From NCBI GenBank assembly GCA_002393965.1, contig DGSL01000026.1, positions 192,199 to 256,198 on the forward strand: a DNA stretch of 64,000 nt. Reading direction: 5' to 3'. The notes below the pieces were generated by a model. It was not told the origin of the DNA and did not search any database. It saw only the letters and a program-made list of their open reading frames with translations. This document shows, piece after piece, positions 1 to 64,000 of this stretch (positions are counted from its first letter, which is position 1; the number at the start of each line of letters is the position of its first letter). The position numbers and the translations under genes are program-made. The stretch is from Bacteroidales bacterium UBA4363 (GTDB lineage Bacteria > Bacteroidota > Bacteroidia > Bacteroidales > Paludibacteraceae).

Positions 1-305
1 ACGCTCCTGTTCTTGCTCGTGCGGATATAGGCATCGCAATGGGAGGTGTGGGATCTGATGCGGCTATTGAGGCTGCGGATGTTGTTTTGATGGACGATCA
101 GCCGTCGAAGGTGGTTGAGGCAATCTGCTTGGCACGACAGACCATTTCCACAGCTAATCAGAATATTGTCTTCGCTATCGGTGTAAAGATTCTGGTGCTT
201 ATTCTTTCTGCATTTGGTCTTTCAAATATGTTTATGGCGGTTTTTGCCGATGTTGGTGTAACCGTTATTGCCGTTCTTAATGCGTTACGATTGCTGAACA
301 AATAG
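1..305 (+). CDS. Heavy-metal P-type ATPase (Zn/Cd/Pb type), C-terminal end only
   Basis: The gene enters from outside the window; the open frame runs from base 3 to the stop at 303-305. The visible part starts in the P-domain hinge (PVLARADIGIAMGG) and continues with SDAAIEAADVVLMDD, then the last two membrane segments. These motifs are characteristic of ZntA/CadA-type exporters, which pump Zn, Cd or Pb ions out of the cytoplasm using ATP. The closing segment FADVGVTVIAVLNALR is typical of the final helix of this subfamily. Metal specificity cannot be settled because the CPC helix and N-terminal metal-binding domains are not in view. Confidence 0.9.
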   Translation, partial: APVLARADIGIAMGGVGSDAAIEAADVVLMDDQPSKVVEAICLARQTISTANQNIVFAIGVKILVLILSAFGLSNMFMAVFADVGVTVIAVLNALRLLNK

Positions 306-319
306 AAGAATAGAAAGAG

Positions 320-607
320 TTATTGGTTGAAGAGGTCTTTATTAAAAAAATTCAGGATTTCCATAACCTGCTCATAGGCTCCCCGCGCGGCAGAGTCGGG
401 ATTGATGCGTAAAGCCTCTGTATAACTATTAAGAGCTTCTTTCCAGTCTTGTAGTTTTCGATGAGCATGCCCCAACAGAAGCCAGAGATCTTCGGATTCA
501 GAGTCTGTTTGAGAAAGCTGTGTCAACTTAGAAATGATTTGACGTATTTCTTCTGGACTTGTGCTGGAATCTAATTGCTTATGTAGAATTTCAAAAGGTT
601 GTTCCAT
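320..607 (-). CDS. Small TPR-repeat protein
   Basis: This 95-residue protein contains one clear tetratricopeptide repeat (residues about 38-75: LWLLLGHAHRKLQDWKEA followed by a second helix ending in ALRINPD). TPRs bind other proteins; no catalytic residues are visible and no signal peptide is present, so it is probably cytoplasmic. It converges on the P-type ATPase end (14 bases apart) and is transcribed divergently from the DUF4271 gene. A run of nine G lies 27 bases upstream of its start codon. The specific role is unknown. Confidence 0.65.
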   Translation of the reverse strand: MEQPFEILHKQLDSSTSPEEIRQIISKLTQLSQTDSESEDLWLLLGHAHRKLQDWKEALNSYTEALRINPDSAARGAYEQVMEILNFFNKDLFNQ

Positions 608-633
608 AAAAGATAATCATCATTATTATTGCA

Positions 634-642
634 GGGGGGGGG
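634..642. repeat. G9 homopolymer tract in a divergent promoter region
   Basis: Nine consecutive G residues lie between the divergently transcribed TPR gene (start at 607) and the DUF4271 gene. Tracts of this length are prone to slipped-strand length change, which could alter promoter spacing; that effect here is inference. Confidence 0.8.
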
Positions 643-732
643 TATAAAATGTGTGCAGCATGGCTTATGCGATCTTAGAGGATAAGAAAGTGCATATTTC
701 TCACAAAGGTAAGAATGTTTAGTAGGAATCAC

Positions 733-740
733 TACCTTTG
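733..740 (+). promoter_or_regulatory. Putative -7 promoter element for the DUF4271-hemD operon
   Basis: TACCTTTG matches the Bacteroidetes TAnnTTTG -7 consensus. No clear TTTG is found 19 bases upstream, so support is partial. Transcription would start near 745. Confidence 0.35.
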
Positions 741-796
741 TGCCTTGTAATGATGGGAGGTTCAACGTAAAGGAGTCTGCTTGGGGACATGCGCTT

Positions 797-1696
797 ATGA
801 TTCTTTTGGTGCAGGAAATAATAAACAAATTAGATTCGTTAGGTGACACGATTCACCTAACGAAAGATTTAATGCCATATATAAAGACAGATACGATCTC
901 CAGGGAGATGATTCATCACCTTGATTCTGTCTCCTTATTCGATTTCTCTTTGCCTTCTTCTCCTCTTATTTCCACAGGATTCCTTGGGAAGGAAATGCCA
1001 CTCTCCGCGTCGAACAATTCCGTCATAGCAGTCCTCCTTCTTTTTGGTTTTTTCCTGTTTTTTTATTTGATCATTTCACGTGCCCGTTACATTGCGGAAG
1101 AAATAAAGCGGTTTTTTATAGATAGGGATAGAGGCTCCTTGTTTGATCAAAATGCAGGATCCGTTACGTATGTCAATTTTTGTTTCGTTACGCTTTTTGT
1201 TATCTCAGTTGGCGTGATACTTTTCAGAATTGTATATTTCGAAGCCGGATCCCAATCAATGGGACTGATAGACTCCCTTCCTGAACACATTGTACAAATT
1301 ATCGGCTGGCATCATATTTTGCCACTTGTTTTTTTGTCTCTTACGGCTTGTTACCTGATCCTTCGCTCTTTAATTCTTCGCTTTCTTAAATTTGTTTTCC
1401 TTGCGGAGGAACCACAAGCCAACCGTCTTCTTCATAACTATTTTCAGGTCCTCTATTTATTAGGGGTATTCTTCTATCCGGTCGCTGTATTGATTGTCTT
1501 TGCCCCGGCTCGTTTCTTCTATCCTCTGGAATACCTGATTTTAATCTCGATCGTCTTTGCCTTTTTGCTCATTATATACAAGATTTGCCAAATTTTTCTC
1601 AGTAGAAGTCACGCTTTTCTTTACATATTGTTGTATCTTTGCACGCTTGAATTTATGCCCGTATTGTTTCTCCTTAAGGCAGTGGGGTTTTTATAG
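797..1696 (+). CDS. DUF4271-family integral membrane protein
   Basis: A protein of about 299 residues with six hydrophobic helices in the C-terminal two thirds. The helices include a stretch around AVLLLFGFFLFFYLI and a middle loop with HHILPLVF. The family is confined to Bacteroidetes and has no assigned function. The frame is open back to a GTG at 740, but that codon lies inside a -7 promoter motif (TACCTTTG), so I prefer the ATG at 797. It sits 27 bases ahead of hemD and is probably cotranscribed with it, an arrangement I recognise from other Bacteroidales. Confidence 0.75.
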   Translation: MILLVQEIINKLDSLGDTIHLTKDLMPYIKTDTISREMIHHLDSVSLFDFSLPSSPLISTGFLGKEMPLSASNNSVIAVLLLFGFFLFFYLIISRARYIAEEIKRFFIDRDRGSLFDQNAGSVTYVNFCFVTLFVISVGVILFRIVYFEAGSQSMGLIDSLPEHIVQIIGWHHILPLVFLSLTACYLILRSLILRFLKFVFLAEEPQANRLLHNYFQVLYLLGVFFYPVAVLIVFAPARFFYPLEYLILISIVFAFLLIIYKICQIFLSRSHAFLYILLYLCTLEFMPVLFLLKAVGFL

Positions 1697-1723
1697 AATC
1701 AATTATAATTAAAGAGAAGACCA

Positions 1724-2494
1724 GTGAAAATCAAGAAAATTTTGGTTTCACAGCCGAAGCCGGCATCAGAAAAATCTCCTTATTACGATATTGAAAAGAA
1801 ATATGGAGTCAATATTGAATTTCGTCCGTTCATTAAAGTTGACCCTGTTTCATCGAAGGAGTTCCGTGCGCAGAAGGTAAACATTCTAGACCATACTGCG
1901 ATTATCTTCACTGCCAAGACGGGGATAGATCATTTTTTTCGCCTTTGCAAAGAACTTCGAATAGAAATCCCAGATTCGTTAAAATATTTTTGTATATCCG
2001 AAAAGGTTTCTCTCTACCTTCAGCACTATGTACAATATAGAAAACGAAAAGTCTTTTTTGGCACGACAGGGAAGTTCCCTTCTTTATTAGAGCATATAGA
2101 CAAGCATAAAGAAGAAAAATTCTTATTGGTTTGTACTGATGTACATAACGAGGAGAATACCCGCTTGCTTGACGAGCATGGGGTAAACTTCAAGATGGGA
2201 GTGATGTATAGAACGGTAAGCAATGATTTCAGGCCAGACGAAAAATTTGATTATGACATGCTGGTGTTTTTTTCGCCAAATGGAATCGCTTCTTTACAGA
2301 AAAATTTCCCAAATTTTGAGCAAGGAGACATTTCTATTGCTTGTTTTGGTGCTAATACTGCCAAGGCCGTCTCCGAAGCGGGGCTTCGCCTTGACTGCGA
2401 AGCTCCGACACAACAATATTCTTCTATGTCTGCTGCCATAGAAGGATATCTAAAAGAGGTGCTGAAAAAGGAGAAAGTGGCAAAGAAAAAGTAA
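1724..2494 (+). CDS. hemD: Uroporphyrinogen-III synthase
   Basis: HemD closes hydroxymethylbilane with inversion of ring D, giving uroporphyrinogen III for heme, siroheme or cobamides. The 256-residue length and two-lobed pattern (start ILVSQPKP; C-terminal FFSPNGIASLQKNFP and FGANTAKAVSEAGL) fit this weakly conserved family. The start is GTG, preceded by a purine-rich stretch AAAGAGAAG. Context (DUF4271 upstream, rnpA and yidD downstream) is the arrangement I know from Bacteroidales and raises confidence. The tail is lysine-rich. A hairpin terminator follows. Confidence 0.82.
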   Translation: MKIKKILVSQPKPASEKSPYYDIEKKYGVNIEFRPFIKVDPVSSKEFRAQKVNILDHTAIIFTAKTGIDHFFRLCKELRIEIPDSLKYFCISEKVSLYLQHYVQYRKRKVFFGTTGKFPSLLEHIDKHKEEKFLLVCTDVHNEENTRLLDEHGVNFKMGVMYRTVSNDFRPDEKFDYDMLVFFSPNGIASLQKNFPNFEQGDISIACFGANTAKAVSEAGLRLDCEAPTQQYSSMSAAIEGYLKEVLKKEKVAKKK

Positions 2495-2511
2495 GAGGTT
2501 CTTTGCAGCAG

Positions 2512-2546
2512 AGGCAAAAGTTTTACGAGCTTTTGTCTGTTTTTTA
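2512..2546 (+). terminator. Rho-independent terminator after hemD
   Basis: AGGCAAAAG (2512-2520) pairs with CTTTTGTCT (2530-2538) around a 9-base loop, with one G-U pair, followed by a T-rich run. Confidence 0.75.
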
Positions 2547-2593
2547 GTTTTTTCTTTTGATTCTCAAAGCGCCCCGATAGATAAAGGAGCAGA

Positions 2594-3079
2594 ATGACAA
2601 AAAGGGTCAATACATTTCCGAAGAAGGAACATCTGAGAGGAGATGTTCGTATTTCTTCTGTTATGCGAACGGGAAAGGCCTTTCTTGTATATCCGATAAA
2701 AGTTGTTTATTCTCCAGATGTCGAAGACGAACGACATGCTCATTGCCAAATCACGAAGATTCCTCCGGTTCGATTAATGGTTGCGGCCCCCAAACGACGC
2801 TTGCGTCATGCCGTAGATCGTAATTTGGTCAAGAGACGTTTGCGAGAAGCGTATAGAACAGCCAAACAACCTCTTTTTGAGAAATTGCTGCAGAATAATA
2901 TGCGCTTGCTTCTTATTTTTCGTTTTGTGGCAAATGAACCTCAGGATTTTGTTTCGATCTCTAAAAGCGTCTCAAAAGCGTTGGCTCGACTTATCCAAAT
3001 CGTTGACACACAAGAATTTCGCGAAAATATGCGGGCATCTCAGATGCGCATGTTAGGCAGCAAAGAGTCTCAGGGCTAA
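2594..3079 (+). CDS. rnpA: Ribonuclease P protein component
   Basis: This is the small basic protein subunit that helps the RNase P ribozyme bind and cleave pre-tRNA 5' leaders. The conserved RNR region is clear (VDRNLVKRRLREAYR, about residues 74-88), preceded by the beta-strand segment RLMVAAPKRR. At 161 residues it is longer than the usual 110-135, with extra residues before the core strand and at the C-terminus. AAAGGAG lies just upstream of the ATG. yidD follows after 38 bases, as in many bacteria. Confidence 0.95.
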   Translation: MTKRVNTFPKKEHLRGDVRISSVMRTGKAFLVYPIKVVYSPDVEDERHAHCQITKIPPVRLMVAAPKRRLRHAVDRNLVKRRLREAYRTAKQPLFEKLLQNNMRLLLIFRFVANEPQDFVSISKSVSKALARLIQIVDTQEFRENMRASQMRMLGSKESQG

Positions 3080-3117
3080 TGCTTGTTTTCCCATTTTCTT
3101 AAAGACTCCAAAAATCC

Positions 3118-3381
3118 ATGAATAGATTCAAATGTCTTCTTTCTCGTGTCTTTCTAAGTTTGAAATTCATGATTTCTTGGATCATTCTCCTTCCCATTTA
3201 CTTTTACAGGCGATGCGTGTCCCCGCTTCTTCCTTCTTCGTGCCGCTTCACTCCTACTTGCTCTGCCTATGCGGTAGAAGCCATTAAGAAACACGGACCA
3301 TTCAAAGGCCTTGTCTTGACAATTTGGAGAATACTTCGTTGCAATCCGTGGGGAGGATCAGGGTACGACCCCGTACCCTGA
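3118..3381 (+). CDS. yidD: YidD membrane-protein insertion efficiency factor
   Basis: An 87-residue protein with an N-terminal hydrophobic, amphipathic segment and the family core ([19 protein letters not shown], then [15 protein letters not shown]). The conserved cysteines of the CxFxPTCS motif are present. YidD assists YidC-dependent membrane insertion and is usually next to rnpA, as here. The last codons are part of a terminator hairpin, so coding and termination signals overlap. Confidence 0.94.
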
Positions 3382-3382
3382 T
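3357..3382 (+). terminator. Hairpin overlapping the end of yidD
   Basis: ATCAGGGTACG (3357-3367) and CGTACCCTGAT (3372-3382) form a perfect 11-bp stem with an ACCC loop. The stem includes the yidD stop codon. Only a short T-poor tail follows, so termination strength is uncertain. Confidence 0.6.
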
Positions 3383-3778
3383 TGCTTTGTGCATACAAAC
3401 GCCTATCAGTCACAGGATAACTTTTTCACTACTCATTTTGACCAATAGGCCAGCTTTTGTGTTCGCCTATATACGCGCATTTCCACTGTAGAGACGTTTT
3501 ATGAAACGTATCTACGACAATAACACAAACGCCCCATCGATTTATTCCATCGGTTTTATCATCTGTTCGATGGTTATTCTTTTTTCTTGTTTGTTTTGCT
3601 GAAGACAAATATAATGAAAAATGAATATTTAAGCGTGAAAAATGAGAATGGCGCTTCGCTTGCTTCGTGTACGTTTGGCAAGTCGGGGCTTTGATGAGTA
3701 CGTAAGAAACCGAGAGCGGTAAGGTCATCAATAATATTGGGGTTTCCCGAGTACGGATGAAGAAAAATTACTTTTTAA
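3383..3778. other. Gene-free spacer with hairpins, yidD to rpmH promoter
   Basis: No convincing gene is seen here. A 12-bp imperfect hairpin (3488-3499 pairing with 3504-3515, one mismatch, loop TATG) is followed by a CCATCG...CGATGG pair and a T-rich stretch near 3575-3600. These could be parts of a small RNA or a second terminator, but no matching promoter was found upstream. A 100-residue open frame on the minus strand (3429-3731) has a composition unlike a protein. Confidence 0.3.
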
Positions 3779-3810
3779 TTTGTTGGTTAAGAAATTATAT
3801 CTAATTTTGC
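3779..3810 (+). promoter_or_regulatory. Promoter for rpmH (Bacteroidetes consensus)
   Basis: TTTG (3779-3782) is separated by exactly 19 bases from TAATTTTG (3802-3809), an exact match to the Bacteroidetes -33/-7 pattern. Transcription should begin near 3815, leaving a leader of about 140 bases before rpmH. The leader contains the dyad ACGATC...GATCGT near 3878-3896. Confidence 0.75.
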
Positions 3811-3954
3811 AACCCCGTAAATCAAACATAGGAAGGCTTAGCAAAATTCGTTTTTCTAAGTAAAAGGAGGAATTCAGACGATCATGATCGGATCGTTGTT
3901 GGTTTTAATGGTTTACGGAAGTTAACCCCAAAAAGAAAAGAAAAAACATAACCG

Positions 3955-4110
3955 ATGAAACAGACATTCCAGCCACACAACAGAAAGAGAGTTAACAAAC
4001 ACGGATTCCGTGAAAGAATGAGTTCAAAAAACGGACGTCGCGTCTTGGCATCTCGTCGAGCAAAAGGACGTTTTAAATTGACAGTTTCTGACGAGCAGCA
4101 CGGTAAATAG
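3955..4110 (+). CDS. rpmH: 50S ribosomal protein L34
   Basis: This short gene of 51 codons starts [18 protein letters not shown] and continues with [17 protein letters not shown], the standard L34 sequence; the highly basic composition fits an rRNA-binding protein. It has its own consensus promoter (3779-3810) and a strong terminator (4174-4210), so it is transcribed as a single-gene unit. In most bacteria rpmH lies immediately upstream of rnpA; here it lies downstream of yidD, separated by 573 bases. Confidence 0.97.
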
Positions 4111-4173
4111 TGATGCTTTGAAGCCTTCCTTCTGTTTTGACAGAAAGAAGCTTATTGAGTTCGATAATAAGAC

Positions 4174-4210
4174 AAAAAGGGGTGACGCTATGTTAGTGTT
4201 ACCCTTTTTT
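4174..4210 (+). terminator. Strong terminator after rpmH
   Basis: A long stem (AAAAAGGGGTGACGCTA with TAGTGTTACCCTTTTT, one bulge and wobble pairs) with a TGT loop runs directly into a T tract. It lies about 64 bases after the rpmH stop codon. Confidence 0.85.
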
Positions 4211-4211
4211 A

Positions 4212-4219
4212 TATCTTTG
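4212..4219 (+). promoter_or_regulatory. Putative -7 element for the PASTA-rluD pair
   Basis: TATCTTTG directly follows the rpmH terminator. The -33 box is not clear. A start near 4225 would give a leader of about 20 bases and supports the ATG at 4244. Confidence 0.4.
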
Positions 4220-4243
4220 GTAGGACAAAAAGGGATTCGAAAA

Positions 4244-4948
4244 ATGAATAGCAAAACAAAACAATTTTTTCAGTTTGTTTTCAGCAGGGGATTTCTGAAG
4301 CAAATAGGGTTAATGTTGGTCGTTTTATTTATCCTGATTTTTTTGACCTTTATGTTTATCCGTTTCTATACCAATCATGGGGAGGCGGTTGAGGTTCCGG
4401 CGCTCAAGGGTTTAACTATGGAAGAAGCAGGACTTCTTCTTTCTCATCACAATTTGCAATATGAAATCATTGATTCTGTATATGATGCAAAAGCTGTCCG
4501 AGGATCTATAATTGAGCAAGTTCCTGCTGCAGGAGAATTCGTCAAGTCGGGACGTTCTATCTATATTACTATCAACACTGTTAACAAACCTCTTATCGTT
4601 TTACCTGATGTCAAGGACCTTTCTATGCGAAATGCGAGAGCCTTGCTCGAGTCCCAGGGTTTAAAAGTAATAGGTATCGAGCAGCAACCAGGCGAACAAA
4701 ATGATCTCGCCCTTTATGCCAAGACAGTCTCTGGGCATCAATTGGTAGCGGGAGAGCGTATTGCAATTGAGTCTTCTGTTATTCTTGTGGTTAGTCATAA
4801 CAGTGACTTATCTCTGGTTCCAGACACTTTTTCGAACACGAGCGCAAATGATATCATTAGTGAAGGCCTACAGGAAGAGAATGGCGAAATCCCATCTTCA
4901 TCGTCCAAACGGACAAGAAAATCTGGCGATATAGAAGATTTTTTTTGA
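4244..4948 (+). CDS. Membrane-anchored PASTA-domain protein
   Basis: A 234-residue protein with a short cytoplasmic N-terminus, one membrane helix (about residues 18-40, IGLMLVVLFILIFLTFMF) and two or three extracytoplasmic PASTA repeats (VPALKGLTMEEAGLLLSHH; LPDVKDLSMRNARALLESQG). PASTA domains bind peptidoglycan or beta-lactams; in Bacteroidetes such proteins stand alone rather than fused to a kinase or PBP. The frame opens earlier, at 4118, but that start would precede the rpmH terminator, so the ATG at 4244 is preferred. The C-terminal tail is charged. It overlaps the possible TTG start of rluD. Confidence 0.85.
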   Translation: MNSKTKQFFQFVFSRGFLKQIGLMLVVLFILIFLTFMFIRFYTNHGEAVEVPALKGLTMEEAGLLLSHHNLQYEIIDSVYDAKAVRGSIIEQVPAAGEFVKSGRSIYITINTVNKPLIVLPDVKDLSMRNARALLESQGLKVIGIEQQPGEQNDLALYAKTVSGHQLVAGERIAIESSVILVVSHNSDLSLVPDTFSNTSANDIISEGLQEENGEIPSSSSKRTRKSGDIEDFF

Positions 4949-4971
4949 CCCTTTATTCAAATAAAACAAAA

Positions 4972-6060
4972 ATGACGGAGACGCCTGATGTTTCAAGGAA
5001 TGATACTTTTTTTGAGGAAGAAGAGTCTGAAATCGAATCTTTTTCCGAAGAAAAATATGAACACTTCCATTTTTCGGTTGACAAAGGAGCTAAGTCGGTT
5101 CGTATAGACAAATATCTGGTCAACTGCATGGCGGAGATCTCGCGTAATCGTATCCAATCTGCTGCGGATGCAGGTTCTATTTTGGTTAATGGTTCTCCAG
5201 TCAAATCTAATTATAAGATTAAACCATTGGATGAAATATCTATCTGTCTGTCTTATCCGCCTAGTAATTATGAAATAGTACCGCAGGATATTCCTATCAA
5301 AATCGTCTATGAAGACGATCAACTTCTAGTAGTGGACAAGCAACCAGGGTTAGTGGTTCATCCTGGTTTCGGAAATTTCGAGGGGACTCTTCTGAATGCT
5401 ATTGCCTATCATCTGAAAGACAATCCTAACTTCGATGTCAACGACCCGAACCTTGGTCTCGTACACCGAATCGACAAAGATACATCTGGTCTGCTTCTGG
5501 TCGCTAAAACGGCGGAAGCAAAGAGTAAACTGGCGAAACAATTTTACGAAAAAACCACTCATCGCCGATATCAGACCCTCTTATGGGGCAATATTCCAGA
5601 GGAGACGGGAACAGTAACCGGAAATATTGCCAGAGATATTCGTGATAGATTACGTATGGCTGTATATCCGGCTGGTGGAGAGATCGGAAAATCTGCGGTG
5701 ACCCATTATCGTGTCCTTGAGCGATTTGGTTATGTAACACTCGTAGAATGCCGCTTAGAGACCGGACGGACTCACCAGATCAGAGTTCATATGGCACACA
5801 TTGGACATCCGGTATTCTGTGACGAAAGATATGGAGGAGATGAAATACTTTGGGGGGAGAGAACATCTAAATACAAGTCTTTCATTCATAATTGTTTTTC
5901 TCTTTGTCCTCGTCAGGCATTACATGCAAAGGAACTGGGTTTCGTACATCCAACAACGGGGATATTTATGAAGTTCGATAGCTCTTTGCCAACTGACATG
6001 CAGGCTCTTATTGAGAAGTGGCGTATTTACTCAGAGGCTCGTCCTTCTTTCCATGGATAA
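4972..6060 (+). CDS. rluD: Large-subunit rRNA pseudouridine synthase, RluA/RluD family
   Basis: The protein converts uridines of 23S rRNA to pseudouridine. It has an acidic N-terminal extension, an S4 RNA-binding domain (about residues 40-95, RIDKYLVNCMAEISRNRIQS) and the catalytic domain with the signature HRIDKDTSGLLLVAK holding the catalytic Asp; RTHQIRVHMAHIGHPV follows. A TTG at 4945 overlaps the preceding stop codon, but the ATG at 4972 is the better start, giving 362 residues. A copy of the 80-bp repeat begins two bases after its stop codon. Confidence 0.93.
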   Translation: MTETPDVSRNDTFFEEEESEIESFSEEKYEHFHFSVDKGAKSVRIDKYLVNCMAEISRNRIQSAADAGSILVNGSPVKSNYKIKPLDEISICLSYPPSNYEIVPQDIPIKIVYEDDQLLVVDKQPGLVVHPGFGNFEGTLLNAIAYHLKDNPNFDVNDPNLGLVHRIDKDTSGLLLVAKTAEAKSKLAKQFYEKTTHRRYQTLLWGNIPEETGTVTGNIARDIRDRLRMAVYPAGGEIGKSAVTHYRVLERFGYVTLVECRLETGRTHQIRVHMAHIGHPVFCDERYGGDEILWGERTSKYKSFIHNCFSLCPRQALHAKELGFVHPTTGIFMKFDSSLPTDMQALIEKWRIYSEARPSFHG

Positions 6061-6062
6061 AG

Positions 6063-6142
6063 AACCTTTTTGTTAAGCCAGATGAGCAAAGTCAAACTTG
6101 TTTGAACTTTGCCATGGCGAAAAAAGGACTAATGAAATTGAA
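6063..6142 (+). repeat. 80-bp nested palindromic repeat, copy 1
   Basis: Copy 1 starts AACCTTTTTGTTAAGCCAG, contains an inner dyad (GCAAAGTCAAAC against GTTTGAACTTTGC), then CCATGGCG and a second AAAAGG arm. It lies two bases after the rluD stop. Unlike the other copies no same-strand gene follows; its ATG (6114) opens a 25-residue frame ending at 6191. Other copies are at 8205, 59251, 63102 and 63181. Confidence 0.9.
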
Positions 6143-6355
6143 GGGAAAACATCGACAATTAAGTTCGAGGGAAATTGTCGAGTCGCTGTAATAGGGAAAG
6201 TCTAATGTTCCATGCGAAGTTTATGAATGAGGAAATTTCGAAGGGACAGGTATTCGGAGTATGGACATAGCAGAAAATGTTATGAGGTCGCTTTTGGCTG
6301 TGTTAGAATACAGACGAGAAAAGACAGACGTACTTCTTCTTCCGAAATTTAAAAA
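6143..6355. other. Spacer between repeat copy 1 and the fkpA-like terminator
   Basis: No gene is seen. CGACAATT (6153-6160) can pair with AATTGTCG (6173-6180), but no T tract follows. Confidence 0.4.
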
Positions 6356-6391
6356 AAAGCGAAATATCTTTTGAGGAAGATATTTCGCTTT
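6356..6391. terminator. Terminator at the end of the isomerase pair
   Basis: A perfect 15-bp stem (AAAGCGAAATATCTT with AAGATATTTCGCTTT, six-base loop) lies 20 bases beyond the stop of the minus-strand isomerase. It is flanked by A-rich and T-rich sequence and could act in both directions. Confidence 0.85.
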
Positions 6392-6410
6392 AAATGAAGA
6401 AGTCGTTAAT

Positions 6411-7280
6411 TTATTTGCTTTTTATTTCAAGCAGTTCGATGTCGAAAATAAGAGGAGAAAATGGTGGTATGACAAATTGACCATCAGGACTTTGTATTCC
6501 CTGTTCGCCGTATCCTAATTGATAGGGAACGTATAGTTTCCATTTAGAACCTACTGGCATGATTGTTAGAGCCTCTTTCCATCCTTTAATTAAATTCCCT
6601 ACTTGAAAAGTGGCAGGACCATTCCCGTGTTGAGTATTGCTGTCTATTATAGTGCCATCTGGCAAGGTCAAGGTATAATTGCAAGATACAATATCCTTCT
6701 CCGTGGCGTGGGTTTTACCATTCCCGGCTTTGATTACCTCATATTGTAAGCCGCTGCTTGTCGTAATTATCCCTTTTTTCTTTCCATTTTGAGACATAAA
6801 TGCCTCCGCGCTTTTCTTGTTTTGTCCGTATTGTTTGATGATTTGAGAGGACTGCGCTTTCTGGAATTGCTCTCGAAGGTAGCTATCTGCATCTTCAGCA
6901 GTGATCAATACGTCCTTCTGGTCAACCGCTTGTTTTAGTGCAGCAACGACAAGTTCTTTGTCAATTGGCAATACACTGCTATCTTTTTCAGCTTGAGCGA
7001 TGGAGGCAGCAACCTGTAATCCGATCATATAGAAGCGAAGCGAAGAGTCATTCTTTTGATCTAATCCCGCCTGCAAGCCTGCCATAAACGCATTGTAATT
7101 TTCTCCTTTTGTCTCTTTCTCCAGCGCTTTAGAGACATTTTGCCCTTCCATGACACCGTAGGCATAACTAATAGAGTCTTTCTGAGTTTTGAGTTCGTTA
7201 ACCGGTTTGTTGCAGGAGCAGAAAACAAAGCCTCCGATAAAGAGACTTAAAAGGACTTTTGTCATTGTTTTATTCATCAC
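6411..7280 (-). CDS. FKBP-type peptidyl-prolyl isomerase, lipoprotein
   Basis: The protein isomerises X-Pro bonds and assists folding outside the cytoplasm. The N-terminus has a lipoprotein signal with lipobox FCSC (Cys about residue 23), so it is probably anchored in a membrane facing the periplasm. An FkpA-like N-terminal dimerisation region (SYAYGVMEGQNV) is followed by the FKBP domain from about residue 175 (SGLQYEVIKAGNGK ... YQLGYGEQG ... PLIFDIELLEI). It lies 12 bases from a paralogue of the same type on the same strand, so the two are probably one operon and a tandem duplication. Confidence 0.9.
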   Translation of the reverse strand: MMNKTMTKVLLSLFIGGFVFCSCNKPVNELKTQKDSISYAYGVMEGQNVSKALEKETKGENYNAFMAGLQAGLDQKNDSSLRFYMIGLQVAASIAQAEKDSSVLPIDKELVVAALKQAVDQKDVLITAEDADSYLREQFQKAQSSQIIKQYGQNKKSAEAFMSQNGKKKGIITTSSGLQYEVIKAGNGKTHATEKDIVSCNYTLTLPDGTIIDSNTQHGNGPATFQVGNLIKGWKEALTIMPVGSKWKLYVPYQLGYGEQGIQSPDGQFVIPPFSPLIFDIELLEIKSK

Positions 7281-7292
7281 TTTTTTATTAAT

Positions 7293-7988
7293 TTATTTTA
7301 CTTCCAATAATTCCACATCAAAGATGAGGGTTGAGTACGGAGGTATTAGACCTGCCGGTTGGCTACCATATCCAAGTTCTGAAGGAATATACAAGCGGTA
7401 TTTGGACCCGGCAGACATCAATTGCAACCCTTCTGTCCATCCCGGAATGACACGATCGAGACGAAATTCAAGGGGTTCGTTTCGGGCATAGGAACTATCA
7501 AAGACTTTGTCGTCTATCAGACGCCCCTCATAGTTAACTTTCACGGTAGAAGTTTTGGTTGGTTTTACTCCCGAACCTTCTTTCAGTATTTCGTATTGTA
7601 ATCCAGATGCTGTTGTCGTAATGCCAGGTCTTTTCTTGTTTTCTTCTAGGTACGCCTTGTTTTTCGCAATCTGTTCAGCTGTTTTCTTTTGTATTTGCAT
7701 AGTCATGAATGTATTGACGATACTGTCTGCCATTTCTTTTGACATATGTTGTGTTTCGCGCTTTAATGTAGTGGATAGTCCTTGTGAGATAAGGTCTGCA
7801 TTCTGTTGTTGACCTAATGTCTCGTCCAATTGACGGCGCAAATCATAACCAACCATCACGCCTATAGCATAATTAACGGAATCGGACTGATTTGAAAGAG
7901 AGACCTCTTTTGGCGATTCTCTTTTTGCGGCAGAAATATCGACTGCTAATGTCAGGAGAATCAAGGCGGCAATAAGAATTTTCTTCAT
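7293..7988 (-). CDS. FKBP-type peptidyl-prolyl isomerase, exported
   Basis: At 231 residues this is the shorter paralogue and the first gene of the pair. It has a cleavable signal peptide (MKKILIAALILLTLAVDISA), the N-terminal helical dimer region (VNYAIGVMVGYDLRRQ) and a C-terminal FKBP domain (SGLQYEILKEGSGVKP ... ELGYGSQPAG ... STLIFDVELLEV). No lipobox is seen, so it is probably a soluble periplasmic folding helper. A near-consensus -7 element (TATCTTCG on the minus strand near 8056) may be its promoter. Confidence 0.9.
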   Translation of the reverse strand: MKKILIAALILLTLAVDISAAKRESPKEVSLSNQSDSVNYAIGVMVGYDLRRQLDETLGQQQNADLISQGLSTTLKRETQHMSKEMADSIVNTFMTMQIQKKTAEQIAKNKAYLEENKKRPGITTTASGLQYEILKEGSGVKPTKTSTVKVNYEGRLIDDKVFDSSYARNEPLEFRLDRVIPGWTEGLQLMSAGSKYRLYIPSELGYGSQPAGLIPPYSTLIFDVELLEVK

Positions 7989-8156
7989 TTTATCAAATGA
8001 TTTTCGGTTTTATAGTTCTTAAAAATACGGCACAATCAAACAGAGAAGTATTGCGAAGATACGTATAAATCGTAGGATAGAGAATGACAAAACATTTTTT
8101 TTAAATCTAATAGCCTTTTTAGTGTTTTTTAGTGTTTTAAAACCGCTTGTTTTTAG

Positions 8157-8165
8157 TATTTTTGC
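8157..8165 (+). promoter_or_regulatory. Putative -7 element for purH
   Basis: TATTTTTGC fits TAnnTTTG; the -33 box is degenerate. Transcription from here would place repeat copy 2 entirely in the purH leader. Confidence 0.45.
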
Positions 8166-8204
8166 AACCTACTATAATAATTTTCTGAAAGAAAGACGAA
8201 ATAG

Positions 8205-8284
8205 AACCTTTTTGTTAAGCCAGATGAGCAAAGTCAAACTTGTTTGAACATTGCCATGGCGAAAAAAGGACTAATGAAATTGAA
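8205..8284 (+). repeat. 80-bp nested palindromic repeat, copy 2 (purH leader)
   Basis: Nearly identical to copy 1, with one T-to-A-type change in the right arm of the inner dyad (GAACATTGCC instead of GAACTTTGCC). Its internal ATG at 8256 is in frame with purH and no stop intervenes, so it could supply a 12-residue N-terminal extension (MAKKGLMKLNYK). Confidence 0.9.
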
Positions 8285-8291
8285 CTATAAA

Positions 8292-9821
8292 ATGGCAGAT
8301 AGCAAAAAAATCAAGACAGCGCTTGTTTCTGTTTTCCACAAGGACAACAAATTAGAACAGATTATAAACAAACTGCATGCAGAGGGAGTCTCTTTTATTT
8401 CTACAGGAGGGACAAAAAAATTCATTGAAAGTCTGAATATCCCTTGTCGTTCTGTTGAGTCCCTAACTACCTACCCATCTATTTTGGGCGGACGGGTCAA
8501 AACACTCCATCCAAAAATATTCGGAGGAATACTTGGTCGCCGAGAAAATGAATCTGACCGGGAACAGATGAGTCAGTATGAAATCCCAGAAATTGATTTG
8601 GTGATTGTTGACCTTTACCCGTTTGAACAGACAGTAGCCGATGGCGCGACAGAGCAGGAAATCATCGAAAAGATTGATATTGGAGGCATTTCGTTGATAC
8701 GAGCTGCGGCAAAGAATTTTGCAGATGTGATTATTGTCGCAAGCCAGGCTCAATATGCACCGATGTTGCAACTTCTGGAAGAGAAGGGGGCGATTTCAAA
8801 TATGGAAGATAGAAAGTGGTTCGCAAAGGAGGCATTTGCGGTATCTTCTGCTTATGACTCTCATATCTTTAATTGGTTTGACAAGGGATTTGATTCAGCA
8901 TTTCGATTCCCAGTCAATGGGGTGAAACATCTGCGCTATGGAGAAAATCCTCATCAGAGCGGATCTTTCTATGGGGCTTTTGATGATCTGTTTGTGCAAA
9001 TTCATGGGAAAGAGATCTCTTATAATAACATCTTGGATGTTGATGCTGCTGTGGCATTGATATCAGAGTTTCCTGATGATATAACGTTTGTTATCATGAA
9101 GCATAACAATGCTTGTGGTGTCGCCACTCGTAAAACGTTGATAGAAGCATGGAAGGCGGCCCTCGCAGGAGATCCGGTCTCTGCATTTGGCGGTGTTTTT
9201 GTCACGAACGCTAAGATAGATAAGGACTCAGCAGAAGAAATCAACAAGTTGTTCTTCGAGATTCTTATTGCTCCTGGATTTGATGAGGATGCGTTGGAGA
9301 TTCTTGAACAAAAGAAAAACCGTATTCTCCTCATTCAAAAACAGAAGTGCCTTGCAAAAAAACAATGTCGTTCCGTTTTAAACGGAATGCTTGTTCAAGA
9401 TCGAGATATGTCAATCCAAACAGAATCAGATTTGGAGCCTATGACTCAGAAGAGTCCTACTCCGTCAGAAATAAAGGATATGCTTTTTGCAAATAAAATC
9501 GTAAAGAATTCAAAGTCAAATGCCATCGTCCTTGCAAAGAACGGACAACTTTGCGCTTCTGGCGTAGGACAAACTTCTCGAGTTGACGCATTGAAACAGG
9601 CAATAGAGAAGGCAAAAACTTTTAACTTTGATTTGAATGGAGCCGTAATGGCTAGCGATGCATTTTTCCCTTTCGGAGATTGTGTGCAATTGGCGCATGA
9701 GGCTGGTATCACGGCAGTTATACAACCAGGAGGGTCTGTTCGTGACCAGGAATCAGTAGATTATTGTGACAAGCATGGGGTCGCAATGGTAAAAACGGGA
9801 ACGCGTCACTTCAAACATTGA
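8292..9821 (+). CDS. purH: Bifunctional AICAR formyltransferase / IMP cyclohydrolase
   Basis: PurH performs the last two steps of purine synthesis: formylation of AICAR by 10-formyl-THF, then ring closure to IMP. The N-terminal cyclohydrolase half shows ISTGGTKKFIE and GGRVKTLHPKIFGGIL; the C-terminal transformylase half contains MKHNNACGVAT and DAFFPFGDCVQLAHEAG. From the ATG at 8292 it has 509 residues, the usual length. The frame is open upstream through repeat copy 2 to ATGs at 8256 and 8244, so a longer product is possible. It heads the rod-shape gene cluster. Confidence 0.96.
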   Translation: MADSKKIKTALVSVFHKDNKLEQIINKLHAEGVSFISTGGTKKFIESLNIPCRSVESLTTYPSILGGRVKTLHPKIFGGILGRRENESDREQMSQYEIPEIDLVIVDLYPFEQTVADGATEQEIIEKIDIGGISLIRAAAKNFADVIIVASQAQYAPMLQLLEEKGAISNMEDRKWFAKEAFAVSSAYDSHIFNWFDKGFDSAFRFPVNGVKHLRYGENPHQSGSFYGAFDDLFVQIHGKEISYNNILDVDAAVALISEFPDDITFVIMKHNNACGVATRKTLIEAWKAALAGDPVSAFGGVFVTNAKIDKDSAEEINKLFFEILIAPGFDEDALEILEQKKNRILLIQKQKCLAKKQCRSVLNGMLVQDRDMSIQTESDLEPMTQKSPTPSEIKDMLFANKIVKNSKSNAIVLAKNGQLCASGVGQTSRVDALKQAIEKAKTFNFDLNGAVMASDAFFPFGDCVQLAHEAGITAVIQPGGSVRDQESVDYCDKHGVAMVKTGTRHFKH

Positions 9822-9866
9822 TTTTAAAAGGAAATAATTAAGCAACAAAGAAATAAAATTAACTAT

Positions 9867-10898
9867 ATGGGACTTTTTTCAGGACTTCTCCCTTATACGC
9901 AGGAAATTGCTATAGATCTCGGAACGGCCAACACAATCATTATGTGTAATGATAAAATTGTCGTAGATGAACCGTCTGTTGTGGCCCTTGACCGCAGGAC
10001 TGATAAACTAATTGCAATCGGGGAACAGGCACGTCAGATGCATGGTCGAACACACGAAAATATACGTACGGTCCGCCCGTTGCGTGATGGTGTCATTGCT
10101 GACTTCTATGCTGCAGAACAGATGATTAGAGGTATGATAGGTATGATAAACAATAAACCCCGATTGTTTACTCCTGCACTTAAGATGGTTGTTTGTATTC
10201 CTTCTGGGTCAACAGAAGTTGAGATTCGTGCTGTTCGTGACTCTTCAGAACACGCGGGGGGACGTGATGTTTATATGATTTATGAGCCAATGGCTGCTGC
10301 AATAGGTATCGGTATTGATGTTGAGGCTCCAGAAGGAAATATGATAGTTGACATTGGAGGAGGAACGACAGAGATTGCCGTAATTTCGCTGGGGGGAATA
10401 GTTTCTAATAAGTCAATTCGTATTGCCGGAGACGATCTTACGGAAGACATTATTGATTACATGGGACGTCAGCATAATATTCGAATAGGAGAGCGAACGG
10501 CAGAACTGATTAAAATTAATGTTGGTGCAGCCCTTACTGATTTAGAAGATGCGCCAGATGATTATATTGTTCACGGACCAAATCGAATGACTGCTCTCCC
10601 TTTGGAAGTCCCAGTCTCTTATCAGGAAATTGCTCATTGTCTTGAGAAGTCAATATCGAAAATTGAAGCGGCAGTCCTCAGTGCTCTGGAAGCAACGCCG
10701 GCGGAGTTATATGCCGATATTGTTAAGAAAGGAATTTATTTGGCAGGTGGAGGCGCCCTGTTGAGAGGATTGGACAAGCGTTTGTCCGACAGAATTAATA
10801 TCCCATTCCATATTGCAGAAGACCCGTTGCGTGCTGTTGCTCGAGGGACAGGCGTCGCTTTAAAAAACGTTGATAAGTTCAACTTCCTTATGCGATAA
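9867..10898 (+). CDS. mreB: Rod-shape determining actin homologue
   Basis: A bacterial actin that polymerises under the inner membrane and positions the elongasome. At 343 residues it is full length. ATP-binding motifs are clear: phosphate 1 (DLGTANTIIM), phosphate 2 (VDIGGGTTEIAVISLGG) and the adenosine loop (YLAGGGALLRGLDK). The N-terminal MGLFSGLLPYTQ precedes the first strand. It lies 45 bases after purH and is followed by a strong hairpin before mreC, which could lower expression of the downstream genes relative to mreB. Confidence 0.97.
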   Translation: MGLFSGLLPYTQEIAIDLGTANTIIMCNDKIVVDEPSVVALDRRTDKLIAIGEQARQMHGRTHENIRTVRPLRDGVIADFYAAEQMIRGMIGMINNKPRLFTPALKMVVCIPSGSTEVEIRAVRDSSEHAGGRDVYMIYEPMAAAIGIGIDVEAPEGNMIVDIGGGTTEIAVISLGGIVSNKSIRIAGDDLTEDIIDYMGRQHNIRIGERTAELIKINVGAALTDLEDAPDDYIVHGPNRMTALPLEVPVSYQEIAHCLEKSISKIEAAVLSALEATPAELYADIVKKGIYLAGGGALLRGLDKRLSDRINIPFHIAEDPLRAVARGTGVALKNVDKFNFLMR

Positions 10899-10933
10899 AG
10901 AGTTGGTAAGGATAGTATAGACAAAATATATTG

Positions 10934-10972
10934 ACCATTAGGAGCAGGTTCTTGGCTCCTAATGGTGTTTTA
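10934..10972 (+). terminator. Terminator or attenuator between mreB and mreC
   Basis: A perfect 12-bp stem (ACCATTAGGAGC with GCTCCTAATGGT, 9-base loop) is followed by GTTTTAT. No promoter is visible between it and mreC, so partial read-through is likely. Confidence 0.75.
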
Positions 10973-11001
10973 TAGACGAATTCAATAATCAGGTCTTAAA
11001 G

Positions 11002-11928
11002 GTGCGATCGCTCGTTGATTTTTTCATCAAATATGGAATCATCCTTTTTTTCCTTTTGTTGGAAGGGATTTCTTTCTTTTTGGTTGTAAAAAACAATTAC
11101 TTTCAACGGAGTAGTTTCTATACAAGCTTCGCAGAAGTGTCCAATCGACTTTTTCTCATTCGGGAGGGTGTCTCTTCTTATTTCCGACTTGGATCAACAA
11201 ATGAACAACTTGCCCAAGAGAATGTAGAACTGAGAAATCGTGTTTTTGAGTTGCAGAATCAAGTCCAGATGTTAAAAGGAGGTAACGGATTAAGAACTGT
11301 TACGATAGAATATCCACAGGTGCTATCCGCTGACTCTGATTCCATTAAAAGAAAGGATCCCAAACTTGAGTTTACTTGCTTTTCTGCTCGCGTAATTAAT
11401 AATACAACAGGTCATCTGCAGAATTATATCACTTTGAATCGAGGATATTCTGATGGTATTCGAGAAGATATGAGTGTAATTTCGGCAGGAGGAGTGGTTG
11501 GAGTGGTTATGGCTGTTTCAGATCATTTTTCCATTGTCATGCCAGTTCTCAATTCTAAAATGCAGGTTTCTTGTAAAATCTTGGCAGATAAAAAGGTGCA
11601 GGAAAGTTTGGGCAATATAAAGGATATTGGCTCCTTAGTCTGGCCTGGAGGGAATCCGGAATATGCCACGATGACGAATGTTCCCCGACATGTTCCTATA
11701 AAAAAGGGTGATATTGTTGTAACATCTGGATATTCAGACTTTTTCCCGGAAGGAATTCGGGTGGGATCTATTGAGGAGTTCCATCCGGCTGAGGATGATA
11801 ACTATTTTGACATAAAGGTGCGACTTTCTGTTAAATTTAGTGCTTTGGAGTATGTGGAGGTGCTGAATTATAAAAATCGGGCAGAACAGGCGGCTCTTGA
11901 GGCGAAGACAAGAACAGAAGAAAAGTAG
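11002..11928 (+). CDS. mreC: Rod-shape determining protein MreC
   Basis: A bitopic inner-membrane protein of the elongasome. The start is GTG at 11002. One N-terminal membrane helix (IILFFLLLEGISFFLVV) is followed by a coiled-coil region (EQLAQENVELRNRVFELQNQ, about residues 69-90) and the periplasmic beta-barrel domain (GYSDGIREDMSVISAGGVVG; KGDIVVTSGYSDFFPEGI). MreC activates PBP2-RodA, encoded downstream. Confidence 0.93.
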   Translation: MRSLVDFFIKYGIILFFLLLEGISFFLVVKNNYFQRSSFYTSFAEVSNRLFLIREGVSSYFRLGSTNEQLAQENVELRNRVFELQNQVQMLKGGNGLRTVTIEYPQVLSADSDSIKRKDPKLEFTCFSARVINNTTGHLQNYITLNRGYSDGIREDMSVISAGGVVGVVMAVSDHFSIVMPVLNSKMQVSCKILADKKVQESLGNIKDIGSLVWPGGNPEYATMTNVPRHVPIKKGDIVVTSGYSDFFPEGIRVGSIEEFHPAEDDNYFDIKVRLSVKFSALEYVEVLNYKNRAEQAALEAKTRTEEK

Positions 11929-11937
11929 TAATGCAAG

Positions 11938-12450
11938 ATGAACGCAAATCCGTTACGTTATTTATTGTTTTTTGTTGTACTTGTGTTAGTACAAGTTCTG
12001 ACTCTTAACAACGTACATTTGTTCGGATATGCATCTCCATATCTATACATTTGGTTTATCATTTTACTCCCCTATGCTACACCTCGCTATCTTACCCTCT
12101 TTTTGGGATTTTTGTTGGGAGCAATCCTTGATCTTATGAATGCTACACCAGGCATTCATGCTTTTGCAACAACTCTTGCTGCTGGTGTTTCTATTCTTGC
12201 TTTGCCATATTTTATGCCACATGAGGACGAACGAGACAGAGTTCATATTATTCCCTCAATGCGATCTTTGGGAATAGGCGCCTTTGTCAAATACTCCGTC
12301 TTAATTGTCTTTGTTCATCATTTTGCGCTCTATGCAATAGAGGCATTCTCATTCAACCATTTTTTCCATTTATTTTTTCGTGTCATCGTCTCAACGTTGT
12401 TTACGCTTTTGTTGATTCTATCATTGGAATATTTTAAGATGAAGCGATAG
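11938..12450 (+). CDS. mreD: Rod-shape determining protein MreD
   Basis: A 170-residue polytopic membrane protein with about five hydrophobic helices and the typical loop FLLGAILDLMNATPGIHAFA. MreD completes the MreBCD complex. It starts 10 bases after mreC and is followed by mrdA. The family is weakly conserved, so identification leans on context. Confidence 0.88.
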   Translation: MNANPLRYLLFFVVLVLVQVLTLNNVHLFGYASPYLYIWFIILLPYATPRYLTLFLGFLLGAILDLMNATPGIHAFATTLAAGVSILALPYFMPHEDERDRVHIIPSMRSLGIGAFVKYSVLIVFVHHFALYAIEAFSFNHFFHLFFRVIVSTLFTLLLILSLEYFKMKR

Positions 12451-12509
12451 ATTGGCTGAGAAAATAGGGAAACATATCAGATAGACAAGAATCACATAAT
12501 CTATGTGCA

Positions 12510-14366
12510 ATGGCAATAGGGAATGACATTCACATTGGTCGTAAGAACGTAATCATCACATTGATGGTTATTGTTTTCGTTGTTTATATTCTTCGTCTTC
12601 TTCAGTTGCAGATATTCGATGAAACATATAAAAATTCTGCTGATAACAATGCCTTCCTTCACAAAACGCGATATCCTGCTCGTGGACTAATTTATGACCG
12701 GAATGGTAAACTCTTAGTATATAATAAGCCCGCATATGATGTCATGGTCATCATAAATGAAGTTCATGACCTTGATACGATAGACTTTTGTCGGACGGTG
12801 AATATTACTAAAGATCAGTTCTGCTCTCTTATTGAGAAGATGAAAAGGCAACCTGGATATACGCCATACACGCCACAACAGCTCATAGCCCAGTTATCTA
12901 TAGAAGAATATGCCGTTCTACAAGAAAAACTCTTCCGCTTCCCTGGTTTTTATATTCAGGACAGAACGCTTCGGGAATATACTTATCCTTGCGCCGCACA
13001 TGCGTTGGGTTATGTCAGCGAGGTGACTGAGCAGGAGATAGAGGAAAACCCCTATTATAAGCGTGGAGATTACATAGGTCGAAGCGGAATAGAAAAACAA
13101 TACGAAAGTGTATTGTGCGGAATAAAAGGCTATGAAATTCTTCTTCGCGATTCTCGGGGACGTTTAAAAGGAAAATATCAAGATGGGAAATTGGATAGAG
13201 CTTCTGTCTCTGGCAAAAATATACAGTTGTCTTTAGATATTGAACTCCAGCAATATGGAGAGAAGTTAATGCAAAATAAAATTGGCAGCGTTGTGGCAAT
13301 CGAGCCTTCAACGGGAGAAGTCCTCGCTTTTGTTGCATCCCCTGCTTATAACCCATCAGATCTTGTTGGTCGCGATAGGAGTAGGAATTTCCCTCTACTA
13401 AATAAAAATCCGCTTAAGCCATTGCTCGATCGCCCTCTTCAAGCCCGTTATCCTCCAGGATCTACATTCAAAGTCCTTAATTCTCTTATCTTTCAGCACG
13501 AAGGGATAATTACGCCGGCAACTCGTTATGGATGTGCACATGGTTTTTCATACGGAGGCCTACATGTTGGATGTCATGGACACCCATCCCCACTTGACAT
13601 GCGCCACTCTCTTCAAACTTCATGTAATGGATACTATTGTCATGGATTGCATGATATGTTAGATACTCATCGACGCAAGTATGGTTCTGTACAAGAAGCT
13701 TTGAATACGTGGAAAAATCATGTGGTTTCATTTGGGTTCGGTTACAAGACAGGTATTGATCTTCCTCATGAAAATAGAGGATATATTCCGAATGCGAGTG
13801 TATATGATAAAGTGTATGGAACAAAGGGATGGAGTGGTGTGACAATCATATCCATCGCCATTGGCCAAGGAGAAGTTCTCGCAACGCCGATTCAGGAAGC
13901 AAATTATGTTTCTGCAATAGCAAACCATGGATGGTGGATAACTCCACATGTTGTAAAGAAAATATATGGAGACACCATTCCATCAAGTCTATTGGAAAAA
14001 CATGTAACTTCTGTGGATCCAAAATTCTTCGATGCGTCAATTGATGGAATGGAAATGGCAGTACAAGGAGGAACTGCGCGTGTCGCACAATTGCCAGGAG
14101 TTCGTGTCTGCGCAAAAACAGGAACGGCACAGAATCCTCATGGGAAAGATCATTCTGTTTTTATCGCCTTTGCACCTCGGGAAAATCCTAAAATTGCCAT
14201 TGCTGTTTTCGTCGAGAATGCCGGATTTGGTGCAACATGGGCTGGCCCTATTGCTTCTCTCATGATGGAAAAATATCTTACAGGAGGTATTGCGGATAAT
14301 AGGAAATATTTAGAGGAACGTATGGTTAATGCAAATCTGATTCCGACAAATCCAAAGGAACGGTAA
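12510..14366 (+). CDS. mrdA: Penicillin-binding protein 2 (elongation transpeptidase)
   Basis: A class B PBP that cross-links peptidoglycan during cell elongation, paired with RodA. The 618-residue protein has an N-terminal membrane anchor (about residues 14-33), a PBP dimerisation domain with RGLIYDRNGKLL, and the transpeptidase domain with the three active-site motifs: STFK (Ser about 318), SCN (about 370) and KTGTAQ (about 536). All catalytic residues are present. It precedes rodA by 65 bases. Confidence 0.97.
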   Translation: MAIGNDIHIGRKNVIITLMVIVFVVYILRLLQLQIFDETYKNSADNNAFLHKTRYPARGLIYDRNGKLLVYNKPAYDVMVIINEVHDLDTIDFCRTVNITKDQFCSLIEKMKRQPGYTPYTPQQLIAQLSIEEYAVLQEKLFRFPGFYIQDRTLREYTYPCAAHALGYVSEVTEQEIEENPYYKRGDYIGRSGIEKQYESVLCGIKGYEILLRDSRGRLKGKYQDGKLDRASVSGKNIQLSLDIELQQYGEKLMQNKIGSVVAIEPSTGEVLAFVASPAYNPSDLVGRDRSRNFPLLNKNPLKPLLDRPLQARYPPGSTFKVLNSLIFQHEGIITPATRYGCAHGFSYGGLHVGCHGHPSPLDMRHSLQTSCNGYYCHGLHDMLDTHRRKYGSVQEALNTWKNHVVSFGFGYKTGIDLPHENRGYIPNASVYDKVYGTKGWSGVTIISIAIGQGEVLATPIQEANYVSAIANHGWWITPHVVKKIYGDTIPSSLLEKHVTSVDPKFFDASIDGMEMAVQGGTARVAQLPGVRVCAKTGTAQNPHGKDHSVFIAFAPRENPKIAIAVFVENAGFGATWAGPIASLMMEKYLTGGIADNRKYLEERMVNANLIPTNPKER

Positions 14367-14431
14367 TCCAAAAAGGATAAGAAGGATGCTTTGTACTTTC
14401 TTTCCAAAGTGAAAACTTGAGTGATGTAAAC

Positions 14432-15931
14432 ATGATACGCAGACAATCGATATCAAATACGGTAGACTGGCCAGCTATTTTCATATATATTCTGCTGATT
14501 GCAATGGGCGGGATGAGTGTCTTCTGTGCCACATACAATCCGGAACATCCATTAGCAATTTTCGAGTTTGGCCAAAAGGCAGGGAAACAGGTTATTTGGA
14601 TATTATGTTCTGGGGTTATTGCCACTTCTATTCTTCTCATTAACTCACGTATTTGGGAAACTTTTTCTATGATCATTTACACAGCCCTTATCCTATTGCT
14701 GATTTTAACCATTTTCATTTCTTCAGGTCATAAGGGATCACATTCATGGATTGATATAGGCCCTTTCGCCCTGCAGCCTGCTGAGTTTGCGAAGTTTGCC
14801 ACAGCATTAGCTCTGTCACATGTTATCTCGCGTTATGATTTCCATTTAAAGGGTTTTCGTAATTATGCCATAGTCTGTGCCTTATTTCTTCTTCCCATGG
14901 TTATCATAATAGCACAGAATGAAACAGGATCTGCTCTCGTCTTTTCGTCTTTTTTCCTTGTTCTATATCGTAAAGGCATGCCGGGAGTCTTGTTGTTCCT
15001 CTCGTTTTTAGCCATTGTTTTGTTTATTATTGTCATCAAGTTTGGAGACCCTTTGGCGGAGTCTCTTTCTCAAAATACTTTCTGGTCCTCTTTTGGTTCC
15101 ATAGGACTCTTGGTGGCTTGTATTTTGATTTTTCTAACGGTTGTAGGCTTCCTTCTTGTATTTCACCATGATACTGAGTCAGTTTGGTTTCTTATTAAAA
15201 TATTGATTTCTACGATTGTTGTCGCTTTAGCAATTAATTATTTTTTTTCTCTATCCTATTGCTTGTTTGCGATAGCATTTCTTTTATTTGTGTTTGCTTG
15301 GTCCGTCGTTCGAGCTTGGCGAGCGCCTATTTCTTCTTCGATTCGGACTCCGTCTCGTAAATTCTTCTCTTTATTGGCAGTTTTTACTTTATCGGCTACT
15401 TTGTACAGCCAGTCTGCTTCCATGGCATTTAACGTCCTTCAGCCGCATCAACAATCACGTATTCGTGTTGTATTGGGGATGGAAGACGATCCGAAGGGTG
15501 CAGGATACAATGTAAATCAATCGAAAATTGCCATTGGATCTGGCCAGTTTATTGGGAAAGGTTTCTTGAACGGCACACAAACGAAATTGAATTACGTACC
15601 GGAACAAGAAACAGATTTCATTTTTTGCACCATCGGGGAGGAATTTGGATTTGTAGGATCCTTCTTGGTTTTGTTCTTGTATTTACTTCTCATGATACGC
15701 ATCGTACAGATCGCCGAGCGACAGAATGAGGAGTTTAATCAAATTTATGGGTATTGTGTGGCGACAATACTATTTTTTCATTTTGCCATAAATATCGGCA
15801 TGGTCATAGGTTTGGCTCCAATTATAGGCATTCCTTTGCCGTTTTTTTCTTATGGGGGCTCTTCTTTATGGAGTTTTACCATCATGCTTTTTGTGTTGTT
15901 ACGTTTGGACGCGTCACGACTTGAAAGATAG
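14432..15931 (+). CDS. rodA: Peptidoglycan polymerase RodA (SEDS family)
   Basis: RodA polymerises lipid II into glycan strands together with PBP2. The protein is multi-spanning (about ten helices) and ends with the conserved PLPFFSYGGSSLW motif; HSWIDIGPFALQPAEFAK is the characteristic early loop. The large extracytoplasmic loop containing NQSKIAIGSGQ is present. The frame can begin at a TTG (14417), but the ATG at 14432 is preferred, giving 499 residues, somewhat longer than proteobacterial RodA through an extra membrane region in the middle. Confidence 0.95.
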   Translation: MIRRQSISNTVDWPAIFIYILLIAMGGMSVFCATYNPEHPLAIFEFGQKAGKQVIWILCSGVIATSILLINSRIWETFSMIIYTALILLLILTIFISSGHKGSHSWIDIGPFALQPAEFAKFATALALSHVISRYDFHLKGFRNYAIVCALFLLPMVIIIAQNETGSALVFSSFFLVLYRKGMPGVLLFLSFLAIVLFIIVIKFGDPLAESLSQNTFWSSFGSIGLLVACILIFLTVVGFLLVFHHDTESVWFLIKILISTIVVALAINYFFSLSYCLFAIAFLLFVFAWSVVRAWRAPISSSIRTPSRKFFSLLAVFTLSATLYSQSASMAFNVLQPHQQSRIRVVLGMEDDPKGAGYNVNQSKIAIGSGQFIGKGFLNGTQTKLNYVPEQETDFIFCTIGEEFGFVGSFLVLFLYLLLMIRIVQIAERQNEEFNQIYGYCVATILFFHFAINIGMVIGLAPIIGIPLPFFSYGGSSLWSFTIMLFVLLRLDASRLER

Positions 15932-15939
15932 AGCATTTT

Positions 15940-17163
15940 ATGGCACTGAACTATATTTGGATAGGATTGTTTGTCGTGGGCATTACGGTGGGCGTTATTC
16001 GTCTGCTATTTGGAAATTACGATGTGATGCCTGCTATGATGGAATCCCTGTTCTCCATGTCGTCAATGGCTTTTGAGATGACGATAGGTCTTACAGGAAT
16101 GCTAACCTTGTGGATGGGCATGCTGAAAGTGGGTGAAGATAGTGGATTAGTAGGAAGATTGGCAAAAGTCCTCTCCCCGGTATTAACGAAGTTATTTCCT
16201 GATATACCGAAGAACCACCCAGCGTTATCATCTATTTTTATGAATATTTCAGCGAACATGTTGGGATTGGACAATGCGGCGACTCCCATGGGATTGAAGG
16301 CCATGAAAGAATTACAAAGCCTGAACACCCAAAAGGACTCGGCATCGAATCCGATGATTATGTTCTTGACCATCAATACGTCTGGATTGACCATTATACC
16401 GATTTCTATCTTGGCATATCGTGCAAAAGCTGGAGCCGCAGAGCCGGCGGATGTTTTTATCCCCCTGTTACTTACTACATTATGTAGTACGATGGTTGGA
16501 TTGTTAGTTGTAAGCGTAATACAACGTATTAAATTATGGGATCGAACTTTGTTGTTGACCTTTGGCGCTTTGTTTGCTTTTGTCGGAGGATTATTAATGC
16601 TGGTTCTGCATACAGAAAATATCCAGGATTTTTTTCGTCAGATGACAGCATGTATTCTTCTTGGTGTAATATTAATTTTTGTTGTGTCCGGACTTCGTGC
16701 TCGCTTGAACGTATACGATTCGTTCATAGAGGGAGCTAAAGGAGGATTTGGAATAGCTGTTAGCCTGATTCCATATTGCGTGGCAATATTGGTCGCCATA
16801 GGTGTATTCCGAGCGTCAGGAGCATTAACAATGGTAGAGAATGGCGTTCGGTCTATTGTAGATTTTTTCGGCATAAATAGTGATTTTGTGGGGGCAATTC
16901 CAGTAGCATTGATGAAACCTTTGAATGGAAGTGGAGCACGAGGTATGATGTTGGAGTGTTTTAGTAGTTATGGCCCAGATTCATTTGTGGGACATTTGGC
17001 TAGCATTTTCCAAGGATCAACAGACACAACGTTTTACATTCTAGCAATCTATTTTGGCTCTGTCGGAATCAAAAAATATCGTTATTCGGTGTTATGTGGA
17101 TTAGTAGCAGATTTTGCGGGCATACTGGCAGCTGTTTTAATATGTTACCTTTTTTTTGGATAA
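15940..17163 (+). CDS. SpmA-SpmB-like fused membrane protein
   Basis: A 407-residue membrane protein in which a SpmA-like half (FEMTIGLTGMLTLWMGMLKVGEDSGL; FMNISANMLGLDNAATPMG) is followed by a SpmB-like half (PVALMKPLNGSGARGM; FYILAIYFGSVGIKKYRYSV). In Firmicutes spmA and spmB are separate spore-maturation genes; in Bacteroidetes the fused form occurs without sporulation, and its transport role is unknown. It starts 8 bases after rodA and is probably cotranscribed with the rod-shape genes, suggesting an envelope role. Confidence 0.85.
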   Translation: MALNYIWIGLFVVGITVGVIRLLFGNYDVMPAMMESLFSMSSMAFEMTIGLTGMLTLWMGMLKVGEDSGLVGRLAKVLSPVLTKLFPDIPKNHPALSSIFMNISANMLGLDNAATPMGLKAMKELQSLNTQKDSASNPMIMFLTINTSGLTIIPISILAYRAKAGAAEPADVFIPLLLTTLCSTMVGLLVVSVIQRIKLWDRTLLLTFGALFAFVGGLLMLVLHTENIQDFFRQMTACILLGVILIFVVSGLRARLNVYDSFIEGAKGGFGIAVSLIPYCVAILVAIGVFRASGALTMVENGVRSIVDFFGINSDFVGAIPVALMKPLNGSGARGMMLECFSSYGPDSFVGHLASIFQGSTDTTFYILAIYFGSVGIKKYRYSVLCGLVADFAGILAAVLICYLFFG

Positions 17164-17204
17164 ATTTCTTTTTTGCTAGGACGAATGAAGAAGGACAGAC
17201 AATA

Positions 17205-17213
17205 GGGGGGGGG
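17205..17213. repeat. G9 homopolymer tract upstream of the Fur-family gene
   Basis: Nine consecutive G residues, 42 bases after the stop of the preceding gene and about 210 bases before the Fur-family start codon. It is the second G9 tract in the window, again outside coding sequence. The rest of 17164-17424 shows no gene or clear promoter. Confidence 0.8.
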
Positions 17214-17424
17214 TAACAACAGAACAGGAATTTCATGACAGAGACGAAATGATTATCCGTGCTTCAACAATTGTTCGTCTTACATATAACTGCCCTTCAT
17301 GACTTATGGGAAACACCAAGAACATCCAGCTAATTCTATGGGGGCTTCTACATTGGTGTCCTTTTCGGTACATAGCGACAATTGGACAAAATAAACGACA
17401 CATTGAAGTCTAAAATAACAGGAC

Positions 17425-17883
17425 ATGAATAAGAAGGAAATGATACTGCGCATGGAACGTAAAGGGGTTAAGCCGACAGCAAATCGTTTGATTGTAGCCT
17501 GTGAATTAAACAATGCCAAGATCCCGTTGTCACTTGCTGACTTGACTGAACGAATCCCACAAATGGACCGGTCAAGCCTTTTCCGTGTCTTGACTTTTTT
17601 CTTACAACATGATGTAGTTGATTCTTTTGAGGATGGACGTGGAATTATCAACTACGAATTATGCGAAACGGAAGCAGAGTCGTTGCATCATGAAAATCAT
17701 GTGCATTTTTATTGTGAGGTATGTCACAGATCCTATTGTTTGAGGGACATTCAAATGATTGATATGGAGAATGTTGCCATGCCTGAAGGTTTTGTCTCTC
17801 ATGGTATTTCTTTTGTTATCAAGGGGATATGTTCTACCTGTAAAAAATCGAACGGAGTCAAAAATAGTTTTTCAGGACATTAG
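17425..17883 (+). CDS. Fur-family transcriptional regulator
   Basis: The 152-residue protein has an N-terminal winged helix (RKGVKPTANRLIVACEL; RSSLFRVLTFFLQHDVV) and a C-terminal metal-binding dimer domain with HENHVHFYCEVCHRSYC and CSTC, giving a four-cysteine structural zinc site. Fur-family proteins sense Fe, Zn, Mn or peroxide. The acidic/histidine regulatory site is not distinctive enough to choose; the Cys-rich pattern fits Zur or Fur. No target genes are adjacent. Confidence 0.88.
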   Translation: MNKKEMILRMERKGVKPTANRLIVACELNNAKIPLSLADLTERIPQMDRSSLFRVLTFFLQHDVVDSFEDGRGIINYELCETEAESLHHENHVHFYCEVCHRSYCLRDIQMIDMENVAMPEGFVSHGISFVIKGICSTCKKSNGVKNSFSGH

Positions 17884-17957
17884 ACTCCCTAAAAAGGGGT
17901 AGGGTTTTCTATAAATATAGAGACTTGTATAGGAAAGATAGGCTTTTGCCATTCAAA

Positions 17958-18605
17958 TTATAGTTTTCGAATAATAGTAAGGCCATCACGGAGAGGCAGA
18001 ATAACACTCTCAAGGCGTTTGTCTTGATGGATTTTTCTATTGAAGCCTAGCAAAGATAAAGTTTGATTATCAATTTTTCCTCCTCCGTTTTCTACTACAT
18101 GTCCGTCCCATAAGGTATTGTCAGCAAATAGATAGCCCCCTTTGCGAATCATAGGATAGAGAGCATCAAAGTAATCTGAATATTGTCGTTTATCTGCATC
18201 AATAAAAGCCAAATCAAAGAGGGGCTGTTGCTTAATTCTTTCAAGGACGTCAAGGGCATCTCCAGTTAGTTGCACGATCTTTTTCTTATATGGGGAAAGA
18301 GAAAAATAACGAGAGGCAATTTCCCCGAGTTCATCGTCATGGTCAATAGTTATAACAACACCATCGTCTGGAATAGCCTCAGCAAAACATAGTGCGGAAT
18401 ATCCTGTAAAGGTGCCAAGCTCAATGATTCGTTTGGCACCAATCATTTGTGCTAATAGTTTTAATATGCGACCTTGCAGATGTCCGGAGAGCATTCGTGG
18501 ATTGATGGTTTTTACGTGTGTCTCACGATTGAGTTGTTGAAGAAGCTGGGGCTCTTCTTCACTATGACTGCAAATGTATTGCAAAATGAGATCTTCGCGT
18601 TTCAT
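17958..18605 (-). CDS. SAM-dependent O-methyltransferase (catechol-type)
   Basis: A 215-residue class I methyltransferase. The SAM-binding motif is IIELGTFTGYSALCFAEA, with the acidic strand end VITIDHDDELGEIA and the metal-binding/post-motif LAFIDADKRQYSDYFDALY and FADNTLWDGHV. These are hallmarks of the COMT/caffeoyl-CoA group, which uses a divalent cation. The substrate is unknown. It is 27 bases downstream of the M16 peptidase on the same strand. Confidence 0.88.
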   Translation of the reverse strand: MKREDLILQYICSHSEEEPQLLQQLNRETHVKTINPRMLSGHLQGRILKLLAQMIGAKRIIELGTFTGYSALCFAEAIPDDGVVITIDHDDELGEIASRYFSLSPYKKKIVQLTGDALDVLERIKQQPLFDLAFIDADKRQYSDYFDALYPMIRKGGYLFADNTLWDGHVVENGGGKIDNQTLSLLGFNRKIHQDKRLESVILPLRDGLTIIRKL

Positions 18606-18632
18606 TAGTGTTTCTAAAAAATCCGCAATAAA

Positions 18633-19853
18633 TTAATAATATAGAAGAGACGAAAGTTGAGCTTCTTGGAAATACTTATTAGCCGTTTCACACAGTTGTA
18701 TGGGAGAGATATGAGAAAGTTCTTCTTTGATTTCTTCTATAGACTCCATCCGATCTGTATGCAGGAGACTCTTTGCTATATTCAAAGCAAGAAGTTCATG
18801 ATTATCTGTCCCAATGGTCATCTGTCCCAGTAATTGACGTTTGTATCCCGAGAGACGGTGTTCCGCTAATGGTTTTTCTCGGAGATATTTTAACTCATGA
18901 AGGATGAGAGCAGAACAGCGATCAATGGTTTTTCTCTCGGAACCCACGTAGATAGAACAGACGCCGCTATCACTATATGGAACGAAAGACGATTCAATGG
19001 AGTAGGCAAGGCCATTCCTTTCACGCAACAAGAGGTTGAGACGGGAGTTCATACCAGGACCTCCTAAAAGATTATTAAGCAGAAAAAAAGCCCAATAATC
19101 TGGCGATGAGAGATGAGGCGCGTGCGAGCCAATGATTAGGTGGCATTGGTGAGTGGGTTTTCTTTTTTTTAGATGAAAGGGTTTATGAGTTTTTGGAGGA
19201 ATACGTTGTTGAGAACGCAGATTTGCAGGAATAGAACCAAGATATTTTTCAGCACTTTGAAATACTTTTTCCGTCGGAAGGGACGATAGTGAGAAAAATT
19301 CCATTTGGTCCGTATGATATGTGCTTTGAACGAAAGCAAGAGCTTCTTCTGATGTATAATGCAAAAGGACACTGGGATCTCCAAGGATATTGAATCCGAG
19401 TCCGGAACCATGAAACAAGTGATCTTCGAAATGGTCAAATATGAGTTCTGATGGAGAATCATTGTAGGATTGAATTTCTTCTACTATGACATGTTTCTCC
19501 TTTTCGAGTTCCCGTTGAGGAAAGGTTGGGTGAAACACAATGTCTGCAATCAGTTCCAACGCGCGGTCATGATGGGAAGTGAGAACCGTAGCATATAGAA
19601 ATGTCTCTTCTTTAGTAGTATAAGCCTCTAGATTACCACCGACACTCTCAAGTCGATTCAAGATTTGTCCTGCTGTTCGATGAGTCGTTCCTTTGAAAAG
19701 AGTGTGCTCTACAAAATGTGCCATACCACTTTGTTGAGGAAGCTGGTCGCGTGTACCTGTGTTAATGGCAATACCGCAATAGGAAACAGGAAGGTCCATA
19801 CGTGCATGAACAATCCTTATCCCATTCTTTAGACGACTCGTTTCAATTTGCAT
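18633..19853 (-). CDS. M16-family zinc metallopeptidase
   Basis: The active-site motif HFVEHTLFKGT (HxxEH) lies in the N-terminal half, with the third zinc ligand in VIVEEIQSYNDSP. The second, inactive M16 domain contains LLGGPGMNSRLNLLLRERNGLAYS. The 406-residue size fits the short bacterial family related to mitochondrial processing peptidase. The frame opens further upstream (19919), but MQIETSRLKNGIRIV at 19853 is the natural start. No signal peptide is visible. Confidence 0.93.
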   Translation of the reverse strand: MQIETSRLKNGIRIVHARMDLPVSYCGIAINTGTRDQLPQQSGMAHFVEHTLFKGTTHRTAGQILNRLESVGGNLEAYTTKEETFLYATVLTSHHDRALELIADIVFHPTFPQRELEKEKHVIVEEIQSYNDSPSELIFDHFEDHLFHGSGLGFNILGDPSVLLHYTSEEALAFVQSTYHTDQMEFFSLSSLPTEKVFQSAEKYLGSIPANLRSQQRIPPKTHKPFHLKKRKPTHQCHLIIGSHAPHLSSPDYWAFFLLNNLLGGPGMNSRLNLLLRERNGLAYSIESSFVPYSDSGVCSIYVGSERKTIDRCSALILHELKYLREKPLAEHRLSGYKRQLLGQMTIGTDNHELLALNIAKSLLHTDRMESIEEIKEELSHISPIQLCETANKYFQEAQLSSLLYY

Positions 19854-19945
19854 AATACAAAAATCGACAAAAAAGCTTATCTTTGCAAGTTTTCGTATGG
19901 TCTTGCCGATCAGATACATATCATAGAATGAAATAAATTTGTACG

Positions 19946-20686
19946 ATGGAAGAAAAAAAAGTTGAGATAAGAACCGACTTGGGAAATATCAGAGTTAAAC
20001 TCTATAATGAGACTCCAAAACATAGGGATAATTTTCTAAAGTTGGTTAGGGAAGGGTTTTATAAGGACCTTCTTTTTCATCGTGTTATAAAGGACTTTAT
20101 GATACAGGGTGGTGATCCGAAAAGCAAGGGCGCTTCTTCGGAGACAAGCCTTGGGGCTGGAGATGTAGGATACACAATTCCCGCAGAAATGGATGAGACT
20201 TTAATTCACAAAAAGGGAGCTTTAGCTGCCGCACGTACTGGCGATGAGGTCAATCCCAAGCGGGAGTCTTCAGGTTGTCAGTTTTATATTGTCCAGGGAA
20301 AACTCAGTAATGATGCCGAGCTGAACCAGACAGAGAAGTATCAGGAAAACAAGGCGAAGGAACGGCGTTTTAAGGAACTTTGCTTAGAGAGGTCGGAGGA
20401 GATAAGGAACCTGCAAACAACTCGTAATAGAGAAGGTTTGATGAAATTGCAGAGTGAGTTTGAAGATATTCTGGATAAGGAGTTTAAAAACAAAAAATAC
20501 AAATACACAGCAGAGCAGCGGGAAACGTACAAAACAATAGGTGGAACCCCATTCTTGGATCGTGAATACACGGTTTTTGGCGAGGTGATTGATGGATTGG
20601 ATGTTGTGGACAAAATCGCATCGGTTGTGACGGGGAATGCAGATCGCCCGAAAAGTGATTTGAAATTCGAAATAGTGGAGTTGTAA
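19946..20686 (+). CDS. Cyclophilin-type peptidyl-prolyl isomerase
   Basis: The protein catalyses proline isomerisation. The cyclophilin core is clear (LLFHRVIKDFMIQGGDP; GCQFYIVQGK; GGTPFLDREYTVFGEV). A charged insertion of about 50 residues (about 130-180, rich in E, K and R) separates the core strands, a variant seen in Bacteroidetes. No signal peptide, so it is presumably cytoplasmic. The sequence TAAATTTG lies just before the start codon. Confidence 0.93.
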   Translation: MEEKKVEIRTDLGNIRVKLYNETPKHRDNFLKLVREGFYKDLLFHRVIKDFMIQGGDPKSKGASSETSLGAGDVGYTIPAEMDETLIHKKGALAAARTGDEVNPKRESSGCQFYIVQGKLSNDAELNQTEKYQENKAKERRFKELCLERSEEIRNLQTTRNREGLMKLQSEFEDILDKEFKNKKYKYTAEQRETYKTIGGTPFLDREYTVFGEVIDGLDVVDKIASVVTGNADRPKSDLKFEIVEL

Positions 20687-20707
20687 TTATAGTCTTATAA
20701 CCATAAG

Positions 20708-21388
20708 ATGAGGATAGACATCATCAGTGTTATTCCTGAACTCTTCGAGGGTTTTTTTTCTCATAGTATTATGAGACGAGCTCAAGAGAAAGGATTGGCG
20801 GAGATTGTAGTTCACAATTTACGGGAATATTCCGTAAAGCAGACAGGGCGTGTTGATGATTATCCATTTGGTGGCGGTGCTGGCATGGTGATGCAGATTG
20901 AACCTATTGATCGAATTATTTCCATGCTAAAAAAAGAACGAAACTACGACGAGGTGATTTTCACTTCTCCAGATGGTGAGTTGTTTGGACAACCAATGGC
21001 AAATGAATTATCTCTAAAAAAAAACTTGATGATTCTCTGTGGCCATTACAAAGGAGTAGACTATCGTGTTCGTGAACATCTCATCACAAAGGAAATATCT
21101 ATTGGAGATTATGTTCTTACGGGCGGGGAAATACCGGCTGCAGCGATAGCGGATGCAGTAGTACGCCTGCTCCCCGGAGTCATAGGAGATGAGCAGAGTG
21201 CATTGTCTGACTCGTTTCAAGATGGGTTGTTGGATGCTCCGGTTTTTACGCGCCCAGCAGACTACAAGGGCTGGAAAGTTCCGGATGTCTTGCTTTCGGG
21301 ACATCAGAAAAATATTGCTGATTGGACTCTTTCTCAACAAATAGAACGAACAAGGCGATTACGCCCAGATTTATTAGAAGGGAAATAA
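20708..21388 (+). CDS. trmD: tRNA (guanine-37-N1)-methyltransferase
   Basis: TrmD methylates G37 next to the anticodon and prevents +1 frameshifting. The 226-residue protein shows the SPOUT trefoil-knot motifs [15 protein letters not shown] and [20 protein letters not shown]. It begins [16 protein letters not shown], the standard N-terminus. It lies 21 bases after the cyclophilin gene and 20 before argC, so the three may form one operon. Confidence 0.97.
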
Positions 21389-21408
21389 TACATTTAACAA
21401 GATAAGAT

Positions 21409-22377
21409 ATGATTAAAGTCGGGGTTATCGGAGGGGCTGGATATACAGGAGGAGAATTGCTACGTCTGCTCCTCAACCATCCTGAAACAAAAATTGTGTT
21501 TGTCAATTCGTCTTCGAATGCAGGCAACCTTCTGAGTGATGTGCATGAAGGACTTCTTGGAGAGACGGATTTGCGCTTTACGGATCAATTGCCGTTTGGC
21601 GATATTGACGTGCTTTTTTCATGTTTGGGACATGGAGATACAAAGAACTTTTTGGAGAATCATGAAGTGCCTTCCAAGTTAAGAATTGTTGATTTTACAC
21701 AGGATTTTCGAATAAAGGCACAGGACAACGATTTCGTATATGGACTTCCTGAACTTAACCGTGAGTCAATCAAAAAAGCGATTCACGTAGCGAATCCCGG
21801 GTGCTTTGCGACTGCCATTCAATTAGGATTACTGCCTCTTGCAAAGGCTGGCCTACTTACCCATAGTATCAACACAACTGCCATTACGGGTTCTACTGGT
21901 GCTGGGGTTAAGCCCAAGTCGACATCTCATTTTTCTTGGAGAACAGATAACATATCTGTGTATAAGGCCTTTGAACATCAACATTTACACGAAATACGAC
22001 AGTCTTTGGGGCAGTTACAGCCAGAGTTCGCAACAGAATTAAATTTTATTCCTGTACGAGGTGACTTTGCAAGAGGCATTTTTGCATCGACTTATATGAA
22101 CAGCAAGTTGACCATAGAGGAAGCTACTGAACTTTACAGGGAGTTTTATAAGGACGCTGTCTTTACGCATGTTGTAGATCGAGATATTGACTTGAAGCAA
22201 GTAATAAATACAAACAAGTGTCTTATTTCGTTGCAAAAGCACGGGAATAAGTTACTTGTTCTCTCGGTAATTGACAACTTGCTTAAGGGAGCTGCAGGAC
22301 AAGCGCTTCAAAACATGAATATCATGTTTGGTCTGGACGAAAGAGCAGGTCTGCAATTAAAACCTTCGGCATTTTAG
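21409..22377 (+). CDS. argC: N-acetyl- or N-succinyl-gamma-glutamyl-phosphate reductase
   Basis: ArgC reduces the acyl phosphate made by ArgB to the semialdehyde in arginine synthesis. The Rossmann start VGVIGGAGYTGGELLRLL and the catalytic-cysteine motif HVANPGCFATAIQLG are present; the C-terminus ends GLDERAGLQLKPSAF as usual, so the gene is complete at 322 residues. It is about 35 kb from the argE-argB-argF' cluster. Its stop codon overlaps by four bases the end of a foreign-looking convergent frame. Confidence 0.95.
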   Translation: MIKVGVIGGAGYTGGELLRLLLNHPETKIVFVNSSSNAGNLLSDVHEGLLGETDLRFTDQLPFGDIDVLFSCLGHGDTKNFLENHEVPSKLRIVDFTQDFRIKAQDNDFVYGLPELNRESIKKAIHVANPGCFATAIQLGLLPLAKAGLLTHSINTTAITGSTGAGVKPKSTSHFSWRTDNISVYKAFEHQHLHEIRQSLGQLQPEFATELNFIPVRGDFARGIFASTYMNSKLTIEEATELYREFYKDAVFTHVVDRDIDLKQVINTNKCLISLQKHGNKLLVLSVIDNLLKGAAGQALQNMNIMFGLDERAGLQLKPSAF

Positions 22378-23225
22378 GCAAAGAATATCGCAGAAACTTT
22401 CATCTGACCGTTCATTGCTTCGATTGCCATGCGTCGTATGTTGAGGTTTTCCTTGTGCGACTCCGCCAGTTTGTCCAGGGCCAGGAGTTGTTGCTCGAAC
22501 AGGGAACGGCCTGATCCTTCTTCTTCGCGTTCGCTGAATCGGATGCCGTTTCCATCGTACTTCCCGTCGAAGTCCCACACGCTCTTCTCATCCGTTTCTA
22601 TCGGTACCCTCGCCGTTATCACGCCGTTCTTCAGACTCACATCCTCGAAGTATCGCTCAACCTCTCTCACATACTCCCTCGTCGGAAGGTTGTTCTGCCA
22701 GCTGTCGCTCTTCGTCTGTCGGCCATTGCCGCTCTTGTCGCCCTCATACACCGAAAAATATGCCGTGCCTTCCGGCTTTATCGCCTTCGCCGCTTGAAGG
22801 ATCACGTTCGCCCTCGACTCCTCCGTGTCTATCACGTTCAGCACGTTGTTCACCATTGCCGTGTCAGCTTTCTCCTTCCTCATGCGCTCTGCCACTTTCC
22901 TGTCATGTTCCTCCTTCACGGCTTTCCAGGACTCGAGTTCTGCCTTCGCCTCCTCATACGCCTTGCGGGCTTTCTCCAATGCCTTCTCCGCTTTTTCTTC
23001 TTTTCCTATCGGTGCATCGTCGAATGCCTGCTGTGCTTTCTGCAGTGCTTTCTGTGTCTTGTCGAGTTCGCCGGTGCGGTCGCGCAGCGTGACGTCGATT
23101 TTGTGTCCTGTCTTTTCGCCGTATCTGTCGGAGATCTGCCGGTATCTTGCCGTTGGCGTGTCGGCAGGAGTCTCTGCTAGTTGTGGCGCAGGAGCCTGTT
23201 CAGTCTGGATGTCGTCCTGCGGCAT
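22374..23225 (-). pseudogene. Orphan fragment resembling a phage/ICE polyvalent protein
   Basis: This 283-residue frame is convergent with argC and overlaps its stop. Residues about 45-125 are a long charged coiled coil; residues about 130-210 (NNVLNVIDTEESRANVILQA; TAYFSVYEGDKSGNGRQTKS) recall a methyltransferase-like module, followed by a GIRFSE segment of the kind that separates modules in very large polyvalent proteins of Bacteroidales phages and conjugative elements. No other mobile-element gene is near. Base composition is richer in G+C than argC and nrdD on either side. I infer a remnant of a larger gene; family assignment is tentative and it might still be expressed. Confidence 0.5.
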
Positions 23226-23661
23226 GGAGGTCGGGGATTCCTAATGGCATATTTAATTTAAAGATAATTCCCCATGTGGAACTTCATTAATACAGGAAGA
23301 ATAATGTCTTGTTCCACAAATAGACGAAGGAGTAAGGATAAGGGTAGTTGATGTCTTTTTCTGTAGAATAAAGTTTTCTCATGCGAAGAGAGAAGTGTCT
23401 GAAAAATTCAAGTATTCTCCTCGCATAAGAGAGCTCTTCTCGTATTATCATGGAAGTAATCCGAATTCCCCATGAGAAATTGTCTGAAAATCAACAATGT
23501 TAAACTTTTTGTGGAACAAAATTGAAAAGGTCGATTTTTAAATAGTTGATAATCAGTCATATTTACATTTTTTAAGAAAACTTTTGCGGCAAAAAAGACA
23601 GAAATGTTTTCGTAAAATATATCTTTGTTTTCGCTATTTTTAAATCAAAATTGGTACGACT
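23226..23661. promoter_or_regulatory. nrdD upstream region with inverted repeats and a -7 element
   Basis: No gene is seen in these 436 bases. TTGTTCCACAA (23309-23319) and TTTTGTGGAACAAAA (23507-23521) are the same dyad in opposite orientations, 198 bases apart. A -7 element TATCTTTG lies at 23620-23627, placing transcription about 30 bases before the nrdD start; a clear -33 box is missing. The dyads are candidate operators for an anaerobic or ribonucleotide-reductase regulator. Confidence 0.45.
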
Positions 23662-25884
23662 ATGATACAGACCGTAATCAAAAGAGATGGTAGAATCGTT
23701 GGGTTCAATGAAGAAAAAATCCGAGCTGCCATACGTAAAGCCATGCTTAGTACTCCAGTGGGAGAGGATGTCGCCTTGTTAAATCAGATCGCAGACCGTA
23801 TTTCGTATAGAGGAAAGGATCAGATGAGTGTTGAAGAGATTCAAGACCAAGTTGAGATTGAATTGATGAATAGCGAGCGAAAAGATGTAGCAAAACGTTA
23901 TATTGCATATCGAGATCAAAGGTCTATTGCGCGTCGTAGCAAGACGCATGAGATGTTTTTGGATATAATAGCAGCAAAGAGTAACGACATAACGAGGGAG
24001 AATGCAAATATGAATGCAGATACTCCGGCAGGTATGATGATGAAGTTTGCTAGCGAATCGACCAAACCATTTGTTGATGACTATCTGCTTTCCCCGGAGG
24101 TGCGCGAAGCGGTACGCCATAATTATTTGCACATTCATGACAAAGATTATTATCCAACAAAATCGCTTACATGCGTGCAACATCCGATGGATAAGATTCT
24201 AAGTGATGGGTTAGTTGCGGGGCACGGTGCTAGTCGCCCAGCGAAGCGAATTGAGACGGCTAGTATAATGGGATGTATATCAATGGAAACAGCCCAAAAC
24301 GAAATGCATGGAGGACAGGCGATACCTGCTTTCGATTTCTATCTTGCACCATTTGTTCGTAAGAGTTACATAGAAGAGGTAAAGAAGTTGGAAGAAATTT
24401 CCGGAGAGGATTATAGTGACTTGTATGAATCGGACATTGATGAGTATATCAAAAAAGACTTAAAGGGATTGGCGGGCAAGGAGCGAGCTCGTCAGCATGC
24501 TATCAACCAAACAGTTGGGCGTGTACACCAGTCAATGGAGGCGTTTATTCATAATATGAATACCATTCATAGTAGAGGAGGTAATCAAGTTGTATTCAGT
24601 TCTATCAATTATGGAACAGATACTTCGGCAGAGGGACGTTGTATTATACGAGAGATCCTTTTATCTACTTATGATGGGGTTGGCAATAGTGAAACGGCAA
24701 TATTCCCAATACAAATATGGAAGAAAAAGCGGGGGGTAAATTATTTGCCGGAAGACAAGAATTACGACCTTTATTGTCTTGCTTGCAAGGTTACTGCTCG
24801 TCGCTTCTTCCCTAATTTCTTAAATCTTGACGCCACCTATAACCAACATGAGTTGTGGAAAGCAGACGACCCTAAACGCTATAGATATGAAGTCGCAACA
24901 ATGGGGTGTCGTACACGTGTCTTTGAAAACCGATTCGGAGAAAAAACATCAATTGGACGTGGTAATATCTCCTTTTCGACAATCAATATCGTGAGACTTG
25001 CCATAGAATGTATGGATGAACAAAATCAGGAGAGTCGTATTAACAAGTTCTTTGCAAAACTTGATAATATGCTTGAGATTACCGCAAAACAGTTGGATGA
25101 ACGTTTCCAATTTCAGAAAACCGCCCTTGCAAAGCAGTTCCCTCTCTTGATGTCTTCTCTTTGGGTTGGCAGTGAGAAGCTTAAGCCGAATGACACAATC
25201 GAAAGTGTTATTAATCAAGGAACTCTTGGAATTGGCTTTATTGGCTTGGCAGAATGCCTTATTGCCTTGACTGGGAAACATCATGGCGAAAGCGAGGAGG
25301 CTCAGAAATTGGGACTGCGTATTATTTCATACATGAGAGAGCGAATCAACGATTTTTGCGAGAAATACCATCATAATTATAGTGTATTGGCAACTCCTGC
25401 AGAAGGTTTAAGTGGTAAGTTCACACGAATAGACAAGAAAGATTTTGGAGAAATAAAGGGAGTAACGGACAAGGATTATTACACAAACTCAAACCATGTA
25501 CCTGTTTATTATAAGTGTAGCGCAAAACACAAGGCGGAAGTAGAGGCCCCTTACCATGAATTGACAAGAGGAGGTCATATATTCTACGTCGAAATTGATG
25601 GAGATGCAACACATAATCCAGACGCGGTGATGAATATTGTTGATTTGATTGACCGTTACAATATGGGGTACGGTTCTGTGAACCACAATAGAAATCGCTG
25701 CATGGATTGTGGTTATGAGAATGCAGAAAAGGATCTCGTAGAATGCCCAAAATGCGGAAGCACCCATATTGATAAGTTGCAACGTATTACGGGATATCTG
25801 GTAGGAACGACAGATCGCTGGAATCGTGGTAAGTTGGCTGAATTACATGACCGTGTTACACATGGTCTGAATCTGAAAAAATAG
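23662..25884 (+). CDS. nrdD: Anaerobic ribonucleoside-triphosphate reductase
   Basis: This glycyl-radical enzyme makes dNTPs from NTPs without oxygen. The N-terminus is an ATP-cone allosteric domain (VIKRDGRIVGFNEEKIRAAI); the catalytic barrel follows; the C-terminus has a four-cysteine zinc site (CMDCGYENAEKDLVECPKC) and the glycyl-radical loop RITGYLVGT. At 740 residues it is complete. Its activase gene nrdG lies 106 bases downstream, beyond a hairpin. Confidence 0.97.
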   Translation: MIQTVIKRDGRIVGFNEEKIRAAIRKAMLSTPVGEDVALLNQIADRISYRGKDQMSVEEIQDQVEIELMNSERKDVAKRYIAYRDQRSIARRSKTHEMFLDIIAAKSNDITRENANMNADTPAGMMMKFASESTKPFVDDYLLSPEVREAVRHNYLHIHDKDYYPTKSLTCVQHPMDKILSDGLVAGHGASRPAKRIETASIMGCISMETAQNEMHGGQAIPAFDFYLAPFVRKSYIEEVKKLEEISGEDYSDLYESDIDEYIKKDLKGLAGKERARQHAINQTVGRVHQSMEAFIHNMNTIHSRGGNQVVFSSINYGTDTSAEGRCIIREILLSTYDGVGNSETAIFPIQIWKKKRGVNYLPEDKNYDLYCLACKVTARRFFPNFLNLDATYNQHELWKADDPKRYRYEVATMGCRTRVFENRFGEKTSIGRGNISFSTINIVRLAIECMDEQNQESRINKFFAKLDNMLEITAKQLDERFQFQKTALAKQFPLLMSSLWVGSEKLKPNDTIESVINQGTLGIGFIGLAECLIALTGKHHGESEEAQKLGLRIISYMRERINDFCEKYHHNYSVLATPAEGLSGKFTRIDKKDFGEIKGVTDKDYYTNSNHVPVYYKCSAKHKAEVEAPYHELTRGGHIFYVEIDGDATHNPDAVMNIVDLIDRYNMGYGSVNHNRNRCMDCGYENAEKDLVECPKCGSTHIDKLQRITGYLVGTTDRWNRGKLAELHDRVTHGLNLKK

Positions 25885-25936
25885 GTAAAGGTGAGCAAAC
25901 TTACAAGATCAATAGCATACTTAAAAATCGAGGGGG

Positions 25937-25968
25937 AGCCGGTTCATTATAGAATCGGCTTTCTTCTG
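25937..25968 (+). terminator. Hairpin between nrdD and nrdG
   Basis: AGCCGGTTC (25937-25945) pairs with GAATCGGCT (25952-25960) with one wobble, followed by a pyrimidine-rich run. It could terminate most nrdD transcripts and keep nrdG expression lower. Confidence 0.65.
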
Positions 25969-25990
25969 TAGTTTTATGGAGGGAAATAAA

Positions 25991-26524
25991 ATGACCGACG
26001 CGACAAAAGAATCATATATTCGTGTAATAGACATTGTGGATGATACAACCGTTGATGGTCCGGGTTTTCGTATCTCTATTTATTGTGCTGGGTGTAAGAA
26101 TCATTGTCCAGGGTGTCATAATCCTGAAACTTGGGATGAACAGGCGGGACGAGATGTTTTAGTTTCTGAATTATTTGATCACATTATTTCTGATGAGTTT
26201 GCTAATGTTACGTTTTCGGGAGGAGACCCATTCTTGCATCCAGAAGGTTTCGCGGCACTTGCAAAACGCATAAAAAAAGAAACGAAGAAAACAATTTGGT
26301 GCTATACAGGCTATCTTTTTGAGAATTTAACGAAAAGACCGGAGGCGAGAGAGTTGTTAGAGCATTTGGACGTCTTAGTGGACGGACCCTTTCATGAGGA
26401 AGAAAAAGATGATGACTTGCTTTTCCGAGGGAGTCGAAATCAGCGTCTGATCGATGTCCAGGCTTCATTGAGAGCAGGTTCTGTCGTCCTTTTTGATTAC
26501 AATCCCCTTAAAGGACTAAAATAA
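25991..26524 (+). CDS. nrdG: Anaerobic ribonucleotide reductase-activating protein
   Basis: A radical-SAM activase that installs the glycyl radical on NrdD. The cluster motif is C35-x3-C39-x2-C42 (CKNHCPGC), with TVDGPGFRISIYCAGC before it and the SAM-contact motif NVTFSGGDPFLHPEG after. An ATG at 25976 is in frame, but GGAGGG just upstream of the ATG at 25991 acts as a better ribosome-binding site, giving 177 residues. It acts on the upstream nrdD product. Confidence 0.95.
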   Translation: MTDATKESYIRVIDIVDDTTVDGPGFRISIYCAGCKNHCPGCHNPETWDEQAGRDVLVSELFDHIISDEFANVTFSGGDPFLHPEGFAALAKRIKKETKKTIWCYTGYLFENLTKRPEARELLEHLDVLVDGPFHEEEKDDDLLFRGSRNQRLIDVQASLRAGSVVLFDYNPLKGLK

Positions 26525-26745
26525 AAGATGGCAGTAGGACGGAAGGGAATTCGCAGAAAGGGAGGATCCTGGTTTTTCTATTTTGAGGGTGATTGCGAAT
26601 AAATAGTAAAAAAAGCAGTAAAATAATCGAGATGACAGAACGATTGTTGGTAAGAAAAGCTTATGCCTTTGTTTTTGCAACACGATCTTTCAACTATGAA
26701 TAAAAAACAGGGTTCTTTCATCGTTTAGTTGATCCTGACTATATA

Positions 26746-26776
26746 TTTGCTAGACCAGCAATAATCTGTATCTTTG
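26746..26776 (+). promoter_or_regulatory. Promoter P1 for the polyprenyl synthase gene
   Basis: TTTG (26746-26749), exactly 19 bases, then TATCTTTG (26769-26776). This is a full match to the Bacteroidetes pattern. The stretch 26525-26745 upstream shows no gene. Confidence 0.7.
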
Positions 26777-26803
26777 TTCCCCCTTTTTCTTCTATTATCT
26801 TTG
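26773..26803 (+). promoter_or_regulatory. Overlapping promoter P2 for the polyprenyl synthase gene
   Basis: The TTTG inside P1's -7 box (26773-26776) is itself 19 bases from a second TATCTTTG (26796-26803). Transcription from P2 would start near 26808, almost at the start codon. Confidence 0.5.
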
Positions 26804-26820
26804 AGATGGAAGATTACGCA

Positions 26821-27810
26821 ATGGCAGGAACACTCGAACAGATAATTAAGCCAGTTCAAGACGAATTTAGTCGTTTTGAGGAGATGTATAACGATGCGTT
26901 CTCAACGTCGAATGCAGTCCTGAAAATGGTCTACCTGCAATTAAAGGAGGCAAAAGGGAAGCAGATTCGACCTATAATGGCTCTTTTGGCGGCGAAGGCG
27001 ATGGGCGGTGTTTCCGATAAATCTTTTGACGTTGTCCTGGTCCTTGAAATGCTTCATAATGCAAGCCTCCTTCATGACGATGTAATTGATGAAGCGGATA
27101 TAAGGCGAGGGGCTCCTTCCGTAAACAAGACTTTTGGTAATAAAACAGCCATTTTGTCTGGAGATTATTTGTTAGCTCAGGCTTTTGGCCACCTAGCCGA
27201 CATTAGTGAACCACGTATCATCACAGCACTTTCTCAACTTGGAAAAGACTTGAGTGAAGGGGAAATTTTGGAGATGGTTGTTTCGATTCAATCTTTAAAA
27301 GATGAATCCAAATATTTGGAAGTAATTTACAAGAAAACCGCCGTTCTTTTTGCTACTAGTTTATATGTGGGAGCTTTGTCTTCAGGAAATGTGTCGGAAG
27401 ATGAAGCTCAAAGGATGAGAGAGTTCGGTAATAAGTTAGGAATGTGTTTTCAGATCAAGGATGATATTTTTGACTACCAGTCGGATAGTAAAATTATCGG
27501 GAAACCTGTAGGAGCTGATATCCGAGAGAAGAAGATAACCCTGCCGTTGATATACGCCTACCGTAATGCCTCGAAAGAGGAGAAGAGAGAGGCAGAACGT
27601 CGTTTGCAGACTTCGGAATCGGTTCTGAACGATGTTGATGTAGAGTTTTTCTTGCGTTTTGTCCATGCAAATAAGGGAATTCAAGGCGCAGAAGAAAGAA
27701 TGGATGTTTTTCGCAAGGAGGCAGAACGACTGTTGGATTCTTTCCCCCCATCAGATTACATAGAGGCGCTAAGGTCTATTTCGCATTTTATTACTGATCG
27801 TAAGAAATAG
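26821..27810 (+). CDS. All-trans polyprenyl diphosphate synthase
   Basis: The protein condenses isopentenyl diphosphate units to a long prenyl chain, most likely the menaquinone side chain. The first Asp-rich motif is LLHDDVIDEADIRRG, the second FQIKDDIFDY; KGKQIRPIMALLA is the substrate-binding region. From the ATG at 26821 it is 329 residues; an ATG at 26806 in frame is possible, but promoter P2 would start transcription there. It complements the men operon at 48-55 kb. Chain length cannot be read reliably. Confidence 0.92.
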   Translation: MAGTLEQIIKPVQDEFSRFEEMYNDAFSTSNAVLKMVYLQLKEAKGKQIRPIMALLAAKAMGGVSDKSFDVVLVLEMLHNASLLHDDVIDEADIRRGAPSVNKTFGNKTAILSGDYLLAQAFGHLADISEPRIITALSQLGKDLSEGEILEMVVSIQSLKDESKYLEVIYKKTAVLFATSLYVGALSSGNVSEDEAQRMREFGNKLGMCFQIKDDIFDYQSDSKIIGKPVGADIREKKITLPLIYAYRNASKEEKREAERRLQTSESVLNDVDVEFFLRFVHANKGIQGAEERMDVFRKEAERLLDSFPPSDYIEALRSISHFITDRKK

Positions 27811-27840
27811 ATAAAGAGTGGTTTTCGTCTGACGAAAGAT

Positions 27841-28590
27841 TTATGCCTCATCGTATTGATGAAGTTCCAAGGTTTCACCATCAAAAACGGCATAAGAGAA
27901 AAGAGAAATCCAATCTCCTAGAATAATGACTCGATTTCGTTTGCGCAACATCAGATCTAACAGAATATGTCGGTGACCGAAGATGAAATAGTCGACAGAG
28001 TGTGATTGAGAATAGGTTTTGGCGTACTGGACAAGCCATTCGTTCTCTTCTCCGTAATAATGGGCAGCAACTTCTTTCTCTCTGTTGTGTCGGCTCCAAT
28101 TATATCCGAATTTGATACCGAAGAAAGGAGGAAATATCCGAAAGAGAAATTGACAGGTTTTTGATCGGAAAATACCTTGTATAAGACGCACGCCTAGACC
28201 TTTTTCGTTTAGACCATCTCCATGGGCCAAAAAGAAATTTTTCCCTTGAATGATTAGTTCACAAGGTTTTTCATGTACTGTAATACCTAATTCCTGACGG
28301 AGATATCCAAATGTCCACATATCATGGTTACCGGGGAAGAAATGAATGTCGACGCCTGCATCCGAAAGTTCCGCCACTTTTCCCAAGAAACGAGTAAATC
28401 CTTTAGGGACCACCATGCGATATTCAAACCAGAAATCAAACATGTCCCCAAGAAAATAGATGGCTTCGGCCTCGGTTTTGATGGAATCCAGAAAACGACA
28501 TAATTTGCGCTCTTGTTCTCTGCCATCTGAAATGACAAGGCTGCCAAGATGAGCATCAGAAAGAAAGTATGTGCGTTTTGTCTTTGGCAT
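27841..28590 (-). CDS. lpxH: UDP-2,3-diacylglucosamine diphosphatase (LpxH type)
   Basis: A metallophosphoesterase that cleaves UDP-2,3-diacylglucosamine to lipid X in lipid A synthesis at the inner membrane. All metal-binding motifs are present in order: FLSDAHLGS, YFLGDMFDFW, FFPGNHDMW, FLAHGDGLN and FGHRHI. The 249-residue size fits. It is 10 bases downstream of the DUF59 gene on the same strand and may be cotranscribed with it. Confidence 0.9.
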   Translation of the reverse strand: MPKTKRTYFLSDAHLGSLVISDGREQERKLCRFLDSIKTEAEAIYFLGDMFDFWFEYRMVVPKGFTRFLGKVAELSDAGVDIHFFPGNHDMWTFGYLRQELGITVHEKPCELIIQGKNFFLAHGDGLNEKGLGVRLIQGIFRSKTCQFLFRIFPPFFGIKFGYNWSRHNREKEVAAHYYGEENEWLVQYAKTYSQSHSVDYFIFGHRHILLDLMLRKRNRVIILGDWISLFSYAVFDGETLELHQYDEA

Positions 28591-28600
28591 AGAAATAGAA

Positions 28601-28930
28601 TCAAAGTAAGCCGAGTTCTAGTTTTGCCTCTTCAGACATCATGTCACGACTCCATTCAGGCTCGTAGACCAAATTCACTATTGCTTTTGTAATGCCGGTT
28701 ACTCCTTCTACCTTTTGCTTTACGTCATCAAGGATAAAGTCCGCCATTGGGCAGGATGGAGCGGTAAAGGTCATGTCAATAGATACAACAGTTCCGTCCA
28801 CATCGATTTTATATACAAGGCCAAGATCATAAATATTAACAGGGATTTCGGGATCGTAGACAGTTTTAAGTACTTCCACAATACGCTCTTCCAGCTTCTC
28901 TTTGTCTATTGTTTGTTCGTTTAGTGTCAT
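28601..28930 (-). CDS. DUF59/MIP18-family iron-sulfur maturation protein
   Basis: A 109-residue protein with the family start VLKTVYDPEIPVNIYDLGL and the reactive-cysteine motif MTFTAPSCPMADFI. Relatives (SufT, PaaD and eukaryotic MIP18) take part in assembly or delivery of Fe-S clusters. No other suf genes are in view. It overlaps nothing and is tightly followed by lpxH. Confidence 0.88.
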   Translation of the reverse strand: MTLNEQTIDKEKLEERIVEVLKTVYDPEIPVNIYDLGLVYKIDVDGTVVSIDMTFTAPSCPMADFILDDVKQKVEGVTGITKAIVNLVYEPEWSRDMMSEEAKLELGLL

Positions 28931-28950
28931 GTCAGGATTGGGGTCTGTTG

Positions 28951-29391
28951 TTAGTTTTCTTTTAAAGAATCTGTTTCCTCAGCAAGTGCATCAAGTTCTT
29001 TTGTGGTTCCGAGACGACCATTGATGAGCGCGACAGTTTCGATTCGGGAACGGATGCACAACACGCCTTGTTGGGTCCCGTTTTCTTCATTAGGTTTATA
29101 GATATCTTGCAGGAAAACATATTTGATACCCTCCTTTTCCACATTAAGACAGGAAATATAAACATCTCCAGGGCGAAGGGAATTCTTGTAATCAATGGAT
29201 ATCCGAGCAACCACGCAATCAACACCCCGCTTGTGTAGTTCAGAAAAGGAGAGTTGGTTTTTTTCTAGGAATTTGTGCCGTGTATGTTCTAGATAGTGTT
29301 GGTAATTGGCATTATTGACAATGCCTTGCAGGTCACACTCATAGTCACGTACTTGGTCGGTATACGTAAAGATGTATTTCTTCTGTTTCAT
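28951..29391 (-). CDS. Acyl-CoA thioesterase, 4-hydroxybenzoyl-CoA type hotdog fold
   Basis: A small single-domain hotdog thioesterase (146 residues) with the active-site segment DLQGIVNNANYQHYLEHTR, in which an Asp acts on the thioester. The frame opens earlier (29472), but those codons overlap the end of the neighbouring gene, so MKQKKYIFTYTDQV at 29391 is the start. The physiological acyl-CoA is unknown. It sits 20 bases ahead of the DUF59 gene. Confidence 0.88.
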   Translation of the reverse strand: MKQKKYIFTYTDQVRDYECDLQGIVNNANYQHYLEHTRHKFLEKNQLSFSELHKRGVDCVVARISIDYKNSLRPGDVYISCLNVEKEGIKYVFLQDIYKPNEENGTQQGVLCIRSRIETVALINGRLGTTKELDALAEETDSLKEN

Positions 29392-29420
29392 TGTGTACAA
29401 AGAAAATAAAAAAAATAAAA

Positions 29421-30632
29421 TTAAGGAAGTTGTGGAGTGTTCAATGCGTTGGAAATAACGCAATCCATACAAATGTCATGCTCTTCGACAGGAAGTGATT
29501 CTAGAATTTGAAAATGGAAACAAAGGCCTATTTTATAGCAGTTTAAATGGCAGAACAGGCGGTCGTAGAATCCTTTTCCCCTGCCCAAGCGGTGGCCTTT
29601 TTTATCAAAGGCCATTCCTGGAACTATAGCAAGATCAATTCCTCCAAAGTAGGCATTCCCATTTGGTTCTAGGATATGGAAGGCTCCTGTCTGCAGACTT
29701 TCTTCCCCTTTGTAAAGACGTAGTTCTAAATCGTCCCCGACAACGGCGGGGAGAACAACCGTTTTCCCTGAAGAAATGGCATGTTCTATCAGTTGTTTCG
29801 TTTGAATCTCGTCCGGAAGGTTTGAGTATAGTAGCACGCTTCTTGCCTCTTTCCACTTTTGTGTTCTTTCAATCTGGTGGCAGGCATCTTTTGACCAATC
29901 GACTAATTGACTTTCCATATAGCCATGTTTTCGGGATCTAATAAGTCTCCTTATCGATTTTTTCTTTTCTTTAAGGAGTCGATCTTCCTCCATCACAAGG
30001 GCCTTATGGTAATAGAATTTTCTTTTTTCAACCGAAATAGCATGACGGGTTGCTTCACGTAGGTTCAGATTGCATTCCCACAATTCGTCACATTGTGATA
30101 TATATAGATAATCGTAATGAAGCTCTTTCCCTTTTTGTAAATCGACAATCCAATCCACCGTTTCAACGATATCGGATTGTTGAAGATGTTCTAATGAAAA
30201 AATATAAAGGCCAAACTCTTTGAAATGCCCATAGAAGCCGTCAATAACTTTCTCTACTTTATTATGGATAATATTCTGGAGTGGAAGTGCGTTCTGCCAA
30301 TAGATCTTCTCTGCTTTACCTATTGCTTGCCCATTTAGTACGAATCCATATCCGGCATTCTTGTCTTCGTCCATGATTTTGTTGGTGCGTTCTTGGTTCA
30401 ATCCAGGACTCACCACTTGCTCTCCGGCTACATTGTTTATCATGTTCTCTGCCGGTCTTTTCCCTTCTCGCATGGCTCTTGTTACTTCTATACCTATGCT
30501 GAGAGCGTGATCCTGCAGGTCGGGACGGTCCAGGTTTACAAGTCCGGCATAACGGGTTCCTACAAGGTCAATCAATGTTTCTCTGGCATACCGTTCAAAG
30601 AAACAGGTGTCGTATTTCGGGTGTTCATTCAT
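29421..30632 (-). CDS. Unknown N-terminal domain fused to 5-formyltetrahydrofolate cyclo-ligase
   Basis: The C-terminal part (from about residue 214) is a cyclo-ligase that converts 5-formyl-THF to methenyl-THF with ATP: RARSVLL-like strand, IDLAIVPGMAFDKKG and HRLGRGKGFYDRLF are diagnostic. The N-terminal ~213 residues belong to no domain I can name; they contain LVNLDRPDLQDHALSIGIEV, a D...E pattern faintly like PD-(D/E)xK folds, which is only a hint. Both halves are in one uninterrupted frame. A separate start for the ligase (Met 214, at 29993) is possible. Normal cyclo-ligases are about 180-200 residues. Confidence 0.8.
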   Translation of the reverse strand: MNEHPKYDTCFFERYARETLIDLVGTRYAGLVNLDRPDLQDHALSIGIEVTRAMREGKRPAENMINNVAGEQVVSPGLNQERTNKIMDEDKNAGYGFVLNGQAIGKAEKIYWQNALPLQNIIHNKVEKVIDGFYGHFKEFGLYIFSLEHLQQSDIVETVDWIVDLQKGKELHYDYLYISQCDELWECNLNLREATRHAISVEKRKFYYHKALVMEEDRLLKEKKKSIRRLIRSRKHGYMESQLVDWSKDACHQIERTQKWKEARSVLLYSNLPDEIQTKQLIEHAISSGKTVVLPAVVGDDLELRLYKGEESLQTGAFHILEPNGNAYFGGIDLAIVPGMAFDKKGHRLGRGKGFYDRLFCHLNCYKIGLCFHFQILESLPVEEHDICMDCVISNALNTPQLP

Positions 30633-30658
30633 GAGAGATTGTTATTGAACGTAATGTG

Positions 30659-33472
30659 TCAATGGGCCTCCAGCCAATTCTTTCCGGTTCCTATGTCAAC
30701 CCGCAGCGGGACGAGAAGAGGAAATGCGTTTTCCATTTCTTCTTTTACAAGTTGTTTCATCTGTTCCTCTTCTTCTTTAGGCACATTAAAGTTCAGTTCG
30801 TCATGTACCTGTAGAATCAGCTTACTGCAAAGTCCCTCTCTTTGTATTCGTTGATCAACATGGACCATGGCAAGTTTGATGATGTCTGCTGCGGAGCCTT
30901 GGATGGGGGCGTTCACGGCATTGCGCTCTGCAAAGCCACGAACATTTGCATTGTGAGAAAGGATGTCTGGCAGAAAACGCTTGCGATGCAGTAGGGTTTC
31001 TACATAACCCTTTTCACGAGCCTTTTCTTTACAGGATTCGATATAGTCTGCCACACCTGGGAATGAGTTGAAATAATTGTCAATCAGAGATTTTGCCTCT
31101 GTTCGTGAGATCTGAAGTCGCTCTGCCAACCCAAAGGCCGAGATGCCATAGATAATGCCGAAATTTGCTGTTTTGGCTTGACGGCGCATTTCCTTGGTTA
31201 CTTCCGACGGGGGGATGTGATAGATATGTGCGGCTGTAGCTGTATGGATATCCTCATCGTTTCGGAATGCAGAAATCAGGTGCTCATCTCTGCTGAGATG
31301 AGCCATGATTCGTAATTCCACTTGAGAATAATCTGCACTGAGGAATACGCAACCAGGTTCGGCAACGAAGGCCTTCCGTATTTCCTTCCCTTGCTCGTCT
31401 CGGATAGGGATATTCTGAATGTTGGGATTACTGGACGATAGCCGGCCGGTTGCTGTTATAGTTTGGTTGAAGGAGGTGTGAATCTTTCCTGTTTTTACAT
31501 TAATCAGTTTGGGAAGGGCATCAACGTATGTACCCAGTAATTTTTTCAAGCTACGATATTGCAGGATTTTCTCTATTACGTCGTGTTTCCCCCTCAAAGA
31601 TAGGAGGGTTTCTTCGTCTGTGACGTACTGACCGGTCCGAGTCTTGCGAGGTTTTTCTACTAATTTTAGCTTTTCGAATAGCAGTTCCCCTATCTGTTTA
31701 GGGGAGGATACATTGATGTTCTCCCCTGCCATAGTCTTGATAGCATGCTCGATACGGTTCATTTCTGCGGACATTGTAGCACTGCTCTGCTGTAAGGAGA
31801 AATCGTCTATCAGCACTCCGTTTCGTTCCATTCTCGTCAGGACTCTCACGAGGGGCATTTCTATATCATAGCAAAGAGACGATAGCCCATTTTTCTCAAT
31901 CTGTTTCTCCAGAACGTCCTTCAGCTGCCATGTTATGTCTGCATCTTCGGCTGCGTAGTTACATACTTCGGTAATGCGTTCTTTCTGCACATCTCGCATG
32001 TTTCTCTGGGTTTTCCCTTTGTGCCCGATCAGTTCTTCTATGGCAATGGGCCGATACCCAAGTAGTGTCTCTGCCATATAATCCATGCTGTGATGCAACT
32101 CTGGATTGAGCAGATAGTGGGCTACCATCGTGTCAAAAAGAGGACCATCGACCTTTATTCCGTAGTTTTCCAGTATCAGAAGATCATATTTCAGGTTCTG
32201 ACCGACTTTTCGGATGGAAGGGCTTTGCCATATAGGTCGGAATTGTTCCAAAACAGATTGTACTTCATCTCGGTTTTCGCTGACAGGGATGTACCATGCC
32301 TCATGAGATTTGATGGCAAACGAAAGGCCAACCAGTTCGGCGCAGAGGGGATCTGTTCCGGTCGTTTCCGTGTCGAAGCAAACCTCCTTTTGTTGCTCCA
32401 ATAGGTTTGATAGACGCTTTAACTTTTCTTCCGTATCAACAAGAATATAGCGGTGTTCTATGTCACGGTAGGTCCTTAGTGTATCTGCGCTTGAAACCGA
32501 CGTCTCTTCTTCCCCATTTGATTCGACAGGTACTGAAAATAGGTCCGCCTGCATGGGATTTGCTGATTTTTTCAGCGAGGGTCTTGTATGGGTCGGGATG
32601 TGCTGGGCATCTGGGTTTAGCAGCTCGAGCTGTTTACGGAATTCAAGTTCAGTATAGAGGGCAACAAGGGCATCTTTGTCAGGTTCCGAACGGCGCATCG
32701 AAGCCAGATCCAACTCTATCGGGACATCGGTTCTGATGGTTGCCAGAAACTTGGAAAAGCGAATCTGCTCGATGTTTTCTTCTATTTTCTTCTTCAAAGC
32801 CCCTTTTAGGGCATCCGTGTGTTCCAGAAGATTGTCTATGGAACCCCATTCATTGAGCAATTTTACGGCTGTTTTTTCTCCTACGCCCGGACATCCGGGG
32901 ATGTTGTCAGACGCATCGCCCATCAAACCAAGCAGGTCAATGACTTGCGTGACACTCTGGATACCCCACTTGTCCAATACTTGCTGAACCCCCAGGGTCT
33001 CAAATCCTCCCCCGTATCGAGGACGATAAATGCTCTTTCGTTCTCCGACAAGCTGACCATAGTCCTTGTCAGGTGTCATCATGTATGTGTCAATGCCCGC
33101 TGCTGCAGCCTTGTTAGCTAAGGTTCCGATCACATCATCGGCTTCGAATCCGTTGACGGAGATGACGGGAATGCGGAATGCTTCGACTAATTGTTTAATG
33201 AGTGGTACTGATCTGCGGATATCTTCCGGGGTCTCCTCCCGTTGGGCCTTGTATTGTTCGTACATTTCATGGCGGAACGTCTTTCCGGAGGGGTCAAAGA
33301 CGACCGCTATGTAATCTGGATTTCTGTCTCGCAGGACTTCTTGCAACGTGTTCAGAAATCCGAAGATAGCCGAGGTGTTAAGTCCTTTGGAATTAATGCG
33401 TGGAGTTTTCAGAAAGGCATAGTATGCCCGATAGATGAGGGCATAGGCATCCAAAAGGTATAGTGTTTCCAT
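30659..33472 (-). CDS. polA: DNA polymerase I
   Basis: A 937-residue three-domain polymerase for primer removal and repair. The N-terminal 5'-3' exonuclease (YLLDAYALIYRAYYAF to about residue 290) is followed by a 3'-5' exonuclease with intact acidic residues (CFDTETTGTDP; YAAEDADITWQL), and the family A polymerase domain (SADYSQVELRIMAHLSRDE; TANFGIIYGISAFGLA; LQVHDELNFNVP). Proofreading therefore looks functional. The frame extends nine codons upstream, but METLYLLDAYAL is the usual start. Confidence 0.97.
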   Translation of the reverse strand: METLYLLDAYALIYRAYYAFLKTPRINSKGLNTSAIFGFLNTLQEVLRDRNPDYIAVVFDPSGKTFRHEMYEQYKAQREETPEDIRRSVPLIKQLVEAFRIPVISVNGFEADDVIGTLANKAAAAGIDTYMMTPDKDYGQLVGERKSIYRPRYGGGFETLGVQQVLDKWGIQSVTQVIDLLGLMGDASDNIPGCPGVGEKTAVKLLNEWGSIDNLLEHTDALKGALKKKIEENIEQIRFSKFLATIRTDVPIELDLASMRRSEPDKDALVALYTELEFRKQLELLNPDAQHIPTHTRPSLKKSANPMQADLFSVPVESNGEEETSVSSADTLRTYRDIEHRYILVDTEEKLKRLSNLLEQQKEVCFDTETTGTDPLCAELVGLSFAIKSHEAWYIPVSENRDEVQSVLEQFRPIWQSPSIRKVGQNLKYDLLILENYGIKVDGPLFDTMVAHYLLNPELHHSMDYMAETLLGYRPIAIEELIGHKGKTQRNMRDVQKERITEVCNYAAEDADITWQLKDVLEKQIEKNGLSSLCYDIEMPLVRVLTRMERNGVLIDDFSLQQSSATMSAEMNRIEHAIKTMAGENINVSSPKQIGELLFEKLKLVEKPRKTRTGQYVTDEETLLSLRGKHDVIEKILQYRSLKKLLGTYVDALPKLINVKTGKIHTSFNQTITATGRLSSSNPNIQNIPIRDEQGKEIRKAFVAEPGCVFLSADYSQVELRIMAHLSRDEHLISAFRNDEDIHTATAAHIYHIPPSEVTKEMRRQAKTANFGIIYGISAFGLAERLQISRTEAKSLIDNYFNSFPGVADYIESCKEKAREKGYVETLLHRKRFLPDILSHNANVRGFAERNAVNAPIQGSAADIIKLAMVHVDQRIQREGLCSKLILQVHDELNFNVPKEEEEQMKQLVKEEMENAFPLLVPLRVDIGTGKNWLEAH

Positions 33473-33560
33473 GGTGCGAAGTGTATAGTGGAGAAACACC
33501 TCCCCTGTTTGTGGTTTGTGCGGACGAGGGAGATGGTCTTATTGATAGGTCATTTGCCAG

Positions 33561-33824
33561 TTAGGACTCCGGATTGATGCGGCGACGTCTTTGTTCGCGC
33601 TTGCGCAATGCCTGTGCTTCCATATCGTCCATGACATCGAAAACAGACACGACGATGTCTCCGCGTTTCTTGGTTATGATATAGTCTGTGTCCAGTGTCG
33701 CCACAAGATGTTTTAGTTGCCACTCTGCAGCGCGCATACGGTGTAGCATTTTCTGGCTGTCGCGCATCAATTGTCGATTCTGTTTTTTCAGTACGAGAAT
33801 CTTTTCCTGATCAGTCATTTCCAT
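33561..33824 (-). CDS. Small coiled-coil protein of unknown function
   Basis: An 87-residue, highly charged protein. Residues about 5-45 look like a coiled coil (KILVLKKQNRQLMRDSQKML), then a beta-like segment YIITKKRGDIVVSVFDVM, and a very basic tail (RKREQRRRR). No family is recognised. It lies between polA and the receptor gene on the same strand, 89 bases from polA. Coding is supported by composition and by a clear start. Confidence 0.55.
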   Translation of the reverse strand: MEMTDQEKILVLKKQNRQLMRDSQKMLHRMRAAEWQLKHLVATLDTDYIITKKRGDIVVSVFDVMDDMEAQALRKREQRRRRINPES

Positions 33825-33909
33825 AGTTAATGCGTTTTAATGTCAAGGGGTTTTACTTCTTTTTTTAAATGCACCGTTCGATTTTCGATGATTCCTCTCG
33901 GAGAAGGAA

Positions 33910-36387
33910 TCAGAACTCCTCCGGCATTTCGTCACTGGTCGAGTTTGGCGTATTTTCTTCATCCGGACCTCCGTCCCTGTTTCGTTTTGCTTTTTTCTTG
34001 GCATTTCCGAAGTTATAGGTTCCCGTCAGGCGGAACTGAGGACCGAATGGGACGTTCTTGTAATGCTGACGGAAGTGCGAACTGGACGTTGTACGTTCAT
34101 TCTTGCGCGAATTCAATATGTCGCGGACGGTGAAGGCAACGGAGACTTTGCGGTCCCAGAACGTCTTGCGCAGTCCCATGTCAAGAGTGAAGACTCCTTT
34201 TGTCTTTCCCTGAGTGATAACACGAGCTGAGGTATAGGAACCCGTCATCTGACCGCTGAATGTTTTTGTGAACATCACGTTGCCCAGCATCTTTGCCGAC
34301 CAGGAGAAGTTCTCGGAACCGGAGAGATGGATGCGGTCGTCCACTGGCTGGCTGATCTGTGAACGGGGTGCATCGAAATCACTTGCCTGAAACTTCTCAT
34401 AATAGAGGTTCAGCGTCGATGTCAGAGACAGCCAGCGCGTAAACGCATCTTTAAGCACAAATTCACCGCCGGCCTTCTGGTTGGACGAGACGTTCAGGTA
34501 ACTCGTATTGATGATGCCGTTCACGTCAAGGAATTGGTAAGAATTGACGACATTGTCGGTGTAGCGGTAGTATGCCGATGCAGAGAAGGTGTGGGCCTCC
34601 CAGGATTTGATGTAGTTCAGTTCCAAGGCATTGACGTACTCAGGCTCAAGATCGGGATTTCCGAAGGTGATGTTGGTGGAGTCTGAAATGTCACGGTACG
34701 AGTTCAGTTGACGCCCGCGTGGACGGTTTATGCGGCGTGTATAGTTGAGTTGTATCTCATTCCCGTGGGGCAGGGAATAGCTGAGGAACAGGGTAGGGAA
34801 AGGCTCAAAATAGGTTTTCTGTGGGTTGCTTATGCCATTGGTCTTGTTGTCGATGACAATGTATTCGCCACGAAGACCGAGCTGATAGCTGAAGTTGTTG
34901 ATACGCGAACCAAAGGTCACATATCCGGCATATAACTGTTCGGCATAGGTATAGTTGTTGTGGAGAAGTGGATCTCGTTCATAGACGTTGCCTGTAAGGT
35001 TGTCTACTTCGGAAACGGAATGCCGGTTCTGATAGCGGACATCAACGCCTGCCTGCAGTTTGTGCTTGCGTAACAGCGTCTTTTCGTAGTCGCTCTTGAA
35101 TTCATACGTGTTGTTGTTCGCGTCGTTCAGCTGGTTCTGGTCCTGATCATTGTAGCCGGTCTGCAGATAGTTGTATTTCTTGTCGTCTCCATAGTGTGAA
35201 TAGGAAAGAGAGGAGACCAGCGAACTGCTCTTGTCTATGTTCCAGCTATGATCCAGCGTGAAGTTGCAGGAGAGAGGAGACCTGTCTCCGTCAACGGTTC
35301 TTCTGTATCGACGGCTGACGGAACTGGTCGCATTGTCGAAGGACGAGTAGTTCATCCGGCTGTCATAGTTGAAGTCTCGTGCCATGAGATAGGCCGAAAA
35401 TCCTACCGTCTGCTTGTCTGTCATCGCATAGTTTAAGCCGAGTCTCGTCGTGTAGTCTATGCGTTGGCGGAGCTGACGGGTGTCTTGATACATCGTCGAG
35501 GTCGTGTCCCCGTTGGCATCCAGGTAGTAGCGGTCCACGTCGGTCTCATTGCCGTTGTAGTTGTTGCGGAACCCGAAGTTGGCGTATCCGTCCCATCGCC
35601 CTTTATTGAAGTTCAGGTTGATTCCTGCCCGTTCTCCCAAACGGTCTGAATGTACGGCATGCTCCAGACCGGCATTTACGCTGCCGTAATAGCCGGCTTT
35701 CCTGTCTTTTTTCATGACCAGGTTGATCACACCGGCCGACCCTTCCGGAGAGAATTTGGCAGATGGGTTCGTGATGATCTCCACCGATTCGATGTTCTCG
35801 GCTGGTATCTGTTCCAGTATCTGTGCGCGGTTCTCTTCCGTTAGACCGGATGGCTTTCCGTTAATCCAGATCTCGACATTCGAACTGTTCCGCAGGGTGA
35901 TTTCTCCGTCATTGTCCACCTCGACTGACGGAATTCCCTGCAGCACCTCACTGGCATCGCCTCCTGCAGCCGCAATGCTTTGGTCAACGGAGAATACTTT
36001 TTTGTCAATGTCAAACCGAGCCTGAGAGCCTTGAGCGACGACCTCTACTTCTTTCAGCATTTTAGCGTCTTCCTCCATCAGCATCTTGCCGATATGTACA
36101 TGGTGGCTCTTTCCTGTTATCGAGATCTTCTTTTCTACATCCTTGTACCCGATAAACGTCGCCTTTACTGCATACACTCCTGTCTTCACTCCGACCAGTT
36201 CAAAGGTCCCTTCTTCCGAGGAGAGGGTTCCCGCCAGTGGTTTGTCGTTTTGATATAGGCCGACGCTGGCATACCCGATCGGTTGATTGGTGGCTTTGTC
36301 AATGAGTGTTCCTTTTATCGTGACTTGGGCTTGAAGTGCAAGTACGGAGAATACAGATAGGAATACGAGAGCGAGATGTTTTTGCAT
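33910..36387 (-). CDS. Outer-membrane beta-barrel receptor, TonB-dependent type
   Basis: An 825-residue outer-membrane protein with signal peptide (MQKHLALVFLSVFSVLALQA), a carboxypeptidase-regulatory-like domain (about 21-105; GTLIDKATNQPIGYASVGLY), a plug-like region (EVLQGIPSVEVDNDGEITLR; PAENIESVEIITNPSAKFSP) and a C-terminal barrel of the Bacteroidetes OMP family. No SusD partner is adjacent, so it is not a standard glycan-utilisation locus. The substrate is unknown. The protein ends with an acidic tail (DEENTPNSTSDEMPEEF). Confidence 0.9.
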   Translation of the reverse strand: MQKHLALVFLSVFSVLALQAQVTIKGTLIDKATNQPIGYASVGLYQNDKPLAGTLSSEEGTFELVGVKTGVYAVKATFIGYKDVEKKISITGKSHHVHIGKMLMEEDAKMLKEVEVVAQGSQARFDIDKKVFSVDQSIAAAGGDASEVLQGIPSVEVDNDGEITLRNSSNVEIWINGKPSGLTEENRAQILEQIPAENIESVEIITNPSAKFSPEGSAGVINLVMKKDRKAGYYGSVNAGLEHAVHSDRLGERAGINLNFNKGRWDGYANFGFRNNYNGNETDVDRYYLDANGDTTSTMYQDTRQLRQRIDYTTRLGLNYAMTDKQTVGFSAYLMARDFNYDSRMNYSSFDNATSSVSRRYRRTVDGDRSPLSCNFTLDHSWNIDKSSSLVSSLSYSHYGDDKKYNYLQTGYNDQDQNQLNDANNNTYEFKSDYEKTLLRKHKLQAGVDVRYQNRHSVSEVDNLTGNVYERDPLLHNNYTYAEQLYAGYVTFGSRINNFSYQLGLRGEYIVIDNKTNGISNPQKTYFEPFPTLFLSYSLPHGNEIQLNYTRRINRPRGRQLNSYRDISDSTNITFGNPDLEPEYVNALELNYIKSWEAHTFSASAYYRYTDNVVNSYQFLDVNGIINTSYLNVSSNQKAGGEFVLKDAFTRWLSLTSTLNLYYEKFQASDFDAPRSQISQPVDDRIHLSGSENFSWSAKMLGNVMFTKTFSGQMTGSYTSARVITQGKTKGVFTLDMGLRKTFWDRKVSVAFTVRDILNSRKNERTTSSSHFRQHYKNVPFGPQFRLTGTYNFGNAKKKAKRNRDGGPDEENTPNSTSDEMPEEF

Positions 36388-36417
36388 GGATGCGGATCAA
36401 TGGTGCGCTTGATGAAT

Positions 36418-37881
36418 TTATTTCTGGTTCCCGAAGTCTGGGAGGTGGTATTCTTTTTCGTCTGACAGGATCTTCCTGACTTGATTGATCTCCAGGAAAC
36501 TCGTTCCGTGTCCCATACCGAAACTGCCGGAGAGATAGGAGATGAAGTCATCTCCTTTCAGACGGCCGTTGTCATAGAATTCCTTGGTGGCATCCAGCAG
36601 GTATTTATGAGAGGAATCCTCTTTCGGCTTGTAGCTCGCGAACACTCCATAGCTCAGGGACAGAATACGCATGGTATGCTCGCTGTAGCAGATGGCTAAT
36701 ACTGGATTTGTGCTTCTGTATGCGGCCAGATAGCGGGCCGTTCGACCCGTAAAGGAGTCCGTGATGATCGCTTTGGTACCGATCTCACGCGCTGCATTGG
36801 CGGCCGTCTGAGCCAAGAAGGACGTCGTGTCGTGTTCCGAAGGGTCAAACGTCACTTTGATGTCATTCTCCGGCACTTTGCTCAACTCTGCCTCTTCGGC
36901 GATGCGTGCCATGGTCTTCACCGCCTCCAGCGGATATTTGCCGCTGGCAGTTTCGCCGGAGAGCATGATGGCATCCGTACGGTAATAGATGGCGTTTGCA
37001 ACGTCGGTTACTTCGGCTCTTGTCGGTCGTGGATTGTGGATCATCGACTGTAGCATCTGAGTCGCTACAATGACCGGTTTCTTGTGGCGGACGGCACTGC
37101 GGATGATGGCACGCTGAATGCCTGGTATCTTTTCCTGCGCCACCTCGATGCCCAGATCCCCTCGGGCCACCATGACGCCATATGCGCTGTCCAGAATCTC
37201 TTCTATGTTGTCTACGCCTTCCTGGTTCTCAATCTTGGCAATGATCTTGATCGGACTCTTGTGCTTGTCCAGCAGATCCTGTACCTCTTTCACGTCAGAC
37301 TTGTTGCGAACGAAGCTGTGGGCGATGAAGTCCACGTCGTTCTCTACCGCCAGCTCGATAAAATGTTCGTCTCGCTTGGTAAGGGCAGGCAGGTTGATGC
37401 GCACTCCAGGGACGTTTACGCTTTTGCGCGAACCCAGATCTCCGTCGTTCAGGACTTCGCAGATGAGGCTCTCAGGGTGCTTTTCGACTACCTTCAGGTC
37501 GATCTCGCCGTCGTCGAACAGAATGTCGTCTCCAACGGAAAGGTCGTGCGCAATGTTCGTATAGGTGACGGCAACACATTCCGGAGTCGTCAGCTGATCT
37601 GGCTTGCCGACAATCTTGACTCGGTTTCCCGCTTCCAGGTGCAGTGCCTCGCCCGTACTTGTTTTCGTCGTACGGATTTCCGGACCTTTCGTGTCAACCA
37701 GGATGGCTATGCGGTTGCTTACCTCGCGCGTGTTGCGGATAACGCGCAGAAAACCCTCGTCATCCATGTGCGCGGTGTTCATTCGGACCACGTTCATTCC
37801 GGCTTCGTACAGACCGCGTATGAATTCCGTATCGCAGCGGAGGTCGCTGATGGTGGCAATGATCTTTGTCAGTTTTGTCAT
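36418..37881 (-). CDS. pyk: Pyruvate kinase
   Basis: The enzyme converts phosphoenolpyruvate and ADP to pyruvate and ATP. The active-site signature is IKIIAKIENQEGVDNIEEI, and GVMVARGDLGIEVAQEKIP, PVIVATQMLQSMI and DAIMLSGETASGKYP are present. At 487 residues it is full length with the C-terminal allosteric domain. It is 21 bases downstream of aroQ on the same strand, a pairing I know from other Bacteroidales. Confidence 0.97.
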   Translation of the reverse strand: MTKLTKIIATISDLRCDTEFIRGLYEAGMNVVRMNTAHMDDEGFLRVIRNTREVSNRIAILVDTKGPEIRTTKTSTGEALHLEAGNRVKIVGKPDQLTTPECVAVTYTNIAHDLSVGDDILFDDGEIDLKVVEKHPESLICEVLNDGDLGSRKSVNVPGVRINLPALTKRDEHFIELAVENDVDFIAHSFVRNKSDVKEVQDLLDKHKSPIKIIAKIENQEGVDNIEEILDSAYGVMVARGDLGIEVAQEKIPGIQRAIIRSAVRHKKPVIVATQMLQSMIHNPRPTRAEVTDVANAIYYRTDAIMLSGETASGKYPLEAVKTMARIAEEAELSKVPENDIKVTFDPSEHDTTSFLAQTAANAAREIGTKAIITDSFTGRTARYLAAYRSTNPVLAICYSEHTMRILSLSYGVFASYKPKEDSSHKYLLDATKEFYDNGRLKGDDFISYLSGSFGMGHGTSFLEINQVRKILSDEKEYHLPDFGNQK

Positions 37882-37902
37882 TATCGTGTCGTTTTGGAAT
37901 GT

Positions 37903-38340
37903 TTATTTTGTTGACTTCTTGTCTGTCAGTGCTTGCACCGCCAGCGCATAGCCCTCCAGGCCGAATCCGAAGATACAGCCTTTGCATACCGGTGATAGGA
38001 AGGAATGATGACGGACCTCTTCGCGGGCGGTGATGTTCGAGATATGCACCTCGACTACGGGCGACGTGATGGCCTTTATGGCATCAGCCAGTGCGAGCGA
38101 CGTGTGCGTGTAGGCTCCTGCGTTCAGCACGATGCCGTCCGCCTGAAACCCACATTCGTGAAGCTTGTCTATCAGAGCTCCTTCGCTGTTGCTCTGATAG
38201 TAACTGAACTCTACGTCCTGGAAACGTTCCTTCAGTTCTTGCAGGAAACTTTCAAAATCCCTGTGGCCATAGATATCTGGTTCGCGTCTCCCCAATAGGT
38301 TGAGATTCGGACCGTTGATAATCAGAATGTTTGTCTTCAT
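37903..38340 (-). CDS. aroQ: 3-dehydroquinate dehydratase, type II
   Basis: The third shikimate-pathway enzyme, soluble and dodecameric in its family. The 145-residue sequence shows INGPNLNLLGRREPDIYG with the catalytic Tyr/Arg region, the lid-proximal FSYYQSNSEGALIDKLHE, and NAGAYTHTSLALADAI; VEVHISNITAREEVRHHSF follows. It heads a two-gene unit with pyk; chorismate from this pathway feeds menaquinone synthesis. Confidence 0.96.
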   Translation of the reverse strand: MKTNILIINGPNLNLLGRREPDIYGHRDFESFLQELKERFQDVEFSYYQSNSEGALIDKLHECGFQADGIVLNAGAYTHTSLALADAIKAITSPVVEVHISNITAREEVRHHSFLSPVCKGCIFGFGLEGYALAVQALTDKKSTK

Positions 38341-38521
38341 ATTGGAAAAATAATGGAGAATCTGTGTGCAATACGGATATCCGTGTTTTTCTGTCGAAGT
38401 CGGAGGACTTCAGATGATACATGGCGAATCTTCCTGTTGTGCCTCTGCATACGGGACGATTCGGCGATGTGCTGCTGCAGAATCAATCATGTATGCAAAT
38501 ATAAAAAAACGACGGGTATTT
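38341..38521 (-). promoter_or_regulatory. aroQ-pyk leader with hairpins and a distant -7 element
   Basis: Minus-strand TATATTTGC (38503 down to 38495) matches the -7 consensus but no -33 box is seen. Transcription there would give a leader of about 150 bases containing the dyads GAAGTC-GGAG-GACTTC (38396-38411) and ACGGATATCCGT (about 38374-38385). Regulation by leader structure is possible but unproven. Confidence 0.4.
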
Positions 38522-39343
38522 CTATAACCAGAAATTAAAAAAATGGTGCACCGGACCGTGACCCTTGCCTATTTGGTAGTGGGCACCATTGGCAATGGCC
38601 TTTGTGATGAAGTCTTTGGACAGTCGGACCGCGTCGTTCAGTGGCTGACCGTAGGCAAGAAAGGATGCCACCGCCGAGGAGAGGGTACAGCCGGTACCAT
38701 GGGTATTCTCGGTTGGGATGCGAGGCGATGACAGTTCCACGATCTGATGACTCTCTGCGTTGTAGAAGAGGTCTGTCAGCGTATCGCCGTCCAGATGGCC
38801 GGCTTTCAGAAGGACCGACACACGTGCTCCCTCTCTTTCACAGAGGTGGGAGAGCGCCTGGGCGGCATCCGCAAAGTCCTTTTCCTCTATCTTCTTGCCC
38901 AACAGCCGTTCCGCCTCGGGCAGGTTGGGGGTGATGACACGTGCCAGAGGAAGCAATTCTCTACGTAGATATTCCAGCCCCTCGTCTTCCATCAGCGGGT
39001 CGCCCGAGGTGGCAACCATCACCGGGTCCAGCACGACATTGCTGGGCCCGAATTCCACCAGCGATTCCCGCACGGCACGCATGGCGTCCACCGTGGGTAG
39101 CATGCCGATCTTCACGGCGTCAGCACCGATGTCATTCAGCACGGATGCGATCTGTCCTTTCAGGAACGAGGCTGGGATGACATGCACGCCATATACTCCC
39201 TGTGTGTTTTCATCTACGACGGCCGTGATGGCTGAGGCTGCGTAGCAGCCCAGGGCGGACATGGTCTTCAGGTCCGCCTGGATTCCGGCTCCGCCCGACG
39301 GGTCTGATCCGGCTATGCTCAGCGTTCTGCGGTAGGTGTGCAT
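38522..39343 (-). CDS. thiD: Hydroxymethylpyrimidine / phosphomethylpyrimidine kinase
   Basis: ThiD phosphorylates HMP and HMP-P for thiamine synthesis or salvage. The ribokinase-fold motifs are SIAGSDPSGGAGIQADLKTM, AVKIGMLPTVDAM and the catalytic NTHGTGCTLSSAVASFLA. No other thi gene or TPP riboswitch is in the neighbourhood; only 8 bases separate it from the ABC-F gene, with which it is probably cotranscribed. A salvage role is plausible. Confidence 0.94.
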   Translation of the reverse strand: MHTYRRTLSIAGSDPSGGAGIQADLKTMSALGCYAASAITAVVDENTQGVYGVHVIPASFLKGQIASVLNDIGADAVKIGMLPTVDAMRAVRESLVEFGPSNVVLDPVMVATSGDPLMEDEGLEYLRRELLPLARVITPNLPEAERLLGKKIEEKDFADAAQALSHLCEREGARVSVLLKAGHLDGDTLTDLFYNAESHQIVELSSPRIPTENTHGTGCTLSSAVASFLAYGQPLNDAVRLSKDFITKAIANGAHYQIGKGHGPVHHFFNFWL

Positions 39344-39351
39344 GATTGCGG

Positions 39352-41061
<1,710 letters not shown>

Positions 41062-41144
41062 TTAGAAAGTCACAAAGGTACAGAGTAAAAGCGAGAAAAA
41101 CAAAACGCCACATCCTCCCATGCCCCTGTGTCTGCTTCGGGGTG

Positions 41145-42134
41145 TTAGGACTTCTTGTGTTCCCGTACGAAGTCTTCGCTGACGTGGTTCCCTGTCTGCG
41201 AACACACGTCCGCCGCAAAGCGCAGACCCCACTTTAGGCACGTCTCCCATTCGTTCTCTTTTAGTCTGGCAAGCCGGTCTCTCGGTGGGAGGGGAGACAG
41301 GCTTGCGTATGTGGTCCCCGTCAGCAGGCCGTAGAGAAAACCTGCATTGAAGTTGTCGCCCGCCCCGACCGTGCTCACGGTCCTTACCGCTGCCGCTTCG
41401 TAGTGCTTGCTCGACTCGGGGGTGAAGAGCAGTACTCCCTCCGCTCCGCAGGTGCAGATAACGTAGGGACTGTATCGGCTCAACCGCTCTCGGTACAACC
41501 GCTCTATCCATAGCATCCGTTCTTCGAACGAGCGGCGCTTGTCCGGACCTTTGCCCTCGAACAGCAGATGGAAGTCCTCGTCCGAACCGCGGACGATACT
41601 CGCTGACTCCATGTTCGTAACCACGTGCGCCAACAGTCTCTCACGCTCCTTTAGGTGCGAGGACCGGAAGTTGGGATCATAATAGACGAAGGCCCCGGCT
41701 TCGTTCGCCCTCTCAAGCAGGGGCACCATCCGCTCCCTCGTGTCGTCGTCCAGGGCATAGAACGAACCGAATAACAGGGCGTCCTCCGCTTTGATCCGGG
41801 GTAGCCGGCCGGCCCCAAGCCCTTTCGGGCGCTGTTTGTAGAATACGTACTTGGCGTCGTTGTGCTGGTCGAGAAAGGCAAGCGAGACAGGCGATGGGAG
41901 AGAGGCATAGCGGGTGACGTAGTCCTGACTCATCCCATTCTCCTGCATGAAGTCGGTCACGAGGTTGCCGACCTCGTCGCTGCCCGCCTCCCCGACAAAG
42001 GTCGTCTGCAGCCCCATCCTCGACAGCGAGACCAGCGCATTGAACACCGATCCGCCCGGAACCGCCCTCTCGGGCTGCCCGTTGCGGAAGAGGATGTCCA
42101 CAATCGTTTCTCCTATGCCAAGGATGCTTCCCAT
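41145..42134 (-). CDS. PfkB-family carbohydrate kinase
   Basis: A ribokinase-fold sugar kinase of 329 residues. It starts ILGIGETIVDILF, has the substrate-binding GGSVFNALVSLSRMG and the catalytic motif VSTVGAGDNFNAGFLYG with the base Asp. The sugar is not identifiable; fructokinase or ribokinase-like activity is likely. It follows tRNA-Val on the same strand after a terminator hairpin. Confidence 0.88.
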   Translation of the reverse strand: MGSILGIGETIVDILFRNGQPERAVPGGSVFNALVSLSRMGLQTTFVGEAGSDEVGNLVTDFMQENGMSQDYVTRYASLPSPVSLAFLDQHNDAKYVFYKQRPKGLGAGRLPRIKAEDALLFGSFYALDDDTRERMVPLLERANEAGAFVYYDPNFRSSHLKERERLLAHVVTNMESASIVRGSDEDFHLLFEGKGPDKRRSFEERMLWIERLYRERLSRYSPYVICTCGAEGVLLFTPESSKHYEAAAVRTVSTVGAGDNFNAGFLYGLLTGTTYASLSPLPPRDRLARLKENEWETCLKWGLRFAADVCSQTGNHVSEDFVREHKKS

Positions 42135-42187
42135 CTGTCTTCGTCGTTTCTGTCGTGTTCAGTTCGGCTGGGATATATAAAAAACAA

Positions 42188-42216
42188 AAAGTCGGCGTAC
42201 AATGACAACCGACTTT
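42188..42216 (-). terminator. Terminator after tRNA-Val
   Basis: On the minus strand AAAGTCGG and CCGACTTT pair around a 13-base loop and run into a T-rich tract, just beyond the tRNA 3' end. Confidence 0.75.
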
Positions 42217-42221
42217 CGTTG

Positions 42222-42296
42222 TGGGTGTTGACGGATTCGAACCGCCGACCCTCTGCTTGTAAGGCAGATGCTCTGAACCAGCTGAGCTAAACACCC
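42222..42296 (-). tRNA. tRNA-Val (anticodon TAC)
   Basis: A complete cloverleaf on the minus strand: acceptor GGGTGTT/AACACCC, D-arm GCTCAGCTGGTTCAGAGC, anticodon stem TCTGC/GCAGA with loop CTTACAA (anticodon TAC), variable GGGTC, T-arm GGCGG-TTCGAAT-CCGTC and discriminator A. CCA is not encoded. It has an exact consensus promoter upstream. Confidence 0.97.
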
Positions 42297-42316
42297 GTTG
42301 TGCTTCAAAAAGCGGT

Positions 42317-42348
42317 GCAAATATACGGCCTTTTTTTATTCCTCCAAA
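42317..42348 (-). promoter_or_regulatory. Promoter for tRNA-Val
   Basis: Minus-strand TTTG (42348-42345), 19 bases, TATATTTGC (42325-42317). An exact match to the Bacteroidetes pattern. Confidence 0.75.
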
Positions 42349-42426
42349 TCTTTTGCGAAAAAAAATGTCTTTTCGATAGATATTTTCCTCTTCCGCTGTT
42401 CCCCTTGTCAGGACTTCGATAATCAC

Positions 42427-44346
42427 CTACAGCTCGTCCACCTCCTTTATCCACAGGGCTGAACTTGCGTCGGACGGCATACGCCAGTCGCCTCGGGGCG
42501 AGAGATTGACGGACCCGACTTTCGGACCGTCCGGCATGGCCGAGCGCTTGAACTGCTGCGAGAAGAACCGGCGGTAGAATGTCCGAAGCCATTTCTTGAT
42601 GACCGTCTCCTCATAGGCCTCGCCGAAGGCGTTACGCGCAAGGTAGTACACTTTCTTCGGACCGAAACCGAAACGGAGGGTATAGTATAGGTAGAAGTCA
42701 TGGAGTTCGTATGGACCCACCAAGTCTTCCGTCTTTTGTACGATGTTGCCATGCTCGTCCGCCGGCAGCAACTCGGGAGATACCGGCGTATCGACGATGT
42801 CGAGCAGCGTCCGCCGGACGCCATCCTCCATCTCTGTTTCCGCCACCCATTTTACCAGATGGCGCACAAGGGTCTTGGGAATCGACGCATTTACTCCGTA
42901 CATCGACATTTGGTCTCCATTGTACGTCGCCCAACCCAAAGCCAGTTCCGACAGGTCTCCCGTGCCGATCACCAGGCTGCCCGTTTCGTTCGCTACGTCC
43001 ATCAGGATCTGCGTCCGCTCGCGCGCTTGGGAGTTCTCGTAGGTGACGTCATGCACGGACGGGTCATGGCCGATGTCTTTGAAGTGCTGCGTCACGGAGT
43101 CTTTGATGGAGATCTCACGGAACTCGGCTCCCAGCCCTTTGATCAGCCCTACGGCATTGCTGTAGGTGCGGTCTGTGGTCCCGAACCCTGGCATCGTAAT
43201 GCCCAGCACGGACCTCCGGCTGATGCCCAGGCGGTCGGCTGCTTTGGCACACACCAGTAATGCCAGCGTCGAGTCCAGACCGCCAGACACGCCCACCACC
43301 ATTTTCTCGATCCCCGTATGCTTCAGACGGGTGACCAGGGCATTGACCTGGATGTTGAAGATCTCCTCACAACGCCCTCCGATATGCTCCTCGGATGGGA
43401 CAAACGGAAGGGCATTGACCTCTCGGCGCAGGGACCGTTCTCCCGTTTCCGGCAGACAGAACCCAATCCGGCGATATCCGTCCGCCTCGCTGCTGAAACA
43501 CGTGTTCTTTCTCCGGTCAGCCATCAGGCGATCGACGTCCACGTCCGTCATGACCAGCTGTGGCTCCATCGAGAAGCGTTGCGAGACATTCAGGATCGTG
43601 CCGTTCTCGCCGACAAGGCCGTTACCGGCGAAGAGCAGGTCGGTCGAACTCTCGCCGAACCCCGCGGAGGCATATACGTAGGCGGCAATGCAACGGGCGG
43701 ATTGCTGGGCAATCAGCGAACGGACGTAGTCGTGCTTGCCGATCAGTTCATTGCTTGCCGATAAGTTGAACAGAATCTGACTGCCCGCAAGGGCCTGACG
43801 CGAACTGGGAGGAATGGCGGTCCACAGGTCTTCACACACTTCGACCGAGAACGTCACGCCCTCTTCAGACTGGAAGAGCAGGTCCGTGCCGAACGGAACC
43901 GTCTGCCCGCACAGACGGATGCGCTCCTCTCGTCCCACCTCGCTCCCTGGGGCAAACCACCGCGCTTCGTAGAATTCATTGTAGGAGGGGAGATGCGTCT
44001 TCGGCACCACACCCAGTATCTGACCTTCCGACACGATAATGGCGGCATTGTAGAGGCGGTTCCCGTGACGTACCGGCATCCCCACAAGGGCAATGACCGG
44101 CAATCCTTCCGATTCCTTCAGGAGTTCTGCGAGTGCTGATTCCGCCTCGTCCAGCAACAGTCCCTGACCGAACAGGTCGCCGCAGGTGTAGGACGTGATA
44201 CACAACTCCGGGAAGCAAACCATCTGCACCTGCTCCTCCACCGCCTGTTGCATCAGCGCAACGATACCGGCCGTATTGGCGGCTGGGTCTGCTATCTTTA
44301 CGGACGGAATGCCTGCCGCCACTCTTACGAAACCATGATTATCCAT
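42427..44346 (-). CDS. nadE: Glutamine-dependent NAD+ synthetase
   Basis: The enzyme converts nicotinic acid adenine dinucleotide to NAD+. The N-terminal nitrilase-like glutaminase has the Glu-Lys-Cys triad (PELCITSYTCGD; KTHLPSYNEFYE; SVEVCEDLW with Cys), supplying ammonia to the C-terminal synthetase, whose PP-loop motif is VVGVSGGLDSTLALLV. At 639 residues both domains are complete. It is 26 bases downstream of hddC-gmhB on the same strand. Confidence 0.96.
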   Translation of the reverse strand: MDNHGFVRVAAGIPSVKIADPAANTAGIVALMQQAVEEQVQMVCFPELCITSYTCGDLFGQGLLLDEAESALAELLKESEGLPVIALVGMPVRHGNRLYNAAIIVSEGQILGVVPKTHLPSYNEFYEARWFAPGSEVGREERIRLCGQTVPFGTDLLFQSEEGVTFSVEVCEDLWTAIPPSSRQALAGSQILFNLSASNELIGKHDYVRSLIAQQSARCIAAYVYASAGFGESSTDLLFAGNGLVGENGTILNVSQRFSMEPQLVMTDVDVDRLMADRRKNTCFSSEADGYRRIGFCLPETGERSLRREVNALPFVPSEEHIGGRCEEIFNIQVNALVTRLKHTGIEKMVVGVSGGLDSTLALLVCAKAADRLGISRRSVLGITMPGFGTTDRTYSNAVGLIKGLGAEFREISIKDSVTQHFKDIGHDPSVHDVTYENSQARERTQILMDVANETGSLVIGTGDLSELALGWATYNGDQMSMYGVNASIPKTLVRHLVKWVAETEMEDGVRRTLLDIVDTPVSPELLPADEHGNIVQKTEDLVGPYELHDFYLYYTLRFGFGPKKVYYLARNAFGEAYEETVIKKWLRTFYRRFFSQQFKRSAMPDGPKVGSVNLSPRGDWRMPSDASSALWIKEVDEL

Positions 44347-44372
44347 TGCTCTTGTGTTTTATGTGCTCTTGC

Positions 44373-45557
44373 TTATGACTCTGTTCTCAATAGGATGCCG
44401 CGGATGCCGCAGTTCTGCGCAAAGGCCATGTCGCTGCTGCTGTCGCCGATCATCACGCAGGACTCCCTGCGGATCTCGGGATAGTCCCGGCAGGCCTGTT
44501 CGAACATTCCGGTACCCGGCTTACGGGCAGGGTCCGCCTCGCTCACCGACGCGCAGTGGTAGATGCGGTCAATATGCCCCCCGTGACGCTCTATCTCGTC
44601 CACCATCCTGCGGTGTATCTCCTTCAGGTCTCCCTCGCTCATCAGACCCTTGCCGATGCCGCGCTGGTTCGTCACCACCAGAATCCGCTTGCCCTCACCC
44701 GACCATTTGGCCAGGGCCTCGAACACTCCGGGCAGGAACTCGAATTCCTCCCAGCGTTTCACGTAGTCGTTCTTGCGCAGACGGTTCAGGATACCGTCTC
44801 GGTCCAATAGCAGCGTGCGGTATTCCTCCACTGGCAAGTCCGACAGCCGCATCTGCACGCCCGCCAACTCCGTCTCTGCCCGACGGTAGTCCTCGGGGAT
44901 CCCGATATCAAGGAAGTAGCCGTTGCTCACCATCCCTCCGATGAGGCCCTCGCCGACACGCTTCTGCAGCACGTCATTCTCCATCGAGAACCGCTCCCCC
45001 AGACCCTCAAAGAGACGTTCCCTCCGTGAGTCCAGGACATACACCCCGCCGTTGATCAGACCTTCGGTACAATACGCCTTCTCTCTGAAGGCGGTGATCG
45101 TGTCGTTCCCCCCGCGCTCCACCGTTCCGTAGCGCGAGAAGTCCTTCATCTCTTTCAGGGCAAGCGTGATGAGGTGCTCGGGATGAGCACGGTGATGGGC
45201 AACGAGACCTTCCAGGTCCACGTCGAACAGCGTGTCGCCGTTCAGTACCAACGTCTCCGACTCACGCGCCTTCTCCAGCGCCAGACGGATTCCGCCTCCC
45301 GTACCCAGAGGAGTCTCCTCCTCGGCGAAGTCATATTCGAATGGGAACTGCGATCCCTCTTTCCGGATCCATTCCTTCACCACCTCTCTCAGGTAACCCA
45401 CCGAGAGGATGACATGACCCTCTCCGTATCGTTCCAACTGACGCAGCAGGTACCACAGAAAAGGACGACCGCCCACGGGGGCCATACACTTCGGCACCTC
45501 GCTCACCACACTCCTCAACCGTGTGCCCAGACCTCCTGCCAGTATCACTGCTTCCAT
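44373..45557 (-). CDS. Fused heptose-1-phosphate nucleotidyltransferase and heptose-bisphosphatase
   Basis: One 394-residue protein carries two activities of heptose activation. Residues about 1-235 form a sugar nucleotidyltransferase ([41 protein letters not shown]) of HddC type; residues about 245-394 form an HAD-IIIA phosphatase of GmhB type ([38 protein letters not shown]). With the adjacent gmhA this points to NDP-D-glycero-D-manno-heptose for a surface glycan. The kinase (HddA) is not in the window. The nucleotide (GDP) is inferred from family and context. Confidence 0.87.
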
Positions 45558-45573
45558 CCTTCCTTGCCTCCTG

Positions 45574-46176
45574 TTATTTCTTTCCGCCGAACAGCTCCTC
45601 TTCCACGATACCGCAGAGGATATGACCGATTAGCGTCTGACATTCCTGAATGCGGGGCGTCTCTTCCGACGGCACCTTGATCACGATGTCCCATTCGTCC
45701 ATCTTACACGCCTTCTTACCCGTCAGAGCAACCGTCGTGATTCCTTTCTCACGGCACGACTGCAATGCCTCCACCAGGTTGCGCGAATTGCCGGACGTCG
45801 AGATGCCGATGAACACATCTCCTGCCTCTCCCTGTGCCTCCACCTGACGAGCAAACAGTCGCTCATAACCATAGTCGTTGCCGATCGCGGTCAGAATGCT
45901 CGTGTCCGTCGTCAGTGCAATCGACGGCAGACCCGGACGGTCAAACAGGAAACGGCTCACCATCTCACCTGCCAGATGCTGTGCGTCCGCGGCACTCCCG
46001 CCGTTTCCGGCCCACATCGTCTTCCTTCCGTTTCGATAGGCCTCCACACACTTTCCGGCCGCCTCGGCAATCTTGCGCATCATCGACTCGTCCTCCGACA
46101 ACCTTCTCTTCACGAGCATGCTCTCTTCCACCTGACTGCGTATCGCCTCCATGCGTTCTTCTTCTTGGCTTTTCAT
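45574..46176 (-). CDS. gmhA: Sedoheptulose-7-phosphate isomerase
   Basis: A SIS-domain isomerase (200 residues from 46176; 192 from 46152) giving D-glycero-D-manno-heptose 7-phosphate, the first heptose-pathway step. Diagnostic segments are [38 protein letters not shown] and [15 protein letters not shown]. The frame extends to 46395 through a low-complexity minisatellite that is unlikely to be coding; a -7 element at 46219-46227 also lies inside that extension. It leads the hddC-gmhB/nadE unit. Confidence 0.93.
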
Positions 46177-46218
46177 TTTTTCTTGCAACCTTGGGGTTCT
46201 TCGTTTCGTATTCTTTCT

Positions 46219-46227
46219 GCAAAGATA
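46219..46227 (-). promoter_or_regulatory. Putative -7 element for gmhA
   Basis: Minus-strand TATCTTTGC matches the consensus with no clear -33 box. A start near 46212 gives a leader of about 36 bases and supports the gmhA start at 46176. Confidence 0.5.
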
Positions 46228-46267
46228 AAAAAAGCCAGCCACATAGGTTTTCCTCCTCCCTCTTTTT

Positions 46268-46349
46268 GTATCCACCGTCCTCTCTATCCACCGCCCTCTC
46301 TGTCTCCGTCCTCTCTGTCCACCGTCCTCTCTGTCTCCGTCTTCTTTGT
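46268..46349. repeat. C-rich 15-16-bp minisatellite
   Basis: About five degenerate units of the type TGTCCACCGTCCTCTC follow each other. On the minus strand they would encode a repetitive D/E/G/R-rich peptide, which I regard as non-coding. A further C/T-rich stretch with CCCTCC repeats continues to about 46495. Confidence 0.7.
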
Positions 46350-46510
46350 CCTCAATCTTCCCGACCGTCCCCCCGACTCTGTTGCTATAGGTCAACAGTT
46401 CCCCCCCAATGCTCCTTCATCTCCTCTCTTCCTTTACCATCCCTCCCTCCCTCCACCCCTCCACCCCCTCCGCCCTCCCTCCACCCTCCATTCACTAATG
46501 AAACAGAGAT

Positions 46511-46665
46511 ATAACATAGATGAAGGATAGTTAAAATATAGATGAAATATACATAAAGCATAGATAAAACATAGATATAGCATAGTTAAAGCATAGATAT
46601 AGTATAGATAACATATAGATAAAACATAGATAAGACATACATGACTCATATATAAGGCATTGATA
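46511..46665. repeat. 11-bp-phased tandem array between gmhA and gdhA
   Basis: An AT-rich array of degenerate units like CATAGATAAAA. The core ATAG (or one-base variants) recurs at 46516, 46527, 46538, 46549, 46560, 46571, 46582, 46593, 46604, 46615, 46626, 46637, 46648 and 46659, an exact 11-base step with no indels over 14 units. An apparent minus-strand frame across it (46434-46682) is explained by the repeat. Confidence 0.85.
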
Positions 46666-46729
46666 AAACAATACCTCTCCACTATCTACCCACTCCCGTC
46701 CTCCCTTCCTCCCCTCTACGCAAAAAAAC

Positions 46730-46766
46730 AAGGGTGCCTTCCGGAATTGCTCCGGAAGGCACCCTT
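46730..46766 (-). terminator. Strong terminator after gdhA
   Basis: A perfect 16-bp stem (AAGGGTGCCTTCCGGA with TCCGGAAGGCACCCTT, five-base loop) lies 34 bases past the gdhA stop; on the minus strand it is followed by TG and a T7 tract. Confidence 0.92.
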
Positions 46767-46799
46767 TATTGATGGATGTAAGCCTTGTAGGCCTTGGTT

Positions 46800-48167
<1,368 letters not shown>

Positions 48168-48230
48168 TTATTAGGTTTTGTGCCGTTAGGTTTTTCTCTT
48201 CCTTCTTCTGCTCGCGAAGAGAAGACGGTA

Positions 48231-48260
48231 CAAAATTAAACACCTTCTTTCTTTCCCAAA
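48231..48260 (-). promoter_or_regulatory. Promoter for gdhA
   Basis: Minus-strand TTTG (48260-48257), 18 bases, TAATTTTG (48238-48231). The expected start near 48225 leaves a leader of about 70 bases. Confidence 0.65.
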
Positions 48261-48411
48261 CACGCACCGCCAATCTTTAAGTGTATCACGTAAGCATTTC
48301 AGTATTTTGCGCACGATGCCCGCTCCCTGACTTCCCCACACTTCCCGCTCTTTGCCAGAATATCCGTACGCCTCCTCGCTCTCGTCACGTTTTTATTGCT
48401 AATTTTGTTGC

Positions 48412-48828
48412 ATGAATATCGAACACGTCAGAGATCGCCTGGAGTCCGCTCCGGGACTACCGTCTGCACTCGGCATGCACTTCCTCTCCACTCCCGACCA
48501 GGACGAGTGCGTCGCCGTCATGCCCACCGACCATCGCACCATCCAGCCCTTCGGCTTCCTCAGCGGAGGCGCCATCGTAGCACTCGCCGAGACCCTCGCC
48601 GGCGCCGCTTCCCTCGCACGGTGCCCGGACCGGATTCCGCTCGGCATCAGCGTCAGCGCCAACCACCTTCGACCCGTACCTCAAGGCGAGTCCGTTCGCG
48701 CCGTCGCGCGGTTCATCCACTGCGGACACTCCCATCACTCTTTCCTCGTTTCTGTCTTCAACGGTCGCGACGAACTCGTCTCGTCTGTCCAGGTGGTCAA
48801 CGGCATCGTCTCACCTCGTGAGAAGTAA
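48412..48828 (+). CDS. Hotdog thioesterase, probably DHNA-CoA hydrolase
   Basis: A 138-residue PaaI/YdiI-type thioesterase with the segment QPFGFLSGGAIVALAETLAG containing the catalytic acidic residue, and NHLRPVP. It stands first in the men operon, 12 bases before menF, so it most likely releases 1,4-dihydroxy-2-naphthoate from the CoA thioester made by MenB. The -7-like TAATTTTG (48400-48407) lies five bases from the start codon. Confidence 0.85.
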   Translation: MNIEHVRDRLESAPGLPSALGMHFLSTPDQDECVAVMPTDHRTIQPFGFLSGGAIVALAETLAGAASLARCPDRIPLGISVSANHLRPVPQGESVRAVARFIHCGHSHHSFLVSVFNGRDELVSSVQVVNGIVSPREK

Positions 48829-48840
48829 ACTGACGGACCG

Positions 48841-49929
48841 ATGAACGAGTCTTTCGCATATTTCCGACTGCCCGACTGTCCCGACGCCTTCCTCGTGGCG
48901 CAGGACGGACTGCCCGCTGTCGTCTCTCCCGACTCTTCTCCTTCCCATCCTGGTTTCCTCTTCGCTCCATTCCATGCGACGGAGCAGTGCCCCACCGTCC
49001 TCATCCGCCCCGACGTCTTCCGCCGCGTCTCCCTTCCGCCACCCTCTCTTCCTCCGTTCTCCTGCTCCGCCGACCGCCCTGCCGCCGACCGCCGTGCTGA
49101 CTATTCCTCTTCCTTCCGCCTGTTCCACGATGCGCTCGCGCGACGTCTCCTCTCCAAGGTCGTCCTTTCCCGGTGCGAGACTCTTACGCTCTCTGCCGCC
49201 CTGCCGCCGACCGCACTCTTCTCCCGCGCTTGCCGCGCCTATCCACATCTCTTCGTCTCGCTGGTACATACGCCACTGACGGGTACCTGGCTCGTCGCCA
49301 CCCCCGAACTGCTCCTCTCTTCCGTCGCCGACCGCTGCCACACCGTTGCCCTCGCGGGTACGATGCCCTCCCGAACCGCCGGCGGCGATCCCGTCTGGAG
49401 TGCGAAGGACCGGCAGGAACAGGCCTACGTGAGCGACCATGTCCGTTCCGTCATTGCCCCCCGTTCCGTCCTGATCGATGAGTCCGAACCGCATACGGTC
49501 GAGGCGGCGGACCTCCTCCATCTCCGCACCGACTTCTCCTTCCGACCCCGCCCGGGCGTCTCCCTCGCCGAGATCCTGCATGCCCTGCATCCCACACCCG
49601 CCGTCTGCGGACTCCCCGTTGCCAAGGCAAGGGAATGCATCCTCGCTCACGAACCTCATCCCAGACGCTACTACAGTGGCTACCTCGGACCCTGGCAGAT
49701 GGCGGAGACTCCCGCCTCCACCGACTCCACCGCCTCCACCGCCTTGTCCGTTCCCGCCACCTCTCTCTTCGTCTCGCTCCGCTGCATGCACATCGACCAT
49801 ACCTCCCTCCACCTCTACGCCGGTGGCGGACTCCTGCCTCAGAGCCGCGAACAGACAGAGTGGGACGAAACGGAAAACAAACTCAATACCATGAAACGAC
49901 TGCTTCATTGGCTTGTTAAAGATAGTTAA
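48841..49929 (+). CDS. menF: Isochorismate synthase
   Basis: MenF converts chorismate to isochorismate, the entry to menaquinone synthesis. The 362-residue protein has chorismate-binding-enzyme motifs VALAGTMPSRTAGG, LHPTPAVCGLPVAKA, HEPHPRRYYSGYLGPW and the C-terminal LYAGGGLLPQS. The N-terminal part is shorter and less conserved than in E. coli. G+C content is very high here (a hand-counted line gives 40 of 60). Confidence 0.95.
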   Translation: MNESFAYFRLPDCPDAFLVAQDGLPAVVSPDSSPSHPGFLFAPFHATEQCPTVLIRPDVFRRVSLPPPSLPPFSCSADRPAADRRADYSSSFRLFHDALARRLLSKVVLSRCETLTLSAALPPTALFSRACRAYPHLFVSLVHTPLTGTWLVATPELLLSSVADRCHTVALAGTMPSRTAGGDPVWSAKDRQEQAYVSDHVRSVIAPRSVLIDESEPHTVEAADLLHLRTDFSFRPRPGVSLAEILHALHPTPAVCGLPVAKARECILAHEPHPRRYYSGYLGPWQMAETPASTDSTASTALSVPATSLFVSLRCMHIDHTSLHLYAGGGLLPQSREQTEWDETENKLNTMKRLLHWLVKDS

Positions 49930-49940
49930 ATTATAGTAGG

Positions 49941-50061
49941 TTTGGCTTAGGGTTTGCTTGGGGGTACCTTAGGGGTACCTTTGGGGTACCTTAGGGGTAC
50001 CTTAAGGGTACCTTTGGTCTGGGGTGAATTTGGGGTGTTTTGGGTGCTGTTTGGGTGCGAA
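49941..50061. repeat. 11-bp-phased GGTACC array between menF and menD
   Basis: The CTTWG core recurs at 49946, 49957, 49968, 49979, 49990, 50001 and 50012, an exact 11-base step; five of the units contain GGGTACC. Beyond 50016 the units become degenerate GGGGTG or GGGTGC forms. It fills most of the 170-base gap inside the operon. Its sequence is unrelated to the array at 46511 but has the same period. Confidence 0.88.
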
Positions 50062-50099
50062 TTTATGTTAAAAAAGACAAAAAAAAGTAAAAAATAACG

Positions 50100-51761
50100 A
50101 TGTTTAGCGACAAACACAACGTCAATATCCTCACTTCTCTGCTCGTACGACACGGGCTGCGCAGTGCCGTCCTCTGCCCCGGATCGCGCAATGCCCCACT
50201 GGTCCATAATCTCGTCCAGGCTGGTCTCCGCACTTTCGCCGTCACCGATGAGCGAAGCGCCGGATTCTTCGCTCTCGGACGCGCCCTCGACGAAGGGCCC
50301 GTCGCCCTCTGCGTGACCTCCGGAACGGCTCTGCTCAACCTCCTGCCAGCCGTGGCGGAGGCGTTCTATCAGCACGTGCCGCTCGTCGTGATCTCTGCCG
50401 ACCGACCGCTCGCCTGGATCGACCAGCAGGACGGACAGACGCTCCCTCAGGCGGGTGCGCTCGCTCCGTTCGTGCTCAGGAGCGTCTCCCTGCCCGAATC
50501 CTCCGACCCGGAGGGCCGCTGGTTCTGCAACCGGCTCGTCAACGAGGCTCTCCTGGCGATGCACACGCGAGGCTCAGGACCCGTTCATGTCAACGTTCCC
50601 ATCAGCGAACCGCTCTACTCTTTCCCGGTGGATGCCCTGCCCGACGAGCGCGTGGTTGCTCATGCGGTGGGGACCGACCTCGCCCACGAGGATTTCGAGG
50701 AGTTCTTCCGCCGCTTCTCCGCCGCACGCCGGCCGATGGTCGTGCTGGGACAGAACCGGTTCTCTCTCGACCTCTCCATCCTCCGCCGCCATGCCGTCGT
50801 CCTCTCCGAGGCACTCAGCCTCGCCCCGGGGCTGCGCCATGCCGAGCCTGTTCTCTGCCGACGCGAGGCGGATGCCGGACGTTTCGACTCTCAGATGCAG
50901 CCGGACTTCCTCCTCTTTGCCGGAGGGACTCTGGTGAGCAAACGCCTCAAGGCTTTCCTGCGCCTCTCCGGCTGTGACCAGTATCTGCTCTCCCCATCCG
51001 GCGAGGTCTGCGACACGTTCCAGCATCTCTCCGTCGTCATCCAGACCGACCCTTCGACGTTCCTCCGCCGCCTCTCCGAGCGCCTCTCCGCCTCCTCTCC
51101 GCCTTCTCCCGACCGTCAGACGTTCATCGACGCCTGGCAACGCGCGGACTCCACGGCCTCACAGTGCATCGGTCAGATCGCCCTGCCGTTCTCTTCGGCT
51201 TCGGTGGTCCGCGAGTTCTCCCGCCGCCTCTCTGCCTTCGCCACCCCACCACGACTTGTCTATGGCAACAGTTCCGCTGTCCGCCTCGCCTCCCTGTTCG
51301 CCCCTTCCGGTGTGTTCTGCAACCGTGGCGTCAACGGGATCGAGGGATCGCTTTCCACCGCCGTCGGCTTGGCGGCCGACCGTCGCCCCACGTGTTGCAT
51401 CCTCGGCGACCTCAGTTTTTTCTACGACCAGAACGCTCTTTGGAATGAGCATGTGGCGGACAACCTCCGCATCCTCCTGCTCAACAACGGCGGTGGAGCG
51501 ATCTTCAGCAAGTTCGAGGGGCTGAAAGGAAGCCCCGCACGCGAACGCTTCGTCATGGGACGTCACCACACCTCCGCACGGGGCATCTGTCTTCAGTCTG
51601 GCGTCGAATACCTCCAGGCGTCAGACGACCCCTCACTCTCCGTCGCGCTCGACGCCTTTCTCCGCCCTTCCTCCCGACCCATGCTGCTCGAGGTCCATAC
51701 CGATGCCGAGGGCGACTGGGAGGCGCTCGACCGCTGCTGCAGGGTCCTGTCGGGTGCCTGA
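50100..51761 (+). CDS. menD: SEPHCHC synthase (2-oxoglutarate decarboxylating)
   Basis: A ThDP-dependent enzyme joining isochorismate and 2-oxoglutarate. The 553-residue sequence has the N-terminal pyrimidine-binding domain (GLRSAVLCPGSRNAPLV; FAVTDERSAGFFALG; CVTSGTALLNLLPAVAEA) and the C-terminal diphosphate-binding motif GDLSFFYDQNALW...NNGGGAIF. It is separated from menF by the GGTACC array, which may mark separate regulation. Confidence 0.96.
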   Translation: MFSDKHNVNILTSLLVRHGLRSAVLCPGSRNAPLVHNLVQAGLRTFAVTDERSAGFFALGRALDEGPVALCVTSGTALLNLLPAVAEAFYQHVPLVVISADRPLAWIDQQDGQTLPQAGALAPFVLRSVSLPESSDPEGRWFCNRLVNEALLAMHTRGSGPVHVNVPISEPLYSFPVDALPDERVVAHAVGTDLAHEDFEEFFRRFSAARRPMVVLGQNRFSLDLSILRRHAVVLSEALSLAPGLRHAEPVLCRREADAGRFDSQMQPDFLLFAGGTLVSKRLKAFLRLSGCDQYLLSPSGEVCDTFQHLSVVIQTDPSTFLRRLSERLSASSPPSPDRQTFIDAWQRADSTASQCIGQIALPFSSASVVREFSRRLSAFATPPRLVYGNSSAVRLASLFAPSGVFCNRGVNGIEGSLSTAVGLAADRRPTCCILGDLSFFYDQNALWNEHVADNLRILLLNNGGGAIFSKFEGLKGSPARERFVMGRHHTSARGICLQSGVEYLQASDDPSLSVALDAFLRPSSRPMLLEVHTDAEGDWEALDRCCRVLSGA

Positions 51762-51809
51762 GTCTTAGTAATGCTTATGTTTATTTTTTTTCTCTGAAAT
51801 ACGAATAGT

Positions 51810-52634
51810 ATGAAACGTGATTGGAAAAAGATAGAGGGTTTCTCCTTCGAGGAGATTCTCTTTGAGTCGTACGGGCACATCGCCAAGATTACGATCAACC
51901 GGCCTCGCTACCGCAATGCCTTCACTCCGCTGACCACTTGGGAGATGTCCCAGGCGTTCTCCTATTGCCGCGAGGCGCAGGATATACGCGTCGTTTTGCT
52001 CACCGGCGCCGGCGACAAGGCGTTCTGCTCCGGCGGTGACATGCACGTCAAGGGACGGGGAGGATACATCGACCGATCCGGCGTGCCGCGACTCAGCGTC
52101 CTCGACGTCCAGATGCAGATTCGGCGACTCCCCAAACCGGTCATCGCCATGGTCAACGGATTCGCCATCGGTGGGGGACACGTGCTCCATCTCGTGTGCG
52201 ACCTCACCATAGCTTCCGACAATGCCGTCTTCGGACAGACGGGACCCAAGGTCGGGTCTTTCGACGCCGGATTCGGCGCCTCGTATCTTGCCCGTATCGT
52301 CGGTCAGAAGAAGGCAAGGGAGATCTGGTTCCTCTGCCGGCAGTATTCCGCCGACGAGGCGGAACGCATGGGACTGGTCAACAAGGTCGTGCCGATCGAA
52401 CGTCTCGAGGATACCTGTGTGGAGTGGGCGGAGCAGATGATCGAACGCTCGCCCATCGCCCTGCGCATGATCAAGGCGGGACTCAACGCCGAACTTGACG
52501 GACAGGCAGGCATTCAGCAACTCGCCGGCGACGCTACCATGCTCTACTATTTTCTCGATGAGGCACAGGAGGGCGGCAAGGCGTTCCTCGAGAAGCGGAA
52601 ACCCGATTTCGATAAGTTCCCTAAGGTACCCTGA
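51810..52634 (+). CDS. menB: 1,4-dihydroxy-2-naphthoyl-CoA synthase
   Basis: A crotonase-fold enzyme closing the second naphthoquinone ring from o-succinylbenzoyl-CoA. Landmarks are [47 protein letters not shown] and the MenB-specific [20 protein letters not shown]. The length, 274 residues, is typical. It lies 48 bases downstream of menD and 70 before menC. Confidence 0.97.
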
Positions 52635-52704
52635 CCTTCGGCAGGGGGGAGGGGAGAGAGAGACGCTCACGACAACACATGAAACAGTAAACCGACACGC
52701 AACG

Positions 52705-53748
52705 ATGAAACAGATCGATATCTTTCCGCGCACACTCCATTTCCGACAGCCCGCCGGCACCTCACGCGGAGTCTACCTCACCCGCCGGATCTACCTCCTG
52801 CGGCTCTCCGATTCCGACGTCCCCTCCGTCTGCGGGTGGGGCGAGTGCGCACCGCTGCCGGACCTCTCCTGCGACGCGAGGCCCGATTATGACAAGGTGC
52901 TGCGGGAGGCGTGCAGGAGAGCAGAACGCGAAGGACTCACACCCGCTCTGTGCGACGACCTCCGGACCCTTCCTTCCGTCCTTTTCGGTCTCGAGACGGC
53001 ATTTGCCCAGTGGGAGAGGGGCGGAGACAAGGCGCTCTTCGACACCCCTTTCGCTCGTGGCGAGGTCGGTATCCCCATCAACGGACTGGTCTGGATGGGC
53101 TCTTTCGATGAGATGATGCAACGGCTCACGGCCAAACTCGACGCTGGGTTCCGCTGTGTCAAACTCAAGATCGGAGCCATCGATTTCTCCGACGAACTCT
53201 CTCTCATACGGGCTGTCCGCCGACGCTTCTCTGCCGAACAGGTCGAACTGCGGCTCGATGCCAATGGGGCGTTCCCGCCCGACCGTGCCGCCCAATACCT
53301 CGAACACCTCGCTCCCTACCATATCCACTCCATCGAACAGCCCATCCGACAACACCAGTGGCAACACATGGCACAGCTGTGCCGACAGTCTCCCATCCCC
53401 ATCGCTCTCGACGAGGAACTCATCGGGGTCTCATCCCGTCAGCAGAAGGCAGAACTGCTCGACGAGATACGTCCGCACTACATCGTTCTCAAACCCTCTC
53501 TCCATGGTGCCATGTCTGGCTGCGACGAGTGGATCTCGCTCGCTCGCGAACGCAACATAGGATGCTGGATCACTTCCGCACTCGAGAGCAATGTCGGACT
53601 CAATGCCATCGCCCACTATACGGCCAGGACTTTCGGACCGCACATCACGTTCCCGCAGGGACTCGGGACCGGATCGCTCTTCACTGATAATGTCCCGATG
53701 CCGATTTATGTCAAGGAGGATCGCCTATGGTACTCGAAGATTTCCTGA
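52705..53748 (+). CDS. menC: o-Succinylbenzoate synthase
   Basis: An enolase-superfamily dehydratase. The catalytic KxK is in RCVKLKIGAIDF, metal ligands in LRLDANGAF, SIEQPI and IALDEELIG, and the second lysine in IVLKPSLHG. The frame is open back to 52495 but that part overlaps menB; MKQIDIFPRTLHFRQP at 52705 gives 347 residues. It overlaps menE by 22 bases, indicating coupled translation. Confidence 0.93.
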   Translation: MKQIDIFPRTLHFRQPAGTSRGVYLTRRIYLLRLSDSDVPSVCGWGECAPLPDLSCDARPDYDKVLREACRRAEREGLTPALCDDLRTLPSVLFGLETAFAQWERGGDKALFDTPFARGEVGIPINGLVWMGSFDEMMQRLTAKLDAGFRCVKLKIGAIDFSDELSLIRAVRRRFSAEQVELRLDANGAFPPDRAAQYLEHLAPYHIHSIEQPIRQHQWQHMAQLCRQSPIPIALDEELIGVSSRQQKAELLDEIRPHYIVLKPSLHGAMSGCDEWISLARERNIGCWITSALESNVGLNAIAHYTARTFGPHITFPQGLGTGSLFTDNVPMPIYVKEDRLWYSKIS

Positions 53749-54737
53749 GAGAGTGGAACAGCGATGACCCGTACGTCAGGGTTACCACAAGCGGCTCGAC
53801 AGGCACTCCCAAGGAGATGCTCGTTCGGAAGGACAGAATGATCGAGAGTGCCCGCATGACGTGCGATTTCCTGCGACTCAGGCCCTCCGACACGGCTCTG
53901 CTCTGCCTGTCCGTGGACTATATCGCCGGCAAGATGATGGTCGTCCGCTCCCTCCACCGCCATCTGCGGCTCACCGCTCTTCCTCCGTCCGGTCATCCCC
54001 TCGCTTCCCTTCCCGATGACTGCCGTTTCGACCTCGCTGCCATGGTGCCTCTCCAGGTTGCCAATTCCCTTGACATCCCCGACGAGCGACTCAGGCTCTT
54101 CCGCATCCGCCATCTGATCATCGGCGGCGGACCCGTCGATGACGCTCTCGCCGACGCTCTCCGCGATGCTCCAAACGCCGTCTGGAGTTCCTACGGCATG
54201 ACCGAGACGCTCTCACACATTGCCCTCCGACGTGTCAACGGACCACAACGCTCCGACTGGTACATGCCCTTCGACGGTATCTCCGTCCACACCGACCGTA
54301 ACCAGTGCCTCGTGATCGATGCACCGCAACTCTGCGACACGCGACTCGTCACTAACGACAGGGCAGAACTGCGCACCATCCAGAGCGACGGACACCCTCT
54401 TTGCCAGTTCCGTATCCTCGGACGGCGCGATAATGTGATCTGCAGCGGAGGCATGAAGTTCCAGATCGAGGAACTCGAGGCGCGACTACGCCCACTCCTC
54501 CATGCTCCTTTCCTTATTACCTCATCTCATGACTCCAGACTCGGCGAGGCTATCGTACTGCTCACCGAAAGCCCCGACCTCGACGCCGTTCGCCTCGTCT
54601 GCTCCCGGTCACTCCAGCGGTTCGCCGTTCCGCGACGTTTCATCCATGTTGCGCACATCCCGCTCACGCCGACCGGAAAACCCGCACGCGCGGAGGCTCG
54701 GCGAATCGCGCATTCCGACCTGCAAAAAAAACCTTGA
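53727..54737 (+). CDS. menE: o-Succinylbenzoate-CoA ligase
   Basis: An adenylate-forming ligase activating o-succinylbenzoate for MenB. The phosphate loop is TTSGSTGTPKEM, then SSYGMTETLSHIAL and LGRRDNVICSGGMKFQIEE. At 336 residues it is a compact version lacking part of the usual N-terminal domain. It starts inside menC. Its last codons form the left arm of the terminator shared with tRNA-Gln. Confidence 0.92.
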   Translation: MVLEDFLREWNSDDPYVRVTTSGSTGTPKEMLVRKDRMIESARMTCDFLRLRPSDTALLCLSVDYIAGKMMVVRSLHRHLRLTALPPSGHPLASLPDDCRFDLAAMVPLQVANSLDIPDERLRLFRIRHLIIGGGPVDDALADALRDAPNAVWSSYGMTETLSHIALRRVNGPQRSDWYMPFDGISVHTDRNQCLVIDAPQLCDTRLVTNDRAELRTIQSDGHPLCQFRILGRRDNVICSGGMKFQIEELEARLRPLLHAPFLITSSHDSRLGEAIVLLTESPDLDAVRLVCSRSLQRFAVPRRFIHVAHIPLTPTGKPARAEARRIAHSDLQKKP

Positions 54738-54757
54738 CACGTTTCCGTGTCAAGGTT
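54730..54757. terminator. Bidirectional terminator of menE and tRNA-Gln
   Basis: A perfect 12-bp stem (AACCTTGACACG with CGTGTCAAGGTT, loop TTTC). On the minus strand it is followed by T7, a canonical terminator for tRNA-Gln; on the plus strand the menE stop codon (54735-54737) lies in its left arm. Confidence 0.85.
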
Positions 54758-54767
54758 CTCTTCTTGG

Positions 54768-54838
54768 TTGTCTTGCCCGGACTCGAACCAGGACAAACAG
54801 TACCAAAAACTGTTGTGCTACCATTACACCACAAGACA
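54768..54838 (-). tRNA. tRNA-Gln (anticodon TTG)
   Basis: A full cloverleaf on the minus strand: acceptor TGTCTTG/CAAGACA, D-arm GTGTAATGGTAGCAC, anticodon stem ACAGT/ACTGT with loop TTTTGGT (anticodon TTG), T-arm CCTGG-TTCGAGT-CCGGG, discriminator A. Genomic CCA follows at 54767-54765, unlike the other two tRNAs in the window. Confidence 0.97.
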
Positions 54839-54914
54839 ATCCGATGGGCAACGCTGAACCGACAGGTTACCCTTGCCCTGCGCTTGGAGACAGACGCCCC
54901 TGCGCAGATGCGTC

Positions 54915-54945
54915 GCAAAGATAGCGATTTTTATTACTTGGCAAG
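54915..54945 (-). promoter_or_regulatory. Putative promoter for tRNA-Gln inside the tyrS 3' end
   Basis: Minus-strand CTTG (54945-54942), 18 bases, TATCTTTGC (54923-54915). The -33 box lies within the last codons of tyrS. Confidence 0.55.
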
Positions 54946-56229
54946 TAGCAGGAAGTAATTTTTCTTTCCTTTCTGTGCCAGAATGTATTTCCCGTTTAGC
55001 AGGCTCCCACTCCCTACCGTGCCGTTTACGTCCGTGAACTTGTCTTTGTTGAGCGAGAATCCGTTACCCTGTATCATCTTGCGCGCCTCGCCCTTGCTCG
55101 GGAAGATGGACGTCTTCTCAGCCACCAGGTCCAGGATGCCGATGCCCTTCTCCAGGTCGCTCAGCGCTATCTCATACGTAGGCACTCCGGCGAATACGTC
55201 CAGCAACGTCGCCTCGTCCAGCTTTTTCAGCGACTCCGAGGTCGATTTCCCGAACAGGATATTCGAGGCCTCTACCGCCGCTTCATAGTCCTCGCGCGAG
55301 TGAACCATCACCGTCACCTCCTCAGCCAGACGCTTCTGAAGGATGCGCTGACCAGGATCTTCCCTGTGCGACGCAATCAGGGCGTCAATCGTCTCTTTGT
55401 CCAGCGAGGTGAAGATCTTGATGTAGCGCTCTGCGTCGTCGTCACTCACGTTCAGCCAGAACTGGTAGAATTTGTACGGTGACGTACGCTTCGCATCCAA
55501 CCAGATATTGCCGCTCTCCGTCTTGCCGAATTTCTTGCCGTCCGCCTTGGTGATCAGGGGACACGTCAGCGCATAGGCCTCGCCGCCGACGGTACGGCGG
55601 ATCAGTTCCGTTCCTGTGGTCATGTTGCCCCACTGGTCGTTGCCGCCCATCTGCAACTTACAGCCCTTGTGCTGGTAGAGGTACAGGAAGTCATACCCCT
55701 GCAGCAACTGATAGGTGAATTCCGTGAAGCTCAACCCGTCCCTCGCTTCGCCGTTCAACCGCTTCTGGACACTGTCCTTCGCCATCATGTAGTTCACCGT
55801 GATGTGCTTGCCCACCTCACGCGCAAAGTCCAGGAACGTAAAGTCCTTCATCCAGTCGTAGTTGTTGACCAGCTCCGCACGGTTCGGCTCCTCGCTCTCG
55901 AAGTCCAGGAATTTCGCCAGCTGCTTCTGGATGCACGCCTGGTTGTGGCGAAGTGTCGCCTCGTCCAGCAGGTTGCGCTCCTGGCTCTTGCCCGACGGGT
56001 CGCCGATCATGCCCGTTGCGCCTCCCACCAGGGCCACTGGCTTGTGACCGCACCGCTGAAGGTGACGCAACATCATCACTCCGCACAGGTGACCGATATG
56101 TAGCGAGTCTGCCGTCGGGTCCGTGCCGAGATAGGCAGTGACCTGTTCTTTTTGCAACAGCTCTTCCGTTCCGGGCATGATCTGTGCCAGCATGCCTCGC
56201 CATCTGAGTTCTTCGATAAAGTTCTTCAT
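54934..56229 (-). CDS. tyrS: Tyrosyl-tRNA synthetase
   Basis: A class I synthetase of 431 residues charging tRNA-Tyr. The HIGH motif is in [15 protein letters not shown], the KMSKS equivalent is KFGKTES, and an S4 RNA-binding domain forms the C-terminus ([30 protein letters not shown]). The gene is complete and is followed on the same strand by tRNA-Gln. Confidence 0.97.
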
Positions 56230-56287
56230 TTATTTAGCGTCAATGAAAAAAAAAAGATAGAATAGTGTTTCTGCACAAAAAACGGCA

Positions 56288-56320
56288 GCAAAGTTAACGA
56301 AAAGCACTGGCTTTGACAAC
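56288..56320 (-). promoter_or_regulatory. Putative promoter for tyrS
   Basis: Minus-strand GTTG (56320-56317) then TAACTTTGC (56296-56288), spacing 20. The start near 56283 leaves a leader of about 55 bases. Confidence 0.45.
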
Positions 56321-56330
56321 TCCCCGTCTC

Positions 56331-57404
56331 CTATCCGACGATGTCCAGACCGTCCAGCATCTCTGTGTAGAGACCGATGGCGGACTCGATCTCCTTTCGG
56401 CAGATGTATTCGTCCGCCGTGTGCGAACGCGACGATTCGCCCGGACCCAGTTTCAGGGACGGGAACGGCATGAGGGCCTGGTCGCTCAGCGTCGGCGAAC
56501 CGTAGGACTCCAGACCCATCGAGTGACCGCGACGGACAATCGGATGGTCCTTCCCGATTGACGAGGAGTTCAGACGCGTCGAGCGCTCTCTCACCTCGCA
56601 CGCCACATGCTGACGGATCAGCGTCAGCAATCCCACGTTGTCGTAACAGTCGTTCGTGCGAACGTCAACGGTGAACTCACAACGGTCTGGGATGACGTTG
56701 TGCTGCGTTCCCGCTTGGATCATCGTGACCGTCATCAGCACCGCACCCAGCGTCTCGGAGACTTTCGGGAATTGGTACGTCCGGAACCATTCGATGTCGC
56801 GCAACGCTTTATAGATCGCATTGTCGCCTTCCCTGCGTGCCGCATGGCCTGCCACTCCCTTCGCCGTGCAGTCAAGGACCATCAGCCCCTTCTCTGCGAC
56901 CGCCATACGCATGCCTGTCGGCTCGCCCACGATGGCTACGTCTATCTTCGGCAACTCACCCAGCAGACGCTCCATCCCGTTTCTCCCCGATACCTCCTCC
57001 TCACACGAGGCGGCCCAGATCAGACGGTATTTCTGCTCCTTCTGACACAAGTGCGTGAAGACCGAGAGAAGACTTACCAGACCACCTCCGCAGTCATTGC
57101 TGCCCAGACCGTAGATACACCCGTCGATTTCCTCCGCGCCGAACGGGTCTTTCGTCCAGCCCGAGACAGGCTTCACCGTGTCAAGGTGCGCATTCAGCAT
57201 GACGGTCGGACGACCGTCCGACTCTTCGTCACCCTCCCACGATTGCAGATAGACGTTGTTGCCGCAACGGCTGGGATGCAGTCCGCGGTCTTTCAGCCAC
57301 GATTCAAGGTAGTCGGCAACTTCCGTCTCGTTGCGCGAGTAGGAGGGGATGCGGATCAGGTGCTGCAACAGTTCGGTGGCTTCCTTGGCAGTGATGGGTT
57401 TCAT
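56331..57404 (-). CDS. argE: M20-family deacylase of arginine synthesis
   Basis: A zinc hydrolase removing the N-acyl group (acetyl or succinyl) from ornithine or citrulline. Metal-binding motifs are VMLNAHLDTVKP, GLGSNDCGGGLVSLL and SCEEEVSGRNG (catalytic Glu pair). From the ATG at 57404 it has 357 residues; the longer frame to 57479 overlaps argB. It is the last gene of the proB-proA-x-argF'-argB-argE run, and its substrate should follow that of argF'. Confidence 0.9.
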   Translation of the reverse strand: MKPITAKEATELLQHLIRIPSYSRNETEVADYLESWLKDRGLHPSRCGNNVYLQSWEGDEESDGRPTVMLNAHLDTVKPVSGWTKDPFGAEEIDGCIYGLGSNDCGGGLVSLLSVFTHLCQKEQKYRLIWAASCEEEVSGRNGMERLLGELPKIDVAIVGEPTGMRMAVAEKGLMVLDCTAKGVAGHAARREGDNAIYKALRDIEWFRTYQFPKVSETLGAVLMTVTMIQAGTQHNVIPDRCEFTVDVRTNDCYDNVGLLTLIRQHVACEVRERSTRLNSSSIGKDHPIVRRGHSMGLESYGSPTLSDQALMPFPSLKLGPGESSRSHTADEYICRKEIESAIGLYTEMLDGLDIVG

Positions 57405-57453
57405 GACGGTGTTTTTCTGTTTTTTTGATGTATCCGGATGCGAAACCCTCTCC

Positions 57454-58221
57454 CTATCGGATGACCGTTCCGCTGCCACGCCCCAGTTCCGAGGCCTGTG
57501 TGATGACGACTTGTTTTACGCCCGCGTCAATGGCGGAGAACGAGTTCTCTAATTTCGGAATCATGCCGCCCTGGATGATGCCTTCTCTCGTGAGGCGGTC
57601 GAAGGAGCTTCGGGTCAGTTCCGGGATGACGCTGTCCTCGTCGTTCTCGTCCATCAGGACGCCTTTCTTCTCGAAACAGTAGGTCAGCGTCACGTCGAAG
57701 TGGCGGCTCAGCGCCTTGGCAGCCTCTCCCGCAATCGTGTCCGCATTGGTGTTCAGCAGGTGACCCTCTCCGTCGTGCGTCAGAGGAGCCAGGACCGGGA
57801 CGATGCCCTTGCCGATCAGGTCCGCAAGGATTTCGGACTGTACGCTGCGTACGTCGCCCACGTAACCGTAGTCCACGTCTTTTACCGGACGCTTCGTGCT
57901 GAGCATGTAGCCCAGGTCCGCACCCGTCAGACCCAGCGCATTGATGCCCAGGGACTGCAGCGAGGCAACGATGTTCTTGTTCACCAGTCCGCCATAGACC
58001 ATCGTGACGACTTTCAGCATCGCCGCGTCGGTGATGCGGCGACCGTTGACCATTTTGCTCTCAATGCCCAGTTGCGACGCTATGCTCGTCGCGCTGCGAC
58101 CGCCACCGTGTACGAGGACTTTCCGACCCTCTAACGACGAGAATGTGCGGAGCAACTCGGCAAGACTGGCGGATTCTTCGACAATCTTACCGCCTACCTT
58201 GATGATGTTCAGCGATTCCAT
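57454..58221 (-). CDS. argB: N-acyl-glutamate kinase
   Basis: An amino-acid-kinase-fold protein of 255 residues phosphorylating N-acetyl- or N-succinylglutamate. Motifs are IIKVGGKIVE, VLVHGGGRSATSIASQLGI, LGLTGADLGYML and the C-terminal QVVITQASELGRGSGT. It lies between argF' and argE. In Bacteroidales with succinylornithine carbamoyltransferase this kinase may use the succinylated substrate; the sequence alone does not decide. Confidence 0.94.
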   Translation of the reverse strand: MESLNIIKVGGKIVEESASLAELLRTFSSLEGRKVLVHGGGRSATSIASQLGIESKMVNGRRITDAAMLKVVTMVYGGLVNKNIVASLQSLGINALGLTGADLGYMLSTKRPVKDVDYGYVGDVRSVQSEILADLIGKGIVPVLAPLTHDGEGHLLNTNADTIAGEAAKALSRHFDVTLTYCFEKKGVLMDENDEDSVIPELTRSSFDRLTREGIIQGGMIPKLENSFSAIDAGVKQVVITQASELGRGSGTVIR

Positions 58222-58272
58222 GTGTGCGATGCGTAATAGGTATGGTTTTTCTGTTTGGATCTCTTCCTTTTT

Positions 58273-59226
58273 TTACAGCGACTCCAGGATGCGCTTGAGC
58301 ACTACCTGCGCCGAGATCTCTCGGTTCGCCGCTTCCTGTACCACCAGCGAACGGGGACTCTCGATGACGTCGTCCGTTACGATCATGTTCCGACGCACCG
58401 GAAGACAGTGCATGAAGAACGCATTGTTGGTCAGTTTCATCTTTTCTGTCGTCACCGTCCACGACAGGTCCTTGGAGAGGATCTTGCCGTAGTTTGGATC
58501 GGCATACGCCGCCCAGTTCTTGGCATAGATGAAGTCCGCTCCCTCAAAGGCCTTGTCCTGGTCATATTCCACACGGGCGTTACGCGCAAATTGAGGGGCT
58601 AACTCATAGCCGTGAGGGTGCGTGATCACGAAGTCCACGTCGGCCTCGTTCATGAAGTCGGCGAAACTGTTAGGCACTGCTTGTGGCAGAGCACGCGGAT
58701 GTGGTGCCCATGACAGCACCACCTTCGGACGGCTTTTCTCTTTGTGCTCCTCAATGGTGATCAGGTCCGCAAAGGCCTGCAGCGGATGCACCGTGCCGCT
58801 CTCCATCGAGAAGACAGGACGGCCGCTCAGGCGGATGAATTGGTTCAGGATCGTCTCCTGATAGTCGAAGTCTTTGTCCTCGAATCGGGCGAAACTGCGC
58901 ACGCCGATTACGTCACAGAAGTTGCCCATCACCGGGACGGCTTCCAGCAGGTGCTCGGACTTGTCGCCGTCCATAACCACCCCGCGTTCCGTCTCCAGTT
59001 TCCACGCTCCCTGGTTGATGTCAAGCACCATCGTGTTCATTCCCAGGTTCATCGCCGCTTTCTGTGTGGACAGACGCGTGCGCAACGAGGAGTTGAAGAA
59101 GACCAGCAACGCTGTCTTGTTCTCTCCCAGGTGTTTGTAGCCGAAGCGGTTCTTCTTCACTTCTAAGGCCTCTTCTACGGCGGCATGAAGGTCGCCCAGG
59201 TCTTTGACGTTCGTGTAGGTTCTCAT
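58273..59226 (-). CDS. argF': N-succinyl-type ornithine carbamoyltransferase
   Basis: The enzyme carbamoylates N-acylated ornithine. The carbamoyl-phosphate site reads FFNSSLRTRLSTQKAAMNLG, and the ends HCLPVRRNMIVTDDVIESP and NQGAWKLETERG match the Bacteroides fragilis SOTCase group. The residue that selects acetyl or succinyl substrate (Pro90 in B. fragilis, Glu92 in Xanthomonas AOTCase) is Ser90 here (MDGDKSEHLL). The start at 59226 overlaps by ATGA the stop of a mini-ORF from repeat copy 3; 317 residues. Confidence 0.92.
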   Translation of the reverse strand: MRTYTNVKDLGDLHAAVEEALEVKKNRFGYKHLGENKTALLVFFNSSLRTRLSTQKAAMNLGMNTMVLDINQGAWKLETERGVVMDGDKSEHLLEAVPVMGNFCDVIGVRSFARFEDKDFDYQETILNQFIRLSGRPVFSMESGTVHPLQAFADLITIEEHKEKSRPKVVLSWAPHPRALPQAVPNSFADFMNEADVDFVITHPHGYELAPQFARNARVEYDQDKAFEGADFIYAKNWAAYADPNYGKILSKDLSWTVTTEKMKLTNNAFFMHCLPVRRNMIVTDDVIESPRSLVVQEAANREISAQVVLKRILESL

Positions 59227-59279
59227 CGTTTTCGTTGATTTATGTTTTTGTTCATTTTCAATAGTCCTTTTCTCGCCAT
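59223..59279 (-). other. 18-codon mini-ORF supplied by repeat copy 3
   Basis: It starts at the repeat's internal ATG, reads MARKGLLKMNKNINQRKR and stops at a TGA that shares ATGA with the argF' start codon, an arrangement typical of coupled translation. Whether it is translated is unknown. Confidence 0.35.
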
Positions 59280-59330
59280 GGCAAAGTTCAAACAAGTTTG
59301 ACTTTGCTTATCTGGCTTAACGAAAAGGTT
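59251..59330 (-). repeat. 80-bp nested palindromic repeat, copy 3 (argF' leader)
   Basis: A minus-strand copy starting one base after the stop codon of the upstream exported-protein gene and ending 25 bases before argF'. It differs from copy 1 at a handful of positions. The inner dyad GCAAAGTCAAAC/GTTTGAACTTTGC and the CCATGGCG core are intact. Confidence 0.92.
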
Positions 59331-59331
59331 C

Positions 59332-59919
59332 TTATTCTCTCATAAATACGCTCATCATGTCGCTGAAGTCCTTCAGGTAGAAGTCCAGCACGTCCAGCGC
59401 ATCGACATGACCGTCTCTTCGTTTGATGTACATCACCCGACGCTCCATGCGTACCATCTCAGCGTCCCAACGCTCGCGCGTGCTGTAACGGAAGTGCTGC
59501 CCGTTCTTCTCCATCTTCTTCGCCGCTTCCTCTTCCGTGTCCACTCGGCCGAATCGCTCCGTGCTCTTGCCGAAGTATTTGGTCAGGTAACGCACCGAGA
59601 CCGTGTCCTGGAGAAACACCGTAGTACGCACCAGGCGGTTCCCGAGAAAGAAGGAATGGATGCTGTCGGTCTTCGTCTCGTCTATCGTGACGCTGTACGG
59701 ACACGTGTACACTTCTACAATCTCTGGCCAGCGGTAGAACGATGTCTTCTGCAGGTGAAACGCCATGCTGTACTGACCGATCGGTGCCTTGAACTTGAAC
59801 TCCCGGAAGCCGGGTCTTAGGTCCAGGGCCTCCACACTGCCCGAACGTTGATGACTCTGACCCATGACCGGGGGCAGACCCATCACCAACATAAGGAGAT
59901 ATGTCATCACGCGCTTCAT
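59332..59919 (-). CDS. Exported protein of unknown function between proA and argF'
   Basis: A 195-residue protein with a Sec signal peptide (MKRVMTYLLMLVMGLPPVMG) and no lipobox. The mature part has alternating beta-like stretches and a charged C-terminal region (VRMERRVMYIKRRDGHVDAL). I do not recognise the family. It is 9 bases after proA on the same strand, so it is cotranscribed with amino-acid genes although it is predicted to be periplasmic or outer-membrane-associated. Confidence 0.65.
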   Translation of the reverse strand: MKRVMTYLLMLVMGLPPVMGQSHQRSGSVEALDLRPGFREFKFKAPIGQYSMAFHLQKTSFYRWPEIVEVYTCPYSVTIDETKTDSIHSFFLGNRLVRTTVFLQDTVSVRYLTKYFGKSTERFGRVDTEEEAAKKMEKNGQHFRYSTRERWDAEMVRMERRVMYIKRRDGHVDALDVLDFYLKDFSDMMSVFMRE

Positions 59920-59928
59920 CGTTCTCTC

Positions 59929-61191
59929 TTATTTTGGACGGGTCTGACCGTTTCCGCGGATCAGCCATTTGTAACTCGTCATCTCGGGAAGCGCCATCGG
60001 ACCGCGCGCATGTAGTTTCTGCGTCGAGATGCCGATCTCAGCACCCATTCCGAACTGACCGCCGTCCGTGAACGACGTGGGTGCATTGACATAGACACAC
60101 GCGGCATCCACCTTGCGCTCAAAGGCAAGGGCATTCGCTTCGTTTTCCGTGACGATGGACTCGCTGTGACCCGAATCGTAACGCGTGATATGGGCAATGG
60201 CTTCGTCAACCGAACCAACCGTCTTGATGTTCATGCGGTAACTGCCGTATTCCGTGCCGTAACTCGTCGGTGTCAGACCGACGAGCAACCCATCCGGATA
60301 ATGGCAGCGAAGTGCCTGCTCCGACTCCGGATCGGCTTCTATCACCACGTTCGACTCCGCCAGCGGAGCACACAGCGAAGCGAGGTCCGATAGGCGCGAA
60401 CGGTGTACGATGAGCGTGTCCAGGGCGTTGCATACGCTCACGCGCCTCGTCTTCGCGTTATGCACGATCGCCTTTCCTTTTTCCAGGTCGCCGTATTCGT
60501 CGAAGTACGTGGACACGACACCAGCACCAGTCTCGATGACCGGCACGCGGCTGTTTTCTTTGACGTAACGGATCAGGCCGGCTCCGCCACGTGGGATGAT
60601 CAGGTCTACACATTCCGTGGCTCCCATCAGTTCCGCTGTCGCCTCACGACCCGCAGGCATCAGGTGCACCGTGTGCTCGTCCACGCCGTTTTCTCTCAGC
60701 ACCCCTTTGATGAGCCCGACAATCGCACGGTTGCTCTCGTAGGCGTCCGATCCGCCCTTCAGCACCGACGCGTTGCCGCTCTTGAAACACAGCGAGAAGA
60801 CGTCGAAGCTTACGTTCGGACGCGCCTCGTAGATGACACCGATCACACCGAACGGGACACTCACCTTCTTCAGTTCCAGACCGTTCGGTAGGGTCCGCTG
60901 CTCAAGAACGCGGTCCAGCGGACTTGGCAGCGAGGCAACCTTACGCATGTCGTTCGCGATGTCCTCCAGGCGCTTCTCGTTCAGCAGCAGACGGTCGTAC
61001 ATCGGGTTCTCCGGGTCCATGCGCGACAGGTCCTTGACGTTTGCTTCCAGGATCTCGGACTTGTGGCTTGCGATACGCTCCGCAAGTGCCTCCAGCACTT
61101 CGTTCTTTTTCCCCTCTCCAATCAGGTTCAGGGCTCTTGACGCCGCTTTGACGGCGACTCTCCAGTCCGTTGTCTTTGTCTCTTGGTTCAT
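59929..61191 (-). CDS. proA: Gamma-glutamyl phosphate reductase
   Basis: The second proline-synthesis step, reducing glutamyl phosphate to the semialdehyde. The aldehyde-dehydrogenase-like protein (420 residues) contains [20 protein letters not shown], the catalytic-cysteine segment [17 protein letters not shown] and [19 protein letters not shown]. It follows proB after 61 bases and precedes the exported protein gene. Confidence 0.97.
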
Positions 61192-61252
61192 GTGATGTTT
61201 ATATGGGTTTCGTTCCGGATATTCAAATTCTGTGCCGCGGGAGTCTCTCTTT

Positions 61253-62338
61253 TTACTCTATGTAGAGGAAGTCGTAGTGCACCAGCGGCTTCTCGTTTTT
61301 CTGACCGATCAGCGGACGCGCCTCTTCGGAACTGTATTGCGTACGGCCAATGCCTATCTGTATCCCTTCCGGGTCAAGGATGCGCACGATGTCGTCTTTC
61401 TCGAAGTCTCCGCGAATCTCGGTGACGCCTACGAGTAGCAGGCTCCGGGCCTCATCGCCGCGAAGGGCGGCGGCGGCTCCCTCGTTCACGAGAATTTCAC
61501 CTTTGGCAAATCCGTCGCTGTGTGCGATCCATTTCTTTACGCTCGAAATCGACTCCGCAGGCTCAAAACGCGTGCAGACAACGTCCTTTGCTGTCTCCAA
61601 CACGTCGTGAAGGATCTGGTCTTTCTTGCCGTTGGCAATGACTACCTCGATCCCTTCGTCTGCCACCTTGCGGGCTATGTTGCATTTGGTCAGCATCCCG
61701 CCACGACCGAAGTCCGATTTGCCCGTCTGGATGTAGTCGGTCAGGTCGGCTCCGTGACGCACACGGCGGATGACCTCCGAGGTCGGGTCATTCGGATGGC
61801 CCGAGTAGATGCCGTCAATGTTGCTCAGGATCACCAGACTCTCCATGTCCATCATCGTGGCAATGAGGCCGGAAAGTTCGTCATTGTCCGTAAACATCAA
61901 TTCCGTCACCGAGATCGTGTCGTTCTCGTTGACGATGGGCAACACACCGTGACTCAGCATCGTGGATATGCAGTTCTTCTGGTTGAGGTAGTGCTGGCGC
62001 GTGCCGAACGTCTCTTTCATCGTGAGCACCTGACCGCATACGATGCCGTGCTTGCGGAACAACTCGTAGTAGCGGTTGATGAGTTTCGCCTGACCCACGG
62101 CGGAGAAGAGCTGACGCTGTGAGACCGAGTCCAGCTTGTCCTGGACCTTCAACTCGTTGCGACCGAAGGCAACGGCTCCGCTCGAGATCAGGATGATCTC
62201 CAGACCGTCTTTCTTCAGACCGGCTATCTCATCGACCAGGGCGGACATCCGGTCCGTATCTATCGTCCCGTCACGCCGGACGAGGACGTTGCTGCCTATC
62301 TTGATGGCAATTCGCTTGTGTCGGTATCCCGAGGCCAT
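61253..62338 (-). CDS. proB: Glutamate 5-kinase
   Basis: The first proline-synthesis step. The kinase domain ([39 protein letters not shown]) is followed by a C-terminal PUA domain (about residues 275-350; [29 protein letters not shown]). At 361 residues it is a full-length two-domain form. It heads the proline/arginine run; a -7 element lies upstream. Confidence 0.97.
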
Positions 62339-62363
62339 TTCGGTTTCTGTTTTATGGAAAATA

Positions 62364-62371
62364 CAAAGTTA
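62364..62371 (-). promoter_or_regulatory. Putative -7 element for the proB operon
   Basis: Minus-strand TAACTTTG, 26 bases before the proB start. No -33 box is evident. Confidence 0.4.
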
Positions 62372-62400
62372 ATGGATTTTTTCATTTTATGGCGCCACGA

Positions 62401-63096
62401 TCACAGCAGGCCGTTCTCCGAGAAACTGTAATATTGATTGTGCGCAATGATGATGTGGTCCAGCAGGCGGATGTCCATCAGGCGCGCCGCCTCTTTGATC
62501 TTGCGCGTGAGCGCTTCGTCGTCCCTGGACGGCGATGGGTTTCCCGACGGGTGGTTGTGAGCCACCGCGATGTTCTGAGCCTTGCAGACCAACGCCTCGC
62601 GCAGGATCTTGCGGACGTCGGCGATGGTTGACGTGTAACCCCCTTCGCTGATGCGCTCGTTTTTGATCAGGTGATGCGACTGGTCGAGGTACGCCACCCA
62701 GAATTCCTCATGGTCCTTGTTGTTCAGCACGCTGCGGAACACCTCGACCATCTGGTCTGTCTGTGTGATCTGTGTCCGTTTCTGCACACCGCAGAGCGCG
62801 CGGCGGTTGCCCAGTTCGAAGGCGGCTGCCAACGTGATGGCTTTCGTACGACCCAACCCCTTGATCGACGTCAGCTCGTCTATGCTTTTCCGCCCGAGGG
62901 CATCCAGACTGTTGCCGCTGCTGCTCAATAGCTGCCGCGACATCTCCAGAACCGACATCCCCGCCGTTCCGGAGCGTAGCAGGATGGCAAGTAGCTCCGA
63001 GTCCGAACAAGCCTGCGCCCCCTTCTCCATGAGTTTCTCTCTTGGCATGTCATCATGAGCCATGTCCTTGATCTTCATGTGGTGCTTTTCTGACAT
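62401..63096 (-). CDS. radC: RadC-family JAMM protein
   Basis: The C-terminal JAB/MPN+ domain has the metal motif AHNHPSGNPSPSRDD; the N-terminal region carries a UPF/helix-hairpin-helix segment (IDELTSIKGLGRTKAITLAA). RadC proteins were once linked to repair but their function is unsettled. Starts at 63096 (MSEKHHMKIKD) and 63078 (MKIKDMAHDD) are both possible; the latter overlaps by ATGA the stop of the repeat-derived mini-ORF. Two tandem repeat copies form its leader. Confidence 0.92.
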   Translation of the reverse strand: MSEKHHMKIKDMAHDDMPREKLMEKGAQACSDSELLAILLRSGTAGMSVLEMSRQLLSSSGNSLDALGRKSIDELTSIKGLGRTKAITLAAAFELGNRRALCGVQKRTQITQTDQMVEVFRSVLNNKDHEEFWVAYLDQSHHLIKNERISEGGYTSTIADVRKILREALVCKAQNIAVAHNHPSGNPSPSRDDEALTRKIKEAARLMDIRLLDHIIIAHNQYYSFSENGLL

Positions 63097-63131
63097 AAGC
63101 GTTCATTTTTCAATAGACCTTTTCTCGCCAT
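63075..63131 (-). other. 18-codon mini-ORF supplied by repeat copy 4
   Basis: It begins at the ATG inside copy 4 (MARKGLLKNERLCQKSTT) and ends at a TGA sharing ATGA with the possible radC start at 63078. It has the same length as the argF' mini-ORF, and the distance from its ATG to the next start is again 53 bases. Translation is unproven. Confidence 0.35.
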
Positions 63132-63182
63132 GGCAAAGTTCAAACAAGTTTGACTTTTCTCATCTGGCTTAACGAAAAGGTT
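63102..63182 (-). repeat. 80-bp nested palindromic repeat, copy 4 (radC leader)
   Basis: One of two tandem minus-strand copies; it shares its first two bases with the end of copy 5. One extra A near the end (AAAAATGAA) shifts the downstream frame. Confidence 0.92.
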
Positions 63183-63260
63183 CATTTTCAATAGACCTTT
63201 TCTCGCCATGGCAAAGTCCAAACAAGTTTGACTTTGCTCATCTGGCTTAACGAAAAGGTT
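63181..63260 (-). repeat. 80-bp nested palindromic repeat, copy 5
   Basis: The upstream member of the tandem pair. With copy 4 it forms one open frame in which a 26-residue unit (from NLFVKPDE to MARKGLLKM) is repeated. One inner-arm base differs (GGACTTTG for GAACTTTG). Confidence 0.92.
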
Positions 63261-63283
63261 GGCTTTTTTCTTATCTGTGGAAA

Positions 63284-63322
63284 GGACAACCCCATCCTTC
63301 TTCGTAGAAGGACGGGGTTGCC
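63284..63322 (-). terminator. Terminator after rpsT
   Basis: A stem of about 17 bp (GGCAACCCCGTCCTTCT with AGAAGGATGGGGTTGTCC, loop ACGA, wobble pairs) lies 72 bases past the rpsT stop and separates it from the radC leader. Confidence 0.8.
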
Positions 63323-63393
63323 TATAATTAACCTTTAAAAAACCCTTTTGGTATTTCTCCATGGAGACCTACCAAATCGTCATGAAAACAATC

Positions 63394-63654
63394 TTACTTT
63401 GCTGCCAGCTTGTTCAGGTGAAGAGAAAGGCTGGACTTCAAGTTGCTCGCCTTGTTCTTGTGAATCAGGTTCTTCTTGGCAAGCTTGTCAAGCATCGAAG
63501 TCACCTTTGGCAACATCTTCTCTGCCTCTTCCTTGTCATTCGTTGCACGGAGATCACGTACGGCGTGACGTGCAGTTAATGCATAATATCTGTTAGCCTG
63601 ATTGCGCTTTTCGGTCTGGCGGATTCTTTTCTCAGATGATTTATGGTTTGCCAT
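63394..63654 (-). CDS. rpsT: 30S ribosomal protein S20
   Basis: An 86-residue, highly basic helical protein binding 16S rRNA. The start [17 protein letters not shown] and the C-terminal [17 protein letters not shown] are standard S20. It lies 41 bases downstream of tRNA-Glu on the same strand, and both are probably expressed from the promoter at 63812-63843. Confidence 0.97.
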
Positions 63655-63695
63655 CTTTTGATTTGTGTTTTATTGGGTCTGTATTTTGTCTTTTG

Positions 63696-63767
63696 TAGTC
63701 CATAGCAGAGTCGAACTGCTCTTTAGAGAATGAAAATCTCTCGTCCTAACCGATAGACGAATGGACC
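63696..63767 (-). tRNA. tRNA-Glu (anticodon TTC)
   Basis: A full cloverleaf on the minus strand: acceptor GGTCCAT/ATGGACT with a G-U first pair, D-arm GTCTATCGGTTAGGAC, anticodon stem AGAGA/TCTCT with loop TTTTCAT (anticodon TTC), T-arm AGCAG-TTCGACT-CTGCT, discriminator A. CCA is not encoded. Confidence 0.97.
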
Positions 63768-63811
63768 TGCCAGTGCCTTTTCTCTGACAAACGAAGTGTC
63801 GAAAAAGCGGT

Positions 63812-63843
63812 GCAAAGATAGACATATTTTTTGAACACACAAA
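63812..63843 (-). promoter_or_regulatory. Promoter for tRNA-Glu and rpsT
   Basis: Minus-strand TTTG (63843-63840), exactly 19 bases, TATCTTTGC (63820-63812). A full consensus match, about 45 bases before the tRNA. Confidence 0.75.
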
Positions 63844-63903
63844 AAAAGTTTTCTTTCAAGTGCTAATTTTTAACATCCGATGCGAAGAACCTCCCCTTTT
63901 TCT

Positions 63904-63945
63904 CCCTCCTTCTGCCGTTCGTCCCCTCCTTCTGCCGTTCGTCCC
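63904..63945. repeat. 20-bp direct tandem duplication
   Basis: The unit CCCTCCTTCTGCCGTTCGTC occurs twice in immediate succession (63904 and 63924). No gene is seen between 63844 and the window end. Confidence 0.8.
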
Positions 63946-64000
63946 GTCGCTCATGGACGCTCCATTAGGATCACTCCCGATTCCTTGCGAAGCAAAATGC

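Follow-up and report, generated by a model that had tools for sequence, protein, structure and literature searches.

Five repeats in a Paludibacteraceae contig belong to a large Bacteroidales family of hairpin-forming mobile repeats of about 80 bases

Structured repeats placed in front of genes can be read either as parts of the gene leaders or as elements that move. This question is raised by five copies of a nested-palindrome repeat in a 64,000-nucleotide stretch of DNA (the window) from Bacteroidales bacterium UBA4363, four of which lie upstream of same-strand genes. A sequence-only reading had proposed that they are a mobile or domesticated element supplying a translation start together with a structured RNA.

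The repeats are present at the positions and on the strands that this reading had given, as judged from the sequence and from a covariance model that returned all five copies (Table 1). Moreover, a search for an 18-base core pattern, allowing three mismatches at most, gave five matches in the window, at these same copies, whereas none of 100 shuffles reached five matches. DNA folding of the window copies gave z-scores from -3.0 to -4.9. The sequence agrees with the earlier description of outer arms, a one-base bulge in the inner dyad and the palindrome GCCATGGC, apart from minor exceptions in copy 2 (ACATTGC), copy 4 (GAAAAG instead of GCAAAG) and copy 5 (TTTGGAC). The sequence also bears out the claim that a stop codon precedes copies 1 and 3 by one or two bases; the gene before copy 1, a pseudouridine-synthase gene by Pfam, has its stop codon 1 nt from the copy, and the next gene after the copy is on the opposite strand. 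Pfam likewise agrees with the same-strand genes named downstream of copies 2–5, namely purH, an ornithine carbamoyltransferase (OTCase)-like gene and radC.

Table 1. Repeat copies in the window and the parts of copy 1. The GAAC shared by copies 4 and 5 was divided between both by the covariance model.
Feature	Position	Strand	Score (bits)	Subtype	Context
Copy 1	6062..6143	+	94.4	A	
Copy 1, left GAA	6062-6064				
Copy 1, main hairpin	6065-6127				
Copy 1, 12-nt tail	6128-6139				
Copy 1, right GAA	6140-6142				
Copy 2	8204..8285	+	90.0	A	purH downstream
Copy 3	59250..59331	-	93.3	A, CG arm variant	flanked by a 195-aa ORF and the OTCase-like gene (Pfam of downstream gene)
Copy 4	63101..63183	-	81.5	A, CG arm variant	3' unit of head-to-tail pair with copy 5; radC downstream (Pfam RadC)
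Copy 5	63184..63261	-	78.5	A, CG arm variant	5' unit of the pair

The five window repeats belong to a large Bacteroidales family of mobile repeats of about 80 bases that form hairpins. The genome of the window (1.78 Mb) contains 70 units in 43 arrays, 16 of which hold at least two units, and 112 units were found in Proteiniphilum acetatigenes DSM 18083; three Proteiniphilum genomes carry at least 75 units each. Of 300 genomes from the family of the source genome, 58 contained at least one unit, and a 29-base core pattern matched 63 stretches across Bacteroidales genomes. Near-identical copies occur at unrelated loci, and one array (C18:14599-15071) mixes subtypes in the order B, B, C, C, A, C. 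The core pattern had a single match in viral contigs, where the left-half pattern had none, and zero matches when used alone against plasmids. In a phage collection, one record matched, and the sequence around its unit reads as in the plasmids described below. No copy was matched by Rfam covariance models run on the window at gathering thresholds; on positions 6000-8400 with E up to 1, two weak matches appeared, far below the cut-off and neither on a copy. Moreover, we found no description of the family in open-licence literature, which is consistent with the earlier statement that this is not a named element.

The unit is asymmetric: a two-storey bulged hairpin, which covaries, is followed by a 12-nt tail with a mini-hairpin and then by GAA. 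The foot of the main hairpin is flush with the left GAA, yet 12 nt away from the right one. On the left, the triplet is GAA, CAA, AAA or TAA in 58 of the 66 aligned units of the source genome (GAA in 44). The Proteiniphilum set comprised 52 matches, including 7 duplicates (same place or an ortholog with the same flanks), and end counts refer to the 45 distinct units; GAA plus a variable base forms the right end in 34 of these (C 15, T 12, A 6, G 1). In alignments that had been fitted to the structure model, 95.8% of the cells of the 20 model pairs were paired in the source genome (slid controls 35–65%) and 94.1% in the Proteiniphilum set (slid controls 32–50%), with double changes at 12 and 16 of the 20 pairs, respectively; in the latter set, the observed number of pair types was matched or exceeded in 136 of 500 shuffles. 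The tail hairpin was 94.9% paired in 15 hand-chosen tails, against 44–68% in slid controls, while Proteiniphilum tails fit it partly or in a shifted register only. The two strands of copy 1 differ little in how well they fold. No terminal inverted repeats were seen at the unit ends, and a length of about 79 bp leaves no room for a transposase gene.

We then consider the proposal that the repeats are leader elements recruited upstream of genes as RNA structures that include a translation start. Besides the placement of four window copies, an open frame (8244-9821) starts in copy 2 and continues into purH (Pfam). In the source genome, a same-strand start lies 0..100 nt away in 12 of 43 arrays, above the control of 17.7% though not clearly (p 0.066), in a comparison whose control ignores the inserted length. 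However, the interval -25..+30 nt around the right end holds a called same-strand start in only 2 of 43 arrays, against 9.0% of 525 intergenic [GC]AAC control sites; three more starts called inside units (those of purH, the OTCase-like gene and C7:70682) raise the count to no more than 5 of 43 (binomial p 0.34). Moreover, the CCATG stretch is absent from 24 of the 66 source-genome units (present in 42), CTGAGGC replacing it in 15, and from 40 of the 45 distinct Proteiniphilum units (present in 5). The claim of a conserved open frame is weak: some open frame exists in 38 of 66 units, against about 44% when copy 1 is resampled with a Markov model, and the subtypes have no reading frame in common. 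Finally, one copy disrupts a gene (see later in the text). A leader role as the basis of the family is scarcely credible, and the gene-leader placement proposed earlier is not supported at the level of called starts.

The view of the repeats as a mobile element fared better: it is supported by three comparisons of filled and empty sites, by a GAA target and by the near-identical copies at unrelated loci. Judged from these three comparisons, the unit of about 79 bp inserts directly 3' of GAA (or CAA) and itself ends in GAA. At the first site, copy C15:89518 splits an AraC-like gene, while an ortholog from the same genus, 64% identical, is intact; the gene flanks are in frame across one GAA, and the inserted copy shifts the frame. 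Therefore, at least this copy is not domesticated. The second site compares P. acetatigenes L274:1334-1415 with the relative G346 and retains a one-base ambiguity. At the third, one unit lies within an IS1380-family transposase gene that is intact in relatives, on plasmids of Bacteroides, Parabacteroides and Phocaeicola, and of the 40 records matched, 23 span 80% or more of the query. A fourth comparison, of L272:7511 with relatives, gave no clean empty site.

Compatible with mobility would be a role at gene ends, with insertions kept there as 3'-UTR devices whose hairpin stabilises or terminates the upstream mRNA. Relative to a same-strand stop codon, 13 of the 43 source-genome arrays begin at -25..+30 nt and 7 of the 43 at most 3 nt away, against 8.1% and 1.4% of 418 intergenic [GC]AAC control sites. 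In P. acetatigenes, however, the corresponding numbers out of 31 are 5 and 0 (6.8% and 0.8% of 1709 control sites), and a stop-codon preference as a general rule was dropped since it is absent there. Tolerance of insertions at gene ends accounts equally well for the proximity, and we regard such a device as unlikely.

How the unit moves can be approached through the elements that it resembles. A conventional MITE, mobilised by a DDE transposase that duplicates a 3-bp target at GAA or CAA, would account for the GAA that flanks isolated units on both sides and occurs at empty sites. Nevertheless, the repeated triplet is nearly always GAA or CAA, the hairpin foot lies flush on the left and 12 nt from the right GAA, and the 15–30 bp terminal inverted repeats of a MITE are not visible in the unit. 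In addition, a Pfam scan of all 20 genes lying between arrays that are separated by less than 4.2 kb revealed no transposase family, no autonomous copy and no parent insertion sequence with the same ends; 4 of the 20 had no Pfam match, and an 823-aa gene framed by divergent arrays is among these. We consider this origin improbable.

The unit shares with REP elements and BIMEs, which are mobilised by RAYT (a Y1 transposase), a short, high-copy, structured and gene-less palindrome whose stem has a bulge and whose foot carries a short motif, as well as species-specific subfamilies and clusters. It differs by its length of about 80 bp, its two storeys and its GAA-marked ends; in place of GT[AG]G (GTAG/GTGG), the foot reads GAA followed by C. 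The Y1 family PF01797 occurs in 68 of 101 genomes of relatives and is present in the copy-bearing G343, but was found neither in the source genome (assembly 88.75% complete) nor in four of five other copy-bearing named genomes. At the Pfam level Y1 genes do not track with the repeats, and no Y1 gene flanked by the repeat was seen. Furthermore, 20 RAYT loci of relatives had no core or tail match within up to 1.5 kb, and nine RAYT flanks that were inspected had no such unit, several carrying other, shorter palindromes. A RAYT partner is thus not supported, and mobilisation as a REP element seems very unlikely.

IS91 and IS801 are full insertion sequences carrying a Y2 transposase, and the unit might be a miniature relative moved by such a rolling-circle enzyme. 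GAAC is among the IS801 targets, and the identical tetranucleotide stands at the left end of IS801 (PMC3189936). IS91-type insertion next to GAAC or CAAG fits the GAA(C) and CAA(C) sites partly, the base after the right GAA being variable. However, the Y2 gene does not track with the repeats: PF04986 was detected in 2 of 32 genomes, G341 with only four units and G004 with a weak match, an internal stop and no unit found, the source genome not being among them. An IS91 partner is therefore not supported, and this relationship is highly improbable.

Other known systems differ more plainly. The boxes of attC sites (RYYYAAC...GTTRRRY) pair with each other, whereas AAC at the unit ends reads as a direct, not inverted, repeat, and an integron attC site was rejected. 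The BrickBuilt MITE exceeds it in length, has inverted ends, contains a minisatellite and is set apart from the present unit by description rather than by sequence. Like the present family, it is a small intergenic repeat of a Bacteroidales species, Porphyromonas gingivalis (PMC10969869). CGTC-tagged REPs are likewise palindromic repeats, occur in several phyla including Bacteroidetes and, according to their authors, have no dedicated transposase (PMC3733652). Their stems of 8–9 bp, unpaired CGTC tag and short, mostly CCA-fitting tail (PMC3733652) contrast with the 20 model pairs, the GAA at both ends and the 12-nt tail (NCTA..T-GAA) of our unit. Rickettsia palindromic elements sometimes lie inside coding genes (PMC10969869, PMC3733652). 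Similarly, an in-frame tandem pair of units is found at a protein C-terminus in L225; unlike them, a unit well inside the AraC-like gene breaks it (in a single ortholog comparison), and the subtypes share no conserved reading frame.

On the preferred view, the unit is a REP/MITE-like element that lacks a transposase and would be mobilised in trans, probably as a single-strand hairpin. Taken together, the sequence comparisons lead us to favour, with some confidence, a non-autonomous palindromic element of Bacteroidales whose single-strand movement would be driven in trans by a putative nuclease cutting after GAA. The unit would be mobilised as a folded strand, and a structure-reading nuclease (HUH-type or similar) may cut after GAA at both ends. 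As the unit carries GAA at its end, each insertion would rebuild the target at the right edge; later units, entering at this edge with unchanged orientation, would form head-to-tail arrays, which would explain why the tandem arrays are gap-free and mix subtypes. A point against is that an identical GAA...GAA footprint would be left by a DDE transposase that duplicates a target of 3 bp. Moreover, the 43 arrays have no orientation bias relative to GC skew (20/43) or local gene strand (26/43), so they show no sign of single-strand insertion tied to a replication strand. Neither the Y1 and Y2 Pfam models nor the scan of genes between close arrays yielded a mobilising enzyme. More tentatively, we suggest as a possibility an order-wide element with a strongly conserved core and lineage-specific outer arms, on which a putative structure-reading nuclease outside the Y1 and Y2 families would act and whose self-renewing GAA target would build the arrays.

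Bacterial palindromic repeats with no visible transposase are an open question, raised for the CGTC repeats (PMC3733652). The present family offers more than 100 units in a named strain, P. acetatigenes DSM 18083, with a defined target, defined ends and empty sites, and the natural insertion on a Bacteroides plasmid adds to this material, which makes the question of the mobiliser directly testable in laboratory strains.

All five repeat copies that the sequence-only reading had marked in the window are present, and their number is above chance. Across the UBA4363 assembly, which has 31 contigs totalling 1.78 Mb and is 88.75% complete, blastn gave 34 matches. A covariance model trained on 12 units, a unit being one copy of the GAA-flanked hairpin repeat, recovered at least 70 (E ≤ 0.001) when 150 out of 1229 candidates were scored. 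These 70 units form 43 arrays, 16 of which hold two to six units on the same strand; in one of the 16, ~40 bp separate its two units.

Three subtypes share their ends and differ in the core (A 24, B 11, C 17 and other 14 among 66 aligned UBA4363 units, by fuzzy core match). The hairpin arms covary: of 20 pairs, 12 carry double changes in UBA4363 (66 rows, 57 of them distinct) and 16 do so in a set from Proteiniphilum (52 rows, of which 45 are distinct). Paired cells reach 95.8% and 94.1%, respectively, against 35-65% and 32-50% for slid partners, in alignments that were fitted to the model structure and so favour it. Each set was judged by five measures, and all beat 500 shuffles but one: in Proteiniphilum, 136 of the 500 shuffles reached the observed count of pair types. 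The left boundary reads GAA in 44 of the 66 UBA4363 units, CAA in 7, AAA in 6 and TAA in 1. The next base is part of the hairpin, because its partner lies in the far arm; the pair is C-G, replaced by T-A in 8 of the 45 distinct rows of the Proteiniphilum set. Of these 45 units, 34 have GAA as their right end; the base behind it varies (C in 15, T in 12, A in 6, G in 1), which is what flanking host DNA would produce. Tail, GAA and one base span 16 nt in 33 of the 42 Proteiniphilum units with a recognised arm; in UBA4363, tail lengths are mixed because a tandem neighbour cuts many model hits short. The tail forms a 4-bp mini-hairpin with a mostly GAA loop (94.9% paired, double changes in 3 of 4 pairs, in 15 distinct tails that we picked), which Proteiniphilum tails match just partly or in a shifted register.

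By blastn, the repeat occurs in 11 of 101 genomes, UBA4363 among them, and in none of five genomes of the same genus. With up to 15 candidates per genome scored, the covariance model found it in at least 58 of 300 family genomes (UBA4363 included) and at least 21 of 33 genera. A 29-base core pattern occurs in 63 GTDB genome stretches, whose titles name Bacteroidales taxa (Colivivens left aside).

Units per genome in ten genomes picked for holding the core pattern (150 candidates scored in each)
Genome	Units
P. acetatigenes DSM 18083	112
Uncultured Proteiniphilum	118
Proteiniphilum X52	75
Prevotella SUG404	57
Genome G342	54
Genome G348	42
Genome G343	16
Prevotella P2-180	4
Genome G347	4
Alistipes G349	1

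Other repeats were seen in the same material. One palindromic family (TTTTGGAGCAAGCCGAG ... CCCAAAATGTC), whose inner core resembles that of the studied repeat, lies in stretches L131, L133 and L145, and units of the studied repeat sit within copies of this family in L131 and L133, from the UBA4363 genome. Another repeat class, in L034, L040, L044 and L193 from further Bacteroidales, has AAATATAGTG near one end and a similar inner core, with TATATTATGCAAATATA at the opposite end in L034 and L044.

Insertion is visible at three sites. Unit C15:89518 of UBA4363 lies within an AraC-like gene whose ortholog in a same-genus species (64% identity) is uninterrupted; joined across one GAA, the sequences on either side of the unit keep the reading frame. 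One P. acetatigenes DSM 18083 unit is absent at the orthologous uncultured Proteiniphilum site (85-89% DNA identity); here the inserted stretch is preceded by CAA and has GAA as its last three bases, with one base ambiguous. The third insert is carried by plasmids of Bacteroides, Parabacteroides and Phocaeicola, where it immediately follows a GAA inside an IS1380-family transposase gene with intact relatives; no resistance genes are listed in the 10 kb of plasmid examined. An inserted unit ends in GAA and would thereby offer a new target on its right; one such GAA per insertion would yield the head-to-tail, mostly gap-free, mixed-subtype arrays.

Placement at gene starts, proposed by the sequence-only reading, was not borne out. 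With genes from our own ORF caller, same-strand starts lay within -25..+30 of the array right end in 2 of 43 cases, against 9.0% of 525 intergenic control sites reading [GC]AAC, or in at most 5 of 43 when three starts called within the unit itself are added (p 0.34). Within 0..100 there were 12 of 43 (control 17.7%, p 0.066). Convergent gene ends lay at the right end in 3 of 43, and array orientation in UBA4363 followed neither GC skew nor gene strand. Array starts had a same-strand stop codon within -25..+30 nt in 13 of 43 UBA4363 cases (8.1% of 418 control sites) and within 3 nt in 7 (1.4%), whereas the P. acetatigenes figures were 5 of 31 (6.8% of 1709 sites) and 0 of 31 (0.8%); stop-codon proximity is thus not a general property. 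At 32000-48000, GC content rises from ~0.40 to 0.56-0.60, and GC skew flips from + to - inside the window.

Some units and related repeats appear to contribute coding sequence. At L146:3027-3188, a two-unit array supplies the stop codon for a ribonucleotide reductase gene (PF02867), and the unit encodes EPFR, the end of the protein. By eye, two related tandem units at L225:3800-4010 (-) in genome G014 read in frame as a protein C-terminus (..DEQSKLAYFAMPK.. and a variant), and an OmpA-like gene in L033 and L272:2849-2926 (genome G046 and P. acetatigenes) ends ..VEFVKQ stop, its last codons doubling as a related unit's left arm. In L038 and L039, from two genera, a related core ends apparently the same gene (..NKYSASENKDKLV stop, by eye), which suggests an old, retained insertion.

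Candidate mobilising enzymes were sought with Pfam models, which a divergent enzyme would escape, and the UBA4363 assembly searched is incomplete. The Y1 transposase (RAYT) domain PF01797 had no match in UBA4363 and was missing from four of five named copy-bearing genomes; it occurs in 68 of 101 relatives. Neither repeat core nor tail matched at 20 scanned RAYT loci, and nine inspected by eye held no such unit. RAYT genes of relatives (L060, L061, L063, L066, L068) are flanked by their own short palindromes, e.g. GTCCCTAACGGGAC and CCCCGTAGGGG. The Y2 (IS91) domain PF04986 was found in 2 of 32 genomes. Targets of IS801 include GAAC (PMC3189936).

The repeat fits a transposase-less palindromic mobile element. 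A DDE transposase making a 3-bp duplication could also have moved it, but the absence of inverted ends, the asymmetry of the hairpin and the short motif fixed at either end argue for processing as a single strand, as occurs in IS200/IS605, REP and IS91 systems.
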